Below are positions 1 through 64,000 of a stretch of DNA of 64,000 bases, in pieces. Each line of letters begins with the position of its first letter. Positions within the stretch are counted from its first letter, which is position 1. Source of the stretch: Treponema pallidum subsp. pallidum str. Nichols (GTDB lineage: Bacteria > Spirochaetota > Spirochaetia > Treponematales > Treponemataceae); assembly GCF_000410535.2 (NCBI RefSeq), contig NC_021490.2:344501-408500 (forward strand), given 5' to 3'. The notes under the pieces were generated by a model, which saw only the letters and a list, made by a program, of their open reading frames with translations, did no database searches and was not told the origin of the DNA. Made by a program: the position numbers and the translations under genes.

Positions 1-953
1 TCTCAGGGATTGAAGAGTTTTACACAAAATACGCGGACAGTGCGCAGAATTTTCAGATGAATCTTTTGCTGTCTGCGGGAAATAAAGTGGAGTTTCGTTG
101 GCCGCGCTCTGATTTTCCTATTTTGCGGACGCTGCTGCACGCGCAGGAACCGTTTGAGTTCATAGCCGATCCGGTTTCCGGGTCATTTTATGTTCGCGGG
201 TTTGCTCATCTTAAGGGGGGAGAGTTTTTTTGGATAAAACGAAACTTTTACCTCCGGGAGGGGACGATTCACTTTGCACGCGATACCCAAACGGCCGATC
301 CGCGTATTTCGTTTCGTGCGGAGCTGAAGGACAGGGACACGCAGGGGAGGCCGGTGAGCTTGATTTTGTCCGCTGAGGACCAGGTGTTTTCTAAGCTTGC
401 GCCAAAGCTCAGGTGTGATCCGCCGGTTTCTGAGCAAGAACTGGCGAAAATTTTAGGACAGGTGGTGCTGGGGGATTTGACAGAGGAGAATATTGAGCAG
501 AACGTGGCGAGTATCGCTTCAGATATTCTTACGCAGTGGGGGATTATGAAGCGGGTGGAGGATAAAATCCGCTCATTTTTGGATTTGGACGCGTTTTCGT
601 TCCGCACCTATGTTCTGCAGAACGCGATTTTTGGGAATTTGTTCAATAAGGACCGCAGCAAGCCGCTGACAGTGGGTAACTATTTTGACAATACCTCCCT
701 CTACGTAGGGCGTCGTCTTGGCCGGGCGGTGTACGCGGATGCGCTGCTTCACTTGTCTCAGTATGATCCGCTTGCGCCAAATAATTTGGGGATTAAAAAG
801 CCTGCGGCAGGGAGTTTGCTGTTCCGGCCGGAGCTGGGGCTAGAGTTTGCAACGCCCTTTTTTTCGTTGCGGTGGGCGTCGACGCCGACACGTCTTGATT
901 CACTGTTTGTCTCTGATACTTCAATGCGGGTGTCGTGGAGTTTTGCGTATTGA
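1..953 (+). CDS. tamB: TamB-like translocation/assembly module protein, C-terminal part
   Basis: The reading frame is open from the left edge (first full codon at 3), so only about 317 C-terminal residues are present. The part seen is rich in short amphipathic beta strands and ends in the DUF490/TamB C-terminal region, with a KLRCDPPVSEQELAKILG segment resembling the conserved stretch before the last strands of TamB. TamB proteins span the periplasm and work with BamA-family barrels in moving material to, or assembling, the outer membrane. bamA follows about 30 bp downstream on the same strand, which supports the call. No own start, promoter or signal can be judged here. Confidence 0.85.
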   Translation, partial: SGIEEFYTKYADSAQNFQMNLLLSAGNKVEFRWPRSDFPILRTLLHAQEPFEFIADPVSGSFYVRGFAHLKGGEFFWIKRNFYLREGTIHFARDTQTADPRISFRAELKDRDTQGRPVSLILSAEDQVFSKLAPKLRCDPPVSEQELAKILGQVVLGDLTEENIEQNVASIASDILTQWGIMKRVEDKIRSFLDLDAFSFRTYVLQNAIFGNLFNKDRSKPLTVGNYFDNTSLYVGRRLGRAVYADALLHLSQYDPLAPNNLGIKKPAAGSLLFRPELGLEFATPFFSLRWASTPTRLDSLFVSDTSMRVSWSFAY

Positions 954-982
954 GGCTCAAGGCAGCTCGTAAGGAGAAAGGA

Positions 983-3496
983 ATGCTCAAAAAAGCCAGT
1001 GCCTTCCTAATTGCAAGTTGTTGTGTGATGTCGCTGGCGTGGGCACAGGCAAACGACAATTGGTACGAGGGAAAGCCTATCTCTGCGATTAGTTTTGAGG
1101 GGCTCGAATATATTGCTCGCGGCCAGTTGGACACGATTTTTTCTCAATACAAGGGACAAAAGTGGACCTATGAGCTGTACCTGGAGATACTGCAAAAGGT
1201 CTATGACCTTGAGTACTTTTCTGAAGTTTCGCCTAAGGCGGTGCCCACCGATCCGGAGTATCAGTATGTGATGCTACAGTTCACGGTAAAGGAGCGTCCT
1301 TCGGTGAAGGGCATCAAGATGGTAGGGAACAGCCAAATCCGCAGTGGGGACCTTTTGTCTAAAATCCTCCTGAAAAAGGGAGACATTTACAATGAAGTAA
1401 AGATGAAGGTGGACCAAGAGTCGCTCAGGCGTCATTACCTGGACCAGGGCTATGCGGCGGTTAAGATATCCTGCGAGGCAAAAACTGAGGCGGGGGGCGT
1501 GGTGGTACAGTTTACCATCCAGGAAGGTAAGCAGACTGTTGTCTCGCGGATACAGTTTAAGGGAAATAAGGCGTTTACCGAGTCGGTGCTCAAGAAGGTG
1601 CTTTCCACGCAGGAGGCGCGTTTTTTGACCAGTGGGGTGTTCAAGGAGAATGCGCTGGAAGCGGATAAGGCGGCAGTCCACTCATACTATGCAGAGAGGG
1701 GATACATTGACGCGCGGGTAGAAGGCGTGGCAAAGACGGTTGATAAAAAAACTGACGCCAGTCGCAATCTGGTTACGCTTACGTACACTGTGGTGGAAGG
1801 TGAGCAGTACCGCTACGGCGGGGTTACCATTGTGGGTAACCAGATTTTTAGCACCGAGGAGCTGCAGGCAAAAATTAGGCTCAAGCGCGGGGCCATCATG
1901 AATATGGTGGCCTTTGAGCAGGGCTTTCAGGCGCTGGCGGATGCGTATTTTGAAAACGGATACACGTCAAATTACCTGAACAAAGAAGAACACCGGGACA
2001 CGGCGGAGAAAACGCTTTCGTTTAAGATCACGGTGGTGGAGCGCGAGCGCAGCCACGTCGAGCACATTATCATTAAGGGAACGAAGAATACAAAAGACGA
2101 GGTTATCCTGCGTGAAATGCTGCTGAAACCGGGGGATGTGTTCTCTAAGTCAAAGTTTACGGATAGCTTGCGCAATCTGTTCAACCTGCGCTATTTCTCG
2201 TCGCTGGTGCCGGATGTGCGGCCCGGCTCTGAGCAGGACCTGGTGGACATTATCCTGAATGTGGAGGAGCAGTCGACGGCAAACGTGCAGTTTGGGGTGA
2301 CGTTTTCTGGGGTGGGGGAGGCAGGCACGTTCCCGCTTTCGCTCTTTTGTCAGTGGGAAGAAAAGAATTTTTTGGGAAAAGGGAATGAAATTTCAGTAAA
2401 TGCAACCTTGGGGTCTGAGGCGCAGAGCCTGAAGCTCGGGTATGTGGAGCGCTGGTTTCTGGGCTCTCCGCTGACGGTGGGCTTTGACTTTGAACTTACG
2501 CACAAAAATCTCTTTGTGTACCGCGCGGGTTCATACGGCAACGGGCTGCCGCACCCGTACACGAGCAGGGAGCAGTGGGCTAGTTCCCCTGGGCTGGCAG
2601 AATCGTTTCGCCTCAAGTATTCGCGCTTTGAGTCCGCCATCGGCGCGCACACCGGGTACCAGTGGTATCCGCGCTATGCGGTCATTAGGGTGAACGGGGG
2701 GGTGGACTTTCGGGTTGTAAAGAATTTTTACGATAAGGATAACAATCAGCCCTTCGACCTGACCGTAAAAGAGCAGCTGAACTGGACCAGTATCAATTCG
2801 TTTTGGACGAGCGTTTCGTTTGACGGGCGTGACTTTGCGTACGACCCGTCCAGCGGCTGGTTTTTAGGACAGCGCTGTACGTTCAACGGGCTCGTTCCCT
2901 TTCTCGAAAAAGAGCATTCGTTTCGCTCCGACACCAAGGCCGAGTTCTACGTTACCCTGCTCAATTATCCGGTCTCTGCCGTGTGGAACTTAAAGTTTGT
3001 CTTGGCTTTCTACACCGGTGTGTCCGTTCAAACGTATTATGGACGGAGGAAAAGCGAAAACGGAAAGGGCAACGGGGTGCGGTCCGGCGCGCTGGTAATA
3101 GACGGCGTGCTGGTAGGGCGCGGGTGGAGCGAAGACGCAAAGAAAAACACCGGAGACCTGCTGCTCCACCACTGGATTGAGTTCCGCTGGCCGCTGGCGC
3201 ACGGCATTGTGTCCTTTGACTTTTTCTTTGATGCGGCAATGGTGTACAACATCGAAAGTCAGTCCCCAAACGGGTCATCGTCCGCCAGCAGCTCCAGCAG
3301 CAGCAGTAGTAGTAGCAGTAGAACCACCAGCTCTGAAGGACTGTACAAAATGAGCTACGGTCCGGGGCTGCGCTTTACATTGCCGCAATTTCCGTTAAAA
3401 TTGGCGTTCGCAAACACCTTCACGTCACCCGGCGGCATCCCAAAAACAAAGAAAAATTGGAATTTTGTGTTGTCGTTCACGGTAAATAATTTGTAG
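983..3496 (+). CDS. bamA: BamA (Omp85/Tp92) outer-membrane assembly protein
   Basis: This 837-residue protein has a signal peptide (MLKKASAFLIASCCV, cleavage near AQA), about five POTRA-type repeats over residues 30–430, and a C-terminal beta barrel from about 440 that ends in the aromatic strand NFVLSFTVNNL. BamA inserts beta-barrel proteins into the outer membrane. I chose the ATG at 983 because AAGGAG lies at 971–976 and the signal peptide starts there; an upstream in-frame ATG at 935 sits inside tamB. A serine run of more than ten residues (DNA 3274–3320, AGC/AGT/TCC codons) lies in the late barrel. The gene sits between tamB and a skp-like gene, as in other diderms. It matches the T. pallidum antigen Tp92/TP0326. 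Confidence 0.97.
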   Translation: MLKKASAFLIASCCVMSLAWAQANDNWYEGKPISAISFEGLEYIARGQLDTIFSQYKGQKWTYELYLEILQKVYDLEYFSEVSPKAVPTDPEYQYVMLQFTVKERPSVKGIKMVGNSQIRSGDLLSKILLKKGDIYNEVKMKVDQESLRRHYLDQGYAAVKISCEAKTEAGGVVVQFTIQEGKQTVVSRIQFKGNKAFTESVLKKVLSTQEARFLTSGVFKENALEADKAAVHSYYAERGYIDARVEGVAKTVDKKTDASRNLVTLTYTVVEGEQYRYGGVTIVGNQIFSTEELQAKIRLKRGAIMNMVAFEQGFQALADAYFENGYTSNYLNKEEHRDTAEKTLSFKITVVERERSHVEHIIIKGTKNTKDEVILREMLLKPGDVFSKSKFTDSLRNLFNLRYFSSLVPDVRPGSEQDLVDIILNVEEQSTANVQFGVTFSGVGEAGTFPLSLFCQWEEKNFLGKGNEISVNATLGSEAQSLKLGYVERWFLGSPLTVGFDFELTHKNLFVYRAGSYGNGLPHPYTSREQWASSPGLAESFRLKYSRFESAIGAHTGYQWYPRYAVIRVNGGVDFRVVKNFYDKDNNQPFDLTVKEQLNWTSINSFWTSVSFDGRDFAYDPSSGWFLGQRCTFNGLVPFLEKEHSFRSDTKAEFYVTLLNYPVSAVWNLKFVLAFYTGVSVQTYYGRRKSENGKGNGVRSGALVIDGVLVGRGWSEDAKKNTGDLLLHHWIEFRWPLAHGIVSFDFFFDAAMVYNIESQSPNGSSSASSSSSSSSSSSRTTSSEGLYKMSYGPGLRFTLPQFPLKLAFANTFTSPGGIPKTKKNWNFVLSFTVNNL
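3274..3320 (+). repeat. Serine-codon (AGC/AGT/TCC) tract inside bamA
   Basis: This is a near-pure run of serine codons broken by a single alanine. It contains consecutive AGC and AGT triplets that could slip in replication without breaking the frame. It lies in a loop between late barrel strands of BamA. Confidence 0.7.
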
Positions 3497-3552
3497 CGTT
3501 CCGTGCCCGTTTTGAAACGGTCCGGGGCTGCGTCCACCAGGCAAGGAGTGAT

Positions 3553-4071
3553 ATGAAAGCGACGCTTACCTTTGTCTTTATGCTCCTTACGTCGCTGCTG
3601 CAGGGTCAGTCGCAACACATCACGCGCTTTGCCGTCATAGATGCGGCCCGCATTTACTCAACCTTTTGGCGCGATTCGCGCGTCCTGCGCGATTATGAAT
3701 CTAAAAAAGCACGGCACCAGGGTGAAATTCAGAAAATGTCTGATGAGCTCGTAGAGCTCCGGCAAAAAAAAGTTGACGCGCAGATGCAGCAAAACATCGC
3801 GTCAGTCCAAAAGTACGAGGTGCTCATTGCGTCAAAAACCGCGCTCCTGTTGGAGTATTCTAAAACGTCCAACGACGAGCTCACCGCGCTGCGCAAAACG
3901 CTCATCGCAGATGACGCATTCTATGCAAAACTCTACGCCGCTATTAGGCGAATTGCAGAAAGTGAAGGCTACAGCATCGTCTTAGATCTGCAAAAAAACG
4001 CCGGAATACTCTGGTACAGCCACTCGGTCGATATTACCGAAGACGTCCTGCGGGAGCTGAGCAGCTCGTGA
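3553..4071 (+). CDS. skp: Skp/OmpH-like periplasmic chaperone
   Basis: The product has 172 residues with a cleavable signal (MKATLTFVFMLLTSLLQG). A short strand segment FAVIDAARIYSTF follows, then a long charged helical stretch (about residues 45–120) of the Skp tentacle type, and a return segment ending in ILWYSHSVDITEDVLREL. Skp-family chaperones hold unfolded outer-membrane proteins in the periplasm for delivery to BamA, which is encoded directly upstream. AAGGAG at 3542–3547 precedes the ATG. The length matches the family (about 160–180). The gene lies 56 bp after bamA and is probably in the same transcript. Confidence 0.88.
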   Translation: MKATLTFVFMLLTSLLQGQSQHITRFAVIDAARIYSTFWRDSRVLRDYESKKARHQGEIQKMSDELVELRQKKVDAQMQQNIASVQKYEVLIASKTALLLEYSKTSNDELTALRKTLIADDAFYAKLYAAIRRIAESEGYSIVLDLQKNAGILWYSHSVDITEDVLRELSSS

Positions 4072-4126
4072 TGCACCGTGAGCACCGCGTCTCCTGCCTC
4101 CTACGTGTTGGCCCAGGAGCGTCCAC

Positions 4127-6829
4127 GTGAGGTCCCTCGCGTCAGATACCCCTCTCATGCGTCAGTACCACGCCATTCGGGCACAGCATCCGGATGCGGT
4201 CCTGTTCTTTCGCTTGGGCGATTTCTACGAAATGTTCGATTCCGACGCGCTCCACGTGAGTACCCTCTTGGGGCTCACCCTTACAAAACGAAATGGAACA
4301 CCCATGTGCGGGGTGCCCGTCCATACCGCGCGCACGCACATAGCACGCCTGCTTAAGCACGGTAAAAAAGTTGCCTTGTGCGAGCAGGTTTCTCATCCTG
4401 TCCCCGGAGAACTCACACAGCGCAAGGTAATTGAGATTATCTCCCCCGGGACCGCAGTGGAAGATGACTTTCTCAGTCAGGGATTTTCCCAATACTTAGC
4501 CACCGTCTGTGCCTCAGACGCCACCGTCGCCTTTTCTTACCTAGAAGTCAGCACCGGCGCCTTCTTCATCACCAGCTTTCCCCGCGCCGAAGCAGCGGAC
4601 GCATTGCAAAAAGAGTTCGGACGTGTCCAGCCGTCTGAGGTTCTCCTGTCTGCTTCAGTGCTCCGTTCACTGCCTGAACTTGCCGCTATCCTCAGTCTCT
4701 ACCCCCGGCTCGTTCGTACCACCGGCGCAGATGCGCTTTTTAATCCCGAGCACACTAAAAACCGCCTGCACCATTGCTTTCGCACACGCAACTTGGATTG
4801 CCTCACCCTCCTGCCCCATTCGCCAGACCTCGCTGCCGCCGGGGCGCTGATTGCGTATTTGGAAGAAACCACGCGACACCCGCTCTCCCACGTCAGTGCC
4901 ATCACCCGCTACCATATCCATGACTTTGTAGAAATCGATGACGCTACGCGCAAAAATCTAGAGATACTTCAAAATCTCCACGACAGCACCCATGCGCATT
5001 CTCTTTTTGAAACACTCAACTATACACACACCGCCATGGGTACCAGGCTCCTGCGCTATTGGCTGCACCACCCCTTGCGCTCCCAGGAGGAAATTCAAAA
5101 ACGCCTCAGTGCAGTGGTCTTTTTTCATCACCGTCCCCACATCCTCAAGACACTGCGTGCAACACTCTCGTGTGTTCGGGATGTGGAGCGCCTAGTCGCC
5201 CGCGTGGCGTTAGAAAAGGCGCACGGACGTGACTTGCTCGCCTTAAAAGAAAGTCTCAGGGCAATCCTTACCTTCCGCAGCCTCGAGCGCGAAAGTCCCT
5301 TTCCCCCAGACCTTCTTCCCTCAGAAGGGGATACCCCGGTGCTGCAGGAACTGTATGGTCTTTTAGAACAGTCTATCAAAGAAGATTGCCCCGTAACGCT
5401 AAGCGATGGGAACCTTATCAAGCGTGGTTTTTCTGCGTCCTTAGATGAACTGCACCGCGTGCGTGACAATGCAAATGAAATTCTAAAACAATATTTGGCA
5501 GAGGAGCGTGAGCGCACGGGTATCGGTACATTAAAAATGAAGTACAATCGCATGCTCGGTCACTTTCTGGAGGTATCCAAAGGGCATCTTTCTGCTGTCC
5601 CTGCGCACTTTATTCGTCGCCGTTCACTGAGCAATGCCGATCGCTTTACCACCGAACAGTTGTCAGAATTGGAAGCAAAACTTGCCCGCGCCCGTGAGGG
5701 CCTCGTTTCCTTTGAACAAGAACTCTTTGCAGATATCCGCCGTACCGTATGTTCTCATACCCAGCTGCTGCGCACGAACGCTGCACGGGTGGCACAGCTG
5801 GATGTGCTCCAATCTTTTGCGCACGCTGCGCTCCAGCATGGCTGGAGTCAACCGGTCTTTATCAAAGACGGTGCACTTCGTATTACGGGGGGCAGACATC
5901 CGGTGGTGGAACTTCATCTCCCCTCCGGGGAGTTTGTACCCAATGATCTGACACTTTCTTCAAGTGAACATGCGGTGTTGCCGCGCTTTGCGCTCATCAC
6001 CGGACCGAATATGGCAGGAAAAAGTACTTTTTTGCGTCAGACTGCGCTCATTTGCCTGATTGCGCAGGTTGGCTCCTTTGTCCCTGCAGAAAAGGCAGAG
6101 CTCACCCCCGTCGATCGTATTTTTTGTCGGGTAGGAGCGGCCGATAACCTTGCGCGCGGGGAATCTACCTTCTTGGTAGAAATGAGTGAAACAGCACACA
6201 TCCTGCGTGCAGCAACCCGCGACAGCCTTGTTATCATGGACGAAGTAGGACGGGGAACGGCAACTGAAGACGGTTTATCCATAGCGCAGGCAGTCAGTGA
6301 ATATTTGTTGCATCATGTGCGTGCAAAAACGCTGTTTGCAACACATTACCATGAACTGTCCCGTCTTGCCCACCCGCAGTTAGAACACCTCAAGCTTGAT
6401 GTTCTAGAAACTGACAATACCATTGTATTTCTGAAAAAAGTGACGCCCGGTTCTTGCGGCAGTTCGTACGGCATTTACGTTGCGCGTCTGGCGGGGCTCC
6501 CTGAATCGGTACTGGCACGCGCGTGTGAGCTTTTGAAACAACTGCAGCAGCGGGCAGGATCTGCTCCACGTGCGTCTGCTGCGCACGAAGCAGATGCAGT
6601 GGCTCAAACAGAAGCAGTACACGCGCACAAGGCAGCGTCTAAACCGTGCGCGCAGCGTGTGTCGGCAGATCTATTTACTCAAGAAGAGTTAATAGGCGCA
6701 GAGATTGCATCGTTGAATCCAGACGCCATTACACCGCTTGAAGCGCTGACACTCATCGCGCGGTGGAAACGCAGCCTCCGCGGTTCTGCAACGCAGCAGA
6801 GCAGCGCCATGACAAAACGGAAGGGGTAA
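4127..6829 (+). CDS. mutS: DNA mismatch recognition ATPase MutS
   Basis: The 900-residue MutS has all landmarks: the mismatch-binding motif F33-Y34-E35 (GDFYEMF), core and clamp regions, Walker A GPNMAGKST at about 626, the Walker B/DEVGRGT segment, and a THYHEL helix. It binds base mismatches and small loops and starts mismatch repair. The GTG at 4127 has AGGAG at 4115–4119 and gives the normal short lead before the FYE motif; an ATG at 4157 would crop it. It is somewhat longer than E. coli MutS (853) because of an Ala/His-rich linker near residues 800–850, before the C-terminal tetramer region. It follows the skp-like gene by 55 bp. Confidence 0.97.
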   Translation: MRSLASDTPLMRQYHAIRAQHPDAVLFFRLGDFYEMFDSDALHVSTLLGLTLTKRNGTPMCGVPVHTARTHIARLLKHGKKVALCEQVSHPVPGELTQRKVIEIISPGTAVEDDFLSQGFSQYLATVCASDATVAFSYLEVSTGAFFITSFPRAEAADALQKEFGRVQPSEVLLSASVLRSLPELAAILSLYPRLVRTTGADALFNPEHTKNRLHHCFRTRNLDCLTLLPHSPDLAAAGALIAYLEETTRHPLSHVSAITRYHIHDFVEIDDATRKNLEILQNLHDSTHAHSLFETLNYTHTAMGTRLLRYWLHHPLRSQEEIQKRLSAVVFFHHRPHILKTLRATLSCVRDVERLVARVALEKAHGRDLLALKESLRAILTFRSLERESPFPPDLLPSEGDTPVLQELYGLLEQSIKEDCPVTLSDGNLIKRGFSASLDELHRVRDNANEILKQYLAEERERTGIGTLKMKYNRMLGHFLEVSKGHLSAVPAHFIRRRSLSNADRFTTEQLSELEAKLARAREGLVSFEQELFADIRRTVCSHTQLLRTNAARVAQLDVLQSFAHAALQHGWSQPVFIKDGALRITGGRHPVVELHLPSGEFVPNDLTLSSSEHAVLPRFALITGPNMAGKSTFLRQTALICLIAQVGSFVPAEKAELTPVDRIFCRVGAADNLARGESTFLVEMSETAHILRAATRDSLVIMDEVGRGTATEDGLSIAQAVSEYLLHHVRAKTLFATHYHELSRLAHPQLEHLKLDVLETDNTIVFLKKVTPGSCGSSYGIYVARLAGLPESVLARACELLKQLQQRAGSAPRASAAHEADAVAQTEAVHAHKAASKPCAQRVSADLFTQEELIGAEIASLNPDAITPLEALTLIARWKRSLRGSATQQSSAMTKRKG

Positions 6830-6946
6830 TGGTATGTTCCCCTGTTACGCACGACGGGTATCGGGCATGCGGCGCGCGGCGTTTTGTCCATTCTTTGCGC
6901 TAGAAACAGAGCGAACAATATTCTGCCTACCTGAGGAGAGAAAAAC

Positions 6947-8488
6947 GTGAATAATTCCGCACTCCGTGCGTACCTGAGTACGCGTGCTCCTGACCAGATA
7001 CATAGTGCTTTTGTTGCGTATTTGGCCAATCTTGATTTAGTTGCGCACCAGTTTCCGCAGATTGCTTCTGATATTGTGCAGGAGCTGATAGATCAGCGGT
7101 CGTATGTAAAGTTAATCGCAAGTGAGAATTACAGCTCTCTTGCGGTGCAAGCGGCGATGGCTAACTTGTTGACTGATAAATACGCAGAAGGGTTCCCCCA
7201 TCATCGCTACTATGGCGGGTGTCAGAATGTTGATTCTATTGAGTCTGCCGCCGCTGCAGAAGCATGCGCGCTCTTTGGTGCTGAGCACGCATATGTCCAG
7301 CCGCACTCCGGTGCAGATGCGAATCTTGTTGCATTCTGGGCTATCCTTTCGCGGCAAATTGAAATGCCAACCCTTTCTTCTCTTGGTGTCACCGCCGCTA
7401 CGCATCTGAGTGAGGAACAGTGGGAAGTACTGCGCCAGAAAATGGGTAATCAAAAACTTATGGGGTTAGATTATTTTTCAGGCGGTCACCTGACCCACGG
7501 GTACCGCCAAAATGTTTCAGGACGAATGTTTCGTGTGGTGTCCTACGCGGTGGACCGAGACACAGGACTGCTCGATTACGCTGCAATCGAGGCACAGGCA
7601 AAGCGGGAAAGACCACTTATTTTACTTGCCGGATACAGCGCGTATCCTCGTTCCATTAATTTCCGCATCTTTCGGGAAATTGCAGACAAAGTGGGCGCAG
7701 TACTCATGGCTGATATGGCTCACTTTGCTGGACTGGTTGCAGGCGGTGTTTTTACGGGAGACGAGGATCCAGTGCGCTGGTCTCATATCGTGACCAGTAC
7801 CACACACAAAACGTTGCGCGGGCCACGCGGTGCCTTTATTTTGTGTAAAAAAGAATTTGCAGAGGCGGTGGATAAGGGCTGTCCGCTTGTGCTCGGCGGC
7901 CCGCTGCCACATGTGATGGCAGCAAAGGCGGTTGCGTTTCGTGAAGCTCGAAATGCTGCTTTTAAAACCTATGCGCACGCAGTCCGTGATAATGCGCGTG
8001 CGCTGGCAGATGCCTGCATACAACAGGGGATGCAGCTGCAGACAGGGGGGACGGATAACCATCTGCTATTGCTTGACGTGCGTCCGTTTGGACTGACAGG
8101 TCGTCAGGCAGAGCGCGCGCTGATAGACTGCGGAGTGACGCTCAACCGTAACTCGCTCCCCTTTGACCCAAACGGCGCATGGCTCACCAGCGGACTGCGC
8201 ATCGGAACCCCCGCGGTAACGAGCCTTGGAATGGGGCCTGAGGAAATGAAAAGAATAGCGCGCCTGATCGCGCGCGTGCTCGGCGCTGCAACGCCTGTGC
8301 GGACAAAGACAGGTGCGCTAAGCAAATCGGCGGCCGAGGTGCCCGGCGAGGTTAGAAGCTCAGTCTGCTCGGAAGTGCGGGAGCTGCTCGCACGCTTCAC
8401 GTTGTACCCTGAACTCGACGAACCCTTCTTGCGCGCACACTTTACGCGTCGCCCTGCGGACAAAACACCTGCCGACGAAGGGACTTGA
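6947..8488 (+). CDS. glyA: Serine hydroxymethyltransferase
   Basis: GlyA interconverts serine and glycine while loading tetrahydrofolate with a one-carbon unit, using PLP. The PLP lysine is K288 in STTHKTLRGP, and the early substrate motif LIASENYSS is intact. The protein has 513 residues, nearly 100 more than E. coli GlyA. The excess lies in an N-terminal extension of about 40 residues, a central insertion (near residues 130–170, containing MPTLSSLGVTAATHLSEEQW), and a C-terminal extension. The GTG at 6947 is preceded by GAGGAG (6933–6938). The last five codons and stop lie inside the oppositely oriented tRNA-Leu gene. Confidence 0.96.
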   Translation: MNNSALRAYLSTRAPDQIHSAFVAYLANLDLVAHQFPQIASDIVQELIDQRSYVKLIASENYSSLAVQAAMANLLTDKYAEGFPHHRYYGGCQNVDSIESAAAAEACALFGAEHAYVQPHSGADANLVAFWAILSRQIEMPTLSSLGVTAATHLSEEQWEVLRQKMGNQKLMGLDYFSGGHLTHGYRQNVSGRMFRVVSYAVDRDTGLLDYAAIEAQAKRERPLILLAGYSAYPRSINFRIFREIADKVGAVLMADMAHFAGLVAGGVFTGDEDPVRWSHIVTSTTHKTLRGPRGAFILCKKEFAEAVDKGCPLVLGGPLPHVMAAKAVAFREARNAAFKTYAHAVRDNARALADACIQQGMQLQTGGTDNHLLLLDVRPFGLTGRQAERALIDCGVTLNRNSLPFDPNGAWLTSGLRIGTPAVTSLGMGPEEMKRIARLIARVLGAATPVRTKTGALSKSAAEVPGEVRSSVCSEVRELLARFTLYPELDEPFLRAHFTRRPADKTPADEGT

Positions 8489-8552
8489 ACCCTTACGGGG
8501 TTACCCCAACAGATTTTGAGTCTGTCGTGTCTGCCAGTTTCACCACGTCGGC
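8470..8552 (-). tRNA. tRNA-Leu(CAA)
   Basis: On the minus strand a complete class II tRNA folds: 7-bp acceptor GCCGACG/CGTCGGC, a D arm with GTGAAACTGGCAGACAC, anticodon stem ACAGA/TCTGT around loop CTCAAAA (anticodon CAA), a long variable arm GGGG-TAA-CCCC, T arm AAGGG-TTCAAGT-CCCTT and discriminator A at 8470. CCA is not encoded. The 3' end overlaps the last 19 bp of glyA on the opposite strand. Confidence 0.95.
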
Positions 8553-8643
8553 CCGCGCGCAGCCTATCACACGAGGAACAAAAGGTACAGCTGTTCATGT
8601 AGTCTTCTTGCGTGAGGCCCCGTGTCTCCCATTGAGGGAGCCG

Positions 8644-10440
8644 TTATTTTTCTCCCATGAGGAGTTTTAGTTCCCGAATATCTGCCACCAGTTTAGAGCG
8701 ATCTAAATGCTGATAACGCGCAGGGAGCATTTCCTTTCCTGTGCATTCGAGTACTGCCACTAAATTTTGCAGTTCAATTTCGTGCGGATAAGCAGGAGGG
8801 ATAAAGTCTTCAATGGTGCGGGTGATGTCCTGTGTGGTTACCATCGTGCGATTTTCCATCGCAGCAGTTAGCTGGGCGCGTACTAAAATGGCTTCTAAGT
8901 CCGAACCGGAAACAGCGAATTTTATTCTGCGAATGATTGCCGGTACGTGTACATCTTTGAGCTTGATACGTAATTTTTTTTTGAGTGCTTCAAAAATTTC
9001 CGTTTTTTCTTTTGTGGTTTCAGGGTAGAAGAGCGCAAGATGCTCTTCTGCGCGTCCCTGTCGTTTCAGATCTATTGGTAGCAAGTCTGGGCGCGAAGTA
9101 ATCAGGAACCAAATAATATTGCCCCGGTGTTGGGTGTTACCCATAAACCCTGCAATTTGTGCAAAAATACGCGATTCACCTGCCGGCGCGTTACGCCTAC
9201 CAAACACCGCATCAGCTTCGTCCACCATCACCGCTACCGGGGTAAGCGCTTTGAGGATGTTGAGCGTTTTTTCTAGGTTCGACTGTGTAATGCCAGGCTG
9301 CGTTGCCTGGAAATTACACAAACGCACCATGGGAATCCCAATTTCCCCCGCAAATGCGGAAACCATAAATGATTTGCCTGTCCCAATCGGCCCTGAGATA
9401 AGGTATCCCATTGGCAACACATCTGCTCTTCCTTGCTTAATGGCGCGCACTGCGTTATACAATCTCTTTTTTACAAAGACATTTCCTGCAACGTATGAAA
9501 GGTCGCAGGATGTGTCGACAAATTCCAACAAACCGCCTGCTTCGTGCTCAATAATTTCCTGTTTCTTCCTTTTTAGAAATTGTAAGGTTGCAGAGTCCGT
9601 ATGGGAAAGTCTACTGATATTGTCCTCTGGCTTCCCATTTGCATCGATCGTTTGGTACGTCTCTGCCGCAAGCTGGTGGAGGTTCACTAAATTCAAACCG
9701 GAAGTGAGTTTGCCAATTTTCTCCGTATTCAACCCACGTTCAAGTACTAAAATCTCCTCCTGGGTTTTGAGATATTCAAGAAAGCGTATCCGTGTTTCTT
9801 CATTTGGCAGGGGTATGTGAATCTTAACGGTGGAAGGAGAAGCGGTGAACCGACTGTTGATGTCAGTGATATTCTCCGTGAGCATCACAACGGATATGTC
9901 TTCGTTTGTGAACACCGGATCATTTGCCCAGCGATTGAGGGTGACGAAGCAATAGCGATCTGTTTCGCTTAAGTTTGCAATATCTTCTGAGGGAACGAGA
10001 GATTCAGAATAGTCGATGATGAGGACCATACGCTTATTCTGTTTCATGTTCATAATAAAGTAGCGCTCAAGGTACGCAAAAGCTTTCACCGGATCACGCG
10101 AAAGAAAGTCAGCAAGTGCCTCAGTAGGATACTGGGCATGCATACGCTCTAAGTAAGCGCTCAGCATTTCTTGTAGACAAAATGTGAGCCCTGCAGATTT
10201 GTCATAGAAGACGATGATATCCCGGTTACCGAAGATAACCTCAGATATGTAGTCATTAATGCGAACGAAGGAGAAGCTGCCCTGAATATCGCGATGGGGG
10301 AGGAAGTCACGGATATTGCCATGTACGAAGTACAGATTGACCGTTTTAGAGCAATACTTCTTGGACAACTCCTGCGCCCAGGGGGGAAGACCGCTGATAA
10401 TAATACTGTTCTTTTCAAGTAATTGCTGCCCCGAATGCAC
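8644..10440 (-). CDS. AAA+ ATPase with a degenerate N-terminal ATPase-like domain (often called FtsH-like)
   Basis: The protein has 598 residues and no signal or membrane segment. The C-terminal half holds a canonical AAA+ module: Walker A GPIGTGKS near 350, Walker B VMVDEAD near 405, and the sensor region WFLITSRPDLLPIDLKRQGR. The first 250 residues look like a second, degenerate ATPase fold (VLIIDYSES, NEDISVVMLTENITDIN). This two-part layout recalls Ycf46-type AAA proteins. No HEXXH zinc-protease motif is present, so an FtsH protease assignment is not supported. The GTG start has GGAGGGG just upstream and a promoter at 10460–10489. Substrate unknown. Confidence 0.75.
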   Translation of the reverse strand: MHSGQQLLEKNSIIISGLPPWAQELSKKYCSKTVNLYFVHGNIRDFLPHRDIQGSFSFVRINDYISEVIFGNRDIIVFYDKSAGLTFCLQEMLSAYLERMHAQYPTEALADFLSRDPVKAFAYLERYFIMNMKQNKRMVLIIDYSESLVPSEDIANLSETDRYCFVTLNRWANDPVFTNEDISVVMLTENITDINSRFTASPSTVKIHIPLPNEETRIRFLEYLKTQEEILVLERGLNTEKIGKLTSGLNLVNLHQLAAETYQTIDANGKPEDNISRLSHTDSATLQFLKRKKQEIIEHEAGGLLEFVDTSCDLSYVAGNVFVKKRLYNAVRAIKQGRADVLPMGYLISGPIGTGKSFMVSAFAGEIGIPMVRLCNFQATQPGITQSNLEKTLNILKALTPVAVMVDEADAVFGRRNAPAGESRIFAQIAGFMGNTQHRGNIIWFLITSRPDLLPIDLKRQGRAEEHLALFYPETTKEKTEIFEALKKKLRIKLKDVHVPAIIRRIKFAVSGSDLEAILVRAQLTAAMENRTMVTTQDITRTIEDFIPPAYPHEIELQNLVAVLECTGKEMLPARYQHLDRSKLVADIRELKLLMGEK

Positions 10441-10459
10441 CCTACCCCTCCGAGGGGCG

Positions 10460-10489
10460 AGTGTAGCGCGTATAGAACAGAAAAATCAA
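10460..10489 (-). promoter_or_regulatory. Promoter of the AAA+ ATPase gene
   Basis: On the minus strand TTGATT (10489–10484), an 18-bp spacer and TACACT (10465–10460) predict a start near 10453, about 13 nt before the GTG. The -10 lies in a GCGCTACACTCGSCC context shared with gnd and, less exactly, mfd. Confidence 0.6.
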
Positions 10490-10504
10490 CGAGGTAGGGA
10501 GGAA

Positions 10505-10576
10505 AGCGGATGATGGGAGTCGAACCCACGTCTCCAGCTTGGAAGGCTGGGGTAATAGCCGTTATACAACATCCGC
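10505..10576 (-). tRNA. tRNA-Gly(UCC)
   Basis: The minus strand folds as a class I tRNA: acceptor GCGGATG/CATCCGC, anticodon stem CCAGC/GCTGG with loop CTTCCAA (anticodon TCC), T arm with GGTTCGACTCC, discriminator T at 10505 as usual for tRNA-Gly. CCA is not encoded. Confidence 0.96.
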
Positions 10577-10587
10577 CGGACGGGCGC

Positions 10588-10617
10588 ATGCTAGCGCAGC
10601 ACCCGAGGTGGTGTCAA
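10588..10617 (-). promoter_or_regulatory. Promoter of tRNA-Gly
   Basis: On the minus strand a consensus TTGACA (10617–10612) and TAGCAT (10593–10588) are separated by 18 bp. The predicted start lies a few bases before the mature 5' end of the tRNA at 10576. Confidence 0.75.
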
Positions 10618-10669
10618 GATCACCTGGGAATATAAATATAGAACGAAAGGCAAGCGACGGGAGGATCCC

Positions 10670-12136
10670 CTATATTGAGTAGGTTCCTGCAATGGTATCA
10701 CCGCCGGTGCCTGTCCAGTTTGTGTGAAAAAACTCTCCTCTCGGCGCATCTGTGCGCTCGTAGGTGTGCGCACCAAAATAATCTCGCTGTGCCTGAAGGA
10801 GGTTGGCCGGCAAAGCAGCACCGGTGAACCCATCAAACCAGGCTAACGCAGCAGAGAGGGCCGGAACTGGCAACGCCTGCCGTACCGATTCTGCCACTAT
10901 GGTGCGCCAGCCTGGACACGCACGCTTTAATTCCTCTGCGAAAAAGGGAGCAAGTACCAAATTCTCTAGATCGTGCTGCTGAGCAAACGCCGCACTGATC
11001 TTGGACAGGAATCCTGAACGAATAATACACCCGCCACGCCACAGCGATGCAATCCGGGAAAAATCCAGTGTCCATCCTCGGCGCTTTGCCGTATGCGATA
11101 ACAGCTCAAAACCCTGCGCATACGAGACTATTTTCGCGCAATACAGCGCGTCTTCCAGTGCAGACACCAGTTCTTCGCGCTGCTGTGCACTTAGCGTTTC
11201 TGCTTTGGAGACTTTCACGGGAGAACCAAAAACGCGATGTGCCTTGCAGCGCGCTTGCTTTTGCGCAGAAAGACTACGCGCCATCACTGACTCTGTGATC
11301 AGTGTAAGCGGGCTGCCTTCTTCGAGCGCTGCAACACACGTCCACCTGCCCGTCCCCTTCTGTCCAGCGGCATCTAGAATTTTCTCTAAAAGTGGTGTGC
11401 CGTCTGTGTCCTGATGTGCCAGAATAGCCGCGGTAATCTCAATCAGGTACGAGTGTAAGCGGCCCGTGTTCCAGCGGGTAAACGTATGGTGCATGTGCTC
11501 ATAGCTCATGCCCAGCGCATGCTTCATAAACCAGTAGCCCTCGGCGATTATCTGCATGTCGCCGTACTCAATGCCGTTGTGAATCATTTTCACGTAGTGC
11601 CCGGCGCCATCACTGCCGACCCAGTCGCAGCACGGGGTGCCATCGTCGGCTTTGGCGGCAATGGCACAGAAAATGGGAGAAACCAACGGCCAAGCCTGAG
11701 CAGAGCCTCCAGGCATGAGGGACGGTCCACGGAGGGCCCCCTCTTCTCCCCCCGAAACTCCTGTGCCAATGAAATGAATACCTGCGGCCTCTAGCGCATG
11801 CATGCGCCGGATGGTATCCTGGTAATGAGAGTTGCCACCGTCGATAACGAGGTCCCCCTTTTCTAGAAGGGGCAGTATCTGGTCAATGACCGCATCGACT
11901 GCGCTGCCTGCTTTGACCATGAGCATGATTTTGCGTGGACGTGCCAAAAGTGAAACAAGTTCTGCAATGGAGTGGGCGCCGGTGATTCGCTTGCCATGAG
12001 CGCGCCCTGCAAGAAATCGGTCGACCACCGTGGTGGTGCGATTGAAAACTGCGACGGAAAAACCGTTGCGCTCAATGTTGAGAACCAGATTCTCTCCCAT
12101 GACAGCAAGTCCAATGAACCCAATGTCTGCGCCCAT
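10670..12136 (-). CDS. gnd: 6-phosphogluconate dehydrogenase, decarboxylating
   Basis: Gnd oxidises 6-phosphogluconate to ribulose 5-phosphate and CO2 with NADP+, in the oxidative pentose phosphate route. The N-terminal Rossmann motif is GFIGLAVMGENLVLNI. The substrate and catalytic segments GTGVSGGEEGALRGPSLMPGG and KMIHNGIEYGDMQ are present, as is the C-terminal HTNWTGTGGDT tail. Its 488 residues are close to the usual 470–480. ATG at 12136 has a strong GAGGAGG upstream. It has its own promoter (12162–12190), so it is probably expressed alone. Confidence 0.97.
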   Translation of the reverse strand: MGADIGFIGLAVMGENLVLNIERNGFSVAVFNRTTTVVDRFLAGRAHGKRITGAHSIAELVSLLARPRKIMLMVKAGSAVDAVIDQILPLLEKGDLVIDGGNSHYQDTIRRMHALEAAGIHFIGTGVSGGEEGALRGPSLMPGGSAQAWPLVSPIFCAIAAKADDGTPCCDWVGSDGAGHYVKMIHNGIEYGDMQIIAEGYWFMKHALGMSYEHMHHTFTRWNTGRLHSYLIEITAAILAHQDTDGTPLLEKILDAAGQKGTGRWTCVAALEEGSPLTLITESVMARSLSAQKQARCKAHRVFGSPVKVSKAETLSAQQREELVSALEDALYCAKIVSYAQGFELLSHTAKRRGWTLDFSRIASLWRGGCIIRSGFLSKISAAFAQQHDLENLVLAPFFAEELKRACPGWRTIVAESVRQALPVPALSAALAWFDGFTGAALPANLLQAQRDYFGAHTYERTDAPRGEFFHTNWTGTGGDTIAGTYSI

Positions 12137-12161
12137 GCGTGCCTCCTCTGCGTGCGGGCCG

Positions 12162-12190
12162 AGTGTAGCGCGTTTAGATACTTTTTGAAA
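12162..12190 (-). promoter_or_regulatory. Promoter of gnd
   Basis: TACACT (12167–12162, minus strand) lies 17 bp from TTTCAA (12190–12185). The predicted start is near 12155, giving a leader of about 19 nt that contains the GAGGAGG ribosome site. The -10 context GCGCTACACTCGGCCC nearly repeats that of the AAA+ ATPase gene. Confidence 0.55.
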
Positions 12191-12314
12191 GGAGATGGGG
12201 ACCTGGTGCTGTCAGTGTACATCCGCGTTCTTTGTGTCTTTCTAGAGCCTGTACAGAGGGGTTCCTGCAGTCTTTAATTGACTTTTATTGCACGTTGTGC
12301 TCTGCTTGCCCCCT

Positions 12315-13007
12315 ATGAGAAGACGGAGGCGCTTTCTCACTCTTTGCGCGTGTGCTGTGCACCTTCTTCCTCTTTTCCCTCAGACGATTACAACCGCTTC
12401 TGTCTTTTTCGCCTCAGTTTCTGAGCATTATGCCCGGTTAAAGGATTACGCTGCTGATTTGGCCATGAGCACCGGGTCAGGAACCCGCGCGCACCTTATG
12501 CGCGCAAAGGTTATTTTTAAATATCCAGACCGTCTGCGTTTGGATTTCTCAAGCCCTGCTGAACAAACTATTGTCTTCACGGGAGATAGCCTGACCATCT
12601 ACTTGCCCACCTCCCGCGTCGCGCTTGTACAATCGGTAGCAAAAGATGACACAGTAAGTGCTGCTTCTCTAGCTTCGCCTCATGGTCTTGCGCTTATGAA
12701 GCGGTTCTACACGATAGCCTACGAGACGAGTTCTTCTCCTGTTCCCCTGGGTCCGGACAGTGGGGAGATGGTCGTTGCACTGGTGCTCAATCGTAAGTCT
12801 GCAGCAGAAACATTTAAATCTTTGCGCGTGCTTGTCTCGGCACATACCAAGCTTATCCGTCGCATTGAAGCGTGGCCTCTTTCGGGGGAAAAAATAACAT
12901 TTGATTTCAGCCACTATCGTTTGAACGTCGGTATTCCAGACACACGGTTCCTCTACGATGTGCCCCCAACCGCAAATGTGGTGCACAATTTTCTCTTTGC
13001 TGATTGA
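12315..13007 (+). CDS. LolA-like periplasmic lipoprotein carrier
   Basis: The product has about 230 residues with an Arg-rich n-region and hydrophobic core (MRRRRRFLTLCACAVHLLPL), then a LolA/LolB-type sequence: VSEHYARLKDYAADLAMS, KVIFKYPDRLRLDFSSPAEQ and TIVFTGDSLTIYLP. LolA carries triacylated lipoproteins across the periplasm. I preferred ATG 12315 because it begins the signal peptide; a TTG at 12288 is in frame but has no ribosome site. TTGACT at 12278–12283 followed 17 bp later by a weak TCTGCT places a possible promoter right before the start. The rodZ-like gene follows after 24 bp. Confidence 0.72.
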   Translation: MRRRRRFLTLCACAVHLLPLFPQTITTASVFFASVSEHYARLKDYAADLAMSTGSGTRAHLMRAKVIFKYPDRLRLDFSSPAEQTIVFTGDSLTIYLPTSRVALVQSVAKDDTVSAASLASPHGLALMKRFYTIAYETSSSPVPLGPDSGEMVVALVLNRKSAAETFKSLRVLVSAHTKLIRRIEAWPLSGEKITFDFSHYRLNVGIPDTRFLYDVPPTANVVHNFLFAD

Positions 13008-13031
13008 CCGCTGCCCCCAAAGGACGTGACG

Positions 13032-14249
13032 ATGCCAGATATTGGAGAGCTGCTAAAGACGACGCGCGAACGCAAACACCTCAGTCTCGAACAGGCTGCG
13101 CACGAGACGAGTATCGCACGCCGTTACCTGGAGGCGCTCGAGAACGATGAGTATGATGTTTTTCCCGGCGAACCCTACATCCTTGGCTTTTTGCGCAATT
13201 ACTGCGAGTACCTCCAGCTGGATACGGAGCAGTGCATCGCTCGCTATAAACATTTAAAAATTCAAGAAATGTCGCTGCCAACGGAGACCCTCCTACCGAG
13301 TAAACGGTGGGGTTCATTTCCCCTGTTAAAGGGAGTTGCCTGTGTGCTCTTCCTGGGTGGGGTGCTGGGTGTGTATTACGCGCGGCACCGCGCGCTGGGT
13401 TTTCTATCCCGTATTGTGTTCTTTGGCAGAGCACAGCGTACCCCAAGGGAGCTGTCTCCCCCCGATGCAACGGGGGCGGTGCGCGAAACAGTGTCGCTGT
13501 CTTCTGCACAACATGAGGAGCGTGCGCGACGCACGCGTTCGAGCGCATCTCGCTATACGCTTGCTGAGGAAAAGTTTGAACACACGGTCTTTCCAGGAGA
13601 TGTGTTGGTTATCAGTTCCGGGGGGAATGCGTACGAGCTAACCGTCAGCCGCACTACGCCGCACCTGTATCTGGACACGCCCATTGGTACACAGGTGATC
13701 TCTCTTGGTCAGCGCCTAGTGATGGATTTGAATACAGATGTGCAGCCGGACGTAGAAATAAGTGTGGAAGACATTGAAGCACATCAGGCGGACGGGGGCG
13801 CGCGTGTTCGCGTGTTTACAGGTAGTCTGGTGCAGACGCTCCGTGATCGCAGTGCTCAGAGCTTTGTGCCTACAAGTGGGGTAAATGTCTCTGGTCAGAC
13901 GGGAGTCGCTGCCGGCGCGCGATATCAAGTTTTGTTTGAAGGCGGTGTTGCGTACCCGGTGACAATGAACGCAACGTTTCGCTCGTACTGTTTGTTCCGG
14001 TACGAAGCAGATCGCACGCGGCGGGAGGAGCGGTATTACCAAAAGGGCGAGCAGCTGACGGTGCAAGCAAACAACGGGATTCGGGTGTGGGCATCTAACG
14101 GGAATGTGGTGCAGCTGCAAATTGTCGCAGGCGGTAAGACGGTGGATGTAGGCCTCAGCCGTCCGGGGGAAGTGCTGGTCAAAGACATCAAATGGATCAA
14201 AGATGAGGACGCCGGGCGGTTCAAGTTCGTGGTCATGGAAGTAGACTAG
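13032..14249 (+). CDS. RodZ-like membrane protein with N-terminal HTH
   Basis: The 405-residue protein begins with a Cro/C1-like helix-turn-helix of the RodZ type (IGELLKTTRERKHLSLEQAA, YLEALENDEYDVFPGEPYILGFLRNYCEYL). One transmembrane segment follows near 105–125 (LLKGVACVLFLGGVLGVYYA), then a beta-rich outer domain with a C-terminal region resembling DUF4115. RodZ links MreB to the membrane and helps set cell shape; T. pallidum cell shape biology may differ. AAAGGA at 13018–13023 favours ATG 13032 over GTG 13026. The stop overlaps the convergent CPBP gene by 4 bp. Confidence 0.75.
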   Translation: MPDIGELLKTTRERKHLSLEQAAHETSIARRYLEALENDEYDVFPGEPYILGFLRNYCEYLQLDTEQCIARYKHLKIQEMSLPTETLLPSKRWGSFPLLKGVACVLFLGGVLGVYYARHRALGFLSRIVFFGRAQRTPRELSPPDATGAVRETVSLSSAQHEERARRTRSSASRYTLAEEKFEHTVFPGDVLVISSGGNAYELTVSRTTPHLYLDTPIGTQVISLGQRLVMDLNTDVQPDVEISVEDIEAHQADGGARVRVFTGSLVQTLRDRSAQSFVPTSGVNVSGQTGVAAGARYQVLFEGGVAYPVTMNATFRSYCLFRYEADRTRREERYYQKGEQLTVQANNGIRVWASNGNVVQLQIVAGGKTVDVGLSRPGEVLVKDIKWIKDEDAGRFKFVVMEVD

Positions 14250-14713
14250 CGCGCGGCGGCAGCAATCGCGTACGCGTTCCAGAGCGCGTGGACTGCAGTG
14301 CACAGTGCGCTTGCGCGCGCGCGGGAGCCGCTTCTTTTTTTCTCTCTTACAAAAAGTACCCGTAGCGCTGCGCCCGCAGCTCCTGCAAACAGCGTGGCGC
14401 TGCCTGCGGGCCGGTGTGCAAGAGCAAAGAGAAGGACTGACAGTACCTCGCCACAGGCGCGTGCAGTGCAGGAAGTGGCATGGTGGCACAGACGCTCAGG
14501 TATATAGGCGCGAAAGAGCACTTCTTCGCTCAGAGCATTTAAAAAAAGCCGTACATAAAAAGCTCCCCCTTCCCCTTCTGGGAAGGGAAACGGTGAGGGA
14601 AGAGAAAAACAGAAGGAAGGAAATACTAGCGTGCTGAGTACGAACGCGTATTCGGTAACAGCCGCCGCAGCGTGCAGTACGTGTGGCGTGTTGCGCAAAG
14701 GGGAGAGGTGCAT
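14246..14713 (-). CDS. CPBP-family intramembrane metalloprotease-like protein
   Basis: This small hydrophobic protein (155 residues from ATG 14713) shows the three CPBP/Abi motifs in order: EExxxR in SEEVLFRAYIPERL, FxxxH in LLFALAHRPAG, and HxxxN in AVHALWNA near the C terminus. Family members are membrane proteases related to CAAX prenyl endopeptidases; the substrate here is unknown. ATG 14788 would lengthen it by 25 residues but runs into comEC. Neither start has a clear ribosome site. It converges on the rodZ-like gene with a 4-bp overlap and lies head-to-head with comEC. Confidence 0.65.
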   Translation of the reverse strand: MHLSPLRNTPHVLHAAAAVTEYAFVLSTLVFPSFCFSLPSPFPFPEGEGGAFYVRLFLNALSEEVLFRAYIPERLCHHATSCTARACGEVLSVLLFALAHRPAGSATLFAGAAGAALRVLFVREKKRSGSRARASALCTAVHALWNAYAIAAAAR

Positions 14714-14717
14714 CAGC

Positions 14718-16331
14718 GTGGAACAGTGTAACAGAATCGGGCAGAGGGGGTACAGAGCGCATATATCCCCTGCAGTGGTGATGGCCATTGCTGCGGTGGG
14801 AGGTTTTTATGGGACTCACGTGTATGAGGTACCGTTTCCGTATGCATTCTTTGGTGCAGTACAGGCGTGTGTGCTGTGTATTGGGTGTTTGTTGGTCCGC
14901 AGTGGTGTGCGGTTCTTTTCTCGTTGGGGTGCTGTCCGTATCTGGAGGAGGTGGGGAATCGCATACACCAGCGTATGTCGGTGTTGTAATACGCTTTTTT
15001 TCGTGTTCTGTGGTCTGTGTGTTGCCTGCGTTGCGCGAACCTCCCTCATGGTACAACAAGCTCCGTTGCAAACACTTGCACAACCCCAAAAACTACGCGT
15101 TTTGACTATACACCTTTTGCAAGAGCCAAAGCCTGCAGGCACGCGCTTTCGTGTTCGGGCGCGCGTATTGGGTGCAGGTTACATAGACGGTGCTTCCTTT
15201 TCTGCACGTGGGGTGTGCACTGTATTATTTCCTGCAGAGGTAATTTTGCAGCAGTACGCTACCGATATGACGGACGACGCGGATGCCCGCGTCTGTCAGT
15301 ATTACGCGCGTGGGTTGCGCTGTCAGATTCGTGGGCGCTTTGCATCTTCTGCACCGAAGCTTTTTATCAGTAGTTCTACACCACCACGCTTTGTTGGCTG
15401 GAGTTCCTATTTTGCACAGATGCGCGCACAGATGCGGGTTGCACTCATGAGGTTTTTATCTCCATGGGGGCGTGCAGGGGGATTGTTACTCGCGCTCCTT
15501 TCTGCAGATAGTGTTTTTCTTTCGGATGAAATGCGTGTCGCGTTTCGCCATGCAGGACTTGCTCACGTGTTGGCACTCTCTGGCATGCACTTGTCTTTGG
15601 TAGGGGCGAGTGCAACGTTTTTGGGCCGTTTCATCGGCACAAGGCACAGAGGTATGCAGGGGGCGTTTTTTGCGATGCTTGTCTTTGTGTGGTTTGCAGG
15701 TATATCGCCTTCCCTTGCGCGTGCACTTGGTATGACTTTAGTGCTGATGGGAGGACAGATGGCATACGTGCGCGTAGGACTTTTTTCTGTACTGTGTGCT
15801 GTACTTAGCATACATATGCTCATTGCGCCGCATGATGTACAGACGTTAAGTTTCATGTTGTCATACGGAGCGCTTGCAGGTATTGTGTTGCTTGGCTCTG
15901 AGATTACTGAAATGATGTCGGGTTTGATTCCTCGGCCACTTGCATCGCTGCTTGGAACGTCCTGTAGTGCGCAGTTTTTTACAGCACCGATAGTGCTTTC
16001 GGTCATTGGATATTTTGCCCCCATTGGGGTACTTGCCTCGTGTGTGGTTAGTCCGCTTATCGCCTTATTTTTGATAGGGGGGAGCGTGGCGCTGTGCTGC
16101 TCTTTGGCAGTGCCTGCTGTTGCGCCTTTTTTAAGTTGGGGTGTGTACTTTTTTGGTGAAGGACTCTGTGCGGTTGTGCGTTTTTTTGCGTGTGCGCCGC
16201 TTGTGTATGTACAGAGTGCCTGCGGACATGTGTGTGCTGCATTATTTTCTTTTTTACTCGGTGGGGGACTACTAGAGGCGGCGCGTCGCGTGCGTGTTCA
16301 CAAGGATACATATGTGTTGCCCGAATTATAA
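14718..16331 (+). CDS. comEC: ComEC/Rec2-type DNA-uptake channel protein
   Basis: This polytopic protein has the ComEC competence core: an N-terminal OB-like soluble region (VLTIHLLQEPKPAGTRFRVRA), then GLLLALLSADSVFLSDEMR and the signature HAGLAHVLALSGMHLSLVGA, followed by about seven hydrophobic helices. The C-terminal metallo-beta-lactamase domain of long ComEC proteins is absent. GTG 14718 is preceded by GGGGAGAGG (14701–14709). A GTG at 14631 also has AAGGAAGG upstream, but its extra 29 residues are Cys/Ala-rich and antisense to the CPBP gene; ATG 14781 is a third option. Its 3' end overlaps rsmA by 20 bp. ComEC normally passes single-stranded DNA across the inner membrane; use in this organism is unproven. 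Confidence 0.85.
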   Translation: MEQCNRIGQRGYRAHISPAVVMAIAAVGGFYGTHVYEVPFPYAFFGAVQACVLCIGCLLVRSGVRFFSRWGAVRIWRRWGIAYTSVCRCCNTLFFVFCGLCVACVARTSLMVQQAPLQTLAQPQKLRVLTIHLLQEPKPAGTRFRVRARVLGAGYIDGASFSARGVCTVLFPAEVILQQYATDMTDDADARVCQYYARGLRCQIRGRFASSAPKLFISSSTPPRFVGWSSYFAQMRAQMRVALMRFLSPWGRAGGLLLALLSADSVFLSDEMRVAFRHAGLAHVLALSGMHLSLVGASATFLGRFIGTRHRGMQGAFFAMLVFVWFAGISPSLARALGMTLVLMGGQMAYVRVGLFSVLCAVLSIHMLIAPHDVQTLSFMLSYGALAGIVLLGSEITEMMSGLIPRPLASLLGTSCSAQFFTAPIVLSVIGYFAPIGVLASCVVSPLIALFLIGGSVALCCSLAVPAVAPFLSWGVYFFGEGLCAVVRFFACAPLVYVQSACGHVCAALFSFLLGGGLLEAARRVRVHKDTYVLPEL

Positions 16332-17169
16332 TTCGGCGCGTGCACTTGCACAGTTTTTGACGGAGCGCGGTTTGCGGATGCATAAAAAGTGGGGGCAGAA
16401 TTTTCTGCTCGATCCGGTGTTACGTACGCAGCTTGTTAAGATATTGGCGCCGGAGCGTGGGGAACGTGTATGGGAAATTGGTGCAGGCATTGGTGCGATG
16501 ACCGCACTTTTGGTGCAAAACAGTGATTTTTTAACAGTGTTTGAAATTGATCGCGGCTTTGTGCAGACATTGCGCAAACTTTTTGATGCACACGTCCGTG
16601 TGATAGAAGGGGATGTGTTGCAACAGTGGCATGCTGCAGCAGCACAGGAACAACCTGCGTGTGTTCTAGGAAATTTACCCTACAATATTGCTGCCCGTTT
16701 TATTGGAAACACGATCGAATCAGGCTATATTTTTAAGCGTATGGTGGTGACCGTTCAAAAAGAAATCGGGTTGAGAATGACTGCGCTCCCTGCACAAAAA
16801 TGGTATTCATACTTTTCAGTACTCTGTCAGTGGCAGTATGAAGTGCGTGTGATTCGTAACGTTGCGCCTGTCTGTTTTTGGCCGCGTCCTCATGTAGTTT
16901 CTCAAGCATTGGTACTCACCAAGCGTAATGCGGTGCCTTCTTGTGTGGATCCTGCGCTTTTTCTGCACGTGACGAAAACTTTGTTTTCTGCGCGGCGTAA
17001 AACGGTAAGAAATAATTTACTCACGTGGCAAAAAAGGATGCCAGGCGGTGCAGCTGTGTGTGTAGAAGAACTCTGCGCACGTGCAGGTATTGACGCGCGT
17101 GCGCGTGCAGAGCAACTGAGCATCTATGATTTTATTACGCTTTCTGATACGCTGCGCGCGCTACTGTAG
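16312..17169 (+). CDS. rsmA: 16S rRNA dimethyladenosine transferase (KsgA)
   Basis: KsgA/RsmA dimethylates two adjacent adenosines in the 3' terminal hairpin of 16S rRNA using SAM. The protein (285 residues) has KKWGQNFLLDPVLRTQLV, the SAM motif VWEIGAGIGAMTALL and the catalytic NLPYNIAARF. AAGGA at 16302–16306 gives a good spacing to ATG 16312; the in-frame GTG at 16294 lacks this. The start lies inside the end of comEC, so translation is probably coupled. Confidence 0.96.
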   Translation: MCCPNYNSARALAQFLTERGLRMHKKWGQNFLLDPVLRTQLVKILAPERGERVWEIGAGIGAMTALLVQNSDFLTVFEIDRGFVQTLRKLFDAHVRVIEGDVLQQWHAAAAQEQPACVLGNLPYNIAARFIGNTIESGYIFKRMVVTVQKEIGLRMTALPAQKWYSYFSVLCQWQYEVRVIRNVAPVCFWPRPHVVSQALVLTKRNAVPSCVDPALFLHVTKTLFSARRKTVRNNLLTWQKRMPGGAAVCVEELCARAGIDARARAEQLSIYDFITLSDTLRALL

Positions 17170-17186
17170 TCCGGTGTGGGTGTTGA

Positions 17187-17675
17187 ATGGCGCGTGTCTA
17201 TATTCTTTTTTTCAGTGTGTTTTTTGTTTTTCCGCTCTTTTCTGAAGACGCCGCGCGCGATGTGGAACCTAGCGATGCGCCTGTGCCCTATGAGGACACA
17301 GAATTTTCCTTATGGCAGAAAGAATTGTATCGTTTTGAAGCGCTGTCCATCGGTGCATTCCCGATAGTAACGCTGCTCTCTTTTATCACGTATGACATCA
17401 TACGTCTTATTCAGCAATGGTCGACAAAGCCTCCGACATGGTGGGCGCTGATTATTCCTGGCGCGGAGCTACCGCCACTGAGTACGAAGGAGCGCGCGAT
17501 AGTTTTTGGTGTGGCAGTGGGGATTTCTGTGACGATTGGATTAATTGACGTGACGTATCGTGCAGTGAAGCGTGCAATACACCGGCGTAGTCTTGAGCGT
17601 TCGCAGTTAGTACCAGACCCGATAGAACTGGTGCCACTTGATTCTTTTGTTGAGGGGACTGACGATAGCACGTGA
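17187..17675 (+). CDS. Hypothetical exported/membrane protein
   Basis: I do not recognise this 162-residue protein. It starts with a signal-like segment (MARVYILFFSVFFVFPLFSEDAAR), has an amphipathic/hydrophobic stretch around 55–75 (IGAFPIVTLLSFITYDIIRL), a second membrane-type helix near 110–130 (IVFGVAVGISVTIGLIDVTY), and an acidic tail. It lies between rsmA and rluD, and its TGA overlaps the rluD GTG by 4 bp (GTGA). The ribosome site is weak. Confidence 0.7.
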   Translation: MARVYILFFSVFFVFPLFSEDAARDVEPSDAPVPYEDTEFSLWQKELYRFEALSIGAFPIVTLLSFITYDIIRLIQQWSTKPPTWWALIIPGAELPPLSTKERAIVFGVAVGISVTIGLIDVTYRAVKRAIHRRSLERSQLVPDPIELVPLDSFVEGTDDST

Positions 17676-18682
17676 AGGTGCACAGGGTGTCGTATTCTTG
17701 CAGTGCAGAAAGCACGTCGGTGTGCAGTGTTCATTTTTCCGTTTTTAGAATACCGGGCGCGACGTGTCGGTGTGATGTGTTCTGCGCAGAACATGTTTTT
17801 TTTTGTGCACGATCTCAGCTCAAGAGGATCGTGCGTGCATTGTGTGTGAATGGGCATACGGCAAAGTTTTCAAGACCTCTTCACGTGCGCGATCGGGTGT
17901 CTTTTGAGTGGGTACGCTCAGTGCCCCCGGCGCTCATTCCTGAGAATATATCGCTTTCTATTCTGTTTGAAAACGAAGACATTATTGCGGTGAACAAAGC
18001 GCAGGGCATGATAGTACATCCTGGGGCAGGCCACTGGACGGGAACACTTGTTCAGGCGCTCAGTTTCTACCGGGTGTATCGTGCACGTTTTGAGGATGAG
18101 TTTTCTCGTCAATTTCAGAAAGGATTTCCCGATTTTTTCAGTACCCTGCGTCAGGGTATTGTGCACCGTTTGGATAAAGATACATCGGGCGTACTCCTCA
18201 CTTCGCGCAACATGCATGCTCATGAGGCACTTGTACGTTCGTTTAAAAAAAGACAAGTAAGAAAAGTATATCTTGCGTTATTGCAGGGTGTTCCTGCACG
18301 CGGGGTTGGGGTGATTGAAACAACAATCGTGCGAGATAGAAGACGACGCACGCGGTTTGTTGCGTCTGAAGATTTTTCAAAAGGAAAGTACGCACGTACG
18401 CGATACAAGGTGATGAAAATATGTGGGGCGTGCGCTTTTGTCCAGTTTCTATTGGATACTGGTCGTACCCATCAGATACGTGTGCACGCGCGATACCTAG
18501 GATGTCCCGTTGTAGGAGATCCGTTGTATGGTTCCCGGAATATCTGTGGCATACCCACAACACTCATGCTTCATGCGTACGCAGTACGGTTTGTTCTTCC
18601 GAGAACGAAAAAACGCATAACGCTGGTAGCGCCCATACCGCTTCGTTTTGTTCGACTGATACACCGATTATCGGTTAGGTAG
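17672..18682 (+). CDS. rluD: RluD-family 23S rRNA pseudouridine synthase
   Basis: The 336-residue protein has an S4-like N-terminal part (RSQLKRIVRALCVNGH), then the RluA/RluD catalytic domain with GIVHRLDKDTSGVLL (catalytic Asp in HRLD), VRKVYLALL and LDTGRTHQIRVHARYLGCPVVGDPLYG. It isomerises uridines in 23S rRNA; the exact site (RluD-like versus RluC-like) cannot be fixed from this alone. GTG 17672 overlaps the preceding stop. The first 50 residues are Cys-rich and may be partly untranslated. It converges with folC, overlapping by 15 bp. Confidence 0.88.
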   Translation: MKVHRVSYSCSAESTSVCSVHFSVFRIPGATCRCDVFCAEHVFFCARSQLKRIVRALCVNGHTAKFSRPLHVRDRVSFEWVRSVPPALIPENISLSILFENEDIIAVNKAQGMIVHPGAGHWTGTLVQALSFYRVYRARFEDEFSRQFQKGFPDFFSTLRQGIVHRLDKDTSGVLLTSRNMHAHEALVRSFKKRQVRKVYLALLQGVPARGVGVIETTIVRDRRRRTRFVASEDFSKGKYARTRYKVMKICGACAFVQFLLDTGRTHQIRVHARYLGCPVVGDPLYGSRNICGIPTTLMLHAYAVRFVLPRTKKRITLVAPIPLRFVRLIHRLSVR

Positions 18683-20140
18683 GGTGTGGCAGGTGCGTGC
18701 GTATATGCGTTTTACTTCAGCAGCTAAATAGAAAGAACCGATGGCAAGGAGCGCTTTACGTTGCGCAAAACTGGCATACAGTGCACGGGAAATAATTGAC
18801 GCAAAGTCTTCGCTCCAAAAAATTGGGACTGTTTGGTGAAATGTCGTACGAAACGCGTGGTATGTTTTTTGTATATCTGCATGTTTAGATGTGCCCGGTA
18901 TGGTTAAAAAAATTTCGCTGGCGGCATGTGAAAAAAGAGGGGGGAACTGGGACACTGCTTTGTCCGCCGCGCACGCAAAGAGTAAAATGTATTGTGCAGA
19001 AGGTAGTAAAGAAGAGAACGTACGACATGCGCACCGTATACTCTGCGTAGTGTGCGCACCGTCAATCACTATGAGTGGATCTTCCTGCATAATTTCAAAG
19101 CGTGCTGGCACGTATGCACGGGACAGTCCCCGCTCGATTAACGTTTCGCTCACGGTAGGAAATAAATATTTTGCCGCGCACGCAGCCAGTGCTGCATTTT
19201 TTGCCTGAACAATATCGCATAACGCGAGTGTGCAGTGTATATTTCGAGCGAATAATCTGCCAACAGGATGCGCGGCGTTAAAACTGAGAGTTGCAGTGTG
19301 TGTGAAGTGTTTTATTGAACTTTCAATATGTGTGACCATATCTGGTAAGTAAAAGAAGGGAGCATGTTTTTCTCGCGCGATATGTTTAAAAACGTGCAAT
19401 GCATCTTCTGGCTGATCAAAACAAAAAATAGGCGTATAGGGTTTGATAATGCCGCCCTTTTCTTTTGCAATACTTTTTATACGTGTTCCTAATATGCGCG
19501 TGTGTTCTTGTTCTATGGGGAGAAGGAGACAGATACTAGGACAAATGATGTTTGTTGCATCTAGTCTTCCTCCAAGTCCTACTTCAAAAACGGACCATTC
19601 CATGCGTTGTTGTGCAAATAGCATGAACGCCAGTAGCGTTATAAGCTCAAACCACGTCGCCTGGCCGTAGTCGCGCAGATTCTCTGTTTTTTTCACCGTG
19701 TGGTATACGTGTGTGCACGCGCTTGCATACTCGGCAGGTGAAAAAAACACACCCGCGCGTGTTATTCTCTCTCTCGGATCCATAACGTGAGGAGAAGCGT
19801 ATAGCCCGGTGTTGAATCCAATTTCATTGAGTATCGCTGCAAGCATACGTGCGCTGGAACCTTTTCCCTTCGTGCCCGCAACATGGATGCTCTGATATGC
19901 GTTGTGTGGATTACAAAGCGCGCGTGCAAGTGCAGTCATCCTGTGCAGAGGTGGTGTGCCGCTTGGGGGCATTTTCTCAAGCGTGCGAATGCGCTCAACC
20001 CAGGCGTAAAAATCTTGAAAAGAATGCACCGGTATATGTGAAACTCCGTGTGCGCTCGGTCGCACTATAATATGCGGTACGGAAGAGGCAGCAATCCTTG
20101 CCGGGAAAGAGAACTGATGTACATTGCTAAGGTCTGACAT
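18668..20140 (-). CDS. folC: Folylpolyglutamate/dihydrofolate synthase
   Basis: FolC adds glutamate to folates in an ATP-dependent Mur-ligase-like reaction. The P-loop is VAGTKGKGSSARM near residue 90. SPHVMDPRERI, VFEVGLGGRLDATN and the C-terminal IVIDGAHTTQSI follow in the family order. It has 490 residues, longer than typical (about 430) mainly through an N-terminal lead of about 40 residues. No ribosome site is visible before ATG 20140. Its start is only 18 bp from the divergent murC start, so the two genes share a very short control region. Confidence 0.92.
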   Translation of the reverse strand: MSDLSNVHQFSFPARIAASSVPHIIVRPSAHGVSHIPVHSFQDFYAWVERIRTLEKMPPSGTPPLHRMTALARALCNPHNAYQSIHVAGTKGKGSSARMLAAILNEIGFNTGLYASPHVMDPRERITRAGVFFSPAEYASACTHVYHTVKKTENLRDYGQATWFELITLLAFMLFAQQRMEWSVFEVGLGGRLDATNIICPSICLLLPIEQEHTRILGTRIKSIAKEKGGIIKPYTPIFCFDQPEDALHVFKHIAREKHAPFFYLPDMVTHIESSIKHFTHTATLSFNAAHPVGRLFARNIHCTLALCDIVQAKNAALAACAAKYLFPTVSETLIERGLSRAYVPARFEIMQEDPLIVIDGAHTTQSIRCACRTFSSLLPSAQYILLFACAADKAVSQFPPLFSHAASEIFLTIPGTSKHADIQKTYHAFRTTFHQTVPIFWSEDFASIISRALYASFAQRKALLAIGSFYLAAEVKRIYARTCHTLPNR

Positions 20141-20152
20141 TTGAGCTAAAAT
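20124..20152 (+). promoter_or_regulatory. Promoter of murC placing the start at the ATG
   Basis: TTGCTA (20124–20129), a 17-bp spacer and TAAAAT (20147–20152) are followed by six bases and then the murC ATG at 20159. A start seven bases after the -10 falls on the A of the ATG, so a leaderless mRNA is predicted; no Shine-Dalgarno is present. Confidence 0.6.
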
Positions 20153-20158
20153 CCGCCC

Positions 20159-21604
20159 ATGAAGCGGGGGACTCTACCAAAAGATGTGTCAGGTATCAAG
20201 ATTCACATGATTGGTATCAAGGGCACTGGCATGTCTGCGCTTGCAGAGCTACTGTGTGCACGGGGTGCCCGTGTGTCAGGTAGTGATGTTGCAGATGTGT
20301 TTTACACGGATAGGATTCTCGCCCGTTTGGGTGTTCCCGTGCGTACTCCCTTTTCTTGCCAGAACCTTGCTGACGCTCCCGATGTGGTTATCCACTCTGC
20401 AGCCTATGTGCCTGAAGAAAACGACGAGTTGGCAGAGGCGTACCGGCGGGGTATTCCTACCCTTACCTACCCAGAAGCGCTGGGGGACATTTCCTGTGCG
20501 CGGTTTTCGTGTGGTATTGCAGGTGTTCATGGAAAGACGACCACGACCGCGATGATTGCTCAAATGGTAAAGGAGCTGCGCCTTGATGCGTCCGTCCTTG
20601 TGGGGAGCGCTGTTTCGGGAAACAATGATTCTTGTGTGGTTCTTAACGGAGATACCTTTTTTATCGCAGAAACGTGCGAGTACCGTCGGCATTTCCTGCA
20701 TTTTCATCCTCAAAAGATTGTCCTCACCAGTGTTGAGCACGATCACCAGGATTATTACTCCTCGTACGAGGATATACTCGCGGCATACTTTCATTACATA
20801 GATAGGCTTCCTCAATTTGGTGAGTTATTTTATTGCGTGGATGACCAGGGCGTGCGGGAGGTAGTGCAGCTTGCGTTTTTCAGTAGACCGGACCTGGTGT
20901 ATGTTCCTTATGGGGAACGTGCGTGGGGCGATTATGGGGTCAGTATTCACGGTGTTCAAGACCGGAAGATAAGCTTCTCATTGCGGGGTTTTGCAGGTGA
21001 GTTTTATGTTGCGCTCCCCGGTGAGCATAGTGTTTTGAATGCAACCGGTGCGCTCGCATTAGCACTGAGTTTAGTGAAGAAGCAGTATGGAGAGGTTACC
21101 GTTGAGCACCTCACCGCTCTGCGGAAGGTACTCGCTCTTTTTCAGGGATGCCGGCGAAGGAGTGAAGTTCTTGGGGAAGTGCGCGGTATTTTGTTCATGG
21201 ACGATTATGGACATCATCCGACTGCAATTAAAAAGACGCTCCGCGGGTTAAAAACGTTCTTTCCGGAAAGAAGAATTGTCGTCGATTTTATGTCCCATAC
21301 ATATTCGCGTACCGCAGCCCTCCTCACCGAATTTGCTGAGTCTTTTCAGGATGCGGATGTAGTTATTTTGCATGAGATTTACGCCTCTGCTCGGGAAGTG
21401 TATCAGGGCGAGGTGAACGGTGAACATCTTTTTGAATTAACTAAACGGAAGCACCGGCGGGTGTATTATTACGAGGCTGTCATGCAGGCAGTGCCTTTTT
21501 TGCAGGCTGAATTGAAAGAGGGCGACCTGTTCGTTACGCTCGGCGCTGGAGACAATTGCAAATTGGGTGAGGTGTTGTTCAATTATTTTAAAGAGGAGGT
21601 GTAA
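20159..21604 (+). CDS. murC: UDP-N-acetylmuramate–L-alanine ligase
   Basis: MurC joins L-alanine to UDP-MurNAc with ATP, the first peptide step of peptidoglycan precursor synthesis. The nucleotide-sugar motif is HMIGIKGTGMSALAELL, the ATP loop GIAGVHGKTTTTAM, and the Mur ligase motif ETCEYRRHF with VEHDHQDYY. The C-terminal DDYGHHPTAIKKTL is also typical of MurC. Its 481 residues match the family. mraY lies nearby at 26.7 kb. There is no ribosome site; see the promoter at 20124–20152. Confidence 0.94.
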   Translation: MKRGTLPKDVSGIKIHMIGIKGTGMSALAELLCARGARVSGSDVADVFYTDRILARLGVPVRTPFSCQNLADAPDVVIHSAAYVPEENDELAEAYRRGIPTLTYPEALGDISCARFSCGIAGVHGKTTTTAMIAQMVKELRLDASVLVGSAVSGNNDSCVVLNGDTFFIAETCEYRRHFLHFHPQKIVLTSVEHDHQDYYSSYEDILAAYFHYIDRLPQFGELFYCVDDQGVREVVQLAFFSRPDLVYVPYGERAWGDYGVSIHGVQDRKISFSLRGFAGEFYVALPGEHSVLNATGALALALSLVKKQYGEVTVEHLTALRKVLALFQGCRRRSEVLGEVRGILFMDDYGHHPTAIKKTLRGLKTFFPERRIVVDFMSHTYSRTAALLTEFAESFQDADVVILHEIYASAREVYQGEVNGEHLFELTKRKHRRVYYYEAVMQAVPFLQAELKEGDLFVTLGAGDNCKLGEVLFNYFKEEV

Positions 21605-21724
21605 AGTTCGGTTGCGGTTTCGCCAACATGGTGGTGGTGCCGGCTGTGGATCTGGTGGATATAGGGTGAAGTGAGACAGGCTGCGAATGGATGGTGATGC
21701 AAAGAGCGGAGTGCGGAGGGGTGC

Positions 21725-22285
21725 GTGAGTAATCGGTGCGATGTGTCTGGAAATAAGGCGGTACGCATAGCAGTTTCAGGCGCGTCAGGGTGTGGTAATA
21801 CCACCGTGTCTGCATTGCTTGCGGAAAGACTGGGACTTCCCCTAGTGAATTATACGTTTAGGAATATTGCCCGGGAGTTGGGTATCTCTCTTAGTGAGGT
21901 GCTCGAGCGTGCGCGGACGGATAATCATTTTGATAAAGCAGTTGATGCGCGGCAGCTCTGTCTTGCGATGCGTTCTTCCTGCGTGGTAGGGTCGCGCCTG
22001 GCCATTTGGTTGGTGAAAGATGCCGCGCTGAAGGTATATCTTTTGGCTTCATTAAAAGAGCGGGTGAAACGTGTTCTCCAAAGGGAGGGAGGGGACGTAC
22101 AGGATGTTGAGCGATTCACGTCTATGCGTGACGCTGAAGATATGAGTCGCTACAAAAAGTTGTATCGTATTGATAACACGAATTACAGTTTTGCAGATCT
22201 TGTTCTAAACACAGAAGGGTGCGATCAAGAAACAGTGGTGAGTATTATTATTGAAATGTTACGCGCTAGAGGGATAGCTTGGTAG
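21725..22285 (+). CDS. cmk: Cytidylate kinase (archaeal-type), altered P-loop
   Basis: This 186-residue protein resembles the short archaeal-type Cmk that phosphorylates CMP/dCMP: an N-terminal P-loop, [23 protein letters not shown], an [16 protein letters not shown] lid segment with arginines, and [21 protein letters not shown]. The P-loop reads [10 protein letters not shown], with Asn25 where the phosphate-binding Lys normally stands. GTG 21725 is preceded by GGAGGGG. The gene overlaps mutY by 7 bp. Activity with this substitution is uncertain. Confidence 0.82.
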
Positions 22286-23112
22286 GGCTGAGCCAATCTG
22301 CGGGTGATATAGAAAAGTTTCAAAACGCCATATTGGATTTTTATGCACAGCAGGGCAGGGATTTTCCGTGGAGAAGTACTTGCGACGCGTATGCGATACT
22401 GGTGTCTGAGTTTATGTTACAACAGACACAGACGGAGCGGGTGTGTCCGAAGTATGCAGAATGGCTTCATCGTTTTCCTTCTTTGGAGTCTCTTGCGTGC
22501 GCTCCATTTGCGCACGTGCTCCAAGCGTGGATTGGATTAGGATACAACAGGCGCGCTCGTTTTTTGCATCAGTCGGCAAAACTCATTGTTGAAAGGTATT
22601 GTGCAGTAGTTCCTGATGACCCGAGTGAACTAAAGAAGCTCCCCGGTGTCGGTGACTATACTGCCGCTGCAGTTGCTTGCTTTGCGTACAATAAGGCCAC
22701 CGTGTTTTTAGAAACAAACATCCGTGCAGTGTTTATACGCTTTTTCTTTCCCGATACGCACCAGGTCAGTGATCGGGAGTTGCTCTCGCTGGTCCGGTGC
22801 ACCCTGTATGAGGAAAATCCTCGGCGTTGGTACTACGCACTGATGGATTATGGGGCAGTTCTAAAAAGGAAGATTACAAATCCTAATCGTCGCAGCAAGC
22901 ATTACGTGAAGCAGTCACCGTTTGAAGGTTCTCTGAGGCAGGTGCGTGGAGCGGTTTTAAGAGAGATAAGCGGCATGCAACACGCGGTGCGCGAGAAAAC
23001 GCTTTTCGCAAAGCTGTCCTTTGAGCACGAAAGATTGAGCCGCGCTCTAGACTCGCTGGTAAGCGAGGGACTGGTAGTAAAAACAGAGGCTGGGTATTCC
23101 ATCGCTGATTGA
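22279..23112 (+). CDS. mutY: MutY-like adenine glycosylase lacking the Fe-S cluster
   Basis: The 277-residue HhH-GPD protein has the MutY signature [13 protein letters not shown] (general acid Glu44) and a helix-hairpin-helix [18 protein letters not shown]. The catalytic Asp position holds Glu145 (LETNIRAV instead of LDGNV). None of the four cysteines that ligate the 4Fe-4S cluster in classic MutY follow [11 protein letters not shown] winged-helix-like tail replaces the NUDIX-like 8-oxoG domain. MutY normally removes adenine opposite 8-oxoguanine; Fe-S-free relatives are known in other bacteria. TTG 22279 has AGAGGGA upstream and overlaps cmk. Confidence 0.82.
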
Positions 23113-23116
23113 TTCT

Positions 23117-26100
23117 TTATGACTCAAGACGCTTGAGTATTTCACAAATAAAGATGCCTTTCTCTTTTATTTCAATGGCATCTGATGTGAGGATCAGCAT
23201 GTTGGGCTGCTTTGCGTCAAGGCGAACGCGATCGTTGGAGGTCTGTACCAGGCGCAGTATCTTTTTGAAGGCAGTGTCGCAGACCTTGTCAAACTCAATC
23301 AATAAGCTTTCGTGTGTTTCTTTGAGTGAGAGAATGGCGAGCTTTTCGCACCGCACTTTGATTTCTGCCACGGTAAACAACCCAGCTGCTTCCTCAGGGA
23401 TAGGACCGAACCGGGTGATAGTTTCCGTGCGTATGCGCTCAAGCTCCTCATGCGTATGAGCTGCAGCGATTTTTTTATACAGTTCCATTTTAATTTCATC
23501 TGCGGCAATGTACGTATGGGGGATGAACCCTCGGTAATTAAGATCGATGACGGTTTCTATCCTTTGCTCGTTTGGAGCATGTTGGAGGCGTTCTATTGCC
23601 TCTTCTAACAGCTGTACATACAGGTCGAATCCGACTGAATAGATATCTCCTGATTGTTCTTTGCCTAATAGATTTCCTACCCCGCGAATCTCCATATCTT
23701 TTAAGGCGACTTTGAAACCCGCCCCAAGGTCAGTAAAGTCAGAGATCACCTGTAAACGTTTTATTGCAAGGTCTGAAAGTGCCACGTCGTGATAGTACAG
23801 CAGATACGCATATGCTTTTTTGTCAGACCGACCAACGCGTCCCCTGAGTTGGTAGAGCTGGGAAACCCCGTACATATCAGCTCTATCTATGATGATAGTA
23901 TTTGCATTGGGAACGTCGATACCATTTTCAATAATGGTGGTAGAAAGCAGGAGCTGGAACGTTTTTTGATAAAACCTTTCAAAAATGTCTTCCAGTTCTT
24001 CTGACCCCATGAGACTGTGGGCAACGCATATGGATAGCTCAGGCACGAGTTTTTGGAGCATACACTTTACGGATTCTAAGTTTTCGATTCTGTTATGTAG
24101 GTAAAAAATCTGCCCCTCACGATCTAGCTCTTTTCTGATTGCAGTGGCAACAAGGTTTGGATCAAACTGCTGGATAACCGTTTCTATAGGTAGGCGGCCT
24201 TCAGGAGGGGTGGTGAGCAAGCTCATGTCTCTGATTTTGAGCATACCCATGTGAAGCGTTCGGGGAATGGGCGTTGCACTGAGGGAGAGACAATCTACAT
24301 TAGTTTTCATCTGCTTTAATTTTTCTTTATCCTGCACACCGAAACGTTGTTCCTCATCGAGGATCATCAACCCAAGATCCTTGAAGGACACGTCCTTTTG
24401 GATAAGCCGGTGGGTACCCACAATAAGATCGATATCTCCATGCGCGAGTTTGGCGAGTATGTCCTTTTGTTCAGATTTAGGAACAAAGCGTGAGAGCTTC
24501 TCGATTCTGACGGGAAAGTGTTTAAACCGATTGCAGATTGTGCGAAAGTGTTGTTCCACTAGTAAGGTGGTAGGGGTGAGGAACACCACTTGTTTTCCTC
24601 CCATTACCGCCTTAAATGCCGCGCGCATTGCAATCTCTGTTTTTCCGTATCCGACATCTCCGCACACCAGCCGATCCATGGGGACGGCTTCTTGCATATC
24701 CTGTTTGACTTCTTCAATGCATATGCGCTGATCGTCTGTTTCTTCGTAGGGGAATGCTGCTTCAAACGCATACTGCCATTCGTCATCTTTTGGGAAGGCG
24801 TGGCCGCGCGTAGTTTTTCGCAGAGAGTAGAGTTCCACTAGTTTTTGCGCGATGTTTTCAACAGATTTTTTGACACGTGCTTTTCTCGTTTCCCATGACT
24901 TTGACCCAAGGCTATCTAAGTGAGGTTTGTTCCCTTCATTTCCAATGTAACGTTGCACCAGATGTGCCTGCTCAATAGGGATAAGGATCGTTTCTTCCTG
25001 TGCATAGAGGAGGTTTACGTAATCACGTTCTGACTGTGCTGTTTTTATGCGCTCTATTCCCTTAAATAAACCGATGCCGTACTGCGCATGCACCACGTAA
25101 TCCCCGGGATTTAATTCCACAAATGTGTCGATAGGCGTGCTCCGTGCGCGTTGCACTGATTGAGGAGTTTTTCTGCGGCGACCGAAGATTTCGCCTTCTT
25201 GAACGATCAGTATTTTGAGAGCAGGAATGCTAAATCCTGCAGAAAGCGCGCAAGGTAGCACAGTGACGTCGCAACCTTTGACTAGTGCTCTGATGCGCAG
25301 TGCCTGCTGCTCACTTTCTGCAAAGACGAAAACGTGCCATCCGTCTTTTGAAAGACGGAGTAGCTCTTCTTTGAAGTAAGGAATGTTACCGAAGAAGCTG
25401 CGTGCAGGATCGCTTGCCAAGCATATACTTTCGCACGCTGGCAGCTGTGGAAAAAAGTGAGTGAAATACACCGTGTGCAGGTGGAGCGCGCAGACAGCGG
25501 AAAAATCGAGCACTATGTGTTCTGGTTGAGGATACCAGCGCGCAGGTACATGTTCGTGCGCGAGTTGCATTTTATGGTAGAGGTTCCGACACTCGTCTTG
25601 GAGCGCGCGTGCACCGTTGTGCTGGCGTTCGTAGTCAAGATAAAAGACGCTTGGGGGTGAAGGGCTGTGGCGAAAATATTCGAGAACGCAGGTGGGACGT
25701 TCAAAGCACAGTGGATAGAACATTTCCTCCCCTTCATACGTTTTTCTGTGGGTGAGTTCTTCGATACACGGGACGCAGTGGGCAGGACATTCGGACAGTT
25801 TTTGGAGATTTTGGTGGAGGAACGCTATACGCTCCTCACTCCAAAGAATTTCTTTTGCAGCGTACAGTGTGCACGCAGATACCTCTTGCAGGACGGCACA
25901 CGTGGACACCGCCAGTATATGGATACGTTCTATGGTGTTAAAATCACACACGATTCGGTACGCTTGTGTGTTGTCAGCAGCCTGCGCTGCGGCAGCGATA
26001 TCGAGAATTTCTCCCCGGAGAGAAAACTCTGCGCAAGCGCTGACGTGGTCGACACGTGCATATCCCCATTGCATAAGCTGGGCAGCGAGCGTGTGGATCT

Positions 26101-26584
26101 CGATGTGCTCTCCCACACGGAAGGAGCGTTTGAGGGTACGCACATAATCGAGGGGAGGAACGGGGGTGAGCAGTGCACGCTGGGTGAAAACGAACGCGCA
26201 TGGCGCGGTTGCATCGCGCTGTGCGAGTGCGCACAGCGCCTCTACCCGGTGAGAGAACACGTGTGCGTTAGGTGAGACAGGGCGGTAGGGCAGCGACCCC
26301 CACCAGGGCAGCACGCGCGTAGGAACTGCTGCATGTGCAAGGTCGGTGCAGACGGCGGCGACGTCCTGTTCGGTAGGGACTACGAGCACTATGTGTGCGC
26401 AACACGTGCGCACGTATTCGCCAAAAAAGTAGGACCGCAGTCCACCGGTGCACCCTTCAACGCGGTAGGGAAAGCGTGCGGCACGCAGCGAGCGCAGCGC
26501 ATGCTGGAGCTCATTCCAAGAATGGAGTATGCCACGCACAGGCTCCTGGGTACGAGCGTGCATTTCTTGAGCGCGTGTTGACAC
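23117..26584 (-). CDS. mfd: Transcription-repair coupling factor Mfd
   Basis: Mfd removes RNA polymerase stalled at DNA damage and recruits UvrA. The protein has 1155 residues. In order: UvrB-homology region, RNA-polymerase-interaction domain (ELNPGDYVVHAQYGIGLFKGIE), RecG-like helicase with Walker A GDVGYGKTEIAMRA, DEEQRFGV box and LSATPIPRTLHMG, motif VI QLRGRVGR, and a TRCF C-terminal domain. The GTG at 26584 has no ribosome site; a TACACT -10 box ends 7 nt upstream. It converges with mutY, 4 bp apart. Confidence 0.96.
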   Translation of the reverse strand: MSTRAQEMHARTQEPVRGILHSWNELQHALRSLRAARFPYRVEGCTGGLRSYFFGEYVRTCCAHIVLVVPTEQDVAAVCTDLAHAAVPTRVLPWWGSLPYRPVSPNAHVFSHRVEALCALAQRDATAPCAFVFTQRALLTPVPPLDYVRTLKRSFRVGEHIEIHTLAAQLMQWGYARVDHVSACAEFSLRGEILDIAAAAQAADNTQAYRIVCDFNTIERIHILAVSTCAVLQEVSACTLYAAKEILWSEERIAFLHQNLQKLSECPAHCVPCIEELTHRKTYEGEEMFYPLCFERPTCVLEYFRHSPSPPSVFYLDYERQHNGARALQDECRNLYHKMQLAHEHVPARWYPQPEHIVLDFSAVCALHLHTVYFTHFFPQLPACESICLASDPARSFFGNIPYFKEELLRLSKDGWHVFVFAESEQQALRIRALVKGCDVTVLPCALSAGFSIPALKILIVQEGEIFGRRRKTPQSVQRARSTPIDTFVELNPGDYVVHAQYGIGLFKGIERIKTAQSERDYVNLLYAQEETILIPIEQAHLVQRYIGNEGNKPHLDSLGSKSWETRKARVKKSVENIAQKLVELYSLRKTTRGHAFPKDDEWQYAFEAAFPYEETDDQRICIEEVKQDMQEAVPMDRLVCGDVGYGKTEIAMRAAFKAVMGGKQVVFLTPTTLLVEQHFRTICNRFKHFPVRIEKLSRFVPKSEQKDILAKLAHGDIDLIVGTHRLIQKDVSFKDLGLMILDEEQRFGVQDKEKLKQMKTNVDCLSLSATPIPRTLHMGMLKIRDMSLLTTPPEGRLPIETVIQQFDPNLVATAIRKELDREGQIFYLHNRIENLESVKCMLQKLVPELSICVAHSLMGSEELEDIFERFYQKTFQLLLSTTIIENGIDVPNANTIIIDRADMYGVSQLYQLRGRVGRSDKKAYAYLLYYHDVALSDLAIKRLQVISDFTDLGAGFKVALKDMEIRGVGNLLGKEQSGDIYSVGFDLYVQLLEEAIERLQHAPNEQRIETVIDLNYRGFIPHTYIAADEIKMELYKKIAAAHTHEELERIRTETITRFGPIPEEAAGLFTVAEIKVRCEKLAILSLKETHESLLIEFDKVCDTAFKKILRLVQTSNDRVRLDAKQPNMLILTSDAIEIKEKGIFICEILKRLES

Positions 26585-26591
26585 ACGGCCG

Positions 26592-26620
26592 AGTGTAACG
26601 GAGCACTGTGCCTTGTGCTA
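26592..26620 (-). promoter_or_regulatory. Promoter of mfd next to its start codon
   Basis: On the minus strand TACACT (26597–26592) ends seven bases before the GTG of mfd; the -35 (TAGCAC, 26620–26615) is poor. The context CGTTACACTCGGCC resembles the promoters of gnd and the AAA+ ATPase gene. It predicts an mRNA with a leader of about one base. Confidence 0.45.
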
Positions 26621-26691
26621 GTCCCTGAGCGAGAAGGATGCAGCAGGAGAGGGCAAGGGAGGAGAACAGGAAGGAGCACCGGTAGTAGTTG

Positions 26692-27783
26692 ATGGGGTTA
26701 ATTTTTTTCCGTTATGATCGCTGCTATATGTTGTCGGTGTTGTCGTATCTTCACGTGTACTTTGGGCCGTTTCGTCTGTTGCAATCTTATGCGGTGTTGA
26801 TGGGGATTGCCCTGTATGCGGGATTCTTTTTTACGTATGGGGTGTTGCCCAGTGCGTATCGCTTTTTGCCCCAAGACAGGGGGCGTGCGTTTGCGCCGTG
26901 TGCACAGGAAGCAGCGGGTAAACCCACAGGGGCAGGAGTGATTTTTGTGTCCGTCTTTGTGTTGTTAGTGTACCTGCTTATGCGTCCGAGTTTTGTGCAT
27001 GCGCTTATATTGCTGCTGACGTGGGGGGTGATGCTCACCGGATACTTAGACGATTGCGCGCAGGTGTGCTGGGGGGAGTATCGCAAAGGCGCGTTGGACT
27101 TTTTGTTTGCGGTGCTGACAGCAGCGCTGTTGGGTCATTTTTATTTTCACGATCAGGTGTTCTGGTGGTTTCCTTTTTTTTCAGATCCGGTGTTCGTCTC
27201 TCCTTTTTTATTTTTTGCCGGTTCGGTGGTGATTTTGTGGATGTCAATTAACGCAACCAATTGCACAGACGGGGTTGACGGGCTTTCGGGAGCGTTGGTG
27301 TTGATGGCGCTTCTTTCGATGGGTACGATTTTTTACTTTTTGTTGGGAAATGTGCGTGCGGCGCAGTACCTACTGGTGCCGTTTGTAGTGGATGGTGCGC
27401 AATGGGCACTGATGAGTTTTGCACTTGCCGGGGCGCTGATGGGGTATGTGTGGCGTAATGCACACCCTAGTACGGTGTTGATGGGAGACGCAGGCTCCCG
27501 TGCGCTGGGGTTTTTCATTGGGGTGTTGGTGTTGATCTCGGGCAATCCATTTTTGCTGTTGATGACAAGCGGTGTTATTTTGGTGAATGGGGGTACGGGG
27601 CTTCTAAAAGTGGTGTTGTTGCGTTTTTTTCATGTGCGGATCCTGAGCCGGGTGCGCTTTCCGCTCCATGATCACATGCGTGAGAATTGGCACTGGTCTA
27701 CGGCGCAGGTATTGCTGAGGTTTATGATTTTACAGGGACTGCTCACGATTGGTCTTTTGGGGGTTTTGTTCAAACTGCGGTAG
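26692..27783 (+). CDS. mraY: Phospho-N-acetylmuramoyl-pentapeptide transferase
   Basis: MraY moves phospho-MurNAc-pentapeptide from UDP to undecaprenyl phosphate, giving lipid I. The protein has about ten hydrophobic helices and the family's acidic motifs: GYLDDCAQV (DD pair), NATNCTDGVDGLSG, and HPSTVLMGDAGSRALG. The normal His-rich loop appears as PLHDHMRENWHWS. ATG 26692 follows an AAGGAG at 26671–26676 with a rather long 15-nt gap; ATG 26728 (MLSVLSYLHVYFG) matches the usual N terminus of MraY and may be the true start. The sequence is more divergent than most MraY. Confidence 0.9.
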   Translation: MGLIFFRYDRCYMLSVLSYLHVYFGPFRLLQSYAVLMGIALYAGFFFTYGVLPSAYRFLPQDRGRAFAPCAQEAAGKPTGAGVIFVSVFVLLVYLLMRPSFVHALILLLTWGVMLTGYLDDCAQVCWGEYRKGALDFLFAVLTAALLGHFYFHDQVFWWFPFFSDPVFVSPFLFFAGSVVILWMSINATNCTDGVDGLSGALVLMALLSMGTIFYFLLGNVRAAQYLLVPFVVDGAQWALMSFALAGALMGYVWRNAHPSTVLMGDAGSRALGFFIGVLVLISGNPFLLLMTSGVILVNGGTGLLKVVLLRFFHVRILSRVRFPLHDHMRENWHWSTAQVLLRFMILQGLLTIGLLGVLFKLR

Positions 27784-27849
27784 AGGGAGGGCACCCCTTG
27801 CGGGGCACGCCGGGCCGAGCGAGGGCGACGGTGCGGAGTATCCGGCGCC

Positions 27850-27879
27850 TTGACGTGCGTTTATTTCTTTTGCTAGCCT
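27850..27879 (+). promoter_or_regulatory. Candidate promoter upstream of the paralogue pair
   Basis: TTGACG (27850–27855), an 18-bp spacer and TAGCCT (27874–27879) lie between mraY and the first exported paralogue, giving a leader of about 60 nt. The -10 matches only half the consensus. Confidence 0.35.
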
Positions 27880-27945
27880 GCCCCTAATTGCTTTCCGTTT
27901 CCGGAATGATGGTAGAGGAGACAGGGCGGAAGGCGTGGGGTGTGT

Positions 27946-28641
27946 ATGGTGCCGGTGAGAAGGTTCATAGCGGTGTGTGCGGTGACGGCGTGTGCCGGGC
28001 CGTGTTTTTGCGTTCAAGCGTTTATCTCTTCTCGGATCGGGTATGGGCGCTTTGGGATATATGGGAACGAGATAAAGGACTCCTACTACAAACATGTTCC
28101 GATGACGGGACTAGGGGTTGACGTGGTAACGTCTTCAGGCGTTGCGATGGTGTTCAATGTGGAGACTGCGTTGACGCAGCTCATGTTTCGCGCGCAGGCG
28201 CTGCTGGGGTACGCGTTTGAGGTTGGCAGGTTCCGCTTTACACCTGCCATTGGCGGCAGTTTCCTTGCGTCGCACGACCACGCCGCAGGGGTGGCTCTGT
28301 CGCTTGACTTTCAGTATTTCTTTAATGATTGGGTCGGGTTGGACCTGAACATAGGCGCGGGGGTGGATGTTCCGGTGAACAGTAACCTGCGTTACCTGAT
28401 GCGGGTGGGGACGCCGGAGTTAGCGAAGATTCTCATCACGCATACAGTGACGCATGGACTGGCTAATCGCTGGATATCAGGTCCCCACTGGTGGAATTCT
28501 CTTTCTTCGTGGGTCGGGAATACCGCGGGAAAAGTGGCTGGATTTGTAGCGCGTTTGATAGCAAATTATCTGCTGAAAGGCTCACAGTACAGCATGTTGG
28601 TCCCAGTGGTTGTTCGCCTGGGGGCGGTATACAAGGTGTGA
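27946..28641 (+). CDS. Exported beta-rich protein, paralogue 1 of a tandem pair
   Basis: The protein has 231 residues: a signal peptide (MVPVRRFIAVCAVTACAG) and a body of alternating strands (ISSRIGYGRFGIYGNEI, AQALLGYAFEVGRFRFTPAIGG, VALSLDFQYFFNDWVGLDLNI). A hydrophobic C-terminal third follows and ends in VPVVVRLGAVYKV. It is a clear paralogue of the next gene: both share GYGRF after the signal, LLGYAF/LFGYAF, SxDHAxGVA, and GVDxPxNxN. A small outer-membrane barrel is possible but not shown. GGAAGG lies about 12 nt before ATG 27946. Confidence 0.72.
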   Translation: MVPVRRFIAVCAVTACAGPCFCVQAFISSRIGYGRFGIYGNEIKDSYYKHVPMTGLGVDVVTSSGVAMVFNVETALTQLMFRAQALLGYAFEVGRFRFTPAIGGSFLASHDHAAGVALSLDFQYFFNDWVGLDLNIGAGVDVPVNSNLRYLMRVGTPELAKILITHTVTHGLANRWISGPHWWNSLSSWVGNTAGKVAGFVARLIANYLLKGSQYSMLVPVVVRLGAVYKV

Positions 28642-28707
28642 GGGAGTTGGCATTCGGGGGGCGTGTGCGGAAATGAAATGGAGTGGGCTCTGTCTCTTTC
28701 TCCGGAC

Positions 28708-28720
28708 GGGGGGGGGGGGG
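28708..28720 (+). repeat. Homopolymeric G13 tract upstream of paralogue 2
   Basis: Thirteen consecutive G residues end 9 nt before the ATG at 28730, in the position a ribosome site would take. Such tracts change length by slipped-strand mispairing. In T. pallidum, G tracts upstream of tpr genes are known to vary in length and affect expression. Confidence 0.9.
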
Positions 28721-28729
28721 TGCGAACAG

Positions 28730-29440
28730 ATGAACGGAAAGCGTGTGTTTCTGGGCATTGTCGTGGTGGTCTGTGCCGCGCGCTGTTTTTGCGCGGACGT
28801 GTTCTTCTCCTCGCATCTGGGGTATGGGCGTTTCTACGCCGTGGGGAAAGACATTGAGGGGCAGCACATGCACGTTCCAAGCATTGGCGGCGGCGTATGT
28901 GTGGTGGCAGACAGCGGGTTTGCCTTCGCCTGCACGGTGGACGCAGCCCTGACCCGTATAATGCTGAAAACTCAGGCGCTCTTTGGCTATGCCTTTCGGT
29001 GGGGAGCGTTCAGCCTCATCCCCTTGCTTGGGATGGATGTGATTGTGTCGAGCGACCACGCGTTTGGTGTTGCCGCGCAAGTGTCGTTCCAGCATTTGAT
29101 TTCTGAGTGGTGGGGCTTTGCCTTGAGTGTGAGCGGCGGGGTGGACTTTCCGCTCAACCCTAACACCCGCTTTTTAGCAGGTAAGCTGCCTGCAGAAACG
29201 GTGCAGCGCGTGGCGCTCGTTGCGCTGCGGCAAAAGCTTATTAGCGAAGGGATTATCAAGGCATTGGATTTGGGCTGGTTTATTACCTTCGCTCTGACCG
29301 TTGTTGCCGAGGGATTCAGTTGGATTGTGTCGCAGAGCGCTTGGATTGCGCAGAAGGCGGTGAATTACTTTTTGAGCGACACCACGCGTTGTCTCATTCT
29401 CCCGGTCACGCTGCGGGCCGGTCCTACCTTTCGAATATAG
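28730..29440 (+). CDS. Exported beta-rich protein, paralogue 2, behind a poly-G tract
   Basis: The protein has 236 residues with a signal peptide (MNGKRVFLGIVVVVCAARCFC) and the same plan as the preceding gene: FFSSHLGYGRFYAVG, TQALFGYAFRWGAFSLIPLLG, SSDHAFGVAAQVSFQH and a hydrophobic C-terminal third ending LPVTLRAGPTFRI. ATG 28730 is chosen by alignment with the paralogue. Upstream in-frame starts (ATG 28673) would be translated through the G tract, so tract length would then decide the frame. The only ribosome-site-like sequence is the G tract itself. Function unknown; predicted envelope protein. It converges with the Gx-transporter gene. Confidence 0.72.
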   Translation: MNGKRVFLGIVVVVCAARCFCADVFFSSHLGYGRFYAVGKDIEGQHMHVPSIGGGVCVVADSGFAFACTVDAALTRIMLKTQALFGYAFRWGAFSLIPLLGMDVIVSSDHAFGVAAQVSFQHLISEWWGFALSVSGGVDFPLNPNTRFLAGKLPAETVQRVALVALRQKLISEGIIKALDLGWFITFALTVVAEGFSWIVSQSAWIAQKAVNYFLSDTTRCLILPVTLRAGPTFRI

Positions 29441-29445
29441 CGTGC

Positions 29446-29454
29446 GGGGGGGGG
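29446..29454 (+). repeat. Homopolymeric G9 tract between convergent genes
   Basis: Nine consecutive G residues lie in the 19-bp gap between the ends of paralogue 2 (29440) and the convergent Gx-transporter gene (29460). No promoter is expected here, so a regulatory role is doubtful. Confidence 0.8.
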
Positions 29455-29459
29455 CGGAT

Positions 29460-30575
29460 TTAGCGGCGCGTTGGCGTCCGCTGTCGAGTTGCCCAGAGCG
29501 CGAGAAGAATGCGGTCGATTTCTTGTGTAGCGTTCCGTCGTGCGCCGCGCAGCTTGAACGAGCTCAGCCGGTGCATGAGCGAAAGCGCGTGGACGACTGT
29601 CTGCCCGAACTTTCCCGGCAGGTGCGGCGGCACGCGCAGTATCCACTTTGAAAGGTATACCATCCCCGAGGCCATGCAGGCCTGGCGCGCTCCTGCCGAA
29701 AGCGCACCGCTCGTCAGGGGGACCCCAAGCACCGTTGCCCACACGCGTCCAACCGGCGGTCTAAGGTAGCAGGCGAGCGTTCCCACCCACAGCCCTGCCA
29801 AGGTCATCCAGCGGATGCGTCCCCCCGTTGCCGCATAGAGCAGCAGTGCGATCCCGCACACGGACGCCTGCACGCTCAGCCGCGGCACACACAGCAGTAT
29901 CAACAGGAGCAGGAGTCCTGTCCCCATCCGTACATAACGCAGCACACGCGGCCTAAGCCCGTGTTCCGAACACGGCGCCGTGCATTCACACCCCGCCTGT
30001 ACCGGAAAAAAAAGAGACGCAGGCGGTGCGGTGTCTTGTTGTCCGCATGCCGCGTTCTGCAGGTGCGCGTACCACTGGGAGTGGGAGAGAAAATGGCCGG
30101 TTAGCGCTCCGAGTAAGGTACTGCTCACTGCCCCCAGCGCGCAAAATAGCGGGAGTACGTACCACACCCCCGCGCCAAAAACGAGCACCCGAGCAAGCGT
30201 AAGCTGTATCACGTTTGAACAGAACGCACCCATCACGCTTATCCCCACGCACGAAAGGTACCGGCACGGGACGAACCGCAGCGCATACATGAGCGCACCC
30301 GAAGCGGTGCTCCCTGCAAGCGAGAGGACAAATACATAAGAAAAGAGCGTCCCACTCACCAGAGCCTGCCCTATTACCTTCAGGAATACTAAACGCGCGT
30401 ACGCACAGAAAGGGAGCAGATCCGGCGAGATCAACAGCGGCAAATTCGCAAGCCCCACGCGAAAGAAAGGCAGCGGCTTTGGAATGACGTGTTCAACCGT
30501 AGAGAGAAAGAAACACATGCCGCCTAAAAGCGACACTAACTCATCGCGTACGTCTAGTGGCAGCCTGCTCCGCAC
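29460..30575 (-). CDS. Gx-transporter family protein with CbiQ-like C-terminal half
   Basis: The N-terminal half (about 1–180) is hydrophobic and matches the Gx_transp/heptaprenyl-diphosphate-synthase component I family: LLGGMCFFLSTVEHVIP, FFRVGLANLPLLI, and Gly/Ala-rich helices. The C-terminal half (about 210–370) has further helices and a basic cytoplasmic end, recalling ECF T components (CbiQ). A fused substrate-binding plus energy-coupling membrane subunit is an inference; the substrate is unknown. GTG 30575 is 9 nt after GGGAGG; GTG 30584 directly abuts it. The start lies inside the end of slyD, so the two are probably co-translated. Confidence 0.7.
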   Translation of the reverse strand: MRSRLPLDVRDELVSLLGGMCFFLSTVEHVIPKPLPFFRVGLANLPLLISPDLLPFCAYARLVFLKVIGQALVSGTLFSYVFVLSLAGSTASGALMYALRFVPCRYLSCVGISVMGAFCSNVIQLTLARVLVFGAGVWYVLPLFCALGAVSSTLLGALTGHFLSHSQWYAHLQNAACGQQDTAPPASLFFPVQAGCECTAPCSEHGLRPRVLRYVRMGTGLLLLLILLCVPRLSVQASVCGIALLLYAATGGRIRWMTLAGLWVGTLACYLRPPVGRVWATVLGVPLTSGALSAGARQACMASGMVYLSKWILRVPPHLPGKFGQTVVHALSLMHRLSSFKLRGARRNATQEIDRILLALWATRQRTPTRR

Positions 30576-31084
30576 GAGCCGCACCCTCCCGCGCCGCTCC
30601 CACAGCCACCGCCGCTGGTGCTTTCCCGAAACAGAAGTGCAGCTAAGTCATCGTCCGTCGCCTCTCGCACAGAGCGCACAGCCACCTCAAAGTGGAGCGT
30701 CTTCCCCGCGAGGGGATGATTTCCATCTACAATAATCGTTTCACCTTGCACGTCAGTGACGGTCACCGGTCGACTGTCACCCCCGCTTCCTGCATCAAAC
30801 CGCATGCCCACCTCTATTGGCACGTTTGGAGGAAACTGATCTCGCCCCACTGTCATGCGCAAGTCCTCCTGCACCTCTCCATACGCTCCTACCGGAGGAA
30901 TGGTTACTGAAAACTCCTCCCCCTCTTCTCGGTTAATTAAGGCGGTCTCGAGGCCAGGAATGATCATGCCGTGCCCCTGAACATACTCGAGCGCACCCAT
31001 CACGTCGGAAGAATCGATGATCTCCCCCGTGTCATCTCGCAGGGTGTACTCGATGTTCACCACACACTCATTTGCGATTTTCAT
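30554..31084 (-). CDS. slyD: SlyD-type FKBP peptidyl-prolyl isomerase
   Basis: The 176-residue protein has an FKBP domain with the insert-in-flap arrangement of SlyD: VVNIEYTLRDDTGEIID, YVQGHGMIIPGLETAL, FPPNVPIEVGMRF, and DGNHPLAGKTLHFEVAV. It ends in a Gly/Cys/His tail (GGCGSCGAGCH) like the metal-binding tail of SlyD. It catalyses prolyl isomerisation and acts as a chaperone, perhaps also in nickel handling. ATG 31084 matches the usual MK start; ATG 31093 is in frame but overlaps a possible -10 (CTAGCA). No ribosome site is evident. Confidence 0.93.
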   Translation of the reverse strand: MKIANECVVNIEYTLRDDTGEIIDSSDVMGALEYVQGHGMIIPGLETALINREEGEEFSVTIPPVGAYGEVQEDLRMTVGRDQFPPNVPIEVGMRFDAGSGGDSRPVTVTDVQGETIIVDGNHPLAGKTLHFEVAVRSVREATDDDLAALLFRESTSGGGCGSGAGGCGSCGAGCH

Positions 31085-31145
31085 GCGCGGCATGCTAGCA
31101 CAGGCAAGATACTCACGGCAAGGGCAGTTTCTGTGCCGTGTGCCC

Positions 31146-31174
31146 TTGACAGAATCGCCGTTATAGGGGATAAG
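31146..31174 (+). promoter_or_regulatory. Candidate promoter of proA–proB
   Basis: A perfect TTGACA (31146–31151) is followed after 17 bp by GATAAG (31169–31174). The predicted leader before ATG 31297 is about 115 nt. The region lies between the divergent slyD and proA genes. Confidence 0.4.
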
Positions 31175-31296
31175 CCGGGCGAGGTGTTGGGAGCGTGTGG
31201 TCCACTTCTTGCCTCTTGCGCGGTGCTGTGCGGTAAAAGAGGGGGCGTCGCGTTCGAGTAAAATTTTCTCTTAAGCCTTAAGTGAGATACCCCATT

Positions 31297-32583
31297 ATGG
31301 TAGAGGTCTACGCGCGGTTGCGCGCTGCTGTTGCTCGGTTGGCGGTCTGTAGCGCTGCGGAGAAGGACGGTGCCCTGCGCGCTGTGCGCGATGCGCTACA
31401 TGCGCAGCGGGAGGATATCCTGCGTGCAAATGCGCAGGATCTTGCGCGGGCGCGTGAGGCGGGTCTTGCCGCACCGCTTGTCGCCCGGCTCGCGCTGAGT
31501 GAACACCTTCTTGAGGACATGTTGCGGTCTTTGACTGTTCTTTCGCTTCAGCGGGATCCTATCGGGGAAATTATAGAAGGGTACACTCTTGCGAATGGAC
31601 TGGAAATCCGGAAGGTACGTGTTCCTCTGGGGGTGGTGGCTGTCATCTACGAGTCTCGGCCCAACGTGACCGTAGATGCGTTTGCACTTGCGTACAAAAG
31701 CGGCAATGCGGTGCTCCTGCGCGCAGGTTCTGCAGCGAGTTATTCAAATGCCGCGCTTTTGCGCGCAATTCACGTGGGTTTGAAGAAAGCGCATGGTGTC
31801 GTGGACGCGGTGGCTGTTCCTCCCGTTTTGGAGGAAAAATATGGTGATGTGGATCATATCCTCCGCGCGCGCGGCTTTATCGATGCGGTATTTCCTCGTG
31901 GGGGGGCGGCGCTTATCCGGCGCGTCGTGGAAGGCGCCCACGTGCCAGTTATTGAAACCGGATGCGGCGTGTGCCACCTATACGTAGATGAGAGTGCGAA
32001 TATCGATGTGGCGCTGCAGATTGCAGAAAACGCGAAGTTGCAAAAACCGGCCGCATGCAATTCAGTCGAAACGCTGTTGGTGCATCGTGCGGTTGCGCGT
32101 CCTTTTTTGCACCGTGTACAGGAGATTTTTGCCACCTGTGAGGAGACTACGCGCAAGCCCGGTGGTGTGGATTTTTTTTGTGATGCTGAGTCTTTCTCCC
32201 TTCTCACAGAAAGGGGCGCGAGAAAAAATGTTTTTCATGCACAGGCAGAGACCTGGGATCGGGAATACCTGGACTATCAGGTATCCGTGCGGGTGGTGCC
32301 AAACCTTGAAGAAGCACTCAGGCACATTGCTCGTCATTCTACGAAACACTCAGAGGTTATTGTCACGCGCGATCGTGCCCGTGCGCGTCGTTTTCATCAG
32401 GAAGTAGATGCTGCCTGTGTATATGTCAATGCTTCAAGTAGGTTTACCGATGGAGGGCAGTTTGGCATGGGAGCAGAGATTGGGGTCAGTACGCAAAAAT
32501 TGCACGCGCGCGGTCCGATGGGTTTGTGTGCACTGACTACTTCAAAATATCTGATTGATGGAGAGGGGCAGGTGCGTCCGTGA
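31297..32583 (+). CDS. proA: Gamma-glutamyl phosphate reductase
   Basis: ProA reduces gamma-glutamyl phosphate to glutamate semialdehyde with NADPH in proline synthesis. It is an ALDH-like protein of 428 residues with RKVRVPLGVVAVIYESRPNVTVDAF, the catalytic Cys254 in KPAACNSVETLLVH, and a C-terminal FTDGGQFGMGAEIGVSTQKL. ATG 31297 fits the family's N terminus better than GTG 31282. It overlaps proB by 4 bp (GTGA); the order proA–proB is the reverse of E. coli. Confidence 0.96.
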   Translation: MVEVYARLRAAVARLAVCSAAEKDGALRAVRDALHAQREDILRANAQDLARAREAGLAAPLVARLALSEHLLEDMLRSLTVLSLQRDPIGEIIEGYTLANGLEIRKVRVPLGVVAVIYESRPNVTVDAFALAYKSGNAVLLRAGSAASYSNAALLRAIHVGLKKAHGVVDAVAVPPVLEEKYGDVDHILRARGFIDAVFPRGGAALIRRVVEGAHVPVIETGCGVCHLYVDESANIDVALQIAENAKLQKPAACNSVETLLVHRAVARPFLHRVQEIFATCEETTRKPGGVDFFCDAESFSLLTERGARKNVFHAQAETWDREYLDYQVSVRVVPNLEEALRHIARHSTKHSEVIVTRDRARARRFHQEVDAACVYVNASSRFTDGGQFGMGAEIGVSTQKLHARGPMGLCALTTSKYLIDGEGQVRP

Positions 32584-33470
32584 TCCGTGCGCTTTTTGCT
32601 GCGGCAAAAAAAATTGTGATAAAGATTGGGTCAAATACGCTTGCGCAGGCAGATGGTACTCCTGATGAGGAGTTTTTGGCGGAGTGTGCTCGCGCCTGTG
32701 CGGCGCTGATGCGTGACGGCAAGCAGATAGTTGTGGTGTCGTCTGGCGCTCAGGTTGCAGGGATTTCTGCGCTCCATTGCCTTTCATCTCCTCCTCAGGG
32801 GGCGGGTTTAGAGCGTCACGAATCGCGCGGCGTTATTCCGGGTGATGGTGCGTCCTGCAAACAGGCGTTGTGTGCGGTGGGTCAGGCGGAGTTGATAAGT
32901 CGTTGGCGTTCTGCGTTTGCAGCGCACCAGCAGTGCGTGGGCCAGTTTCTGTGTACGAAGGAGGATTTTACTGACTCGGACCGCGCGGCGCAGGTACGCT
33001 ACACGTTGTCCTTTTTGCTCGAGCGCAGGGTAGTACCTATCCTTAATGAAAATGACGCGCTCTGTTGCAGCGACGTCCCCTCTGTACCCGCCGACCGGCG
33101 GGTGTCCCTATCACCTCAAAAAAGGATTGGAGATAATGACAGTCTGTCCGCGTTTGTAGCGCTGTTGTGGCAGGCAGATCTTTTGCTTTTGTTGAGTGAC
33201 ATTGACGGCGTGTATGACAAAGACCCAAAGGCACACACAGATGCGCAGCACGTTCCTCTGGTGACGGACGTGTCAGCGCTTGTGGGTAAAACGAGCATGG
33301 GTTCTTCCAATGTCTTTGGTACGGGTGGGATTGCTACAAAGCTGGATGCTGCGCGTCTTGTCACGAGGGCGGGAATTCCTCTGGTGCTGGCAAACGGGCG
33401 CCATCTGGATCCGATCCTGAGCCTTATGCGCGGGGATGCGCGGGGGACACTTTTCGTGCCTGTTTCTTAG
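32580..33470 (+). CDS. proB: Glutamate 5-kinase without PUA domain
   Basis: ProB phosphorylates glutamate with ATP to gamma-glutamyl phosphate, which ProA uses directly. The 296-residue amino-acid-kinase fold shows KKIVIKIGSNTLAQ, IVVVSSGAQVAGI, PILNENDAL, LSDIDGVYDKDP and GTGGIATKLDAARL. It ends after the kinase domain, lacking the C-terminal PUA domain of E. coli ProB (367 residues), as in other short ProB. GTG 32580 overlaps the proA stop, implying coupled translation. Confidence 0.95.
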   Translation: MIRALFAAAKKIVIKIGSNTLAQADGTPDEEFLAECARACAALMRDGKQIVVVSSGAQVAGISALHCLSSPPQGAGLERHESRGVIPGDGASCKQALCAVGQAELISRWRSAFAAHQQCVGQFLCTKEDFTDSDRAAQVRYTLSFLLERRVVPILNENDALCCSDVPSVPADRRVSLSPQKRIGDNDSLSAFVALLWQADLLLLLSDIDGVYDKDPKAHTDAQHVPLVTDVSALVGKTSMGSSNVFGTGGIATKLDAARLVTRAGIPLVLANGRHLDPILSLMRGDARGTLFVPVS

Positions 33471-33509
33471 AGAGCGACGTGGGTATGCGCAAGTGCACGC
33501 ATTGTGCCC

Positions 33510-33515
33510 TATAAT
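33510..33515 (+). promoter_or_regulatory. Candidate -10 box (TATAAT) upstream of the YdbC-like gene
   Basis: A perfect TATAAT lies in the 155-bp gap after proB. No good -35 is found at 16–18 bp. If used it would give a leader of about 105 nt. Confidence 0.3.
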
Positions 33516-33625
33516 GCGCGGCGTGCGGTCAATTTCTGACGTGTAATTTTTCTCGGTGGGGCGACGTCTCCGTCTGTCTGTTAATTCGGTGGTGTGTTTC
33601 GATGCGAGAAAAGGAAGGAGGTGTG

Positions 33626-33859
33626 GTGAACGACGATTTTCACTATGAAGTGACGCGCAACTGGGGCACGCTTTCCACATCGGGGAATGGCTGGTCCCTC
33701 GAACTGAAGTCTATTTCTTGGAATGGCCGGCCAGAGAAATATGATATCCGCGCGTGGTCCCCAGACAAGAGCAAGATGGGAAAGGGGGTAACGCTTACGC
33801 GTGCAGAGATTGTAGCCCTGCGCGATTTACTAAACAGTATGTCCCTGGACCCGTACTAG
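33626..33859 (+). CDS. YdbC/PC4-like single-stranded nucleic-acid-binding protein
   Basis: This 77-residue protein closely follows the bacterial PC4/YdbC pattern: [62 protein letters not shown]4-like proteins dimerise and bind single-stranded DNA. GTG 33626 has AAGGAG five bases upstream and gives the family's N terminus; ATG 33602 would translate the ribosome site itself. The stop overlaps the convergent rnhA by 4 bp. Its role in this organism is unknown. Confidence 0.88.
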
Positions 33860-34365
33860 GGACAGTCTGCAGTGCTTTGTGCAGCGCGGCGCGCAGCGTC
33901 GGTGGCTAGCCGGTCGCACAGTTCGTTGTACGGGTCTCCTGCATGTCCTTTTACCCAGCGCCACTCGACGGATAGGGCGTCGGCGAGTGCGCTGAGCGCT
34001 TCCCACAAATCCTTGTTCTTGACCGGTTGTTTGGCAGCCGTTTTCCAGCCGTTGTGTTTCCAGGTATGGATCCACTGGGTGATGCCTTTGCGTACGTATT
34101 GGGAGTCGGTGACCACTACCACCGCCTCTGCAGCGCGTCCGTGTGCCTCTTGCAGTGCGTTGATGACCGCGCACAGTTCCATGCGATTGTTTGTGCTCGG
34201 GTAGGCGCTGCCGCTTCTAGTGAATGCGGCAGCTTCTGGTGCGGTTTGTCCGGTTTCTAGAAAGGGTACGTCTGAGGGCACCAGAGCAAACGCCCACCCG
34301 CCCGGACCCGGGTTTCCCAGACAGGCGCCGTCAGTGTACAGGGTAAGTGCAGCGTGCGCGTTCAT
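33856..34365 (-). CDS. rnhA: Ribonuclease HI
   Basis: RNase HI cuts the RNA strand of RNA–DNA hybrids. The 169-residue protein carries the full catalytic set: Asp in [16 protein letters not shown], Glu in [15 protein letters not shown], Asp in [13 protein letters not shown], and the last Asp in [19 protein letters not shown] 34365 starts just ahead of the first strand; the frame is open for another 73 codons upstream, but that part is Arg/Thr/Pro-rich and has no family similarity. Confidence 0.95.
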
Positions 34366-34627
34366 AGTCGCGCCTACGGTAACAGTTTTGCGCCGTGGGG
34401 ACAATGTATTGGTCCGACAGTTGGTGATGGAGCGAAGATATTTTCGCAAGGAGGGAGAATGAGGCGCGCACGGATTGTGCAGGAACTTTGGTACGCGGGA
34501 CGACGGTTTGGTTTTTGCGGTACGCTGTCTTATTCTGCAAGGCGGTGTACACGTGCGCGTTGCACTTTCTCCTCGGGTGTACATGCTGCACTGTTTTTAG
34601 AGGAAAGCTAACACGGAGAGGGCACAG

Positions 34628-41241: not shown

Positions 41242-43674
41242 ATGAGCGATTACCTCGACGCGGGCAACGAAGAGTTGCTGAAGGATTTTTTCAGCGAGGC
41301 GGAGCAACAGGTTGAGCAGCTCGAAAGCAATATACTCGTCATTGAGCAGGATCCCACCAATCGGGACGCTGTAGACGAGATTTTCCGTGCGGCGCACACC
41401 CTTAAGGGGGGTGCTGCGACTGTTGAGATGCACGAGTTGTCCGGCTTCACGCATGCGGTGGAGGATCTGCTGGATGGGATTCGCTCAGAGAAGGTAACTG
41501 TTGACGGGGCGGTTGTGGACTTGCTCCTGACGTCGTTGGATGTAATTAAGGCGATGCTCGAGTCCCGTGCGGGCGGTGGTCCCTACGCGGAGGATGTCTC
41601 GGATCTCGTTGCGCGTCTGCGCTCGTATCTGCCTGCGTCTGGGACTGTGCCGGGGGCGGCGCGTGGATTGTCGGTGTCTTCGCCAAATGCAGCCGAAGCT
41701 GCAAAGGGGACCGCGGTAGGTGAAGATGGGACGGAAGCCCCTCAGGTAGGGCGAGTGCCGCCGCTGTCTCTTCTTTCTGAATACGATCGGTTGGAATTGC
41801 GCGAGATCGTTCCGCCTGAGCACTCTGTCTACGCGCTTACGGTGCGTTTTGATGAGAGTAATCTGATGAACACGGTCGGCGGTATCCAGGTGTTTACAGC
41901 GTTGAAGTCCTGCGCAAGCGTGCTCAAGACGGTTCCTGATTTCGACGCACTGTATCAGGACATGTTCCATGAGTATGTTGTGTACTTCGTTTCCACTGTG
42001 CAGGATTCAGTATGTGTGTCGCAGGTTGCTTCGATTCCGGACGTTACGCTTTCGGTGAGTGTAGCGGAAGTTGCGCTTGCAGATCTGTGTACTCCCCTCT
42101 CTGAACATGGGGAGCTGGGTGTTTGCGCAGACGCGGGGACAGGTGGTGTGTCCGAAGGGAGCGGCGCTGCCGTGCGCAGCGGAGGGGAACGCGTTCCTAA
42201 CTCCCTGCCGAAACAGGTTGCCGGGTGCGCGGTGCCTTCTGCAAAGGACTCATCAAAGGCTACCTCAAGCGGCTACGGCTCGGGGTCCGTGTTGCGCGTA
42301 GATGCGAAACGCATCGATTATCTTCTGAATTTGGTAAGTGAGACGGTGATTATCAAGGCCTCGCTCAATCAGAGTGCGCTTGAATTTGGGGAGGTGTACA
42401 CCCTATTCCAAAACGCTAATGGCGCGTACAAGGAGCGTTTGCGTAAGTTTTTTGATAGGGTTCCCGCTTACTTAGAAAAGGTAAAGAACGGTCAGGACGC
42501 AGATGCGGTGCGCAAGGGGATGATAGCAGAGGCTGTCGGTGTCTTTGACATTTTTTCTTCGTTTGAGAATGGACTGAAACAGTCCGTCACTAAGTTTCGG
42601 TCTTCTGCTCAGAATTTGGGGCGTATTTCTGGTGAGCTTCAAGAAGGTGTGATGAAAATCCGCATGGTGCCTATTAGCCAGATTTTCAGTCGTTATCCGC
42701 GTGTGGTGCGCGATCTCTCGCGGGACTTGCGTAAAGAGGTGCGGTTGGTCATTGAAGGAGAGGAGACGGAGCTTGATAAGTCTGTGGTTGAAGATTTGCT
42801 CGATCCCATTATGCACTGCGTGCGTAATTCTCTCGACCACGGCATAGAAGCGCCTGAAGTTCGCGCGCGCTCTGGAAAACCGGCGCAAGGTACGCTTCTC
42901 CTGCGCGCAAGCAACGAAGGAAATATGATCGTTATTGAGGTTGCCGATGACGGGCGTGGCATCGACGTGGAGGCAGTGAAGACGAAAGCAGTTGAGCGAG
43001 GTGTGTTGCACCCAGGCAAGAACCTCACTGAGGTTGAGGCGTTCCAACTTATTTTTGCTCCCGGTTTTTCAACCTCTCGGTCGGTTTCTAATGTTTCTGG
43101 TCGGGGTGTGGGGCTTGATGTGGTGAAGACTCACATTGAGAGGCTCAATGGCACTGTCTCCGTCTTTTCGGAAGTGCAGAAGGGAACGCGCTTTGTCATA
43201 AAGCTGCCGCTTACACTGGCAATTATTCAGGGGCTCTTGATACGGGTGGGGCAGGAGGTGTACTCGATACCGATAGCTTCGGTCATCGAAAGCCATCGTA
43301 TCAAGAGTGAAGAGATTAACCGGATTGATAACTACGAGGTGTTCAATGTGCGGAACGAGGTCATTAGCTTGCTGCGTCTCGATAGGCTGTTCGGTATCAG
43401 CTGCGATGATGAGGTGACCGGTCAGTATCACTATGTGGTTATAGTTGGTGCGGCAGAGAAAAAGGTGGGGCTCATGGTGGATGCGCTGATTGGTGAGGAG
43501 GACGTAGTCATCAAGCCACTGCGGGATCAATTCACTAGTTCCCCTGGTATTGCAGGGGCATCTATCCTGGGTGACGGTTCGGTGTCGTTGATTATCGATG
43601 TGGGGCAGCTGCTTGAGCTTGGGTTGAAGCGGGAAATATTGGCGCGTGAGCGTCGAGAAGCCACGGTGTGGTAG
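41242..43674 (+). CDS. cheA: Chemotaxis histidine kinase CheA
   Basis: CheA phosphorylates itself in response to chemoreceptors and passes phosphate to CheY. The 810-residue protein has the five CheA parts: HPt with His52 in RAAHTLKGG, a P2-like region (about 180–290), a dimerisation segment (VLRVDAKRIDYLLNLVSE), the ATPase (N box MHCVRNSLDHGIE, G1 VADDGRGID, G2 SGRGVGLDVV) and a C-terminal CheW-like domain. A low-complexity linker separates HPt and P2. ATG 41242 follows GGGAAG by about 9 nt. First gene of cheA–cheW–cheX–cheY. Confidence 0.97.
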   Translation: MSDYLDAGNEELLKDFFSEAEQQVEQLESNILVIEQDPTNRDAVDEIFRAAHTLKGGAATVEMHELSGFTHAVEDLLDGIRSEKVTVDGAVVDLLLTSLDVIKAMLESRAGGGPYAEDVSDLVARLRSYLPASGTVPGAARGLSVSSPNAAEAAKGTAVGEDGTEAPQVGRVPPLSLLSEYDRLELREIVPPEHSVYALTVRFDESNLMNTVGGIQVFTALKSCASVLKTVPDFDALYQDMFHEYVVYFVSTVQDSVCVSQVASIPDVTLSVSVAEVALADLCTPLSEHGELGVCADAGTGGVSEGSGAAVRSGGERVPNSLPKQVAGCAVPSAKDSSKATSSGYGSGSVLRVDAKRIDYLLNLVSETVIIKASLNQSALEFGEVYTLFQNANGAYKERLRKFFDRVPAYLEKVKNGQDADAVRKGMIAEAVGVFDIFSSFENGLKQSVTKFRSSAQNLGRISGELQEGVMKIRMVPISQIFSRYPRVVRDLSRDLRKEVRLVIEGEETELDKSVVEDLLDPIMHCVRNSLDHGIEAPEVRARSGKPAQGTLLLRASNEGNMIVIEVADDGRGIDVEAVKTKAVERGVLHPGKNLTEVEAFQLIFAPGFSTSRSVSNVSGRGVGLDVVKTHIERLNGTVSVFSEVQKGTRFVIKLPLTLAIIQGLLIRVGQEVYSIPIASVIESHRIKSEEINRIDNYEVFNVRNEVISLLRLDRLFGISCDDEVTGQYHYVVIVGAAEKKVGLMVDALIGEEDVVIKPLRDQFTSSPGIAGASILGDGSVSLIIDVGQLLELGLKREILARERREATVW

Positions 43675-43700
43675 GCGATCTGGGGCACGGATTGGGGACT

Positions 43701-45035
43701 ATGATAGAGCATATGGAAGCAGAGATCGGCATTCGGGAAAGTTTCGACGGGGGCGTACGTGAGCCGCTTGCGGTCATAGACTTCAAGATGGTTACCTTTT
43801 CCCTCGCGGGGAAGGACTACGCGGTAGATATCATGCAGGTGAAGGAAATTGCAAAGGCTGGGAGCTTTACCTATGTGCCCAATACGTCTCCGTTTGTTCT
43901 GGGGGTGTATAACTTACGGGGGGATATTATTCCCATAATTGATTTAAGGAGATTTTTTAATATTCCCGCTCCGCGCAAGTCCCGGCAGGCGATCGAGAAT
44001 ATGGTGATCGTCACAGTGGAAGATCAGACATTCGGGGTTGTAGTAGATGGCATCGATAAGGTAATTGGGGTGTCAAAAACAACTATTCAGCCGCCACACC
44101 CTATCTTTGGGGACATCAACATAAAGTATATCCGGGGGGTGGTTGAGGAGGCGGGAAAGCTGTACATCCTACTTGATGTGCACCGGATTTTTTCCTTCCG
44201 TCTTGGGGAGGAGGAACGGACGGCAGTTGTCGATCGTGGTGTTGTGCCGTCTCCTTCACCTCCTGCCGTATCTGTGCCGCCGGGGGATGAAGAAAATTTA
44301 AATGTTGGTTTCATTAGCGATACGTTGGCCGCGTTTGGCCGTTTCTTTACCAGTGCAGTGAATGAGGGTTGGTTGCGCAGCCGGTATCTTGTGTGGCGTG
44401 ACGTGCGCTCTGGAGCTGAGGTACAGCTTCAGCATGAGGAGGATGTCGCCGAGTTCTTGAGTACATTTCCTTCCCCGGACACAGGTGTGTTTTGGTCGGG
44501 GGAGTATGCGGCGAGTGTGGGATCTGTTCTTTCTCGGATGCAGGTGGGAAAGGTGGTGACGGTGTGGAATATCGGTTGCGGTGCGGGTCACGAAAGTTAC
44601 AGTCTTGCGGTGCTTCTCAGAAAAACCTTCCCCGACGCGGTGGTTCGGGTGCACGCAAGCGATTCGGATCTCTTCTCCATTTCCAATGCTCCCATGCTCA
44701 CTGTTCCTGAGCATGTGATCGGTGATTGGTATAAGCCCTATGTGGTGAAGGGGGTGAGTGGTTCATACACCTTCTCCCAGGAAATTAAGGAGATGGTCCT
44801 GTTTGAGTACCACGATTGTACGCATCCGAGTGCGCTTCCAGACGTCGATCTTATCGTGGCGCGGGACGTACTGTCATCTCTTGCGGTTCCAGTGCAGCAC
44901 ACCCTGTTGAAGGAGTTTTCTGAGAAGTTGAAGGCAACAGGAGTTGTTCTGCTCGGTCAGAACGAGGTGATGCCTAAGGATACAGGATGGTTGCGGCAGA
45001 TTGAAGGCACCGTTGCGGTGTTCAGCAAGGAATAA
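43701..45035 (+). CDS. cheW: CheW fused to a CheR-like methyltransferase domain
   Basis: Residues about 15–175 form a CheW coupling domain (MVTFSLAGKDYAVDIMQVKEI, FVLGVYNLRGDIIPIIDLR, VVDGIDKVIGVS). A Pro/Ser linker (PSPSPPAVSVPP) leads to a CheR-like fold: VWNIGCGAGHESYSLAVLL, VHASDSDLFSISNA, DLIVARDVLSSL. Several CheR residues differ (GCGAGHES for GCSTGEEP, ARDVL for CRNVL), so methyl transfer is uncertain. CheW links receptors to CheA; the fused part may be structural in the array. ATG 43701 is preferred over GTG 43668, which overlaps cheA. Confidence 0.88.
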   Translation: MIEHMEAEIGIRESFDGGVREPLAVIDFKMVTFSLAGKDYAVDIMQVKEIAKAGSFTYVPNTSPFVLGVYNLRGDIIPIIDLRRFFNIPAPRKSRQAIENMVIVTVEDQTFGVVVDGIDKVIGVSKTTIQPPHPIFGDINIKYIRGVVEEAGKLYILLDVHRIFSFRLGEEERTAVVDRGVVPSPSPPAVSVPPGDEENLNVGFISDTLAAFGRFFTSAVNEGWLRSRYLVWRDVRSGAEVQLQHEEDVAEFLSTFPSPDTGVFWSGEYAASVGSVLSRMQVGKVVTVWNIGCGAGHESYSLAVLLRKTFPDAVVRVHASDSDLFSISNAPMLTVPEHVIGDWYKPYVVKGVSGSYTFSQEIKEMVLFEYHDCTHPSALPDVDLIVARDVLSSLAVPVQHTLLKEFSEKLKATGVVLLGQNEVMPKDTGWLRQIEGTVAVFSKE

Positions 45036-45056
45036 TTAGCGCATGAGGAGTGGTGT

Positions 45057-45521
45057 ATGCGTGTAGAGTATATCAACCCGTTCAGTGAGGCGGCGTACGT
45101 GGTTCTGTCTGAGGTTTTAGCAGGGGAAACCAAGCGGGGGGACTTGTATTTGAAGTCTACGTGCATGCCGGTGATGGGTGTTGCGGCTATCGTTGGCCTT
45201 GCAGGGGATGTAGAGGGGCGTGTGGTATTTGACATGACGCTCGATACGGCGCTGAAGATTGCCTCTTCGATGAACGAGGAGAAGTTAGCGGCGTTTGATG
45301 AGCTTGCGCGTGCGACGATCACCGAGCTCGCCAATCTGATCACCGCAAAGGCGGTTACTACGTTGCACGAGCTCGGATTTAAGTTCGATCTTACCCCTCC
45401 GGCGCTGTTTACTGGGGACAACATGGAAATATCTAGTAGTGATATTGAAGCGCTTATCGTGCCCATGGAGACGCCTCAGGGTAAGGTGGAAATTAATGTT
45501 GCCATCCGCGACAAAGTATAA
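45057..45521 (+). CDS. cheX: CheX phosphatase of CheY-P
   Basis: CheX removes phosphate from CheY-P and is the main signal terminator in spirochaetes. The 154-residue protein has the Cys-free CheX fold pattern VEYINPFSEAAYVVLSEVL and the catalytic ExxN pair Glu90/Asn93 in [19 protein letters not shown] precedes the ATG. It lies between cheW and cheY, 12 bp before cheY. Confidence 0.94.
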   Translation: MRVEYINPFSEAAYVVLSEVLAGETKRGDLYLKSTCMPVMGVAAIVGLAGDVEGRVVFDMTLDTALKIASSMNEEKLAAFDELARATITELANLITAKAVTTLHELGFKFDLTPPALFTGDNMEISSSDIEALIVPMETPQGKVEINVAIRDKV

Positions 45522-45533
45522 GAGGGAGGAAGT

Positions 45534-45968
45534 ATGATTTCCAAGCAGGATTTTCCCACGATCAACGATCGGGTTCCCGCAGGACAAAAACCGAATGGGG
45601 CGCCCTATCGTGTGTTGGTGGTGGACGACTCCATGTTCGTTTCAAAGCAGATTGGTCAAATCTTGACAAGTGAAGGCTACGAGGTTGCAGATACTGCGGT
45701 GGACGGCGTTGATGGGGTTGAAAAGTATAAGGCGATGAGTCCGGGCGTTGATTTGGTGACGATGGATATCACGATGCCCAAGATGGACGGGATTACTGCG
45801 CTTGAGAAGATTCTTGAGTTTGATAAGAATGCAAAGGTAGTTATCATTTCGGCGTTGGGGAAAGAGGAATTGGTGAAGAAGGCACTGTTACTGGGCGCGA
45901 AGAACTATATTGTCAAGCCGCTCGATAGGAAAAAGGTGTTGGAGCGAATTGCAAGCGTACTAAAGTGA
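45534..45968 (+). CDS. cheY: Chemotaxis response regulator CheY
   Basis: CheY-P controls the flagellar motor switch. The 144-residue receiver domain has the acidic pair in VLVVDDSMFV, the phospho-acceptor Asp78 in VTMDITMPKMDG, the switch Ser/Thr in VIISALG and Lys in YIVKPLDRKK. An N-terminal extension of about 20 residues precedes the fold. GAGGGAGG precedes ATG 45534. Last gene of the operon. Confidence 0.96.
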   Translation: MISKQDFPTINDRVPAGQKPNGAPYRVLVVDDSMFVSKQIGQILTSEGYEVADTAVDGVDGVEKYKAMSPGVDLVTMDITMPKMDGITALEKILEFDKNAKVVIISALGKEELVKKALLLGAKNYIVKPLDRKKVLERIASVLK

Positions 45969-46271
45969 GGGCGGATGTGTCCTGCGGGCTGTCTCGTACG
46001 GTTTGCCCGCTTGCGTGTGTGGATGGTTTCTTGAGGTTTTTGCCTTCGCGCGCGGAGTGCCCGTCTCTCTGCGTGCGTGTTTTCTGTGTGTGTGCCGCAA
46101 GAGGAGAAGTGGTGTCTCCCTCAGCCCTTTGCTCGGGGCCCTGTGGTGCCTTTCCTGCGGTGTAGTTTCTATACTCCTTCGTAGTTCCTAGTTGGTTTGG
46201 TTGGAAAGGGTTCGGTTCGATTTTGAAGAGGTGCACACGTTGTATTGTGCGCATGAAAGAGGGAGCGGTGT
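45969..46271. other. Gap between cheY and smc, with a possible smc promoter
   Basis: About 300 bp without a supportable gene; open frames here are Cys/Arg-rich and have no ribosome sites. TATACT at 46170–46175 is the best -10 candidate and would give smc a leader of about 90 nt. No clear terminator after cheY is visible. Confidence 0.4.
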
Positions 46272-49097
46272 GTGCTCTTCCTGAAAACGCTTGAGGTATT
46301 TGGCTTTAAGTCGTTTGCAGATCGCGTTCGCGTTGAGTTTGCAGATGGCGTCACTGCGCTGTTGGGCCCAAACGGCTGTGGCAAAAGCAATGTCGTTGAC
46401 GCCATAAAGTGGGTCCTCGGAGAGCAGTCCTCTAGGGCCTTGCGTGCCGACAGAATGGAAGACGTTATATTCAACGGGACCGAGTCGCGTCGTTCGTTGA
46501 ACGTTGCAGAAGCCTCTCTTACCGTTTGCGATGAAGCTGGTATCCTTTCGCTCGATGTGCCAGAGATTTTAATTAAACGCAGACTCTATCGTTCCGGGGA
46601 AAGTGAGTACTTTCTTAACGGGAATGCCGTCCGTCTAAAGGAGATCCGCGAGCTCTTTTGGGATACGGGAATAGGGAAGGTTGCGTACTCCGTTATGGAG
46701 CAGGGGAAAATAGACCAGATTCTCTCAAATAAACCGGAGGAACGTCGCTACCTTTTTGAAGAAGCAGCAGGGGTGACGCGCTTTAAAGTTCGTGGCGCGG
46801 AAGCAGCACGGAAATTGGAGAAAACGGCGGAGAATTTGCGTCATCTTGAGGTTATTCTGCAAGAAGTAGAGAAGAGCTACGAGAGTTCAAAGCTCCAAGC
46901 TGCCCAGACGCAACGTTACCGCATGCTCAAAGAGGAGATTTTTGCGCGAGATCGCGATCTTGGTCTGTTGCGTCTGCGTGGGTTTTTAGAAAACCAAGCC
47001 CGAGCGGATGGAGCACTCCAGCGCAATCGCGCGCGGCGCGACGCGTTGCAAACACAGGTGGAGGAAGCACAGCAGACGCTTTCTGCTCGCATAGGCGAGA
47101 TCAATGATATGGAAAAGCGCGTTGACGCGCTCCAAAAGGAAATCTATGGCCTTGCAATTGAACAGAAAGCGAAGCAAAACGAGGCATCGCTACATCGTAA
47201 GCATCTTTCTGAACTGAAAGAGTCGATTGGTCAGATAGAAATGCGCAAGATTGGTGTAGAAAGTCGCGTGCAGAATTTGGAAGAAGAAGTAGCAGAGCAA
47301 GACGCACACGTGTATCAGTTAGGCAGTGCTCTATCCTCTGTTGAAGAGCATATTGAATCGTTTGCGCGGAGCTTGCACGTTGCAAGTGAGCACGTCTCAG
47401 AGAATGATCAAACGCTTCGCGACATACAGGGACAGATGCAAGAGATAAGTGCCGCGTGTGTTGAACTTGAAGCGTCCCTACGTGACGTGGCAGAAGATAT
47501 TGCCGCAGAGCTTGACACGCGCCTGAGTGCAGCCGGGTACTCTGCGCGCAATCGGGCAGAGGCTGAGCGTACGTTGGTAGCGGGGGTACAGCGCCTGCGA
47601 ACCTTCGTGGAGGGGAGAGCACGTATTGTTTCAGACTTTCTGGTGGTAGATACCCACACTGAAGGGGAGCTGTGCCGGATGCTGACTACAGTTGTGGACG
47701 CGTTCAATGAGGCGGTAAAGATAGTGCACTGCGTTGAGTCAGACATAGCAGAATATGCGCGTGTTTCTGCCCGGTTTATCGATGAGTTTGTTGCTCCTCA
47801 GGGGATTATGACCAAGAAACGTGAATTTGAGCGACAGCTTGAACAGCACCGTGCACAGCTTGAGCGGCATGCTGCGCGTCAGCGCACACTGCAGGAAGAG
47901 AACAAGCTCCTTGTTGGGAAGATAGAAGCCTGTCGCAAAACGCTTGAATCCCTGCGTGTGGATCAGGCGCGTCTGCGTGCTGAAGCTGAGGCAGGACAAA
48001 AACAGGCTGCAGGAACCAGAGGGGAGGTGGCACGTCAGCGCGCAGTGATTAAAGAGCTCGAAGGGGAGTTGTTTACCGAGGGGGAGCGGGTGGCGGCGCT
48101 CGAAGAGCGCTTACTAGAGGTTGAAGGGGAAATAGGACAGCTAGAACAGCGCGGTGTTTTGCTCACCAAAAGTCTTGAGAACTGCGAAGGAGAGATCCGT
48201 GTGCGGAATGCCGCAGTAACATCTGAAGAACATGCGCTCCAGGAAGCGCGCGTGGAACTTGCACAGGTGGGGCGGCAGCTTGAGCAGGCACATCGGGAGT
48301 TGATGCAGTGCGAAACTGAGATTCGCAATTTACGTGAACATTTTCGAGAACAGCACACCCGCGATCTGAGTGAGTTTGAGGATTTAATACCGGGGATTGA
48401 AAAAACGGCAAGTGATCTGCGCCAAGAGCGTGGGGAGCTTCAGGCTCGAGTGAAGGAAATCGGGGCGGTGAACTTTATGGCGGTGGAGGAGTTTCAGGAG
48501 GTAAAGGAGCGCTACGAGTTTCTCGTTGCGCAGGTTGCGGACCTTGAAAAGGCGCGCGCAGATCTGCAGCGGGTAACCGATAAAATTAAGGCTGAATCTG
48601 CAGAACTTTTCTTGGCAACATACCGACGGATTCGTAAGAATTTTCACGAGGTATTCCGTCGTCTGTTTGGGGGAGGTCGCGCAGAGATACGTCTTTCAGA
48701 TCCTGCAGCGGTGCTCTCGTGTGGAATTGAAATCCTCGCGCAGCCACCGGGGAAGAAGCTCGAGCATATTGGCCTCCTTTCTGGTGGAGAAAAGGCAATG
48801 ACTGCAGTAGCGTTGCTCTTTGCAACGTATATGGTGAAGCCTGCGCCGTTTTGTCTTTTGGATGAAATCGACGCAGCGTTGGATGAGCATAATGTAGCTC
48901 GTTTTGTTGGGATGCTTGATGAGTTTTCTGACGTCAGTCAATATATCGTAATCACGCACAATCGGCGGACGGTTTTGGGTGCACGCACCATGCTTGGGGT
49001 AACAATGGAAGAGCCGGGGGTATCGAAAGTGGTTTCGATTGCACTTGAATCTGCTTCTGAGCGACCGGCTAACGGCGAGGCAGGAGGAGCCATTTGA
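46272..49097 (+). CDS. smc: Chromosome segregation ATPase SMC, short and hinge-less
   Basis: SMC compacts and helps segregate the chromosome. The head is complete: Walker A at residues 32–39 (GPNGCGKS), IKWVLGEQS, the signature [14 protein letters not shown], and Walker [16 protein letters not shown]. It has 941 residues, about 200–250 fewer than typical bacterial SMC. Between the coiled coils (about 400–500) I find no Gly-rich hinge (no GVxGxxxxL pattern); instead there is a helical segment with [16 protein letters not shown] and [22 protein letters not shown] 46272 has GAGGGAG seven bases upstream. It overlaps the next gene by one base. Confidence 0.93.
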
Positions 49098-49432
49098 TGC
49101 GTCTGCGTGGGGTGGCAGGTGCCCTGTTGGGTGCGGTAGTGCTTGTGGCGTTGGGGCTGATGGGCGTCTGGTGGGTGTTCTATCCAAAAAAAGGGGACCG
49201 TGGGGCGGCTGTGGCTCGCGAGCCAGTGTTGTTGCACATAGATCCTGCACAGATGGAGGCAGCTGATGAACCGTTGACGCTTCCCCCTATCGAGCGTTCC
49301 CGTGAGCGGATGTCGGCGTGGAGTGAGCAGGAGTGCCTCCGACAGCTTGAGTATCCGACGGAAAAGGCGGTGCAGGCATTAGAGCACGCAAACGAGAAAC
49401 GTATACAGCAGATGCTAGAGGCAGTACCGTGA
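49097..49432 (+). CDS. Hypothetical membrane-anchored protein
   Basis: I do not recognise this 111-residue protein. One N-terminal membrane helix ([21 protein letters not shown]) is followed by a Pro/Glu-rich region and a helical end ([20 protein letters not shown]). AGGAGGAG precedes the ATG, whose A is also the last base of the smc stop. Its TGA overlaps the GTG of the next gene (GTGA), so smc and both envelope genes form one transcript. Confidence 0.72.
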
Positions 49433-50979
49433 GTGTGTGGGTGGCGCTCGCCTTGCTGGGAATGTGTGTTTCGTGTACGCACGTGCCTCCGCCTCGTGCC
49501 CTCATCGTTTCAAAGGAGCCGCCTCCAGCGTTGGATTCTGCGCCGCGCCCTGCGATTCCAGAAGCAGTTCCTCTTCCGTCCCCTGTGGAGGAAGAAATCG
49601 CCGGTCGCCTCCCTCCTGCACCTGCCGCTGCACCTGAGCGCGTTCCTGAGTCCTCACAGGAGCGGGAACAGAAACCTGAGTCTTCGAAGCCTCAGGTGGT
49701 AGAGCCGGTGTCGCTTGCCTCTCCGGTGAAGCCTCGCGAGGCTGGGAGTGTACCTGATGTTCTTCCAGTACCTGAAGTGTCGTCGCCGCACGTTGCGCCG
49801 CCGGCACCCCCTGCGCCGACAGCTCCCCGGCCGCATCGTCCCTCCCCTCCGCCTGTATCGCCTTCTGCATCCAAACCAAAGCAGCGCGCTGTACCTCCTT
49901 CTCCGCCCCCTGCATCAGAGCCTCCTCGTGAGGCGGAGGTGCAGGCTGAGCCTGAGCCGGCAGAGGATTCTCCACGCGCGATGGTGCCTGAAGAACCGCC
50001 TGAGGATGAGGTGCCGCGCGTTTCGCGCGCGGTACAGCTTGCAGTGGGGCAAAAACTTGAGGTTTTGTATCCGGGCGAAGGTTGGGTGTACGTGGGCGAG
50101 CATACTGCGCAGCCTGGTTTGCGCTATCACCAGCGCAAGTTGGAGGAGTCGCATTCGCTTTTTACCTTTAGTGCTGAGCGAGAGGGTGATTTTGTCTTAG
50201 CGTTCTCCTATTTTGATGTGTTTCGGGGTGATTTTGTCTCCGACGCACTTGCGGTCAAGGTGGTACCGAAGCGGGAAGGGCTCGCGCGTGTGGTGCGTGC
50301 GCCTGAGTACCGGCGTACGGTGTCGTCTCCTCCTGATACTGTCGTTTCTGAGTTATCTCCTGCGGGAACGGGTACCGAGCGCAGAGCAGAAGAGAGTGGA
50401 ACTTCTGGTTCTCAGCGCGCCGCTGCCCATACTGGAGCGCCTGTCCGGCAGGATCAGACGGATACTGCTGTTGCAGAGAAAGCTCAGCACGGTACGCCCC
50501 GTCCTGATGAAAAAAAAGATCGGGAACCCACCGTAGGAGGACGTGACCCTGTGCCGTCGGATGCAGTAGCACAGGGTGTGTCGGAGCGGTACTCTCCGCG
50601 GAAGATTTCACCAGCGTCTCAACCTTCTGCTCCCTCAGCTGCGCCTATTGAGGCGCATGTCCCGGCATCTGCTCACAAAGAGGGTCAAGAAAAACGCGAT
50701 CACCTAGCAGAAGCGCGCCAGTTTTGTGCACAGGGAAACGCGCGAGATGCCCTCGCTTCGCTCGGCGATTTCTTTGCGCAGTTCCCTTCTCACGAACGAA
50801 TGGACGAAGCGTGGTTCCTGCGTGGACAAGCCTATGAGATCAACGGCGCACAGAGAAACGTACGCCTCGCGCTCGAAGCATACAAGACAATACTGGAACG
50901 CTTCCCCCACAGCCCATACTGGAAAAAGGCAGACGAACGCGCACGCTTTATCAAAAACTTTTTTATTAAGATTTCTTAG
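49429..50979 (+). CDS. Proline-rich envelope (lipo)protein with TPR-like C terminus
   Basis: The 516-residue protein starts with a signal ending in Cys ([16 protein letters not shown]), acceptable as a spirochaetal lipobox. A long Pro/Glu/Ser/Ala-rich region (about 20–200) follows, suited to spanning the periplasm. A beta-rich segment ([21 protein letters not shown]), a second low-complexity linker, and a C-terminal TPR-like pair ([38 protein letters not shown]) complete it, recalling BamD/YbgF-type repeats. Function unknown. Confidence 0.75.
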
Positions 50980-51046
50980 CAGTCTCGCATCACAGGCAAC
51001 AGGAATGCGATCATGTCGCCTCGACAACCACACCCGCGCGTGCGTC

Positions 51047-51265
51047 CTATTCGTCAAAGTCTAGGTCATTGTCCTCATCTTCATATTCAAAATCGTCGTC
51101 TTCAAAGTCATCGTCATCGTCAAAGCCATCCTCGTCTTCAAAATCATCGAAATCCCCGTCCTGGAAGTCGCTGTCTTCAAAGTCGTCCTCGTAGTCGTCC
51201 GAGCCTTGGACGTGTGGAACGCAGGAATACAGGGCGCGTGCGAGTAACTTGTTTCTCTCGTTCAT
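51047..51265 (-). CDS. Hyperacidic small protein (72 residues)
   Basis: After a normal N terminus (MNERNKLLARALYSCVPHVQ) the last 50 residues are nearly all Asp/Glu spaced with Phe/Tyr (DDYEDDFEDSDF, DDDDDFEDDDFEYE). No family is recognised. Such acidic–aromatic tails occur in proteins that mimic nucleic acid or dock on basic surfaces; here that is inference. ATG 51265 has AGAGG about 9 nt upstream; the frame is open further upstream but without similarity. The repetitive GAT/GAC/GAA codons may be length-variable. Confidence 0.7.
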   Translation of the reverse strand: MNERNKLLARALYSCVPHVQGSDDYEDDFEDSDFQDGDFDDFEDEDGFDDDDDFEDDDFEYEDEDNDLDFDE

Positions 51266-51401
51266 ATGGCTGACCTCTGCTTGTGGTATGGTGAAAGCTA
51301 GGGGTGGATCGTAGAGGGGAGCGCACACGCTGTCAACTGTGCCTAATAGGCACAGGTATTTTTTCTCTTGTGTTTTGGGTGCAGGTAGAGAGAAGGGGGA
51401 A

Positions 51402-51431
51402 TTGACACGCTGTGTCCGCTTGTCATAGAAT
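51402..51431 (+). promoter_or_regulatory. Promoter of ispE, leaderless type
   Basis: A perfect TTGACA (51402–51407), an 18-bp spacer and TAGAAT (51426–51431) end five bases before the ispE GTG at 51437. There is no ribosome site between them. Confidence 0.72.
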
Positions 51432-51436
51432 GGCGG

Positions 51437-52312
51437 GTGCAGTCGCTGAGTTTGCGCGCTCACGCAAAGGTGAACATGCATCTGTGGGTTGGTGCACGTC
51501 GGGCCGATGGTCTTCACTCGATTGAGAGTGTAATGCAGCGCATTACGCTTGCGGATTCTTTGTCTCTTTCGCGCCTGGATATCCCTGGCCGGTGTGAGGT
51601 GTGTTCGCCTTATATGGCTCTGCCTCGAGAAAACACGCTGACCCGTGCGTATGCGCGGTTTTGTCAGGTAACTGGCGTTCACGATGGTGTGCGCGTGCGC
51701 GTAGTGAAGCGTATCCCTGCAGGGTCTGGACTTGGTGGGGGGTCTGCTGATGCTGCCGCGCTTTTGTGTGGCCTTGATACGTTGTTTGGGACGACCCTTT
51801 CTGCTCGGGTTCTACGAGAAGTGGCGTATAGTGTCGGCAGTGATGTCCCTTTTTTCCTGGCTTCCCAGGCTGCGTGCGTGCTAGGTGGTGGTGAGCAGCT
51901 CGTTCCCCTTGTTCCAAAGACTGGCTATCTGGGGCTTTTGGTCTGGCCGGGATTGCACAGCGGTTCTGCACAGGCCTATGAGGATTTGGACAGGTTGCGT
52001 GCGTGCGGCGTACATGCTGCCGACGGCGAGCAGTACTCTCTGCGTGGGGCTACCGCGCTTTCTGCGCACTATGCACAGGATTGTGCGCGGTGGCGGTTTT
52101 TTAATAGCTTAGATGCCCCTGTACAGCGTCGGTACCCTGTAGTCGCCCTTGCGCGTTGGGATCTGGCCCGTGCGGGTGCGTGCTTTACAGCGATGAGTGG
52201 AAGCGGGAGCGCGGTTTTTGGTCTGTATCGGGATGAGGAGGAGCTTCGGCGCGCGCATAAGCTGCTTGCAAAGCGGTGGTGTTGGTGTGTGCGTGTCCGG
52301 TTATGTGGGTAG
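51437..52312 (+). CDS. ispE: 4-diphosphocytidyl-2-C-methyl-D-erythritol kinase
   Basis: IspE phosphorylates CDP-methylerythritol in the non-mevalonate isoprenoid pathway, which supplies undecaprenyl carriers used by MraY. The 291-residue GHMP kinase shows [20 protein letters not shown], the ATP loop [18 protein letters not shown], and a C-terminal [14 protein letters not shown] 51437 is the only start that keeps the first strand. A consensus promoter ends five bases upstream and no Shine-Dalgarno exists, so a leaderless GTG-start mRNA is predicted. Confidence 0.93.
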
Positions 52313-52320
52313 GATATCTT

Positions 52321-52393
52321 TGGGACGTCGGCAAGTGGTAAGCCAACGGTTTTTGGTACCGTCATTCCGTAGGTTCGAATCCTACCGTCCCAG
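52321..52393 (+). tRNA. tRNA-Gln(UUG)
   Basis: Acceptor TGGGACG/CGTCCCA, anticodon stem ACGGT/ACCGT with loop TTTTGGT (anticodon TTG), T arm GTAGG-TTCGAAT-CCTAC and discriminator G at 52393. U1–A72 with G73 is typical of tRNA-Gln. CCA is not encoded. It lies between ispE and rplY on the same strand. Confidence 0.96.
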
Positions 52394-52433
52394 TTTGCGG
52401 CGTGTTCGCTTTCTGTGCATGGAGGATTGGATT

Positions 52434-53024
52434 GTGGATGAAAGGCGTTTGAAGGGGAAAAGGCGCGTCCAGTTGGGGAAGTATGCCGCTGTGCGTGGCA
52501 GAAAGGAAGGGCGTTTGCCTGCGGTTATGTATGACCATCGGGGCGTGTCCGTTCCCCTTGAACTTGCGCAGCAAGACTTCGATAGATTGTTTCGTGCCTT
52601 AACCAGGAGTACTGTTCTGTCTTTGGAACTGGATGGTGGCGAGGTCTTTTGCGTTTTTGTTAAGGACTATCAGCATAACATGGTCAGTGACCGTGTGGAG
52701 CATGTGGATTTCTACGCAGTTGAAGAGAGTGTTCCGTTGCGAATGCGAATCCGGCTGCAGTTGTGTGGTTCTCCTGAAGGAGTGCGCTATGGGGCTCGCT
52801 TGGAAAAGGGGCTCTCATATATCGAGGTAGAGTCTTTGCCGCGCAACTTGCCCGACCGTGTTGTGCTTGATATCAGTGGGCTCGGGGCCGGCGACGTGCG
52901 CCGTGTGCGTGATGTTCCTCTGCCCGCGTCGGTGGTGGTTCTCAGCGATCCTGATGCGGTGATTGTGGCACTCAGTTCTTCTGCTTCCGAAGCGGGTTCA
53001 CCCGCTGGCGCGAGGACCGGCTAG
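52434..53024 (+). CDS. rplY: 50S ribosomal protein bL25 (CTC type)
   Basis: The 196-residue protein has the L25 5S-rRNA-binding domain ([27 protein letters not shown], then the [16 protein letters not shown] strand) and the C-terminal TL5/CTC beta domain ([19 protein letters not shown]). GTG 52434 has GGAGG eight bases upstream and fits the family start; an ATG at 52419 lies before the ribosome site. tRNA-Gln precedes it closely, and the two may share a transcript. Confidence 0.92.
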
Positions 53025-53083
53025 ATGGTGCGCGGTGTAACGCGCGCGGTGCGGCACACTGTGCAGCGTGCCCGTCTTTATAG

Positions 53084-54517
53084 GTGAGTGAGTCTAGGCA
53101 GAAGCTTCACCCGCTGCTCGTCCACGTGGCGCGTAGCTTTGGGCATTTCCTTGTGCCGAGAAAGCCTTCTTGCTTGCTCGTGGCGGTTTCAGGAGGTGCC
53201 GATTCGCTTGCGCTTCTTTATGCGGCGCACGAGCTCGCTCCTGACTTTGGGGTGTGTGCGTGCGCGGTCACGGTTGATCACAGTCTGCGCGCTCAGGAAG
53301 GTGCGCTCGATGCGCGTTTTGTGCGTGCGCTGTGTGCTCGTTTTTCTCCTCCCCTTCCGTGTTTCGTGCAGCAGATTTCTGCCGGTGCGGTGCACGCGTG
53401 TGCTAAAATTCGTGGCCGCGGTGTGCAGGACGCGGCGCGTGCACTGCGCTATAAGGTCTTTGACCACGTGGCTGCTCGCTGCGGAGCACAGGTGGTTCTA
53501 ACCGCGCACACCCGTGATGATCAGTACGAAACACTGCTCATGCGCTTATTCCAGGGAGCGGCCGCGTCCGCGTTGCAAGGTATACGAGCTGCGCGTGGAC
53601 GGTACGTGCGTCCGCTGCTAAAGGTGAGCCGCACGTGTGTTGAAGATTTCTTGCAGACGCGTGGTGTGCGTTGGCGCGAAGACGCATCAAATACGTGCAG
53701 GAAATATGTGCGTAACCGTATCCGTCATGAACTTATCCCTGCACTTGATGCAGTGCTTGCAGGGTGGCGCTCTGGCTTAGACAAAACGTTTGCGGGGATT
53801 AGTGCAGAACACAGCTTTTGTGTTGCTGCCTTGACGCGGTGGCGTGAAGGTTGTTCGCATGCGTGGGAACCAGTACCACGTGCGTTGGGCACGCGTCTGC
53901 GGATGCCTCGGTCGGACTTTCTCGCCGCTGAATTTATATTGCGCTTCTTTCTTTTGCAGGAGGCTTGCGTTCGTTTGGGAGTTTCGCACCGGGTGCCACG
54001 CGGGGCGCTTGAACGGTGTGCGCGTTTTGATGGTGTGCGTCGGATACACGTTTCAGGGCTGCAGTTAGAGCGTGCCGGTGCATATGTGCTTTTTTCCTGC
54101 ATACATGCGTCGGACACAGCACGTGAGACAAAGAAACAGGATGCAGGATCACCTCCTTCCTCTGAAAAGCAAGGAGTGAGTGCAATCTACGTGGCGCGTC
54201 CTGGTGCCTACCCCTGTGCGTGCGGAACGCTTCTTGTGGAAGTACGTCCTGCCGGCGTGTTTGTCTGTTGCGCACAGGACCACGTGGGTGTAGGTCCGTT
54301 TTCTTTTCCCTTTTATATCAGAACCCATCGCACGGGAGACACCATCTCCATCCGCGGTGGTCATAAGGGGATCCGAAAGATGTTCTCAGAGTGGCACGTA
54401 CCTTTATCGGACCGCACGGTGTTACCGATGATAGAGCAGGATGGTGTGTTGCGTGCGCTCTATGGCGCAGCACTTGGTTACCAAAATCGTTACGCGGAGA
54501 GGACTCCTCATGAGTAA
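53084..54517 (+). CDS. tilS: tRNA(Ile)-lysidine synthase
   Basis: TilS converts C34 of the AUA-reading tRNA-Ile to lysidine. The 477-residue protein has the PP-loop LVAVSGGADSLALLYAAHE, then VDHSLR, LTAHTRDDQYETLLMRL, and DASNTCRKYVRNRIRHELIP. A C-terminal TilS domain follows with RTHRTGDTISIRGGHKGIRKMFSEW and VPLSDRTVLPMI. GTG 53084 is the likely start but has no clear ribosome site. It overlaps the next gene by 8 bp. Confidence 0.95.
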   Translation: MSESRQKLHPLLVHVARSFGHFLVPRKPSCLLVAVSGGADSLALLYAAHELAPDFGVCACAVTVDHSLRAQEGALDARFVRALCARFSPPLPCFVQQISAGAVHACAKIRGRGVQDAARALRYKVFDHVAARCGAQVVLTAHTRDDQYETLLMRLFQGAAASALQGIRAARGRYVRPLLKVSRTCVEDFLQTRGVRWREDASNTCRKYVRNRIRHELIPALDAVLAGWRSGLDKTFAGISAEHSFCVAALTRWREGCSHAWEPVPRALGTRLRMPRSDFLAAEFILRFFLLQEACVRLGVSHRVPRGALERCARFDGVRRIHVSGLQLERAGAYVLFSCIHASDTARETKKQDAGSPPSSEKQGVSAIYVARPGAYPCACGTLLVEVRPAGVFVCCAQDHVGVGPFSFPFYIRTHRTGDTISIRGGHKGIRKMFSEWHVPLSDRTVLPMIEQDGVLRALYGAALGYQNRYAERTPHE

Positions 54518-56828
54518 GGGAATGTGCCCACGTATGGGAAGACTCTGTGCAGTGAGTATCTTTTGTGCATTTTCTGGCATCCAAGATGCCTCGTGCGTGT
54601 CTGAACCTGCACCTCCACAGGATTTAGAACGTAATCATCCAGGTGTTGCGGCTCGGTATCTGCAGGAAGGGCGATGGCAGGAAGCTTTGTCCCAGGCAGA
54701 GCAGGGAGTCGCTTCTGCTCCGCAAATAGCAGACTTTTTATTTATTGCTGCACGGGCTTCTTACGCGCTGCAGCAGCCGCGCGCACGTGCGTTACAGTGG
54801 ATGGCCCGTGCCGTGGCAAAGGATATGCAATGGTGTGTGTACGATATAGAAGAGGTGCGGCTTTTTTATGCTCGTCTGTGTGTGGATACGTTGCAGCACG
54901 CCCGTGCACTGGAACTTCTTGCAACGGCTGAGCAGGTGTCTGCAGATGCAGATTGGTTGCGTGCCCGGGCACGTTACGGGCTCGGACAAGTTGAGCACGC
55001 GCAGGAGCTGATCGAAAAAGCGTTGGAACGTTGGGCGCTTGACGCGCGCTTTGCAAAGTTGTTTTTTGCGCAAGAGCGTTCACGACGTCCCTCGTCGCGG
55101 TCAAAAAAGATAGCAGATTCCATCCTGTCACGTCTTTCTGTATGGCAGGAGCAGGACCCATCGCTGCTTGTAGAGGCGGCTCTATTTGAACCTCGAACGA
55201 ACATGGCATTTCGATATCTGCAAACGTATTTTACCTTGCGTCCGTTAGATGCTCCTGGAGAGAGTTCTGCTCAATCCTCATATGAGCAAAGCACGCGCGC
55301 AGGGGATTCTGCTCCTGAGCAGGAGCTGTACGCGCGTGCCCAGTCAATTGTGTTGGGATTGCAGTATGGAGTGCTGGATGAACAACGCGCGATGGAGATG
55401 TTCTGTACGCTGAATTCCCCTCTGGCAGTTCCTGCGGTTGACCCGACCGATGATGTTTCAAGCTTCGGTGTGCATGCGTCGTCTGTGTCTTCATCCACTC
55501 CCTTGCAGCGCGTGGTGGTTTTGTATGCGGATCTGCTGCATGAGTTCAGTCGTTTGCTTGCAAGTCGGCCGATTCGCGCACGTTTTGCGCGGTTTCTTGC
55601 GGAGTTCGAAGGTGTGTTGTATACCGATGAAAATCGGGACGGCATTGTTTCTGCGCGTGTGTTTTTTAAAGCAGGAAGGCCGAGCCGGGCACAGTTCGAT
55701 ACAAACCAGGATGGCATCCTCGAGTATGAAGTCTATGCGAATGACGGTGCGCCAACGTGCGTGCACACGATGCACAGTACGCAAAAGACGGAATTGTCGC
55801 GCGCTTCTGTGTTCCCCATACCCCAGAATATTGCCGCGCACGACCATGAGCGTGCTGCTGAGCGCTGGATTGCCCCGCGCGTGTCGCTTCCTGCAGATAA
55901 TGGGGTGGAGGGAGAAACTCAGGCGCGTGTTCCTTTGACGCAGCAAGGCTACAGAGTGTGTTACGATCGCTACCCTGAAGTACACCAGGTGGGGTGGGAG
56001 GATAAAACGTACGTATTGCGTCCTCGTGCACTTCGGTGGCAGCCGGTACGCATGCAGTCCTTAGATCTTGCGCGAGATTTAGAAGGTGTGCGGTCGCACG
56101 ATTTTTTCACAATGGTATTGACAAATGAGCCGCTCCCTACTGAGCAGCAGATCACAGTTTCTTCCCTTTATTACGAAAAGCCTGATTCCCTGTTTGAGCG
56201 TGCCCGCGTAAGGACGTACCTTGATGAAGGGCTGCCTTTATTTTCTGAAACTCATGTTGGATCGCGTTTTCGTGCGCGTACGCACTATGTGGATGGACGC
56301 GCAACGCGACGGGATAGCGATCGGGATGATGATGGATTTTTTGAAACGCGGGAATACTACAATGCTCAAGGGGCGGTACGTGCGTTGTCAGTTGACGTGC
56401 ACAAGGATCGAAGTTTTGCCTATCAAGAAGAGTATGGAGCGAAGGGACAGAAGGTGCAAAAATGGTATGGCCGTGGACGTGTGACGATTTCGCACACAGA
56501 ACTACCTACCGGTCATGCGCGTACTGAGTGGTTGCACCCGGTGACAGGTAGGCACGTGACAGTAGATTTTGTGCAGGGGGTGCCTAAAAGGCTGCTAGTG
56601 GATGGGGAGGTGCACGCGCTTACCAAAGACCCGCGTAACGCTGCGTTATATTGGGTGCGGCGGATCCCGCGGAACGGGGACGAAGTGGGACAAAGAATAG
56701 TTGAATCTTTCCGCGCGGCGACCTCACCGGTGGTGTCCGAGTATTTCAGGACGGGTGGGAGCGTGGTGCGAGCGGTCCGCTCCGGAGGAGTTGTCTTCGC
56801 CGAGGAGCTTGAACCAGGGAAGGAGTAG
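54510..56828 (+). CDS. Large exported protein with TPR-like N terminus and DxDxDG loops
   Basis: I do not recognise the family. The 772-residue protein has a signal-like start (MGRLCAVSIFCAFSGIQ, then a Cys in DASC), a helical repeat region with TPR character (AARYLQEGRWQEALSQAEQ, ARARYGLGQVEHAQELIEKA), and a beta-rich remainder. Three EF-hand-like acidic loops appear near residues 373 (DENRDGIVS), 397 (DTNQDGILEYE) and 602 (DSDRDDDGFFE); together with YEVYANDG and REYYNAQG segments they look like repeated sheet modules. Calcium binding is possible. GGAGAGGA lies just before ATG 54510, inside the end of tilS. Confidence 0.7.
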   Translation: MSKGMCPRMGRLCAVSIFCAFSGIQDASCVSEPAPPQDLERNHPGVAARYLQEGRWQEALSQAEQGVASAPQIADFLFIAARASYALQQPRARALQWMARAVAKDMQWCVYDIEEVRLFYARLCVDTLQHARALELLATAEQVSADADWLRARARYGLGQVEHAQELIEKALERWALDARFAKLFFAQERSRRPSSRSKKIADSILSRLSVWQEQDPSLLVEAALFEPRTNMAFRYLQTYFTLRPLDAPGESSAQSSYEQSTRAGDSAPEQELYARAQSIVLGLQYGVLDEQRAMEMFCTLNSPLAVPAVDPTDDVSSFGVHASSVSSSTPLQRVVVLYADLLHEFSRLLASRPIRARFARFLAEFEGVLYTDENRDGIVSARVFFKAGRPSRAQFDTNQDGILEYEVYANDGAPTCVHTMHSTQKTELSRASVFPIPQNIAAHDHERAAERWIAPRVSLPADNGVEGETQARVPLTQQGYRVCYDRYPEVHQVGWEDKTYVLRPRALRWQPVRMQSLDLARDLEGVRSHDFFTMVLTNEPLPTEQQITVSSLYYEKPDSLFERARVRTYLDEGLPLFSETHVGSRFRARTHYVDGRATRRDSDRDDDGFFETREYYNAQGAVRALSVDVHKDRSFAYQEEYGAKGQKVQKWYGRGRVTISHTELPTGHARTEWLHPVTGRHVTVDFVQGVPKRLLVDGEVHALTKDPRNAALYWVRRIPRNGDEVGQRIVESFRAATSPVVSEYFRTGGSVVRAVRSGGVVFAEELEPGKE

Positions 56829-56867
56829 GGCCCGGCGATCCCTCTGCTGGGGACTCAGTCCGGTGCG

Positions 56868-57478
56868 ATCACGATTTGCCAGTTTCGATATAACTGTAGG
56901 GGTGTACTTTGAAATGCCGAAGTAGTGGGAGACCCTGTCTTCCGCGCGTGTAATGAGAAACGCCCCTATCTGGCTGAGAAAGTGGATGGCATCCGTTTTT
57001 TCCTTTTTACTCATGAGCGCTGCAGGTTTTCCTACTCTTTCTACAGACTCTTCTATCAGGTCGTCGAGGAACGCACTGACGCTCTTAAGGTGGATATGCG
57101 AGGCGGTCTCCGCAGCAGTGCCGGTGAGCCGGCCAAGCGCAAACTGCGTAACCTACAAAGCAGTAATATCAAAGTTTATCGCTAGAATCGCCTGAGCCGT
57201 GCTATGTTCGTCACGAATATACAACATGCTCGACTTAAGGGAGCGGCAGTTCTCCGTGCGAATGAGGTAGTTGAGCCGCCCTTGCCTGTTTCTATTCCGT
57301 AATTCTTGAAGAGCGACAGGCGGGGTCTGTCTCCAACCCTGCTACTGGTAACGCGTCCATTTGTGATAAAATCAACCGCGCAGTTTTTACCATCGCTACT
57401 GACGCCGTACACAGCCACCTCACAGTCATGCCCGAAATGAGACGCGATCCCCTGAGCAACTTGCTGCAGGATTTGCAC
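56868..57478 (-). pseudogene. Broken YheO-like PAS/HTH transcriptional regulator
   Basis: Read from GTG 57478 (AAGGGAT upstream), the minus strand gives a YheO-type sensor domain (VAQGIASHFGHDCEVAVYG, FITNGRVTSSRVGD). The frame then shifts: near 57271–57285 one base seems lost, and the next frame continues with LNYLIRTENCRSLKSSMLY and AILAINFDITAL. A TAG at 57153–57155 follows, after which the same frame goes on with a linker and the C-terminal helix-turn-helix (MSKKEKTDAIHFLSQIGAF, RVSHYFGISKYTPTVISKL). Two inactivating changes in one clear family pattern mark a pseudogene. It lies just downstream of the lipoprotein gene. Confidence 0.8.
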
Positions 57479-57510
57479 TGTCTATCCCTTTTTTACTGCA
57501 TCGACCTCGT

Positions 57511-58407
57511 TCATATGCCTCTCTCGGTAAGTAGTTTCTTTATGGTTTGCTTGATCTGTGCAACCCGCGCAGCATGCGGATGGGCTGCAACAGCTTTTCG
57601 CAAGCACGCGACTACGTCCTCTGTAGATACCTTTTCTGAAAGAGCATAGGTGTATGCGGTCAGGTACCACGCTTCCTGTTTTTGAGATGCACTCAGAAAC
57701 GGTGACTGCGCTAAATCCTTGTAAGCATTCCCCGCTGCTACAAGGTTTTCTTGCTTGATAAATTTCTCTGCGCGCCGCCGTGCCAGGTGAAACATGTAAT
57801 CCCCGTGGAGACCTGAGACATTTTCGTGATCAGCCTGGAGTGCTTCTTTTCGGAGGGCGTCGTACCGCGCAGAGCGTGGGTAACGCACCGTCTTAAGAAA
57901 TGCATCGATGGCAATTGCTTTTTCAGCAGCTTCGGTCTGAGCGATACGGTCACGCGCCGCCAGCACTTTTTTTCTCGAAGCGTCCGCAGACCGTATTAGC
58001 GCCCACAGCTCCTGCTCGCTCGACAGCGTCGAATGTATGCGCTGCGCAAAGTAAGCGTCCCCTTGTGCGCTTTGGAGAACAAGGAACGGAAGGCCATCAA
58101 CCTCATACTCCGAAAACAACAAGCGATTACGTTCGCGCGCCTCAGGGGAAAGGGTGTATGCGCTGTGAGGAGCCTCGACGCGAAGAAAGCGATACGATTT
58201 GGAAAGACGCGCAACCAATTCAGGGGTAAAGATGGTGACAGATGCACCCGTCTCGTTGTAAGAGACAAATAGCATCAGCGCCTCTCTCGTCTCTGTCTGA
58301 GAAACCTCCAGAACCGAGAGCGGGTCTGTGACCGCATCACTCTGACCCGTGGCACAACCGGACAGCGCAGCCGCTGCGCAAACGGAAAGCAACAGACTTG
58401 TCTTCAC
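57511..58407 (-). CDS. Lipoprotein with thioredoxin-like and TPR-like parts
   Basis: The 298-residue protein begins with a good lipoprotein signal (MKTSLLLSVCAAAALSGC, lipobox LSGC). Residues about 45–150 have a thioredoxin-like pattern (EALMLFVSYNETGASVTIF, then DGLPFLVLQSAQGDAYF with the cis-Pro-like segment) but no CxxC, so no redox role is expected. The C-terminal half is helical with a TPR-like end (NAYKDLAQSPFLSASQKQEAW, VACLRKAVAAHPHAARV). GTG 58407 begins the signal. Function unknown; membrane-anchored in the periplasm by inference. Confidence 0.75.
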   Translation of the reverse strand: MKTSLLLSVCAAAALSGCATGQSDAVTDPLSVLEVSQTETREALMLFVSYNETGASVTIFTPELVARLSKSYRFLRVEAPHSAYTLSPEARERNRLLFSEYEVDGLPFLVLQSAQGDAYFAQRIHSTLSSEQELWALIRSADASRKKVLAARDRIAQTEAAEKAIAIDAFLKTVRYPRSARYDALRKEALQADHENVSGLHGDYMFHLARRRAEKFIKQENLVAAGNAYKDLAQSPFLSASQKQEAWYLTAYTYALSEKVSTEDVVACLRKAVAAHPHAARVAQIKQTIKKLLTERGI

Positions 58408-58509
58408 GAAAGAACACCCATGCCCGCCCCCAGTGTACGAGGGTACAAGGGTGCTGTCAAGCAAGTCTTTATCGCTGTGCAGTGAGTGTTGTGCGTGCTA
58501 CAATGCCCC

Positions 58510-58989
58510 ATGACTGAGGAGACTGCACAACGTGTTATCCGTGCATTGAGAACTGTCGCAGCGCTCATCGTCTGTGTGTTACTTCTCGGCACCTGCGGGG
58601 CGTTCCGTGTGAGGACACACAGTGCTCCAAGGGAAACGCAGACTAGGCGTACAACCCGGGGGATTGCCCAGCGGGAATCTGCCCATGCAGTCTATGCAGA
58701 ACTTGGACGCTTGCGCGCGCTGAGTGCGGATAAGCAGCCTGTGAGTGTCATCATTACCCCACTTTTGCAATATCCTGCCGCAGATCACGCCCTGTATGAG
58801 GAGCTCGTTCAGAAAAAAGAACAACTGAGACGTGCGTCTCTTGCGTGGTGTGCACAGCACACCGCGCAAGAATTGCATATGCTTGGCCCCGAGCAGCTAA
58901 AAATTGCCTTGCGCGATGCGCTCAACACACAGCTGAGTCTCGGGAGAGTTACCCATGTCTTTCTTGAAGAATTTATCATTCTGTTCTGA
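58510..58989 (+). CDS. FliL-like membrane protein
   Basis: The 159-residue protein has one N-terminal helix (LRTVAALIVCVLLLGTCGA) and a C-terminal part with the FliL pattern: AELGRLRALSADKQPVSVIITPLLQYP, then YEELVQKKEQLRRA and LKIALRDALNTQLSLGRVTHVFLEEFIIL. FliL proteins sit at the flagellar basal body and help stator function. No flagellar neighbours are present, so it may be a paralogue. TACAAT (58499–58504) ends five bases before the ATG and no ribosome site is visible. Confidence 0.68.
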   Translation: MTEETAQRVIRALRTVAALIVCVLLLGTCGAFRVRTHSAPRETQTRRTTRGIAQRESAHAVYAELGRLRALSADKQPVSVIITPLLQYPAADHALYEELVQKKEQLRRASLAWCAQHTAQELHMLGPEQLKIALRDALNTQLSLGRVTHVFLEEFIILF

Positions 58990-59063
58990 GCGGCGGTCTT
59001 TACCTGGAACAGGATAGACATCTGGATGGTCCTGCCCATCAAGCAAAATAATGAGATTGCTCT

Positions 59064-61814
59064 TCAGCGGCCACAACAGTGTTTGTACTTTTTGCCACTT
59101 CCACAGGGGCAGGGGGTGTTGCGCCCCACTTTTGCGCCGGCTTGAATCGGGAGAGCAGATAGCGATCCGTGCCCTCTGCCAGGCTGCCCCAGTGCTTGAA
59201 ATTCGTGTGCCGCCTGTGCAACGTGTGGTGGCCTCGGGACGCGCTGCTCTTCCATGTGAACCGTTACGCGCACAACCTGCGAGGCGATCGAAAGGCGAAT
59301 GTCGTCTAACATGGTGTAAAATAGGTCGAACCCTTCAAGCTTGTATTCGGTAAGCGGGTTCTTTTGCCCATATGAACGCAAGTACACCGATTCCCGGAGG
59401 GATTCAAGAAGTTCCAAATGGTCCAGCCATTTTTTATCGATCGCCTGCACATACTGGTAGCGGATGAACGTATCCATGTTCTGCGCCCCTGCAAGCAGAT
59501 ACTTTGATTCAATATTCTTTTTTAAATGCGCCAGGATTTCTTGCTTCAGCGTTCCAAGACGCGTTTCGTTCCAGCCAGATGCGTCCTCACCTCCCAGTGC
59601 GTAATCGAACAGGGTGCTCAGGTTTTGTTGAAACGCCCCGAGGGAAAGCCGCCCACGCCGCTTCAATTCTTGCCGAAGTGCGGTTATTTCTCGGTTAAGA
59701 TACTCCTCGATTGTGGTATACACGCGCTCTACCACATGCTCGTCTATCAAAATTTGTGCTCGCTGCGCGTATATGAAGGAGCGCTGTTCGTTGAGCACAT
59801 CATCGTATTCAAGCAAGTGCTTACGGACATCAAAGTTGCGTGCTTCGACCTTCGTCTGCGCGCGCTCAATACTCTTATTCAACCAGGAATGCGTGATAGG
59901 TTCTCCTGGTTCCATACCCACACGGCTCATAAAACGCTTCAGCCGCTCCCCCCCAAAAATGCGCATAAGATCATCATCCAGAGAGAGAAAAAATTTTGAG
60001 CGGCCTGGATCCCCTTGACGCCCCGAACGCCCCCGAAGTTGGTTATCAATGCGCCTGCTTTCATGCCGCTCTGTGCCAATGACGTACAAACCACCGAGCT
60101 GCTTAACCTCTTCGTAATCTGCGCGCCACCGTGTGTATTCCGCCTCATAGCACGCTTGCATATGTTCCTGCACAGTGACAGAGGAGGAACCGTGCTTCGA
60201 TGCTATGGCAGTTGCGCTCTGTCGTGCACGAAATTCAGGATTACCCCCTAGCTTGATATCCGTGCCGCGTCCGGCCATGTTGGTTGCGATGGTCACCGAA
60301 CCCTTCGCCCCCGCTTCGGCGATAATCAGTGCCTCGCGCGCGTGATTTTTAGCGTTGAGAACTTCGTGTTTTACACCGCGTGTTCTCAGCAGAGCAGAGA
60401 GTTTTTCGGACTTTTCTATAGAAATAGTGCCCACGAGTACCGGCTGTCCCCGTGTGTGTGCCTCCTTTATTTCATCACAAATGGCACTCCACTTTTCTTC
60501 TTCACTCAGGTATACCACGTCATGCTCATCCACCCGCGCTACGGGAAGATTCGTCGGCAAAACTACCACCTCAAGTTTATAAATTTTATTGAGCTCCAAC
60601 GCCTCGGTATCCGCAGTTCCCGTCATTCCAGAAAGCTTTTTATACATTCTAAAAAAGTTCTGAAACGTGATAGTTGCCATAGTGCGATTACGTTGCGCAA
60701 TGCGGATGTGTTCTTTTGCCTCAATTGCCTGATGTAATCCGTCAGAATACCGCCGACCTTCCAAGATGCGACCGGTAAACTCGTCTACGATCTGTACTTG
60801 TCCGTCTTTTACTACGTAATCAACGTCTGCGCGGTAAAGTAAGTGCGCACGGAGTGCCTGCGTAAAGTAGTGGATATACTTGAAGTTCTCTTCATCAAAT
60901 AGACTCCCTTGGATAAGCCCAGCGTGCGTGAGCACATCCTGAATGTGCAGCATCCCCGGACCACTGAAGGAAACCTTGCGATTCTTTTCATCAACGATAT
61001 AATCGCCGCGAACCTCCTCTCCGTCCACTTCGTTGGGGTAGTCACCTGTGGCAGGATTTCGCTCCACTTCCTGTAACTGCCCGACGAGTCTGTCAACCTC
61101 GGCGTAATGCTGGGTATCATTTTCTGCAGGCCCTGAGATAATAAGCGGTGTGCGCGCCTCGTCGATGAGAATGGAGTCAATCTCGTCAATAATGGCAAAG
61201 TAAAAATCACGCTGCGTTTTTTCTTCCGTTAAAAATTGCATGTTGTCGCGCAGATAATCAAAGCCCAGTTCATTGTTGGTACCGTAGGTAATATCGCACG
61301 CGTACGCACACCGCCGCTCCTGACTGCCCATGGAAGAGAGGATGACGCCGACGGAAACGCCTAAATAATCATATACTGGACGCATCCATCGCGCGTCGCG
61401 CTCAGCAAGATAGTCGTTGACCGTGACAATATGCACACCCCTCCCCGAAAGACTGTTCAGATACGCCGCTGCCACGCTCATGAGCGTTTTGCCTTCGCCC
61501 GTTTTCATTTCCACGATTTTGCCGTGGTGGAGGACGAGGGAACCGAGGATCTGCACGTCATAGGGACGCTCGCCTAAAACACGACGAGCTGCCTCGCGCG
61601 CAAGCGCAAATGCCTGAGGTAAAAAAGCGTCAAGCGCTTCTCCTGCAGCGGCACGCGCCTTAAACTCAGCTGTTTTTTGTTTGAACTCAGACTCCTGGAG
61701 AGGAAGTACCCAGGACTCCTGGGCGTTGACGGCATTCAAAAGAGGCAGGAGATTTTTCAGATCGCGCTCGTGCTGGGAGCCAAAGATGAGCCTGAGTGCA
61801 GTGCGTACGAGCAT
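59064..61814 (-). CDS. secA: Preprotein translocase ATPase SecA
   Basis: SecA drives secretory proteins through SecYEG. The 916-residue protein has Walker A VEMKTGEGKTLMSVAAA, DYLAERDARWM, GFDYLRDNM, IIDEIDSILIDEARTPLIISG, NMAGRGTDIKLG and QLRGRSGRQGDPG, and ends in the zinc-binding CPCGSGKKYKHCCGR. ATG 61814 has no ribosome site; a promoter (TTGTTT–17–TACAGT, 61820–61848) ends five bases upstream. A C10/G10 run lies about 60 bp upstream of the start. Confidence 0.97.
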   Translation of the reverse strand: MLVRTALRLIFGSQHERDLKNLLPLLNAVNAQESWVLPLQESEFKQKTAEFKARAAAGEALDAFLPQAFALAREAARRVLGERPYDVQILGSLVLHHGKIVEMKTGEGKTLMSVAAAYLNSLSGRGVHIVTVNDYLAERDARWMRPVYDYLGVSVGVILSSMGSQERRCAYACDITYGTNNELGFDYLRDNMQFLTEEKTQRDFYFAIIDEIDSILIDEARTPLIISGPAENDTQHYAEVDRLVGQLQEVERNPATGDYPNEVDGEEVRGDYIVDEKNRKVSFSGPGMLHIQDVLTHAGLIQGSLFDEENFKYIHYFTQALRAHLLYRADVDYVVKDGQVQIVDEFTGRILEGRRYSDGLHQAIEAKEHIRIAQRNRTMATITFQNFFRMYKKLSGMTGTADTEALELNKIYKLEVVVLPTNLPVARVDEHDVVYLSEEEKWSAICDEIKEAHTRGQPVLVGTISIEKSEKLSALLRTRGVKHEVLNAKNHAREALIIAEAGAKGSVTIATNMAGRGTDIKLGGNPEFRARQSATAIASKHGSSSVTVQEHMQACYEAEYTRWRADYEEVKQLGGLYVIGTERHESRRIDNQLRGRSGRQGDPGRSKFFLSLDDDLMRIFGGERLKRFMSRVGMEPGEPITHSWLNKSIERAQTKVEARNFDVRKHLLEYDDVLNEQRSFIYAQRAQILIDEHVVERVYTTIEEYLNREITALRQELKRRGRLSLGAFQQNLSTLFDYALGGEDASGWNETRLGTLKQEILAHLKKNIESKYLLAGAQNMDTFIRYQYVQAIDKKWLDHLELLESLRESVYLRSYGQKNPLTEYKLEGFDLFYTMLDDIRLSIASQVVRVTVHMEEQRVPRPPHVAQAAHEFQALGQPGRGHGSLSALPIQAGAKVGRNTPCPCGSGKKYKHCCGR

Positions 61815-61819
61815 GGAGT

Positions 61820-61848
61820 ACTGTAGCGGTCTTGAACCAAAAAAACAA
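61820..61848 (-). promoter_or_regulatory. Promoter of secA, leaderless type
   Basis: On the minus strand TTGTTT (61848–61843), exactly 17 bp, and TACAGT (61825–61820) end five bases before the secA ATG. Confidence 0.5.
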
Positions 61849-61874
61849 GGGAGACCGCACGGTCACCCCCTCCT

Positions 61875-61884
61875 CCCCCCCCCC
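61875..61884 (-). repeat. Homopolymeric tract (G10 on the minus strand) upstream of secA
   Basis: Ten consecutive C residues on the plus strand, G on the strand transcribed as secA, lie about 27 bp upstream of the predicted -35 and between the end of the XPB helicase gene and secA. Further G runs (GGAGGAGGGGG) follow toward secA. Confidence 0.85.
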
Positions 61885-61920
61885 TCACACACACAGGGAG
61901 GACTCTGCACGGAGTATCCT

Positions 61921-63741
61921 TTATTCGTGTACTTCGCTTACGCGAAGGGTTTCGTACGTGTAACCCTGCTCTACCAAAAACCGCTGGCGACGCAGTGCAC
62001 AGTCTTCTTCCACCGTTTGTTCTGTAACTAACGAGTAAAAATGGGCGTCGCATATCTTTGGCCGTAAGAGGCGTCCGAGGCGTTGCGCCTCCTCCTGACG
62101 GCTGCCAAATGTCCCGGAAACTTGAATTGCAACCGACGCGTCAGGAAGATCAAGCGCACAATTTGCCACCTTTGATACAACGAGCACCTGGAGCGTGCCC
62201 TCGCGAAAACGCTGATAGATGGCTTCACGCGCCGCATAAGTTTGTCTTCCGCTCACCAGTGGCACCTGCAGTACGTGTGCGAGATGTAATAACTGCTGCA
62301 CGTATTGCCCAATAATCAGTGTAGGCGCACCTGCATGTGCGCGCAATAGACGCTGTACCACCGCTACTTTTGCTTCGTTCTCGCTGGCAAGGCGATGTCG
62401 CAGGCGCACAGGAGCTGTCATGTACTGGTACTGGAGTGACCGGTCCATCGTTACCCGAACTTCTACGCACCGCACCCGTGCGATCCAGCCGCGTGCTTCT
62501 AAATCCTTCCACGGCACGTCATACCGCTTCGGTCCTACGAGGCTGAACACATCCTGCGCACAGCCATCTTCTCGCACGAGCGTTGCAGTTAATCCCAAGC
62601 GTCGTACCACCTGAAGTTCTGCGGTGATACGGAAAAGCGGTGCAGGGAGCAAGTGCACCTCATCGTAAATAATCAAACCCCAACTGCGTTCCATAAAGAG
62701 ACGGAAATGGGAAAAGGGAGCGTCTGCATGCGCACGCCAGGTGAGTATCTGGTAGGTTGCGATAGTCACTGGTCTGATTTCCTTGCATTCTCCTGAATAG
62801 ATACCGATGGATGTCCCGTCCAGGTCGGTTTTTTCACACAATTCACGTTTCCATTGCTGTGCAGCTGCGCTATTAGGAGTCAGAATCAGGGTATCCGTTT
62901 GCAACAGACCCATAACGAGTAAACCGACAACCGTTTTTCCCGCGCCACACGGCAAAACTACCACACCAAATCCGCTCCCTTGTGTGCGATTCCCGACGAA
63001 GGCATCGGCTGCTTCCCACTGGTAGTCACGTGGCACAAACGAGGGTGTCCCTGGCGTGTGACAACACGGATACGCAGTAGAAGGAGGAGGACACGAAGCC
63101 GGAGAGATGCGTAAGCGCAAGGATAGGGGAGTTCCCTCGCGGAGAGGCACTTCATCATGCACCGGCCATCCGTGGCGCAAGAGTAATTGTTTAACGGTGC
63201 CTCGGTGGAGGCGTGGCAATAGAAAGTCGTAACTGCATCCAGTCTGTGCACCCTGCACCTGAGGTGTCGTATCCGGCTGGGCAATGCGCGCAGTGTCCGG
63301 TGTGGGCAGCGGACCGTCCTGCAGGCAAGCGGTTGTGGGGGAAAGGTGCGATGCAAGACTTTTTGAGGCGGCAATTTCTCTTGCGATGTGTGCGTCGCGT
63401 ACCTGAAGGCGCAGTAGGGTGCTGTGCGTCGTATCCTCGCGAAGGCGAATTTTGCCATAGCGGCTCATGATATCCACTACCCAGTCGAGTACTGTTTGCG
63501 GGGGAGTGAAGCGTGAGAAACGCGTCAGTGTTTGTGCAATCATCTGGGGGCTGAATCCTGCGCTCGCGGCGTTCCACAGAGAAAGAGGAGTGAGTCGGTA
63601 GCTGTGTAGATGCTCTGGAGATTTTTCCAGTTCTGCAAAGGAAACGAGCGCCTTGCGTGCTGCTACCGCCTCAGGAGCGTGCACATCAAGTAAAATGGAG
63701 CGGTCTGCTTGGATGATAAGCGGTTTTGGTACAGAAGTCAC
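61921..63741 (-). CDS. XPB/ERCC3-type DNA helicase
   Basis: The 606-residue protein matches the bacterial and archaeal XPB group: an N-terminal helicase-associated domain (SLWNAASAGFSPQMIAQTL), a damage-recognition-like region, Walker A VVLPCGAGKTVVGL, the DEVH box in LIIYDEVHLLPAPLFR, LGLTATLVRED and the C-terminal SGTFGSRQEEAQRLGRLLR. XPB-type helicases open DNA in repair; bacterial copies are little studied. GTG 63741 has no ribosome site; TATAAT ends eight bases upstream. Confidence 0.92.
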   Translation of the reverse strand: MTSVPKPLIIQADRSILLDVHAPEAVAARKALVSFAELEKSPEHLHSYRLTPLSLWNAASAGFSPQMIAQTLTRFSRFTPPQTVLDWVVDIMSRYGKIRLREDTTHSTLLRLQVRDAHIAREIAASKSLASHLSPTTACLQDGPLPTPDTARIAQPDTTPQVQGAQTGCSYDFLLPRLHRGTVKQLLLRHGWPVHDEVPLREGTPLSLRLRISPASCPPPSTAYPCCHTPGTPSFVPRDYQWEAADAFVGNRTQGSGFGVVVLPCGAGKTVVGLLVMGLLQTDTLILTPNSAAAQQWKRELCEKTDLDGTSIGIYSGECKEIRPVTIATYQILTWRAHADAPFSHFRLFMERSWGLIIYDEVHLLPAPLFRITAELQVVRRLGLTATLVREDGCAQDVFSLVGPKRYDVPWKDLEARGWIARVRCVEVRVTMDRSLQYQYMTAPVRLRHRLASENEAKVAVVQRLLRAHAGAPTLIIGQYVQQLLHLAHVLQVPLVSGRQTYAAREAIYQRFREGTLQVLVVSKVANCALDLPDASVAIQVSGTFGSRQEEAQRLGRLLRPKICDAHFYSLVTEQTVEEDCALRRQRFLVEQGYTYETLRVSEVHE

Positions 63742-63749
63742 AGCGCACC

Positions 63750-63778
63750 ATTATACGTTCGCGTTGACCGCGGAGTAA
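63750..63778 (-). promoter_or_regulatory. Promoter of the XPB helicase gene, leaderless type
   Basis: A perfect TATAAT (63755–63750, minus strand) ends eight bases before the GTG; the -35 at 17 bp (TTACTC, 63778–63773) is poor. The predicted leader is about 2 nt. Confidence 0.5.
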
Positions 63779-63890
63779 GGCCGTGTGACGCAAGCGCGCT
63801 GCAACTCCACCACGATGTCCCAACGGGCACGCGTGCCCTCTGCCTTGGCAGAAGGGTCCGATGGAACGCACAGCGAGCAGCTAAATGACG

Positions 63891-64000
63891 AAGAGCTGGT
63901 TTCTTCCGTGTTGGCTTGGCCGGAAGGGTAGGTAGAGTACCAGCATTAACAGGCACAGTGCACTGACAAACAGCAGCTGATACACAAAAAAAGGACGGAT
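63891..64000 (-). CDS. C-terminal end of a hypothetical membrane protein
   Basis: Reading in from the right edge, a minus-strand frame encodes a hydrophobic helix (FFVYQLLFVSALCLLMLVLY) and a short polar tail (SQHGRNQLFVI) before TAG at 63891–63893. Only about 36 residues are visible, so the family cannot be named. The hydrophobic segment and the fitting direction (upstream of the XPB gene on the same strand) make a real gene end plausible. Confidence 0.4.

Follow-up and report, generated by a model that had tools for sequence, protein, structure and literature searches.

Leaderless starts are an already recognised mode of translation and are known in Spirochaetes. In Leptospira interrogans, a member of the same phylum as Treponema pallidum, dRNA-seq mapped the 5' ends of about 440 genes to within 10 nt of the start, and for about half of these genes the distance was under 2 nt (PMC5243855). 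Leaderless genes have also been called frequent in Borrelia, in a passing remark (PMC10618245). The corresponding sequence signature was described as that of TA-led genes, in which a TANNNT motif precedes the start by about 12 bp; such genes were predicted at 1.8-6.9% in 6 of 18 Spirochaetes genomes, and the main text does not name Treponema (Zheng 2011, PMC3160421). In a different phylum, the leaderless transcripts of mycobacteria likewise have a promoter directly upstream and no Shine-Dalgarno (SD) site, and were proven by RNA-seq, ribosome profiling and reporters (Shell 2015, PMC4633059).

We found no report of leaderless mRNAs in T. pallidum in the open-licence literature, and when the main text of a 2025 T. 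pallidum transcriptome, which includes predicted transcription starts, was searched, no mention of leaders or UTRs turned up (PMC12223175). Here we analysed a stretch of 64,000 nucleotides of the T. pallidum subsp. pallidum Nichols genome (NC_021490.2, positions 344,501 to 408,500; the window), in which an initial annotation had claimed at least eight genes with a -10-like box 5-8 nt before the start codon and no SD. The signature is the same as that of TA-led genes, whereas the leaderless 5' ends of Leptospira were measured and concern more genes than those predicted here.

Results

When the sequence was read back, all eight boxes were found exactly at the positions and spacings that had been claimed for them (Table 1).

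Table 1. Predicted promoters with a -10 box close to the start codon, in window positions.
Gene	Span (strand)	-35	-35 to -10	-10	-10 to start	Start	Remark
murC	20124..20161 (+)	TTGCTA 20124-20129	17 bp	TAAAAT 20147-20152	6 nt	ATG 20159	
mfd	26582..26621 (-)	CTAGCA, poor		TACACT 26592-26597	7 nt	GTG 26584	weak member
41134 gene	41132..41168 (-)	TTGACA 41163-41168	17 bp	TAGACT 41140-41145	5 nt	ATG 41134	
cheA	41206..41244 (+)	TTGACC 41206-41211	17 bp	GAAGAT 41229-41234	7 nt	ATG 41242	
ispE	51402..51439 (+)	TTGACA 51402-51407	18 bp	TAGAAT 51426-51431	5 nt	GTG 51437	
FliL-like gene	58476..58512 (+)			TACAAT 58499-58504	5 nt	ATG 58510	
secA	61812..61848 (-)	TTGTTT 61843-61848		TACAGT 61820-61825	5 nt	ATG 61814	
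XPB-type helicase	63739..63779 (-)	weak		TATAAT 63750-63755	8 nt	GTG 63741	

The products matched the Pfam families Mur ligase, TRCF (Mfd), CheA, GHMP kinase (which fits IspE), SecA and XPB-type helicase (ERCC3_RAD25_C), and the FliL match of the FliL-like gene fell just under the cut-off. The product of the 41134 gene, described earlier as a membrane protein, is here an unnamed 138-aa protein for which the Pfam search returned no family. GAAGAT of cheA is a weak box when taken alone, and becomes credible only because relatives carry boxes of the TAGAAT or TATAAA type at the same place. A search of the whole genome with the strict pattern TTGACA-16/18-TAnnnT-4/8-ATG returned five places, one of them the promoter of the 41134 gene, against one in the reversed control, numbers too small for counting.

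Further promoter-like arrangements were seen beside divergent genes. Divergent from the promoter of the FliL-like gene, the minus strand at 58419-58460 carries TTGACA-17-TACACT 10 nt before an ATG; a likely lipoprotein gene begins with a GTG at a somewhat greater distance from this site. At about 548535-548674 of the genome, a LepA-like and a CarD-like gene, named from their N-terminal sequences only, diverge with leaderless-type boxes on both, an arrangement like that of cheA and the 41134 gene.

To compare the frequency of such boxes with chance, we took 400 kb from parts of the genome outside the window, as 20 stretches of 20 kb each. Genes were called with a coding-potential model blind to SD and promoter signals, and those with an SD of at least 4 bases, about half of the total, were classed as SD genes. 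We found that TAnnnT lay 5-8 nt before the start in 16 of 129 non-SD genes, whereas dinucleotide shuffles gave a mean of 6.2 and none of 300 reached 16. SD genes were at background (7/147 against 6.4 in shuffles). Thus, on about 40% of the genome, the predicted excess over shuffled sequence held, and it was confined to non-SD genes. With no more than one mismatch to TATAAT allowed, a stricter criterion, the T. pallidum sample gave 3 against 0.7, a count that 18 of 300 shuffles reached, the sample being too small on its own for this box.

When the window was included and boxes were counted by position, non-SD genes had 20 at 5-8 nt where about 7 were expected and fell to background beyond 8 nt, and SD genes had 8 where 10 were expected. 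The excess amounts to about 13 of 322 genes (about 4%), probably an underestimate because starts called by a simple coding-potential model are noisy. When all near-best start codons were scored, and not a single call for each gene, the background rose and the peak became blurred. Close same-strand followers, which are likely operon-internal, carried the box less frequently, in 2 of 71 cases against 21 of 215 (Fisher p = 0.08).

The same layout was present in three relatives, of which G002 and G003 belong to the same genus as T. pallidum and G010 to another. In all three, non-SD genes showed a peak of boxes at 6-7 nt that was sharper than in T. pallidum; for G010, near-consensus boxes at 5-8 nt numbered 19, with 3-4 expected. 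TAnnnT was depleted at 5-8 nt in the SD genes of the relatives (for example G010), and the 5-nt spacing showed no clear enrichment in them.

Next to these counts stands the comparison of orthologues. For the family, we read the best 30 loci from a search of 60 genomes, and secA was taken from genus genomes only. The start of each orthologue was the start codon nearest the aligned T. pallidum start, chosen blind to promoter motifs, and the box counts include T. pallidum itself. TAnnnT lay at 5-9 nt in 29 of the best 30 XPB helicase loci, 28 of them at exactly 8 nt, and in 27 of 28 family orthologues of cheA, where the -35 CTTGACT is conserved as well. A box at 5-9 nt was found in 24 of the best 30 family loci for murC and in 19 of the best 30 for ispE, many of the latter with TTGACA. 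All seven genus genomes had TAnnnT at 5-7 nt before secA, and most had TTGACA. With genera weighted equally, the box was kept in 13.0 of 14 for XPB (2.1 in shuffles), 8.8 of 9 for cheA (2.3), 8.7 of 10 for murC (1.9) and 7.2 of 11 for ispE (1.9); when a -35 was also required the values were 11.8, 7.8, 6.7 and 4.0, against 0.3-0.4 in shuffles.

SD sites were rare at these starts. At least 4 SD bases were seen in 0/7 orthologues of secA, 0/28 of cheA, 0/28 of mfd, 2/30 of murC, 2/30 of XPB and 3/30 of ispE; the XPB gene of T. pallidum has one 4-base match, which overlaps its own -10 region. As a control we used an SD-led gene for a CheY-like protein, which lies downstream of cheA within the che cluster; its orthologues had the box in 0 of 30 and an SD in 29 of 30. 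Furthermore, among sampled T. pallidum genes, strong leaderless candidates kept the box in 5 of 7 orthologues, compared with 0 of 23 for SD genes (Fisher p=1.5e-4).

The remaining genes of the window gave a different picture. The layout was present in 6 of 10 readable orthologues of the FliL-like gene, with an SD in three. For mfd a box was found in only 5 of 28 family orthologues, and many relatives have a TATTAT-like box 9-13 nt out. The 41134 gene had no homologue in the 60 family genomes searched, although its own promoter is a textbook one.

In ispE, the start of most relatives is 1-3 codons upstream of that in T. pallidum, and their box is displaced upstream to match. That box and start codon move together argues for selection on the spacing between them. 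Together, cheA, XPB, murC, ispE and secA hold a -10 box 5-9 nt from the start, in most cases accompanied by a -35 some 17 bp upstream of it, over many genera for the first four and within the genus for secA. These alignments indicate that selection keeps the layout in the orthologues of these five genes and not in those of mfd; the family offers weaker evidence for the FliL-like gene and none for mfd.

Three of the eight starts are GTG (mfd, ispE and XPB), not two as counted earlier. The initial annotation had regarded GTG as notable at leaderless starts. This was mistaken, as both ATG and GTG function at the 5' end of mycobacterial transcripts (PMC4633059). GTG makes up 92 of the 322 called T. 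pallidum starts (about 29%) and 8 of 28 strong candidates.

Poly-G tracts were also seen in the window. On the minus strand of secA, a run of 10 G lies at 61875-61884, about 60 nt upstream of the start and slightly upstream of the predicted -35. Another of 13 G (28708-28720) lies 9 nt before the ATG at 28730, and one of 9 G (29446-29454) lies between two convergent genes. Poly-G tracts elsewhere in T. pallidum vary in length and affect promoters (PMC7864442), so the gene starting at 28730 may be phase-variable.

Discussion

From the promoter layout and its conservation we infer the position of the RNA 5' end and initiation at it: these are probably sigma-70 promoters that give mRNAs with leaders of 0-2 nt, translated from a start codon at the 5' end. 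Housekeeping sigma-70-type promoters would place the transcription start on the start codon or within about 2 bases of it. The usual transcription start window is 6-9 bp past the -10 box. At a spacing of 6, RNA polymerase would begin transcription with the first base of the start codon, and at other spacings within a base or two of it. A leader of 1-2 nt is possible for XPB, with its spacing of 8. The start site is least certain at a spacing of 5 (secA, ispE, the 41134 gene and the FliL-like gene), where it could fall inside the start codon because of that usual window. The resulting mRNA would lack a leader or carry one with no room for an SD, and the ribosome would start on the 5'-terminal AUG or GUG; operon-internal genes use ordinary SD sites. 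Upstream promoters may also give longer mRNAs on these genes. An RNA-seq survey places nearly 80% of T. pallidum genes in polycistronic units (PMC12223175).

The boxes could in principle be chance TAnnnT hexamers in short intergenic gaps, with the true promoters further upstream and mRNAs whose leaders carry no SD. Such hexamers are common (about 1.2% per position), some of those in T. pallidum are weak (GAAGAT, TACACT), and the one before mfd is not conserved. However, the enrichment is limited to 5-8 nt and to non-SD genes, and 9-14 genera keep the spacing and have a -35 about 17 bp from the box, so that we consider this explanation quite improbable. Even less likely, in our judgement, is an error in the assigned start codons, with translation in fact beginning further downstream at a codon that has an SD of its own. 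The independent gene caller did sometimes choose downstream starts (murC 20186, mfd 26563), but family alignments extend to the first residues of CheA, SecA and XPB, which argues that their starts are right, and the conserved N-terminus MSDYLD makes the start codon of cheA secure.

A somewhat stronger alternative, although still an unlikely one, accepts the promoters as real and places the transcription start 3-8 nt upstream of the start codon, so that ultra-short leaders would be translated through start-codon contacts without an SD. The XPB spacing of 8 nt in nearly all relatives, the 7-9 nt often seen in ispE and cheA, and the transcription start of T. denticola PflaA 14 nt from its start codon (PMC9481697) are in its favour. 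At spacings of 5-7, however, the standard transcription start would coincide with the start codon itself.

Several of the more distant Spirochaetota have an SD-led XPB gene, but members of the order and class of T. pallidum keep the layout. A phylum-wide XPB layout was considered and rejected: a phylum search found it in only 5 of 20 readable loci, one of them from a family member, and several of the others had strong SDs. We likewise dropped pyrG as a conserved leaderless case, since it is predicted to be leaderless in T. pallidum (in the sample) but is mostly SD-led outside the genus. As pyrG and XPB are SD-led in other lineages, genes seem to pass from one mode to the other. Zheng 2011 (PMC3160421) likewise discusses shifts in initiation mechanism among related bacteria. 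We lean slightly towards the view that Treponemataceae have a conserved leaderless core of essential and chemotaxis genes (the XPB helicase, cheA, murC, ispE and secA) that is probably far older than T. pallidum, that genes switch between SD-led and leaderless starts in evolution, and that T. pallidum moved some leaderless starts to GTG.

The useful addition here is the conserved gene set. T. pallidum is difficult to culture and to manipulate genetically, and many of its gene starts are predicted only. A leaderless class would change the start annotation and expression models of essential T. pallidum genes, and the conserved set provides a short list of genes whose 5' ends could be tested directly by mapping in a relative that can be cultured, for example T. 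denticola.
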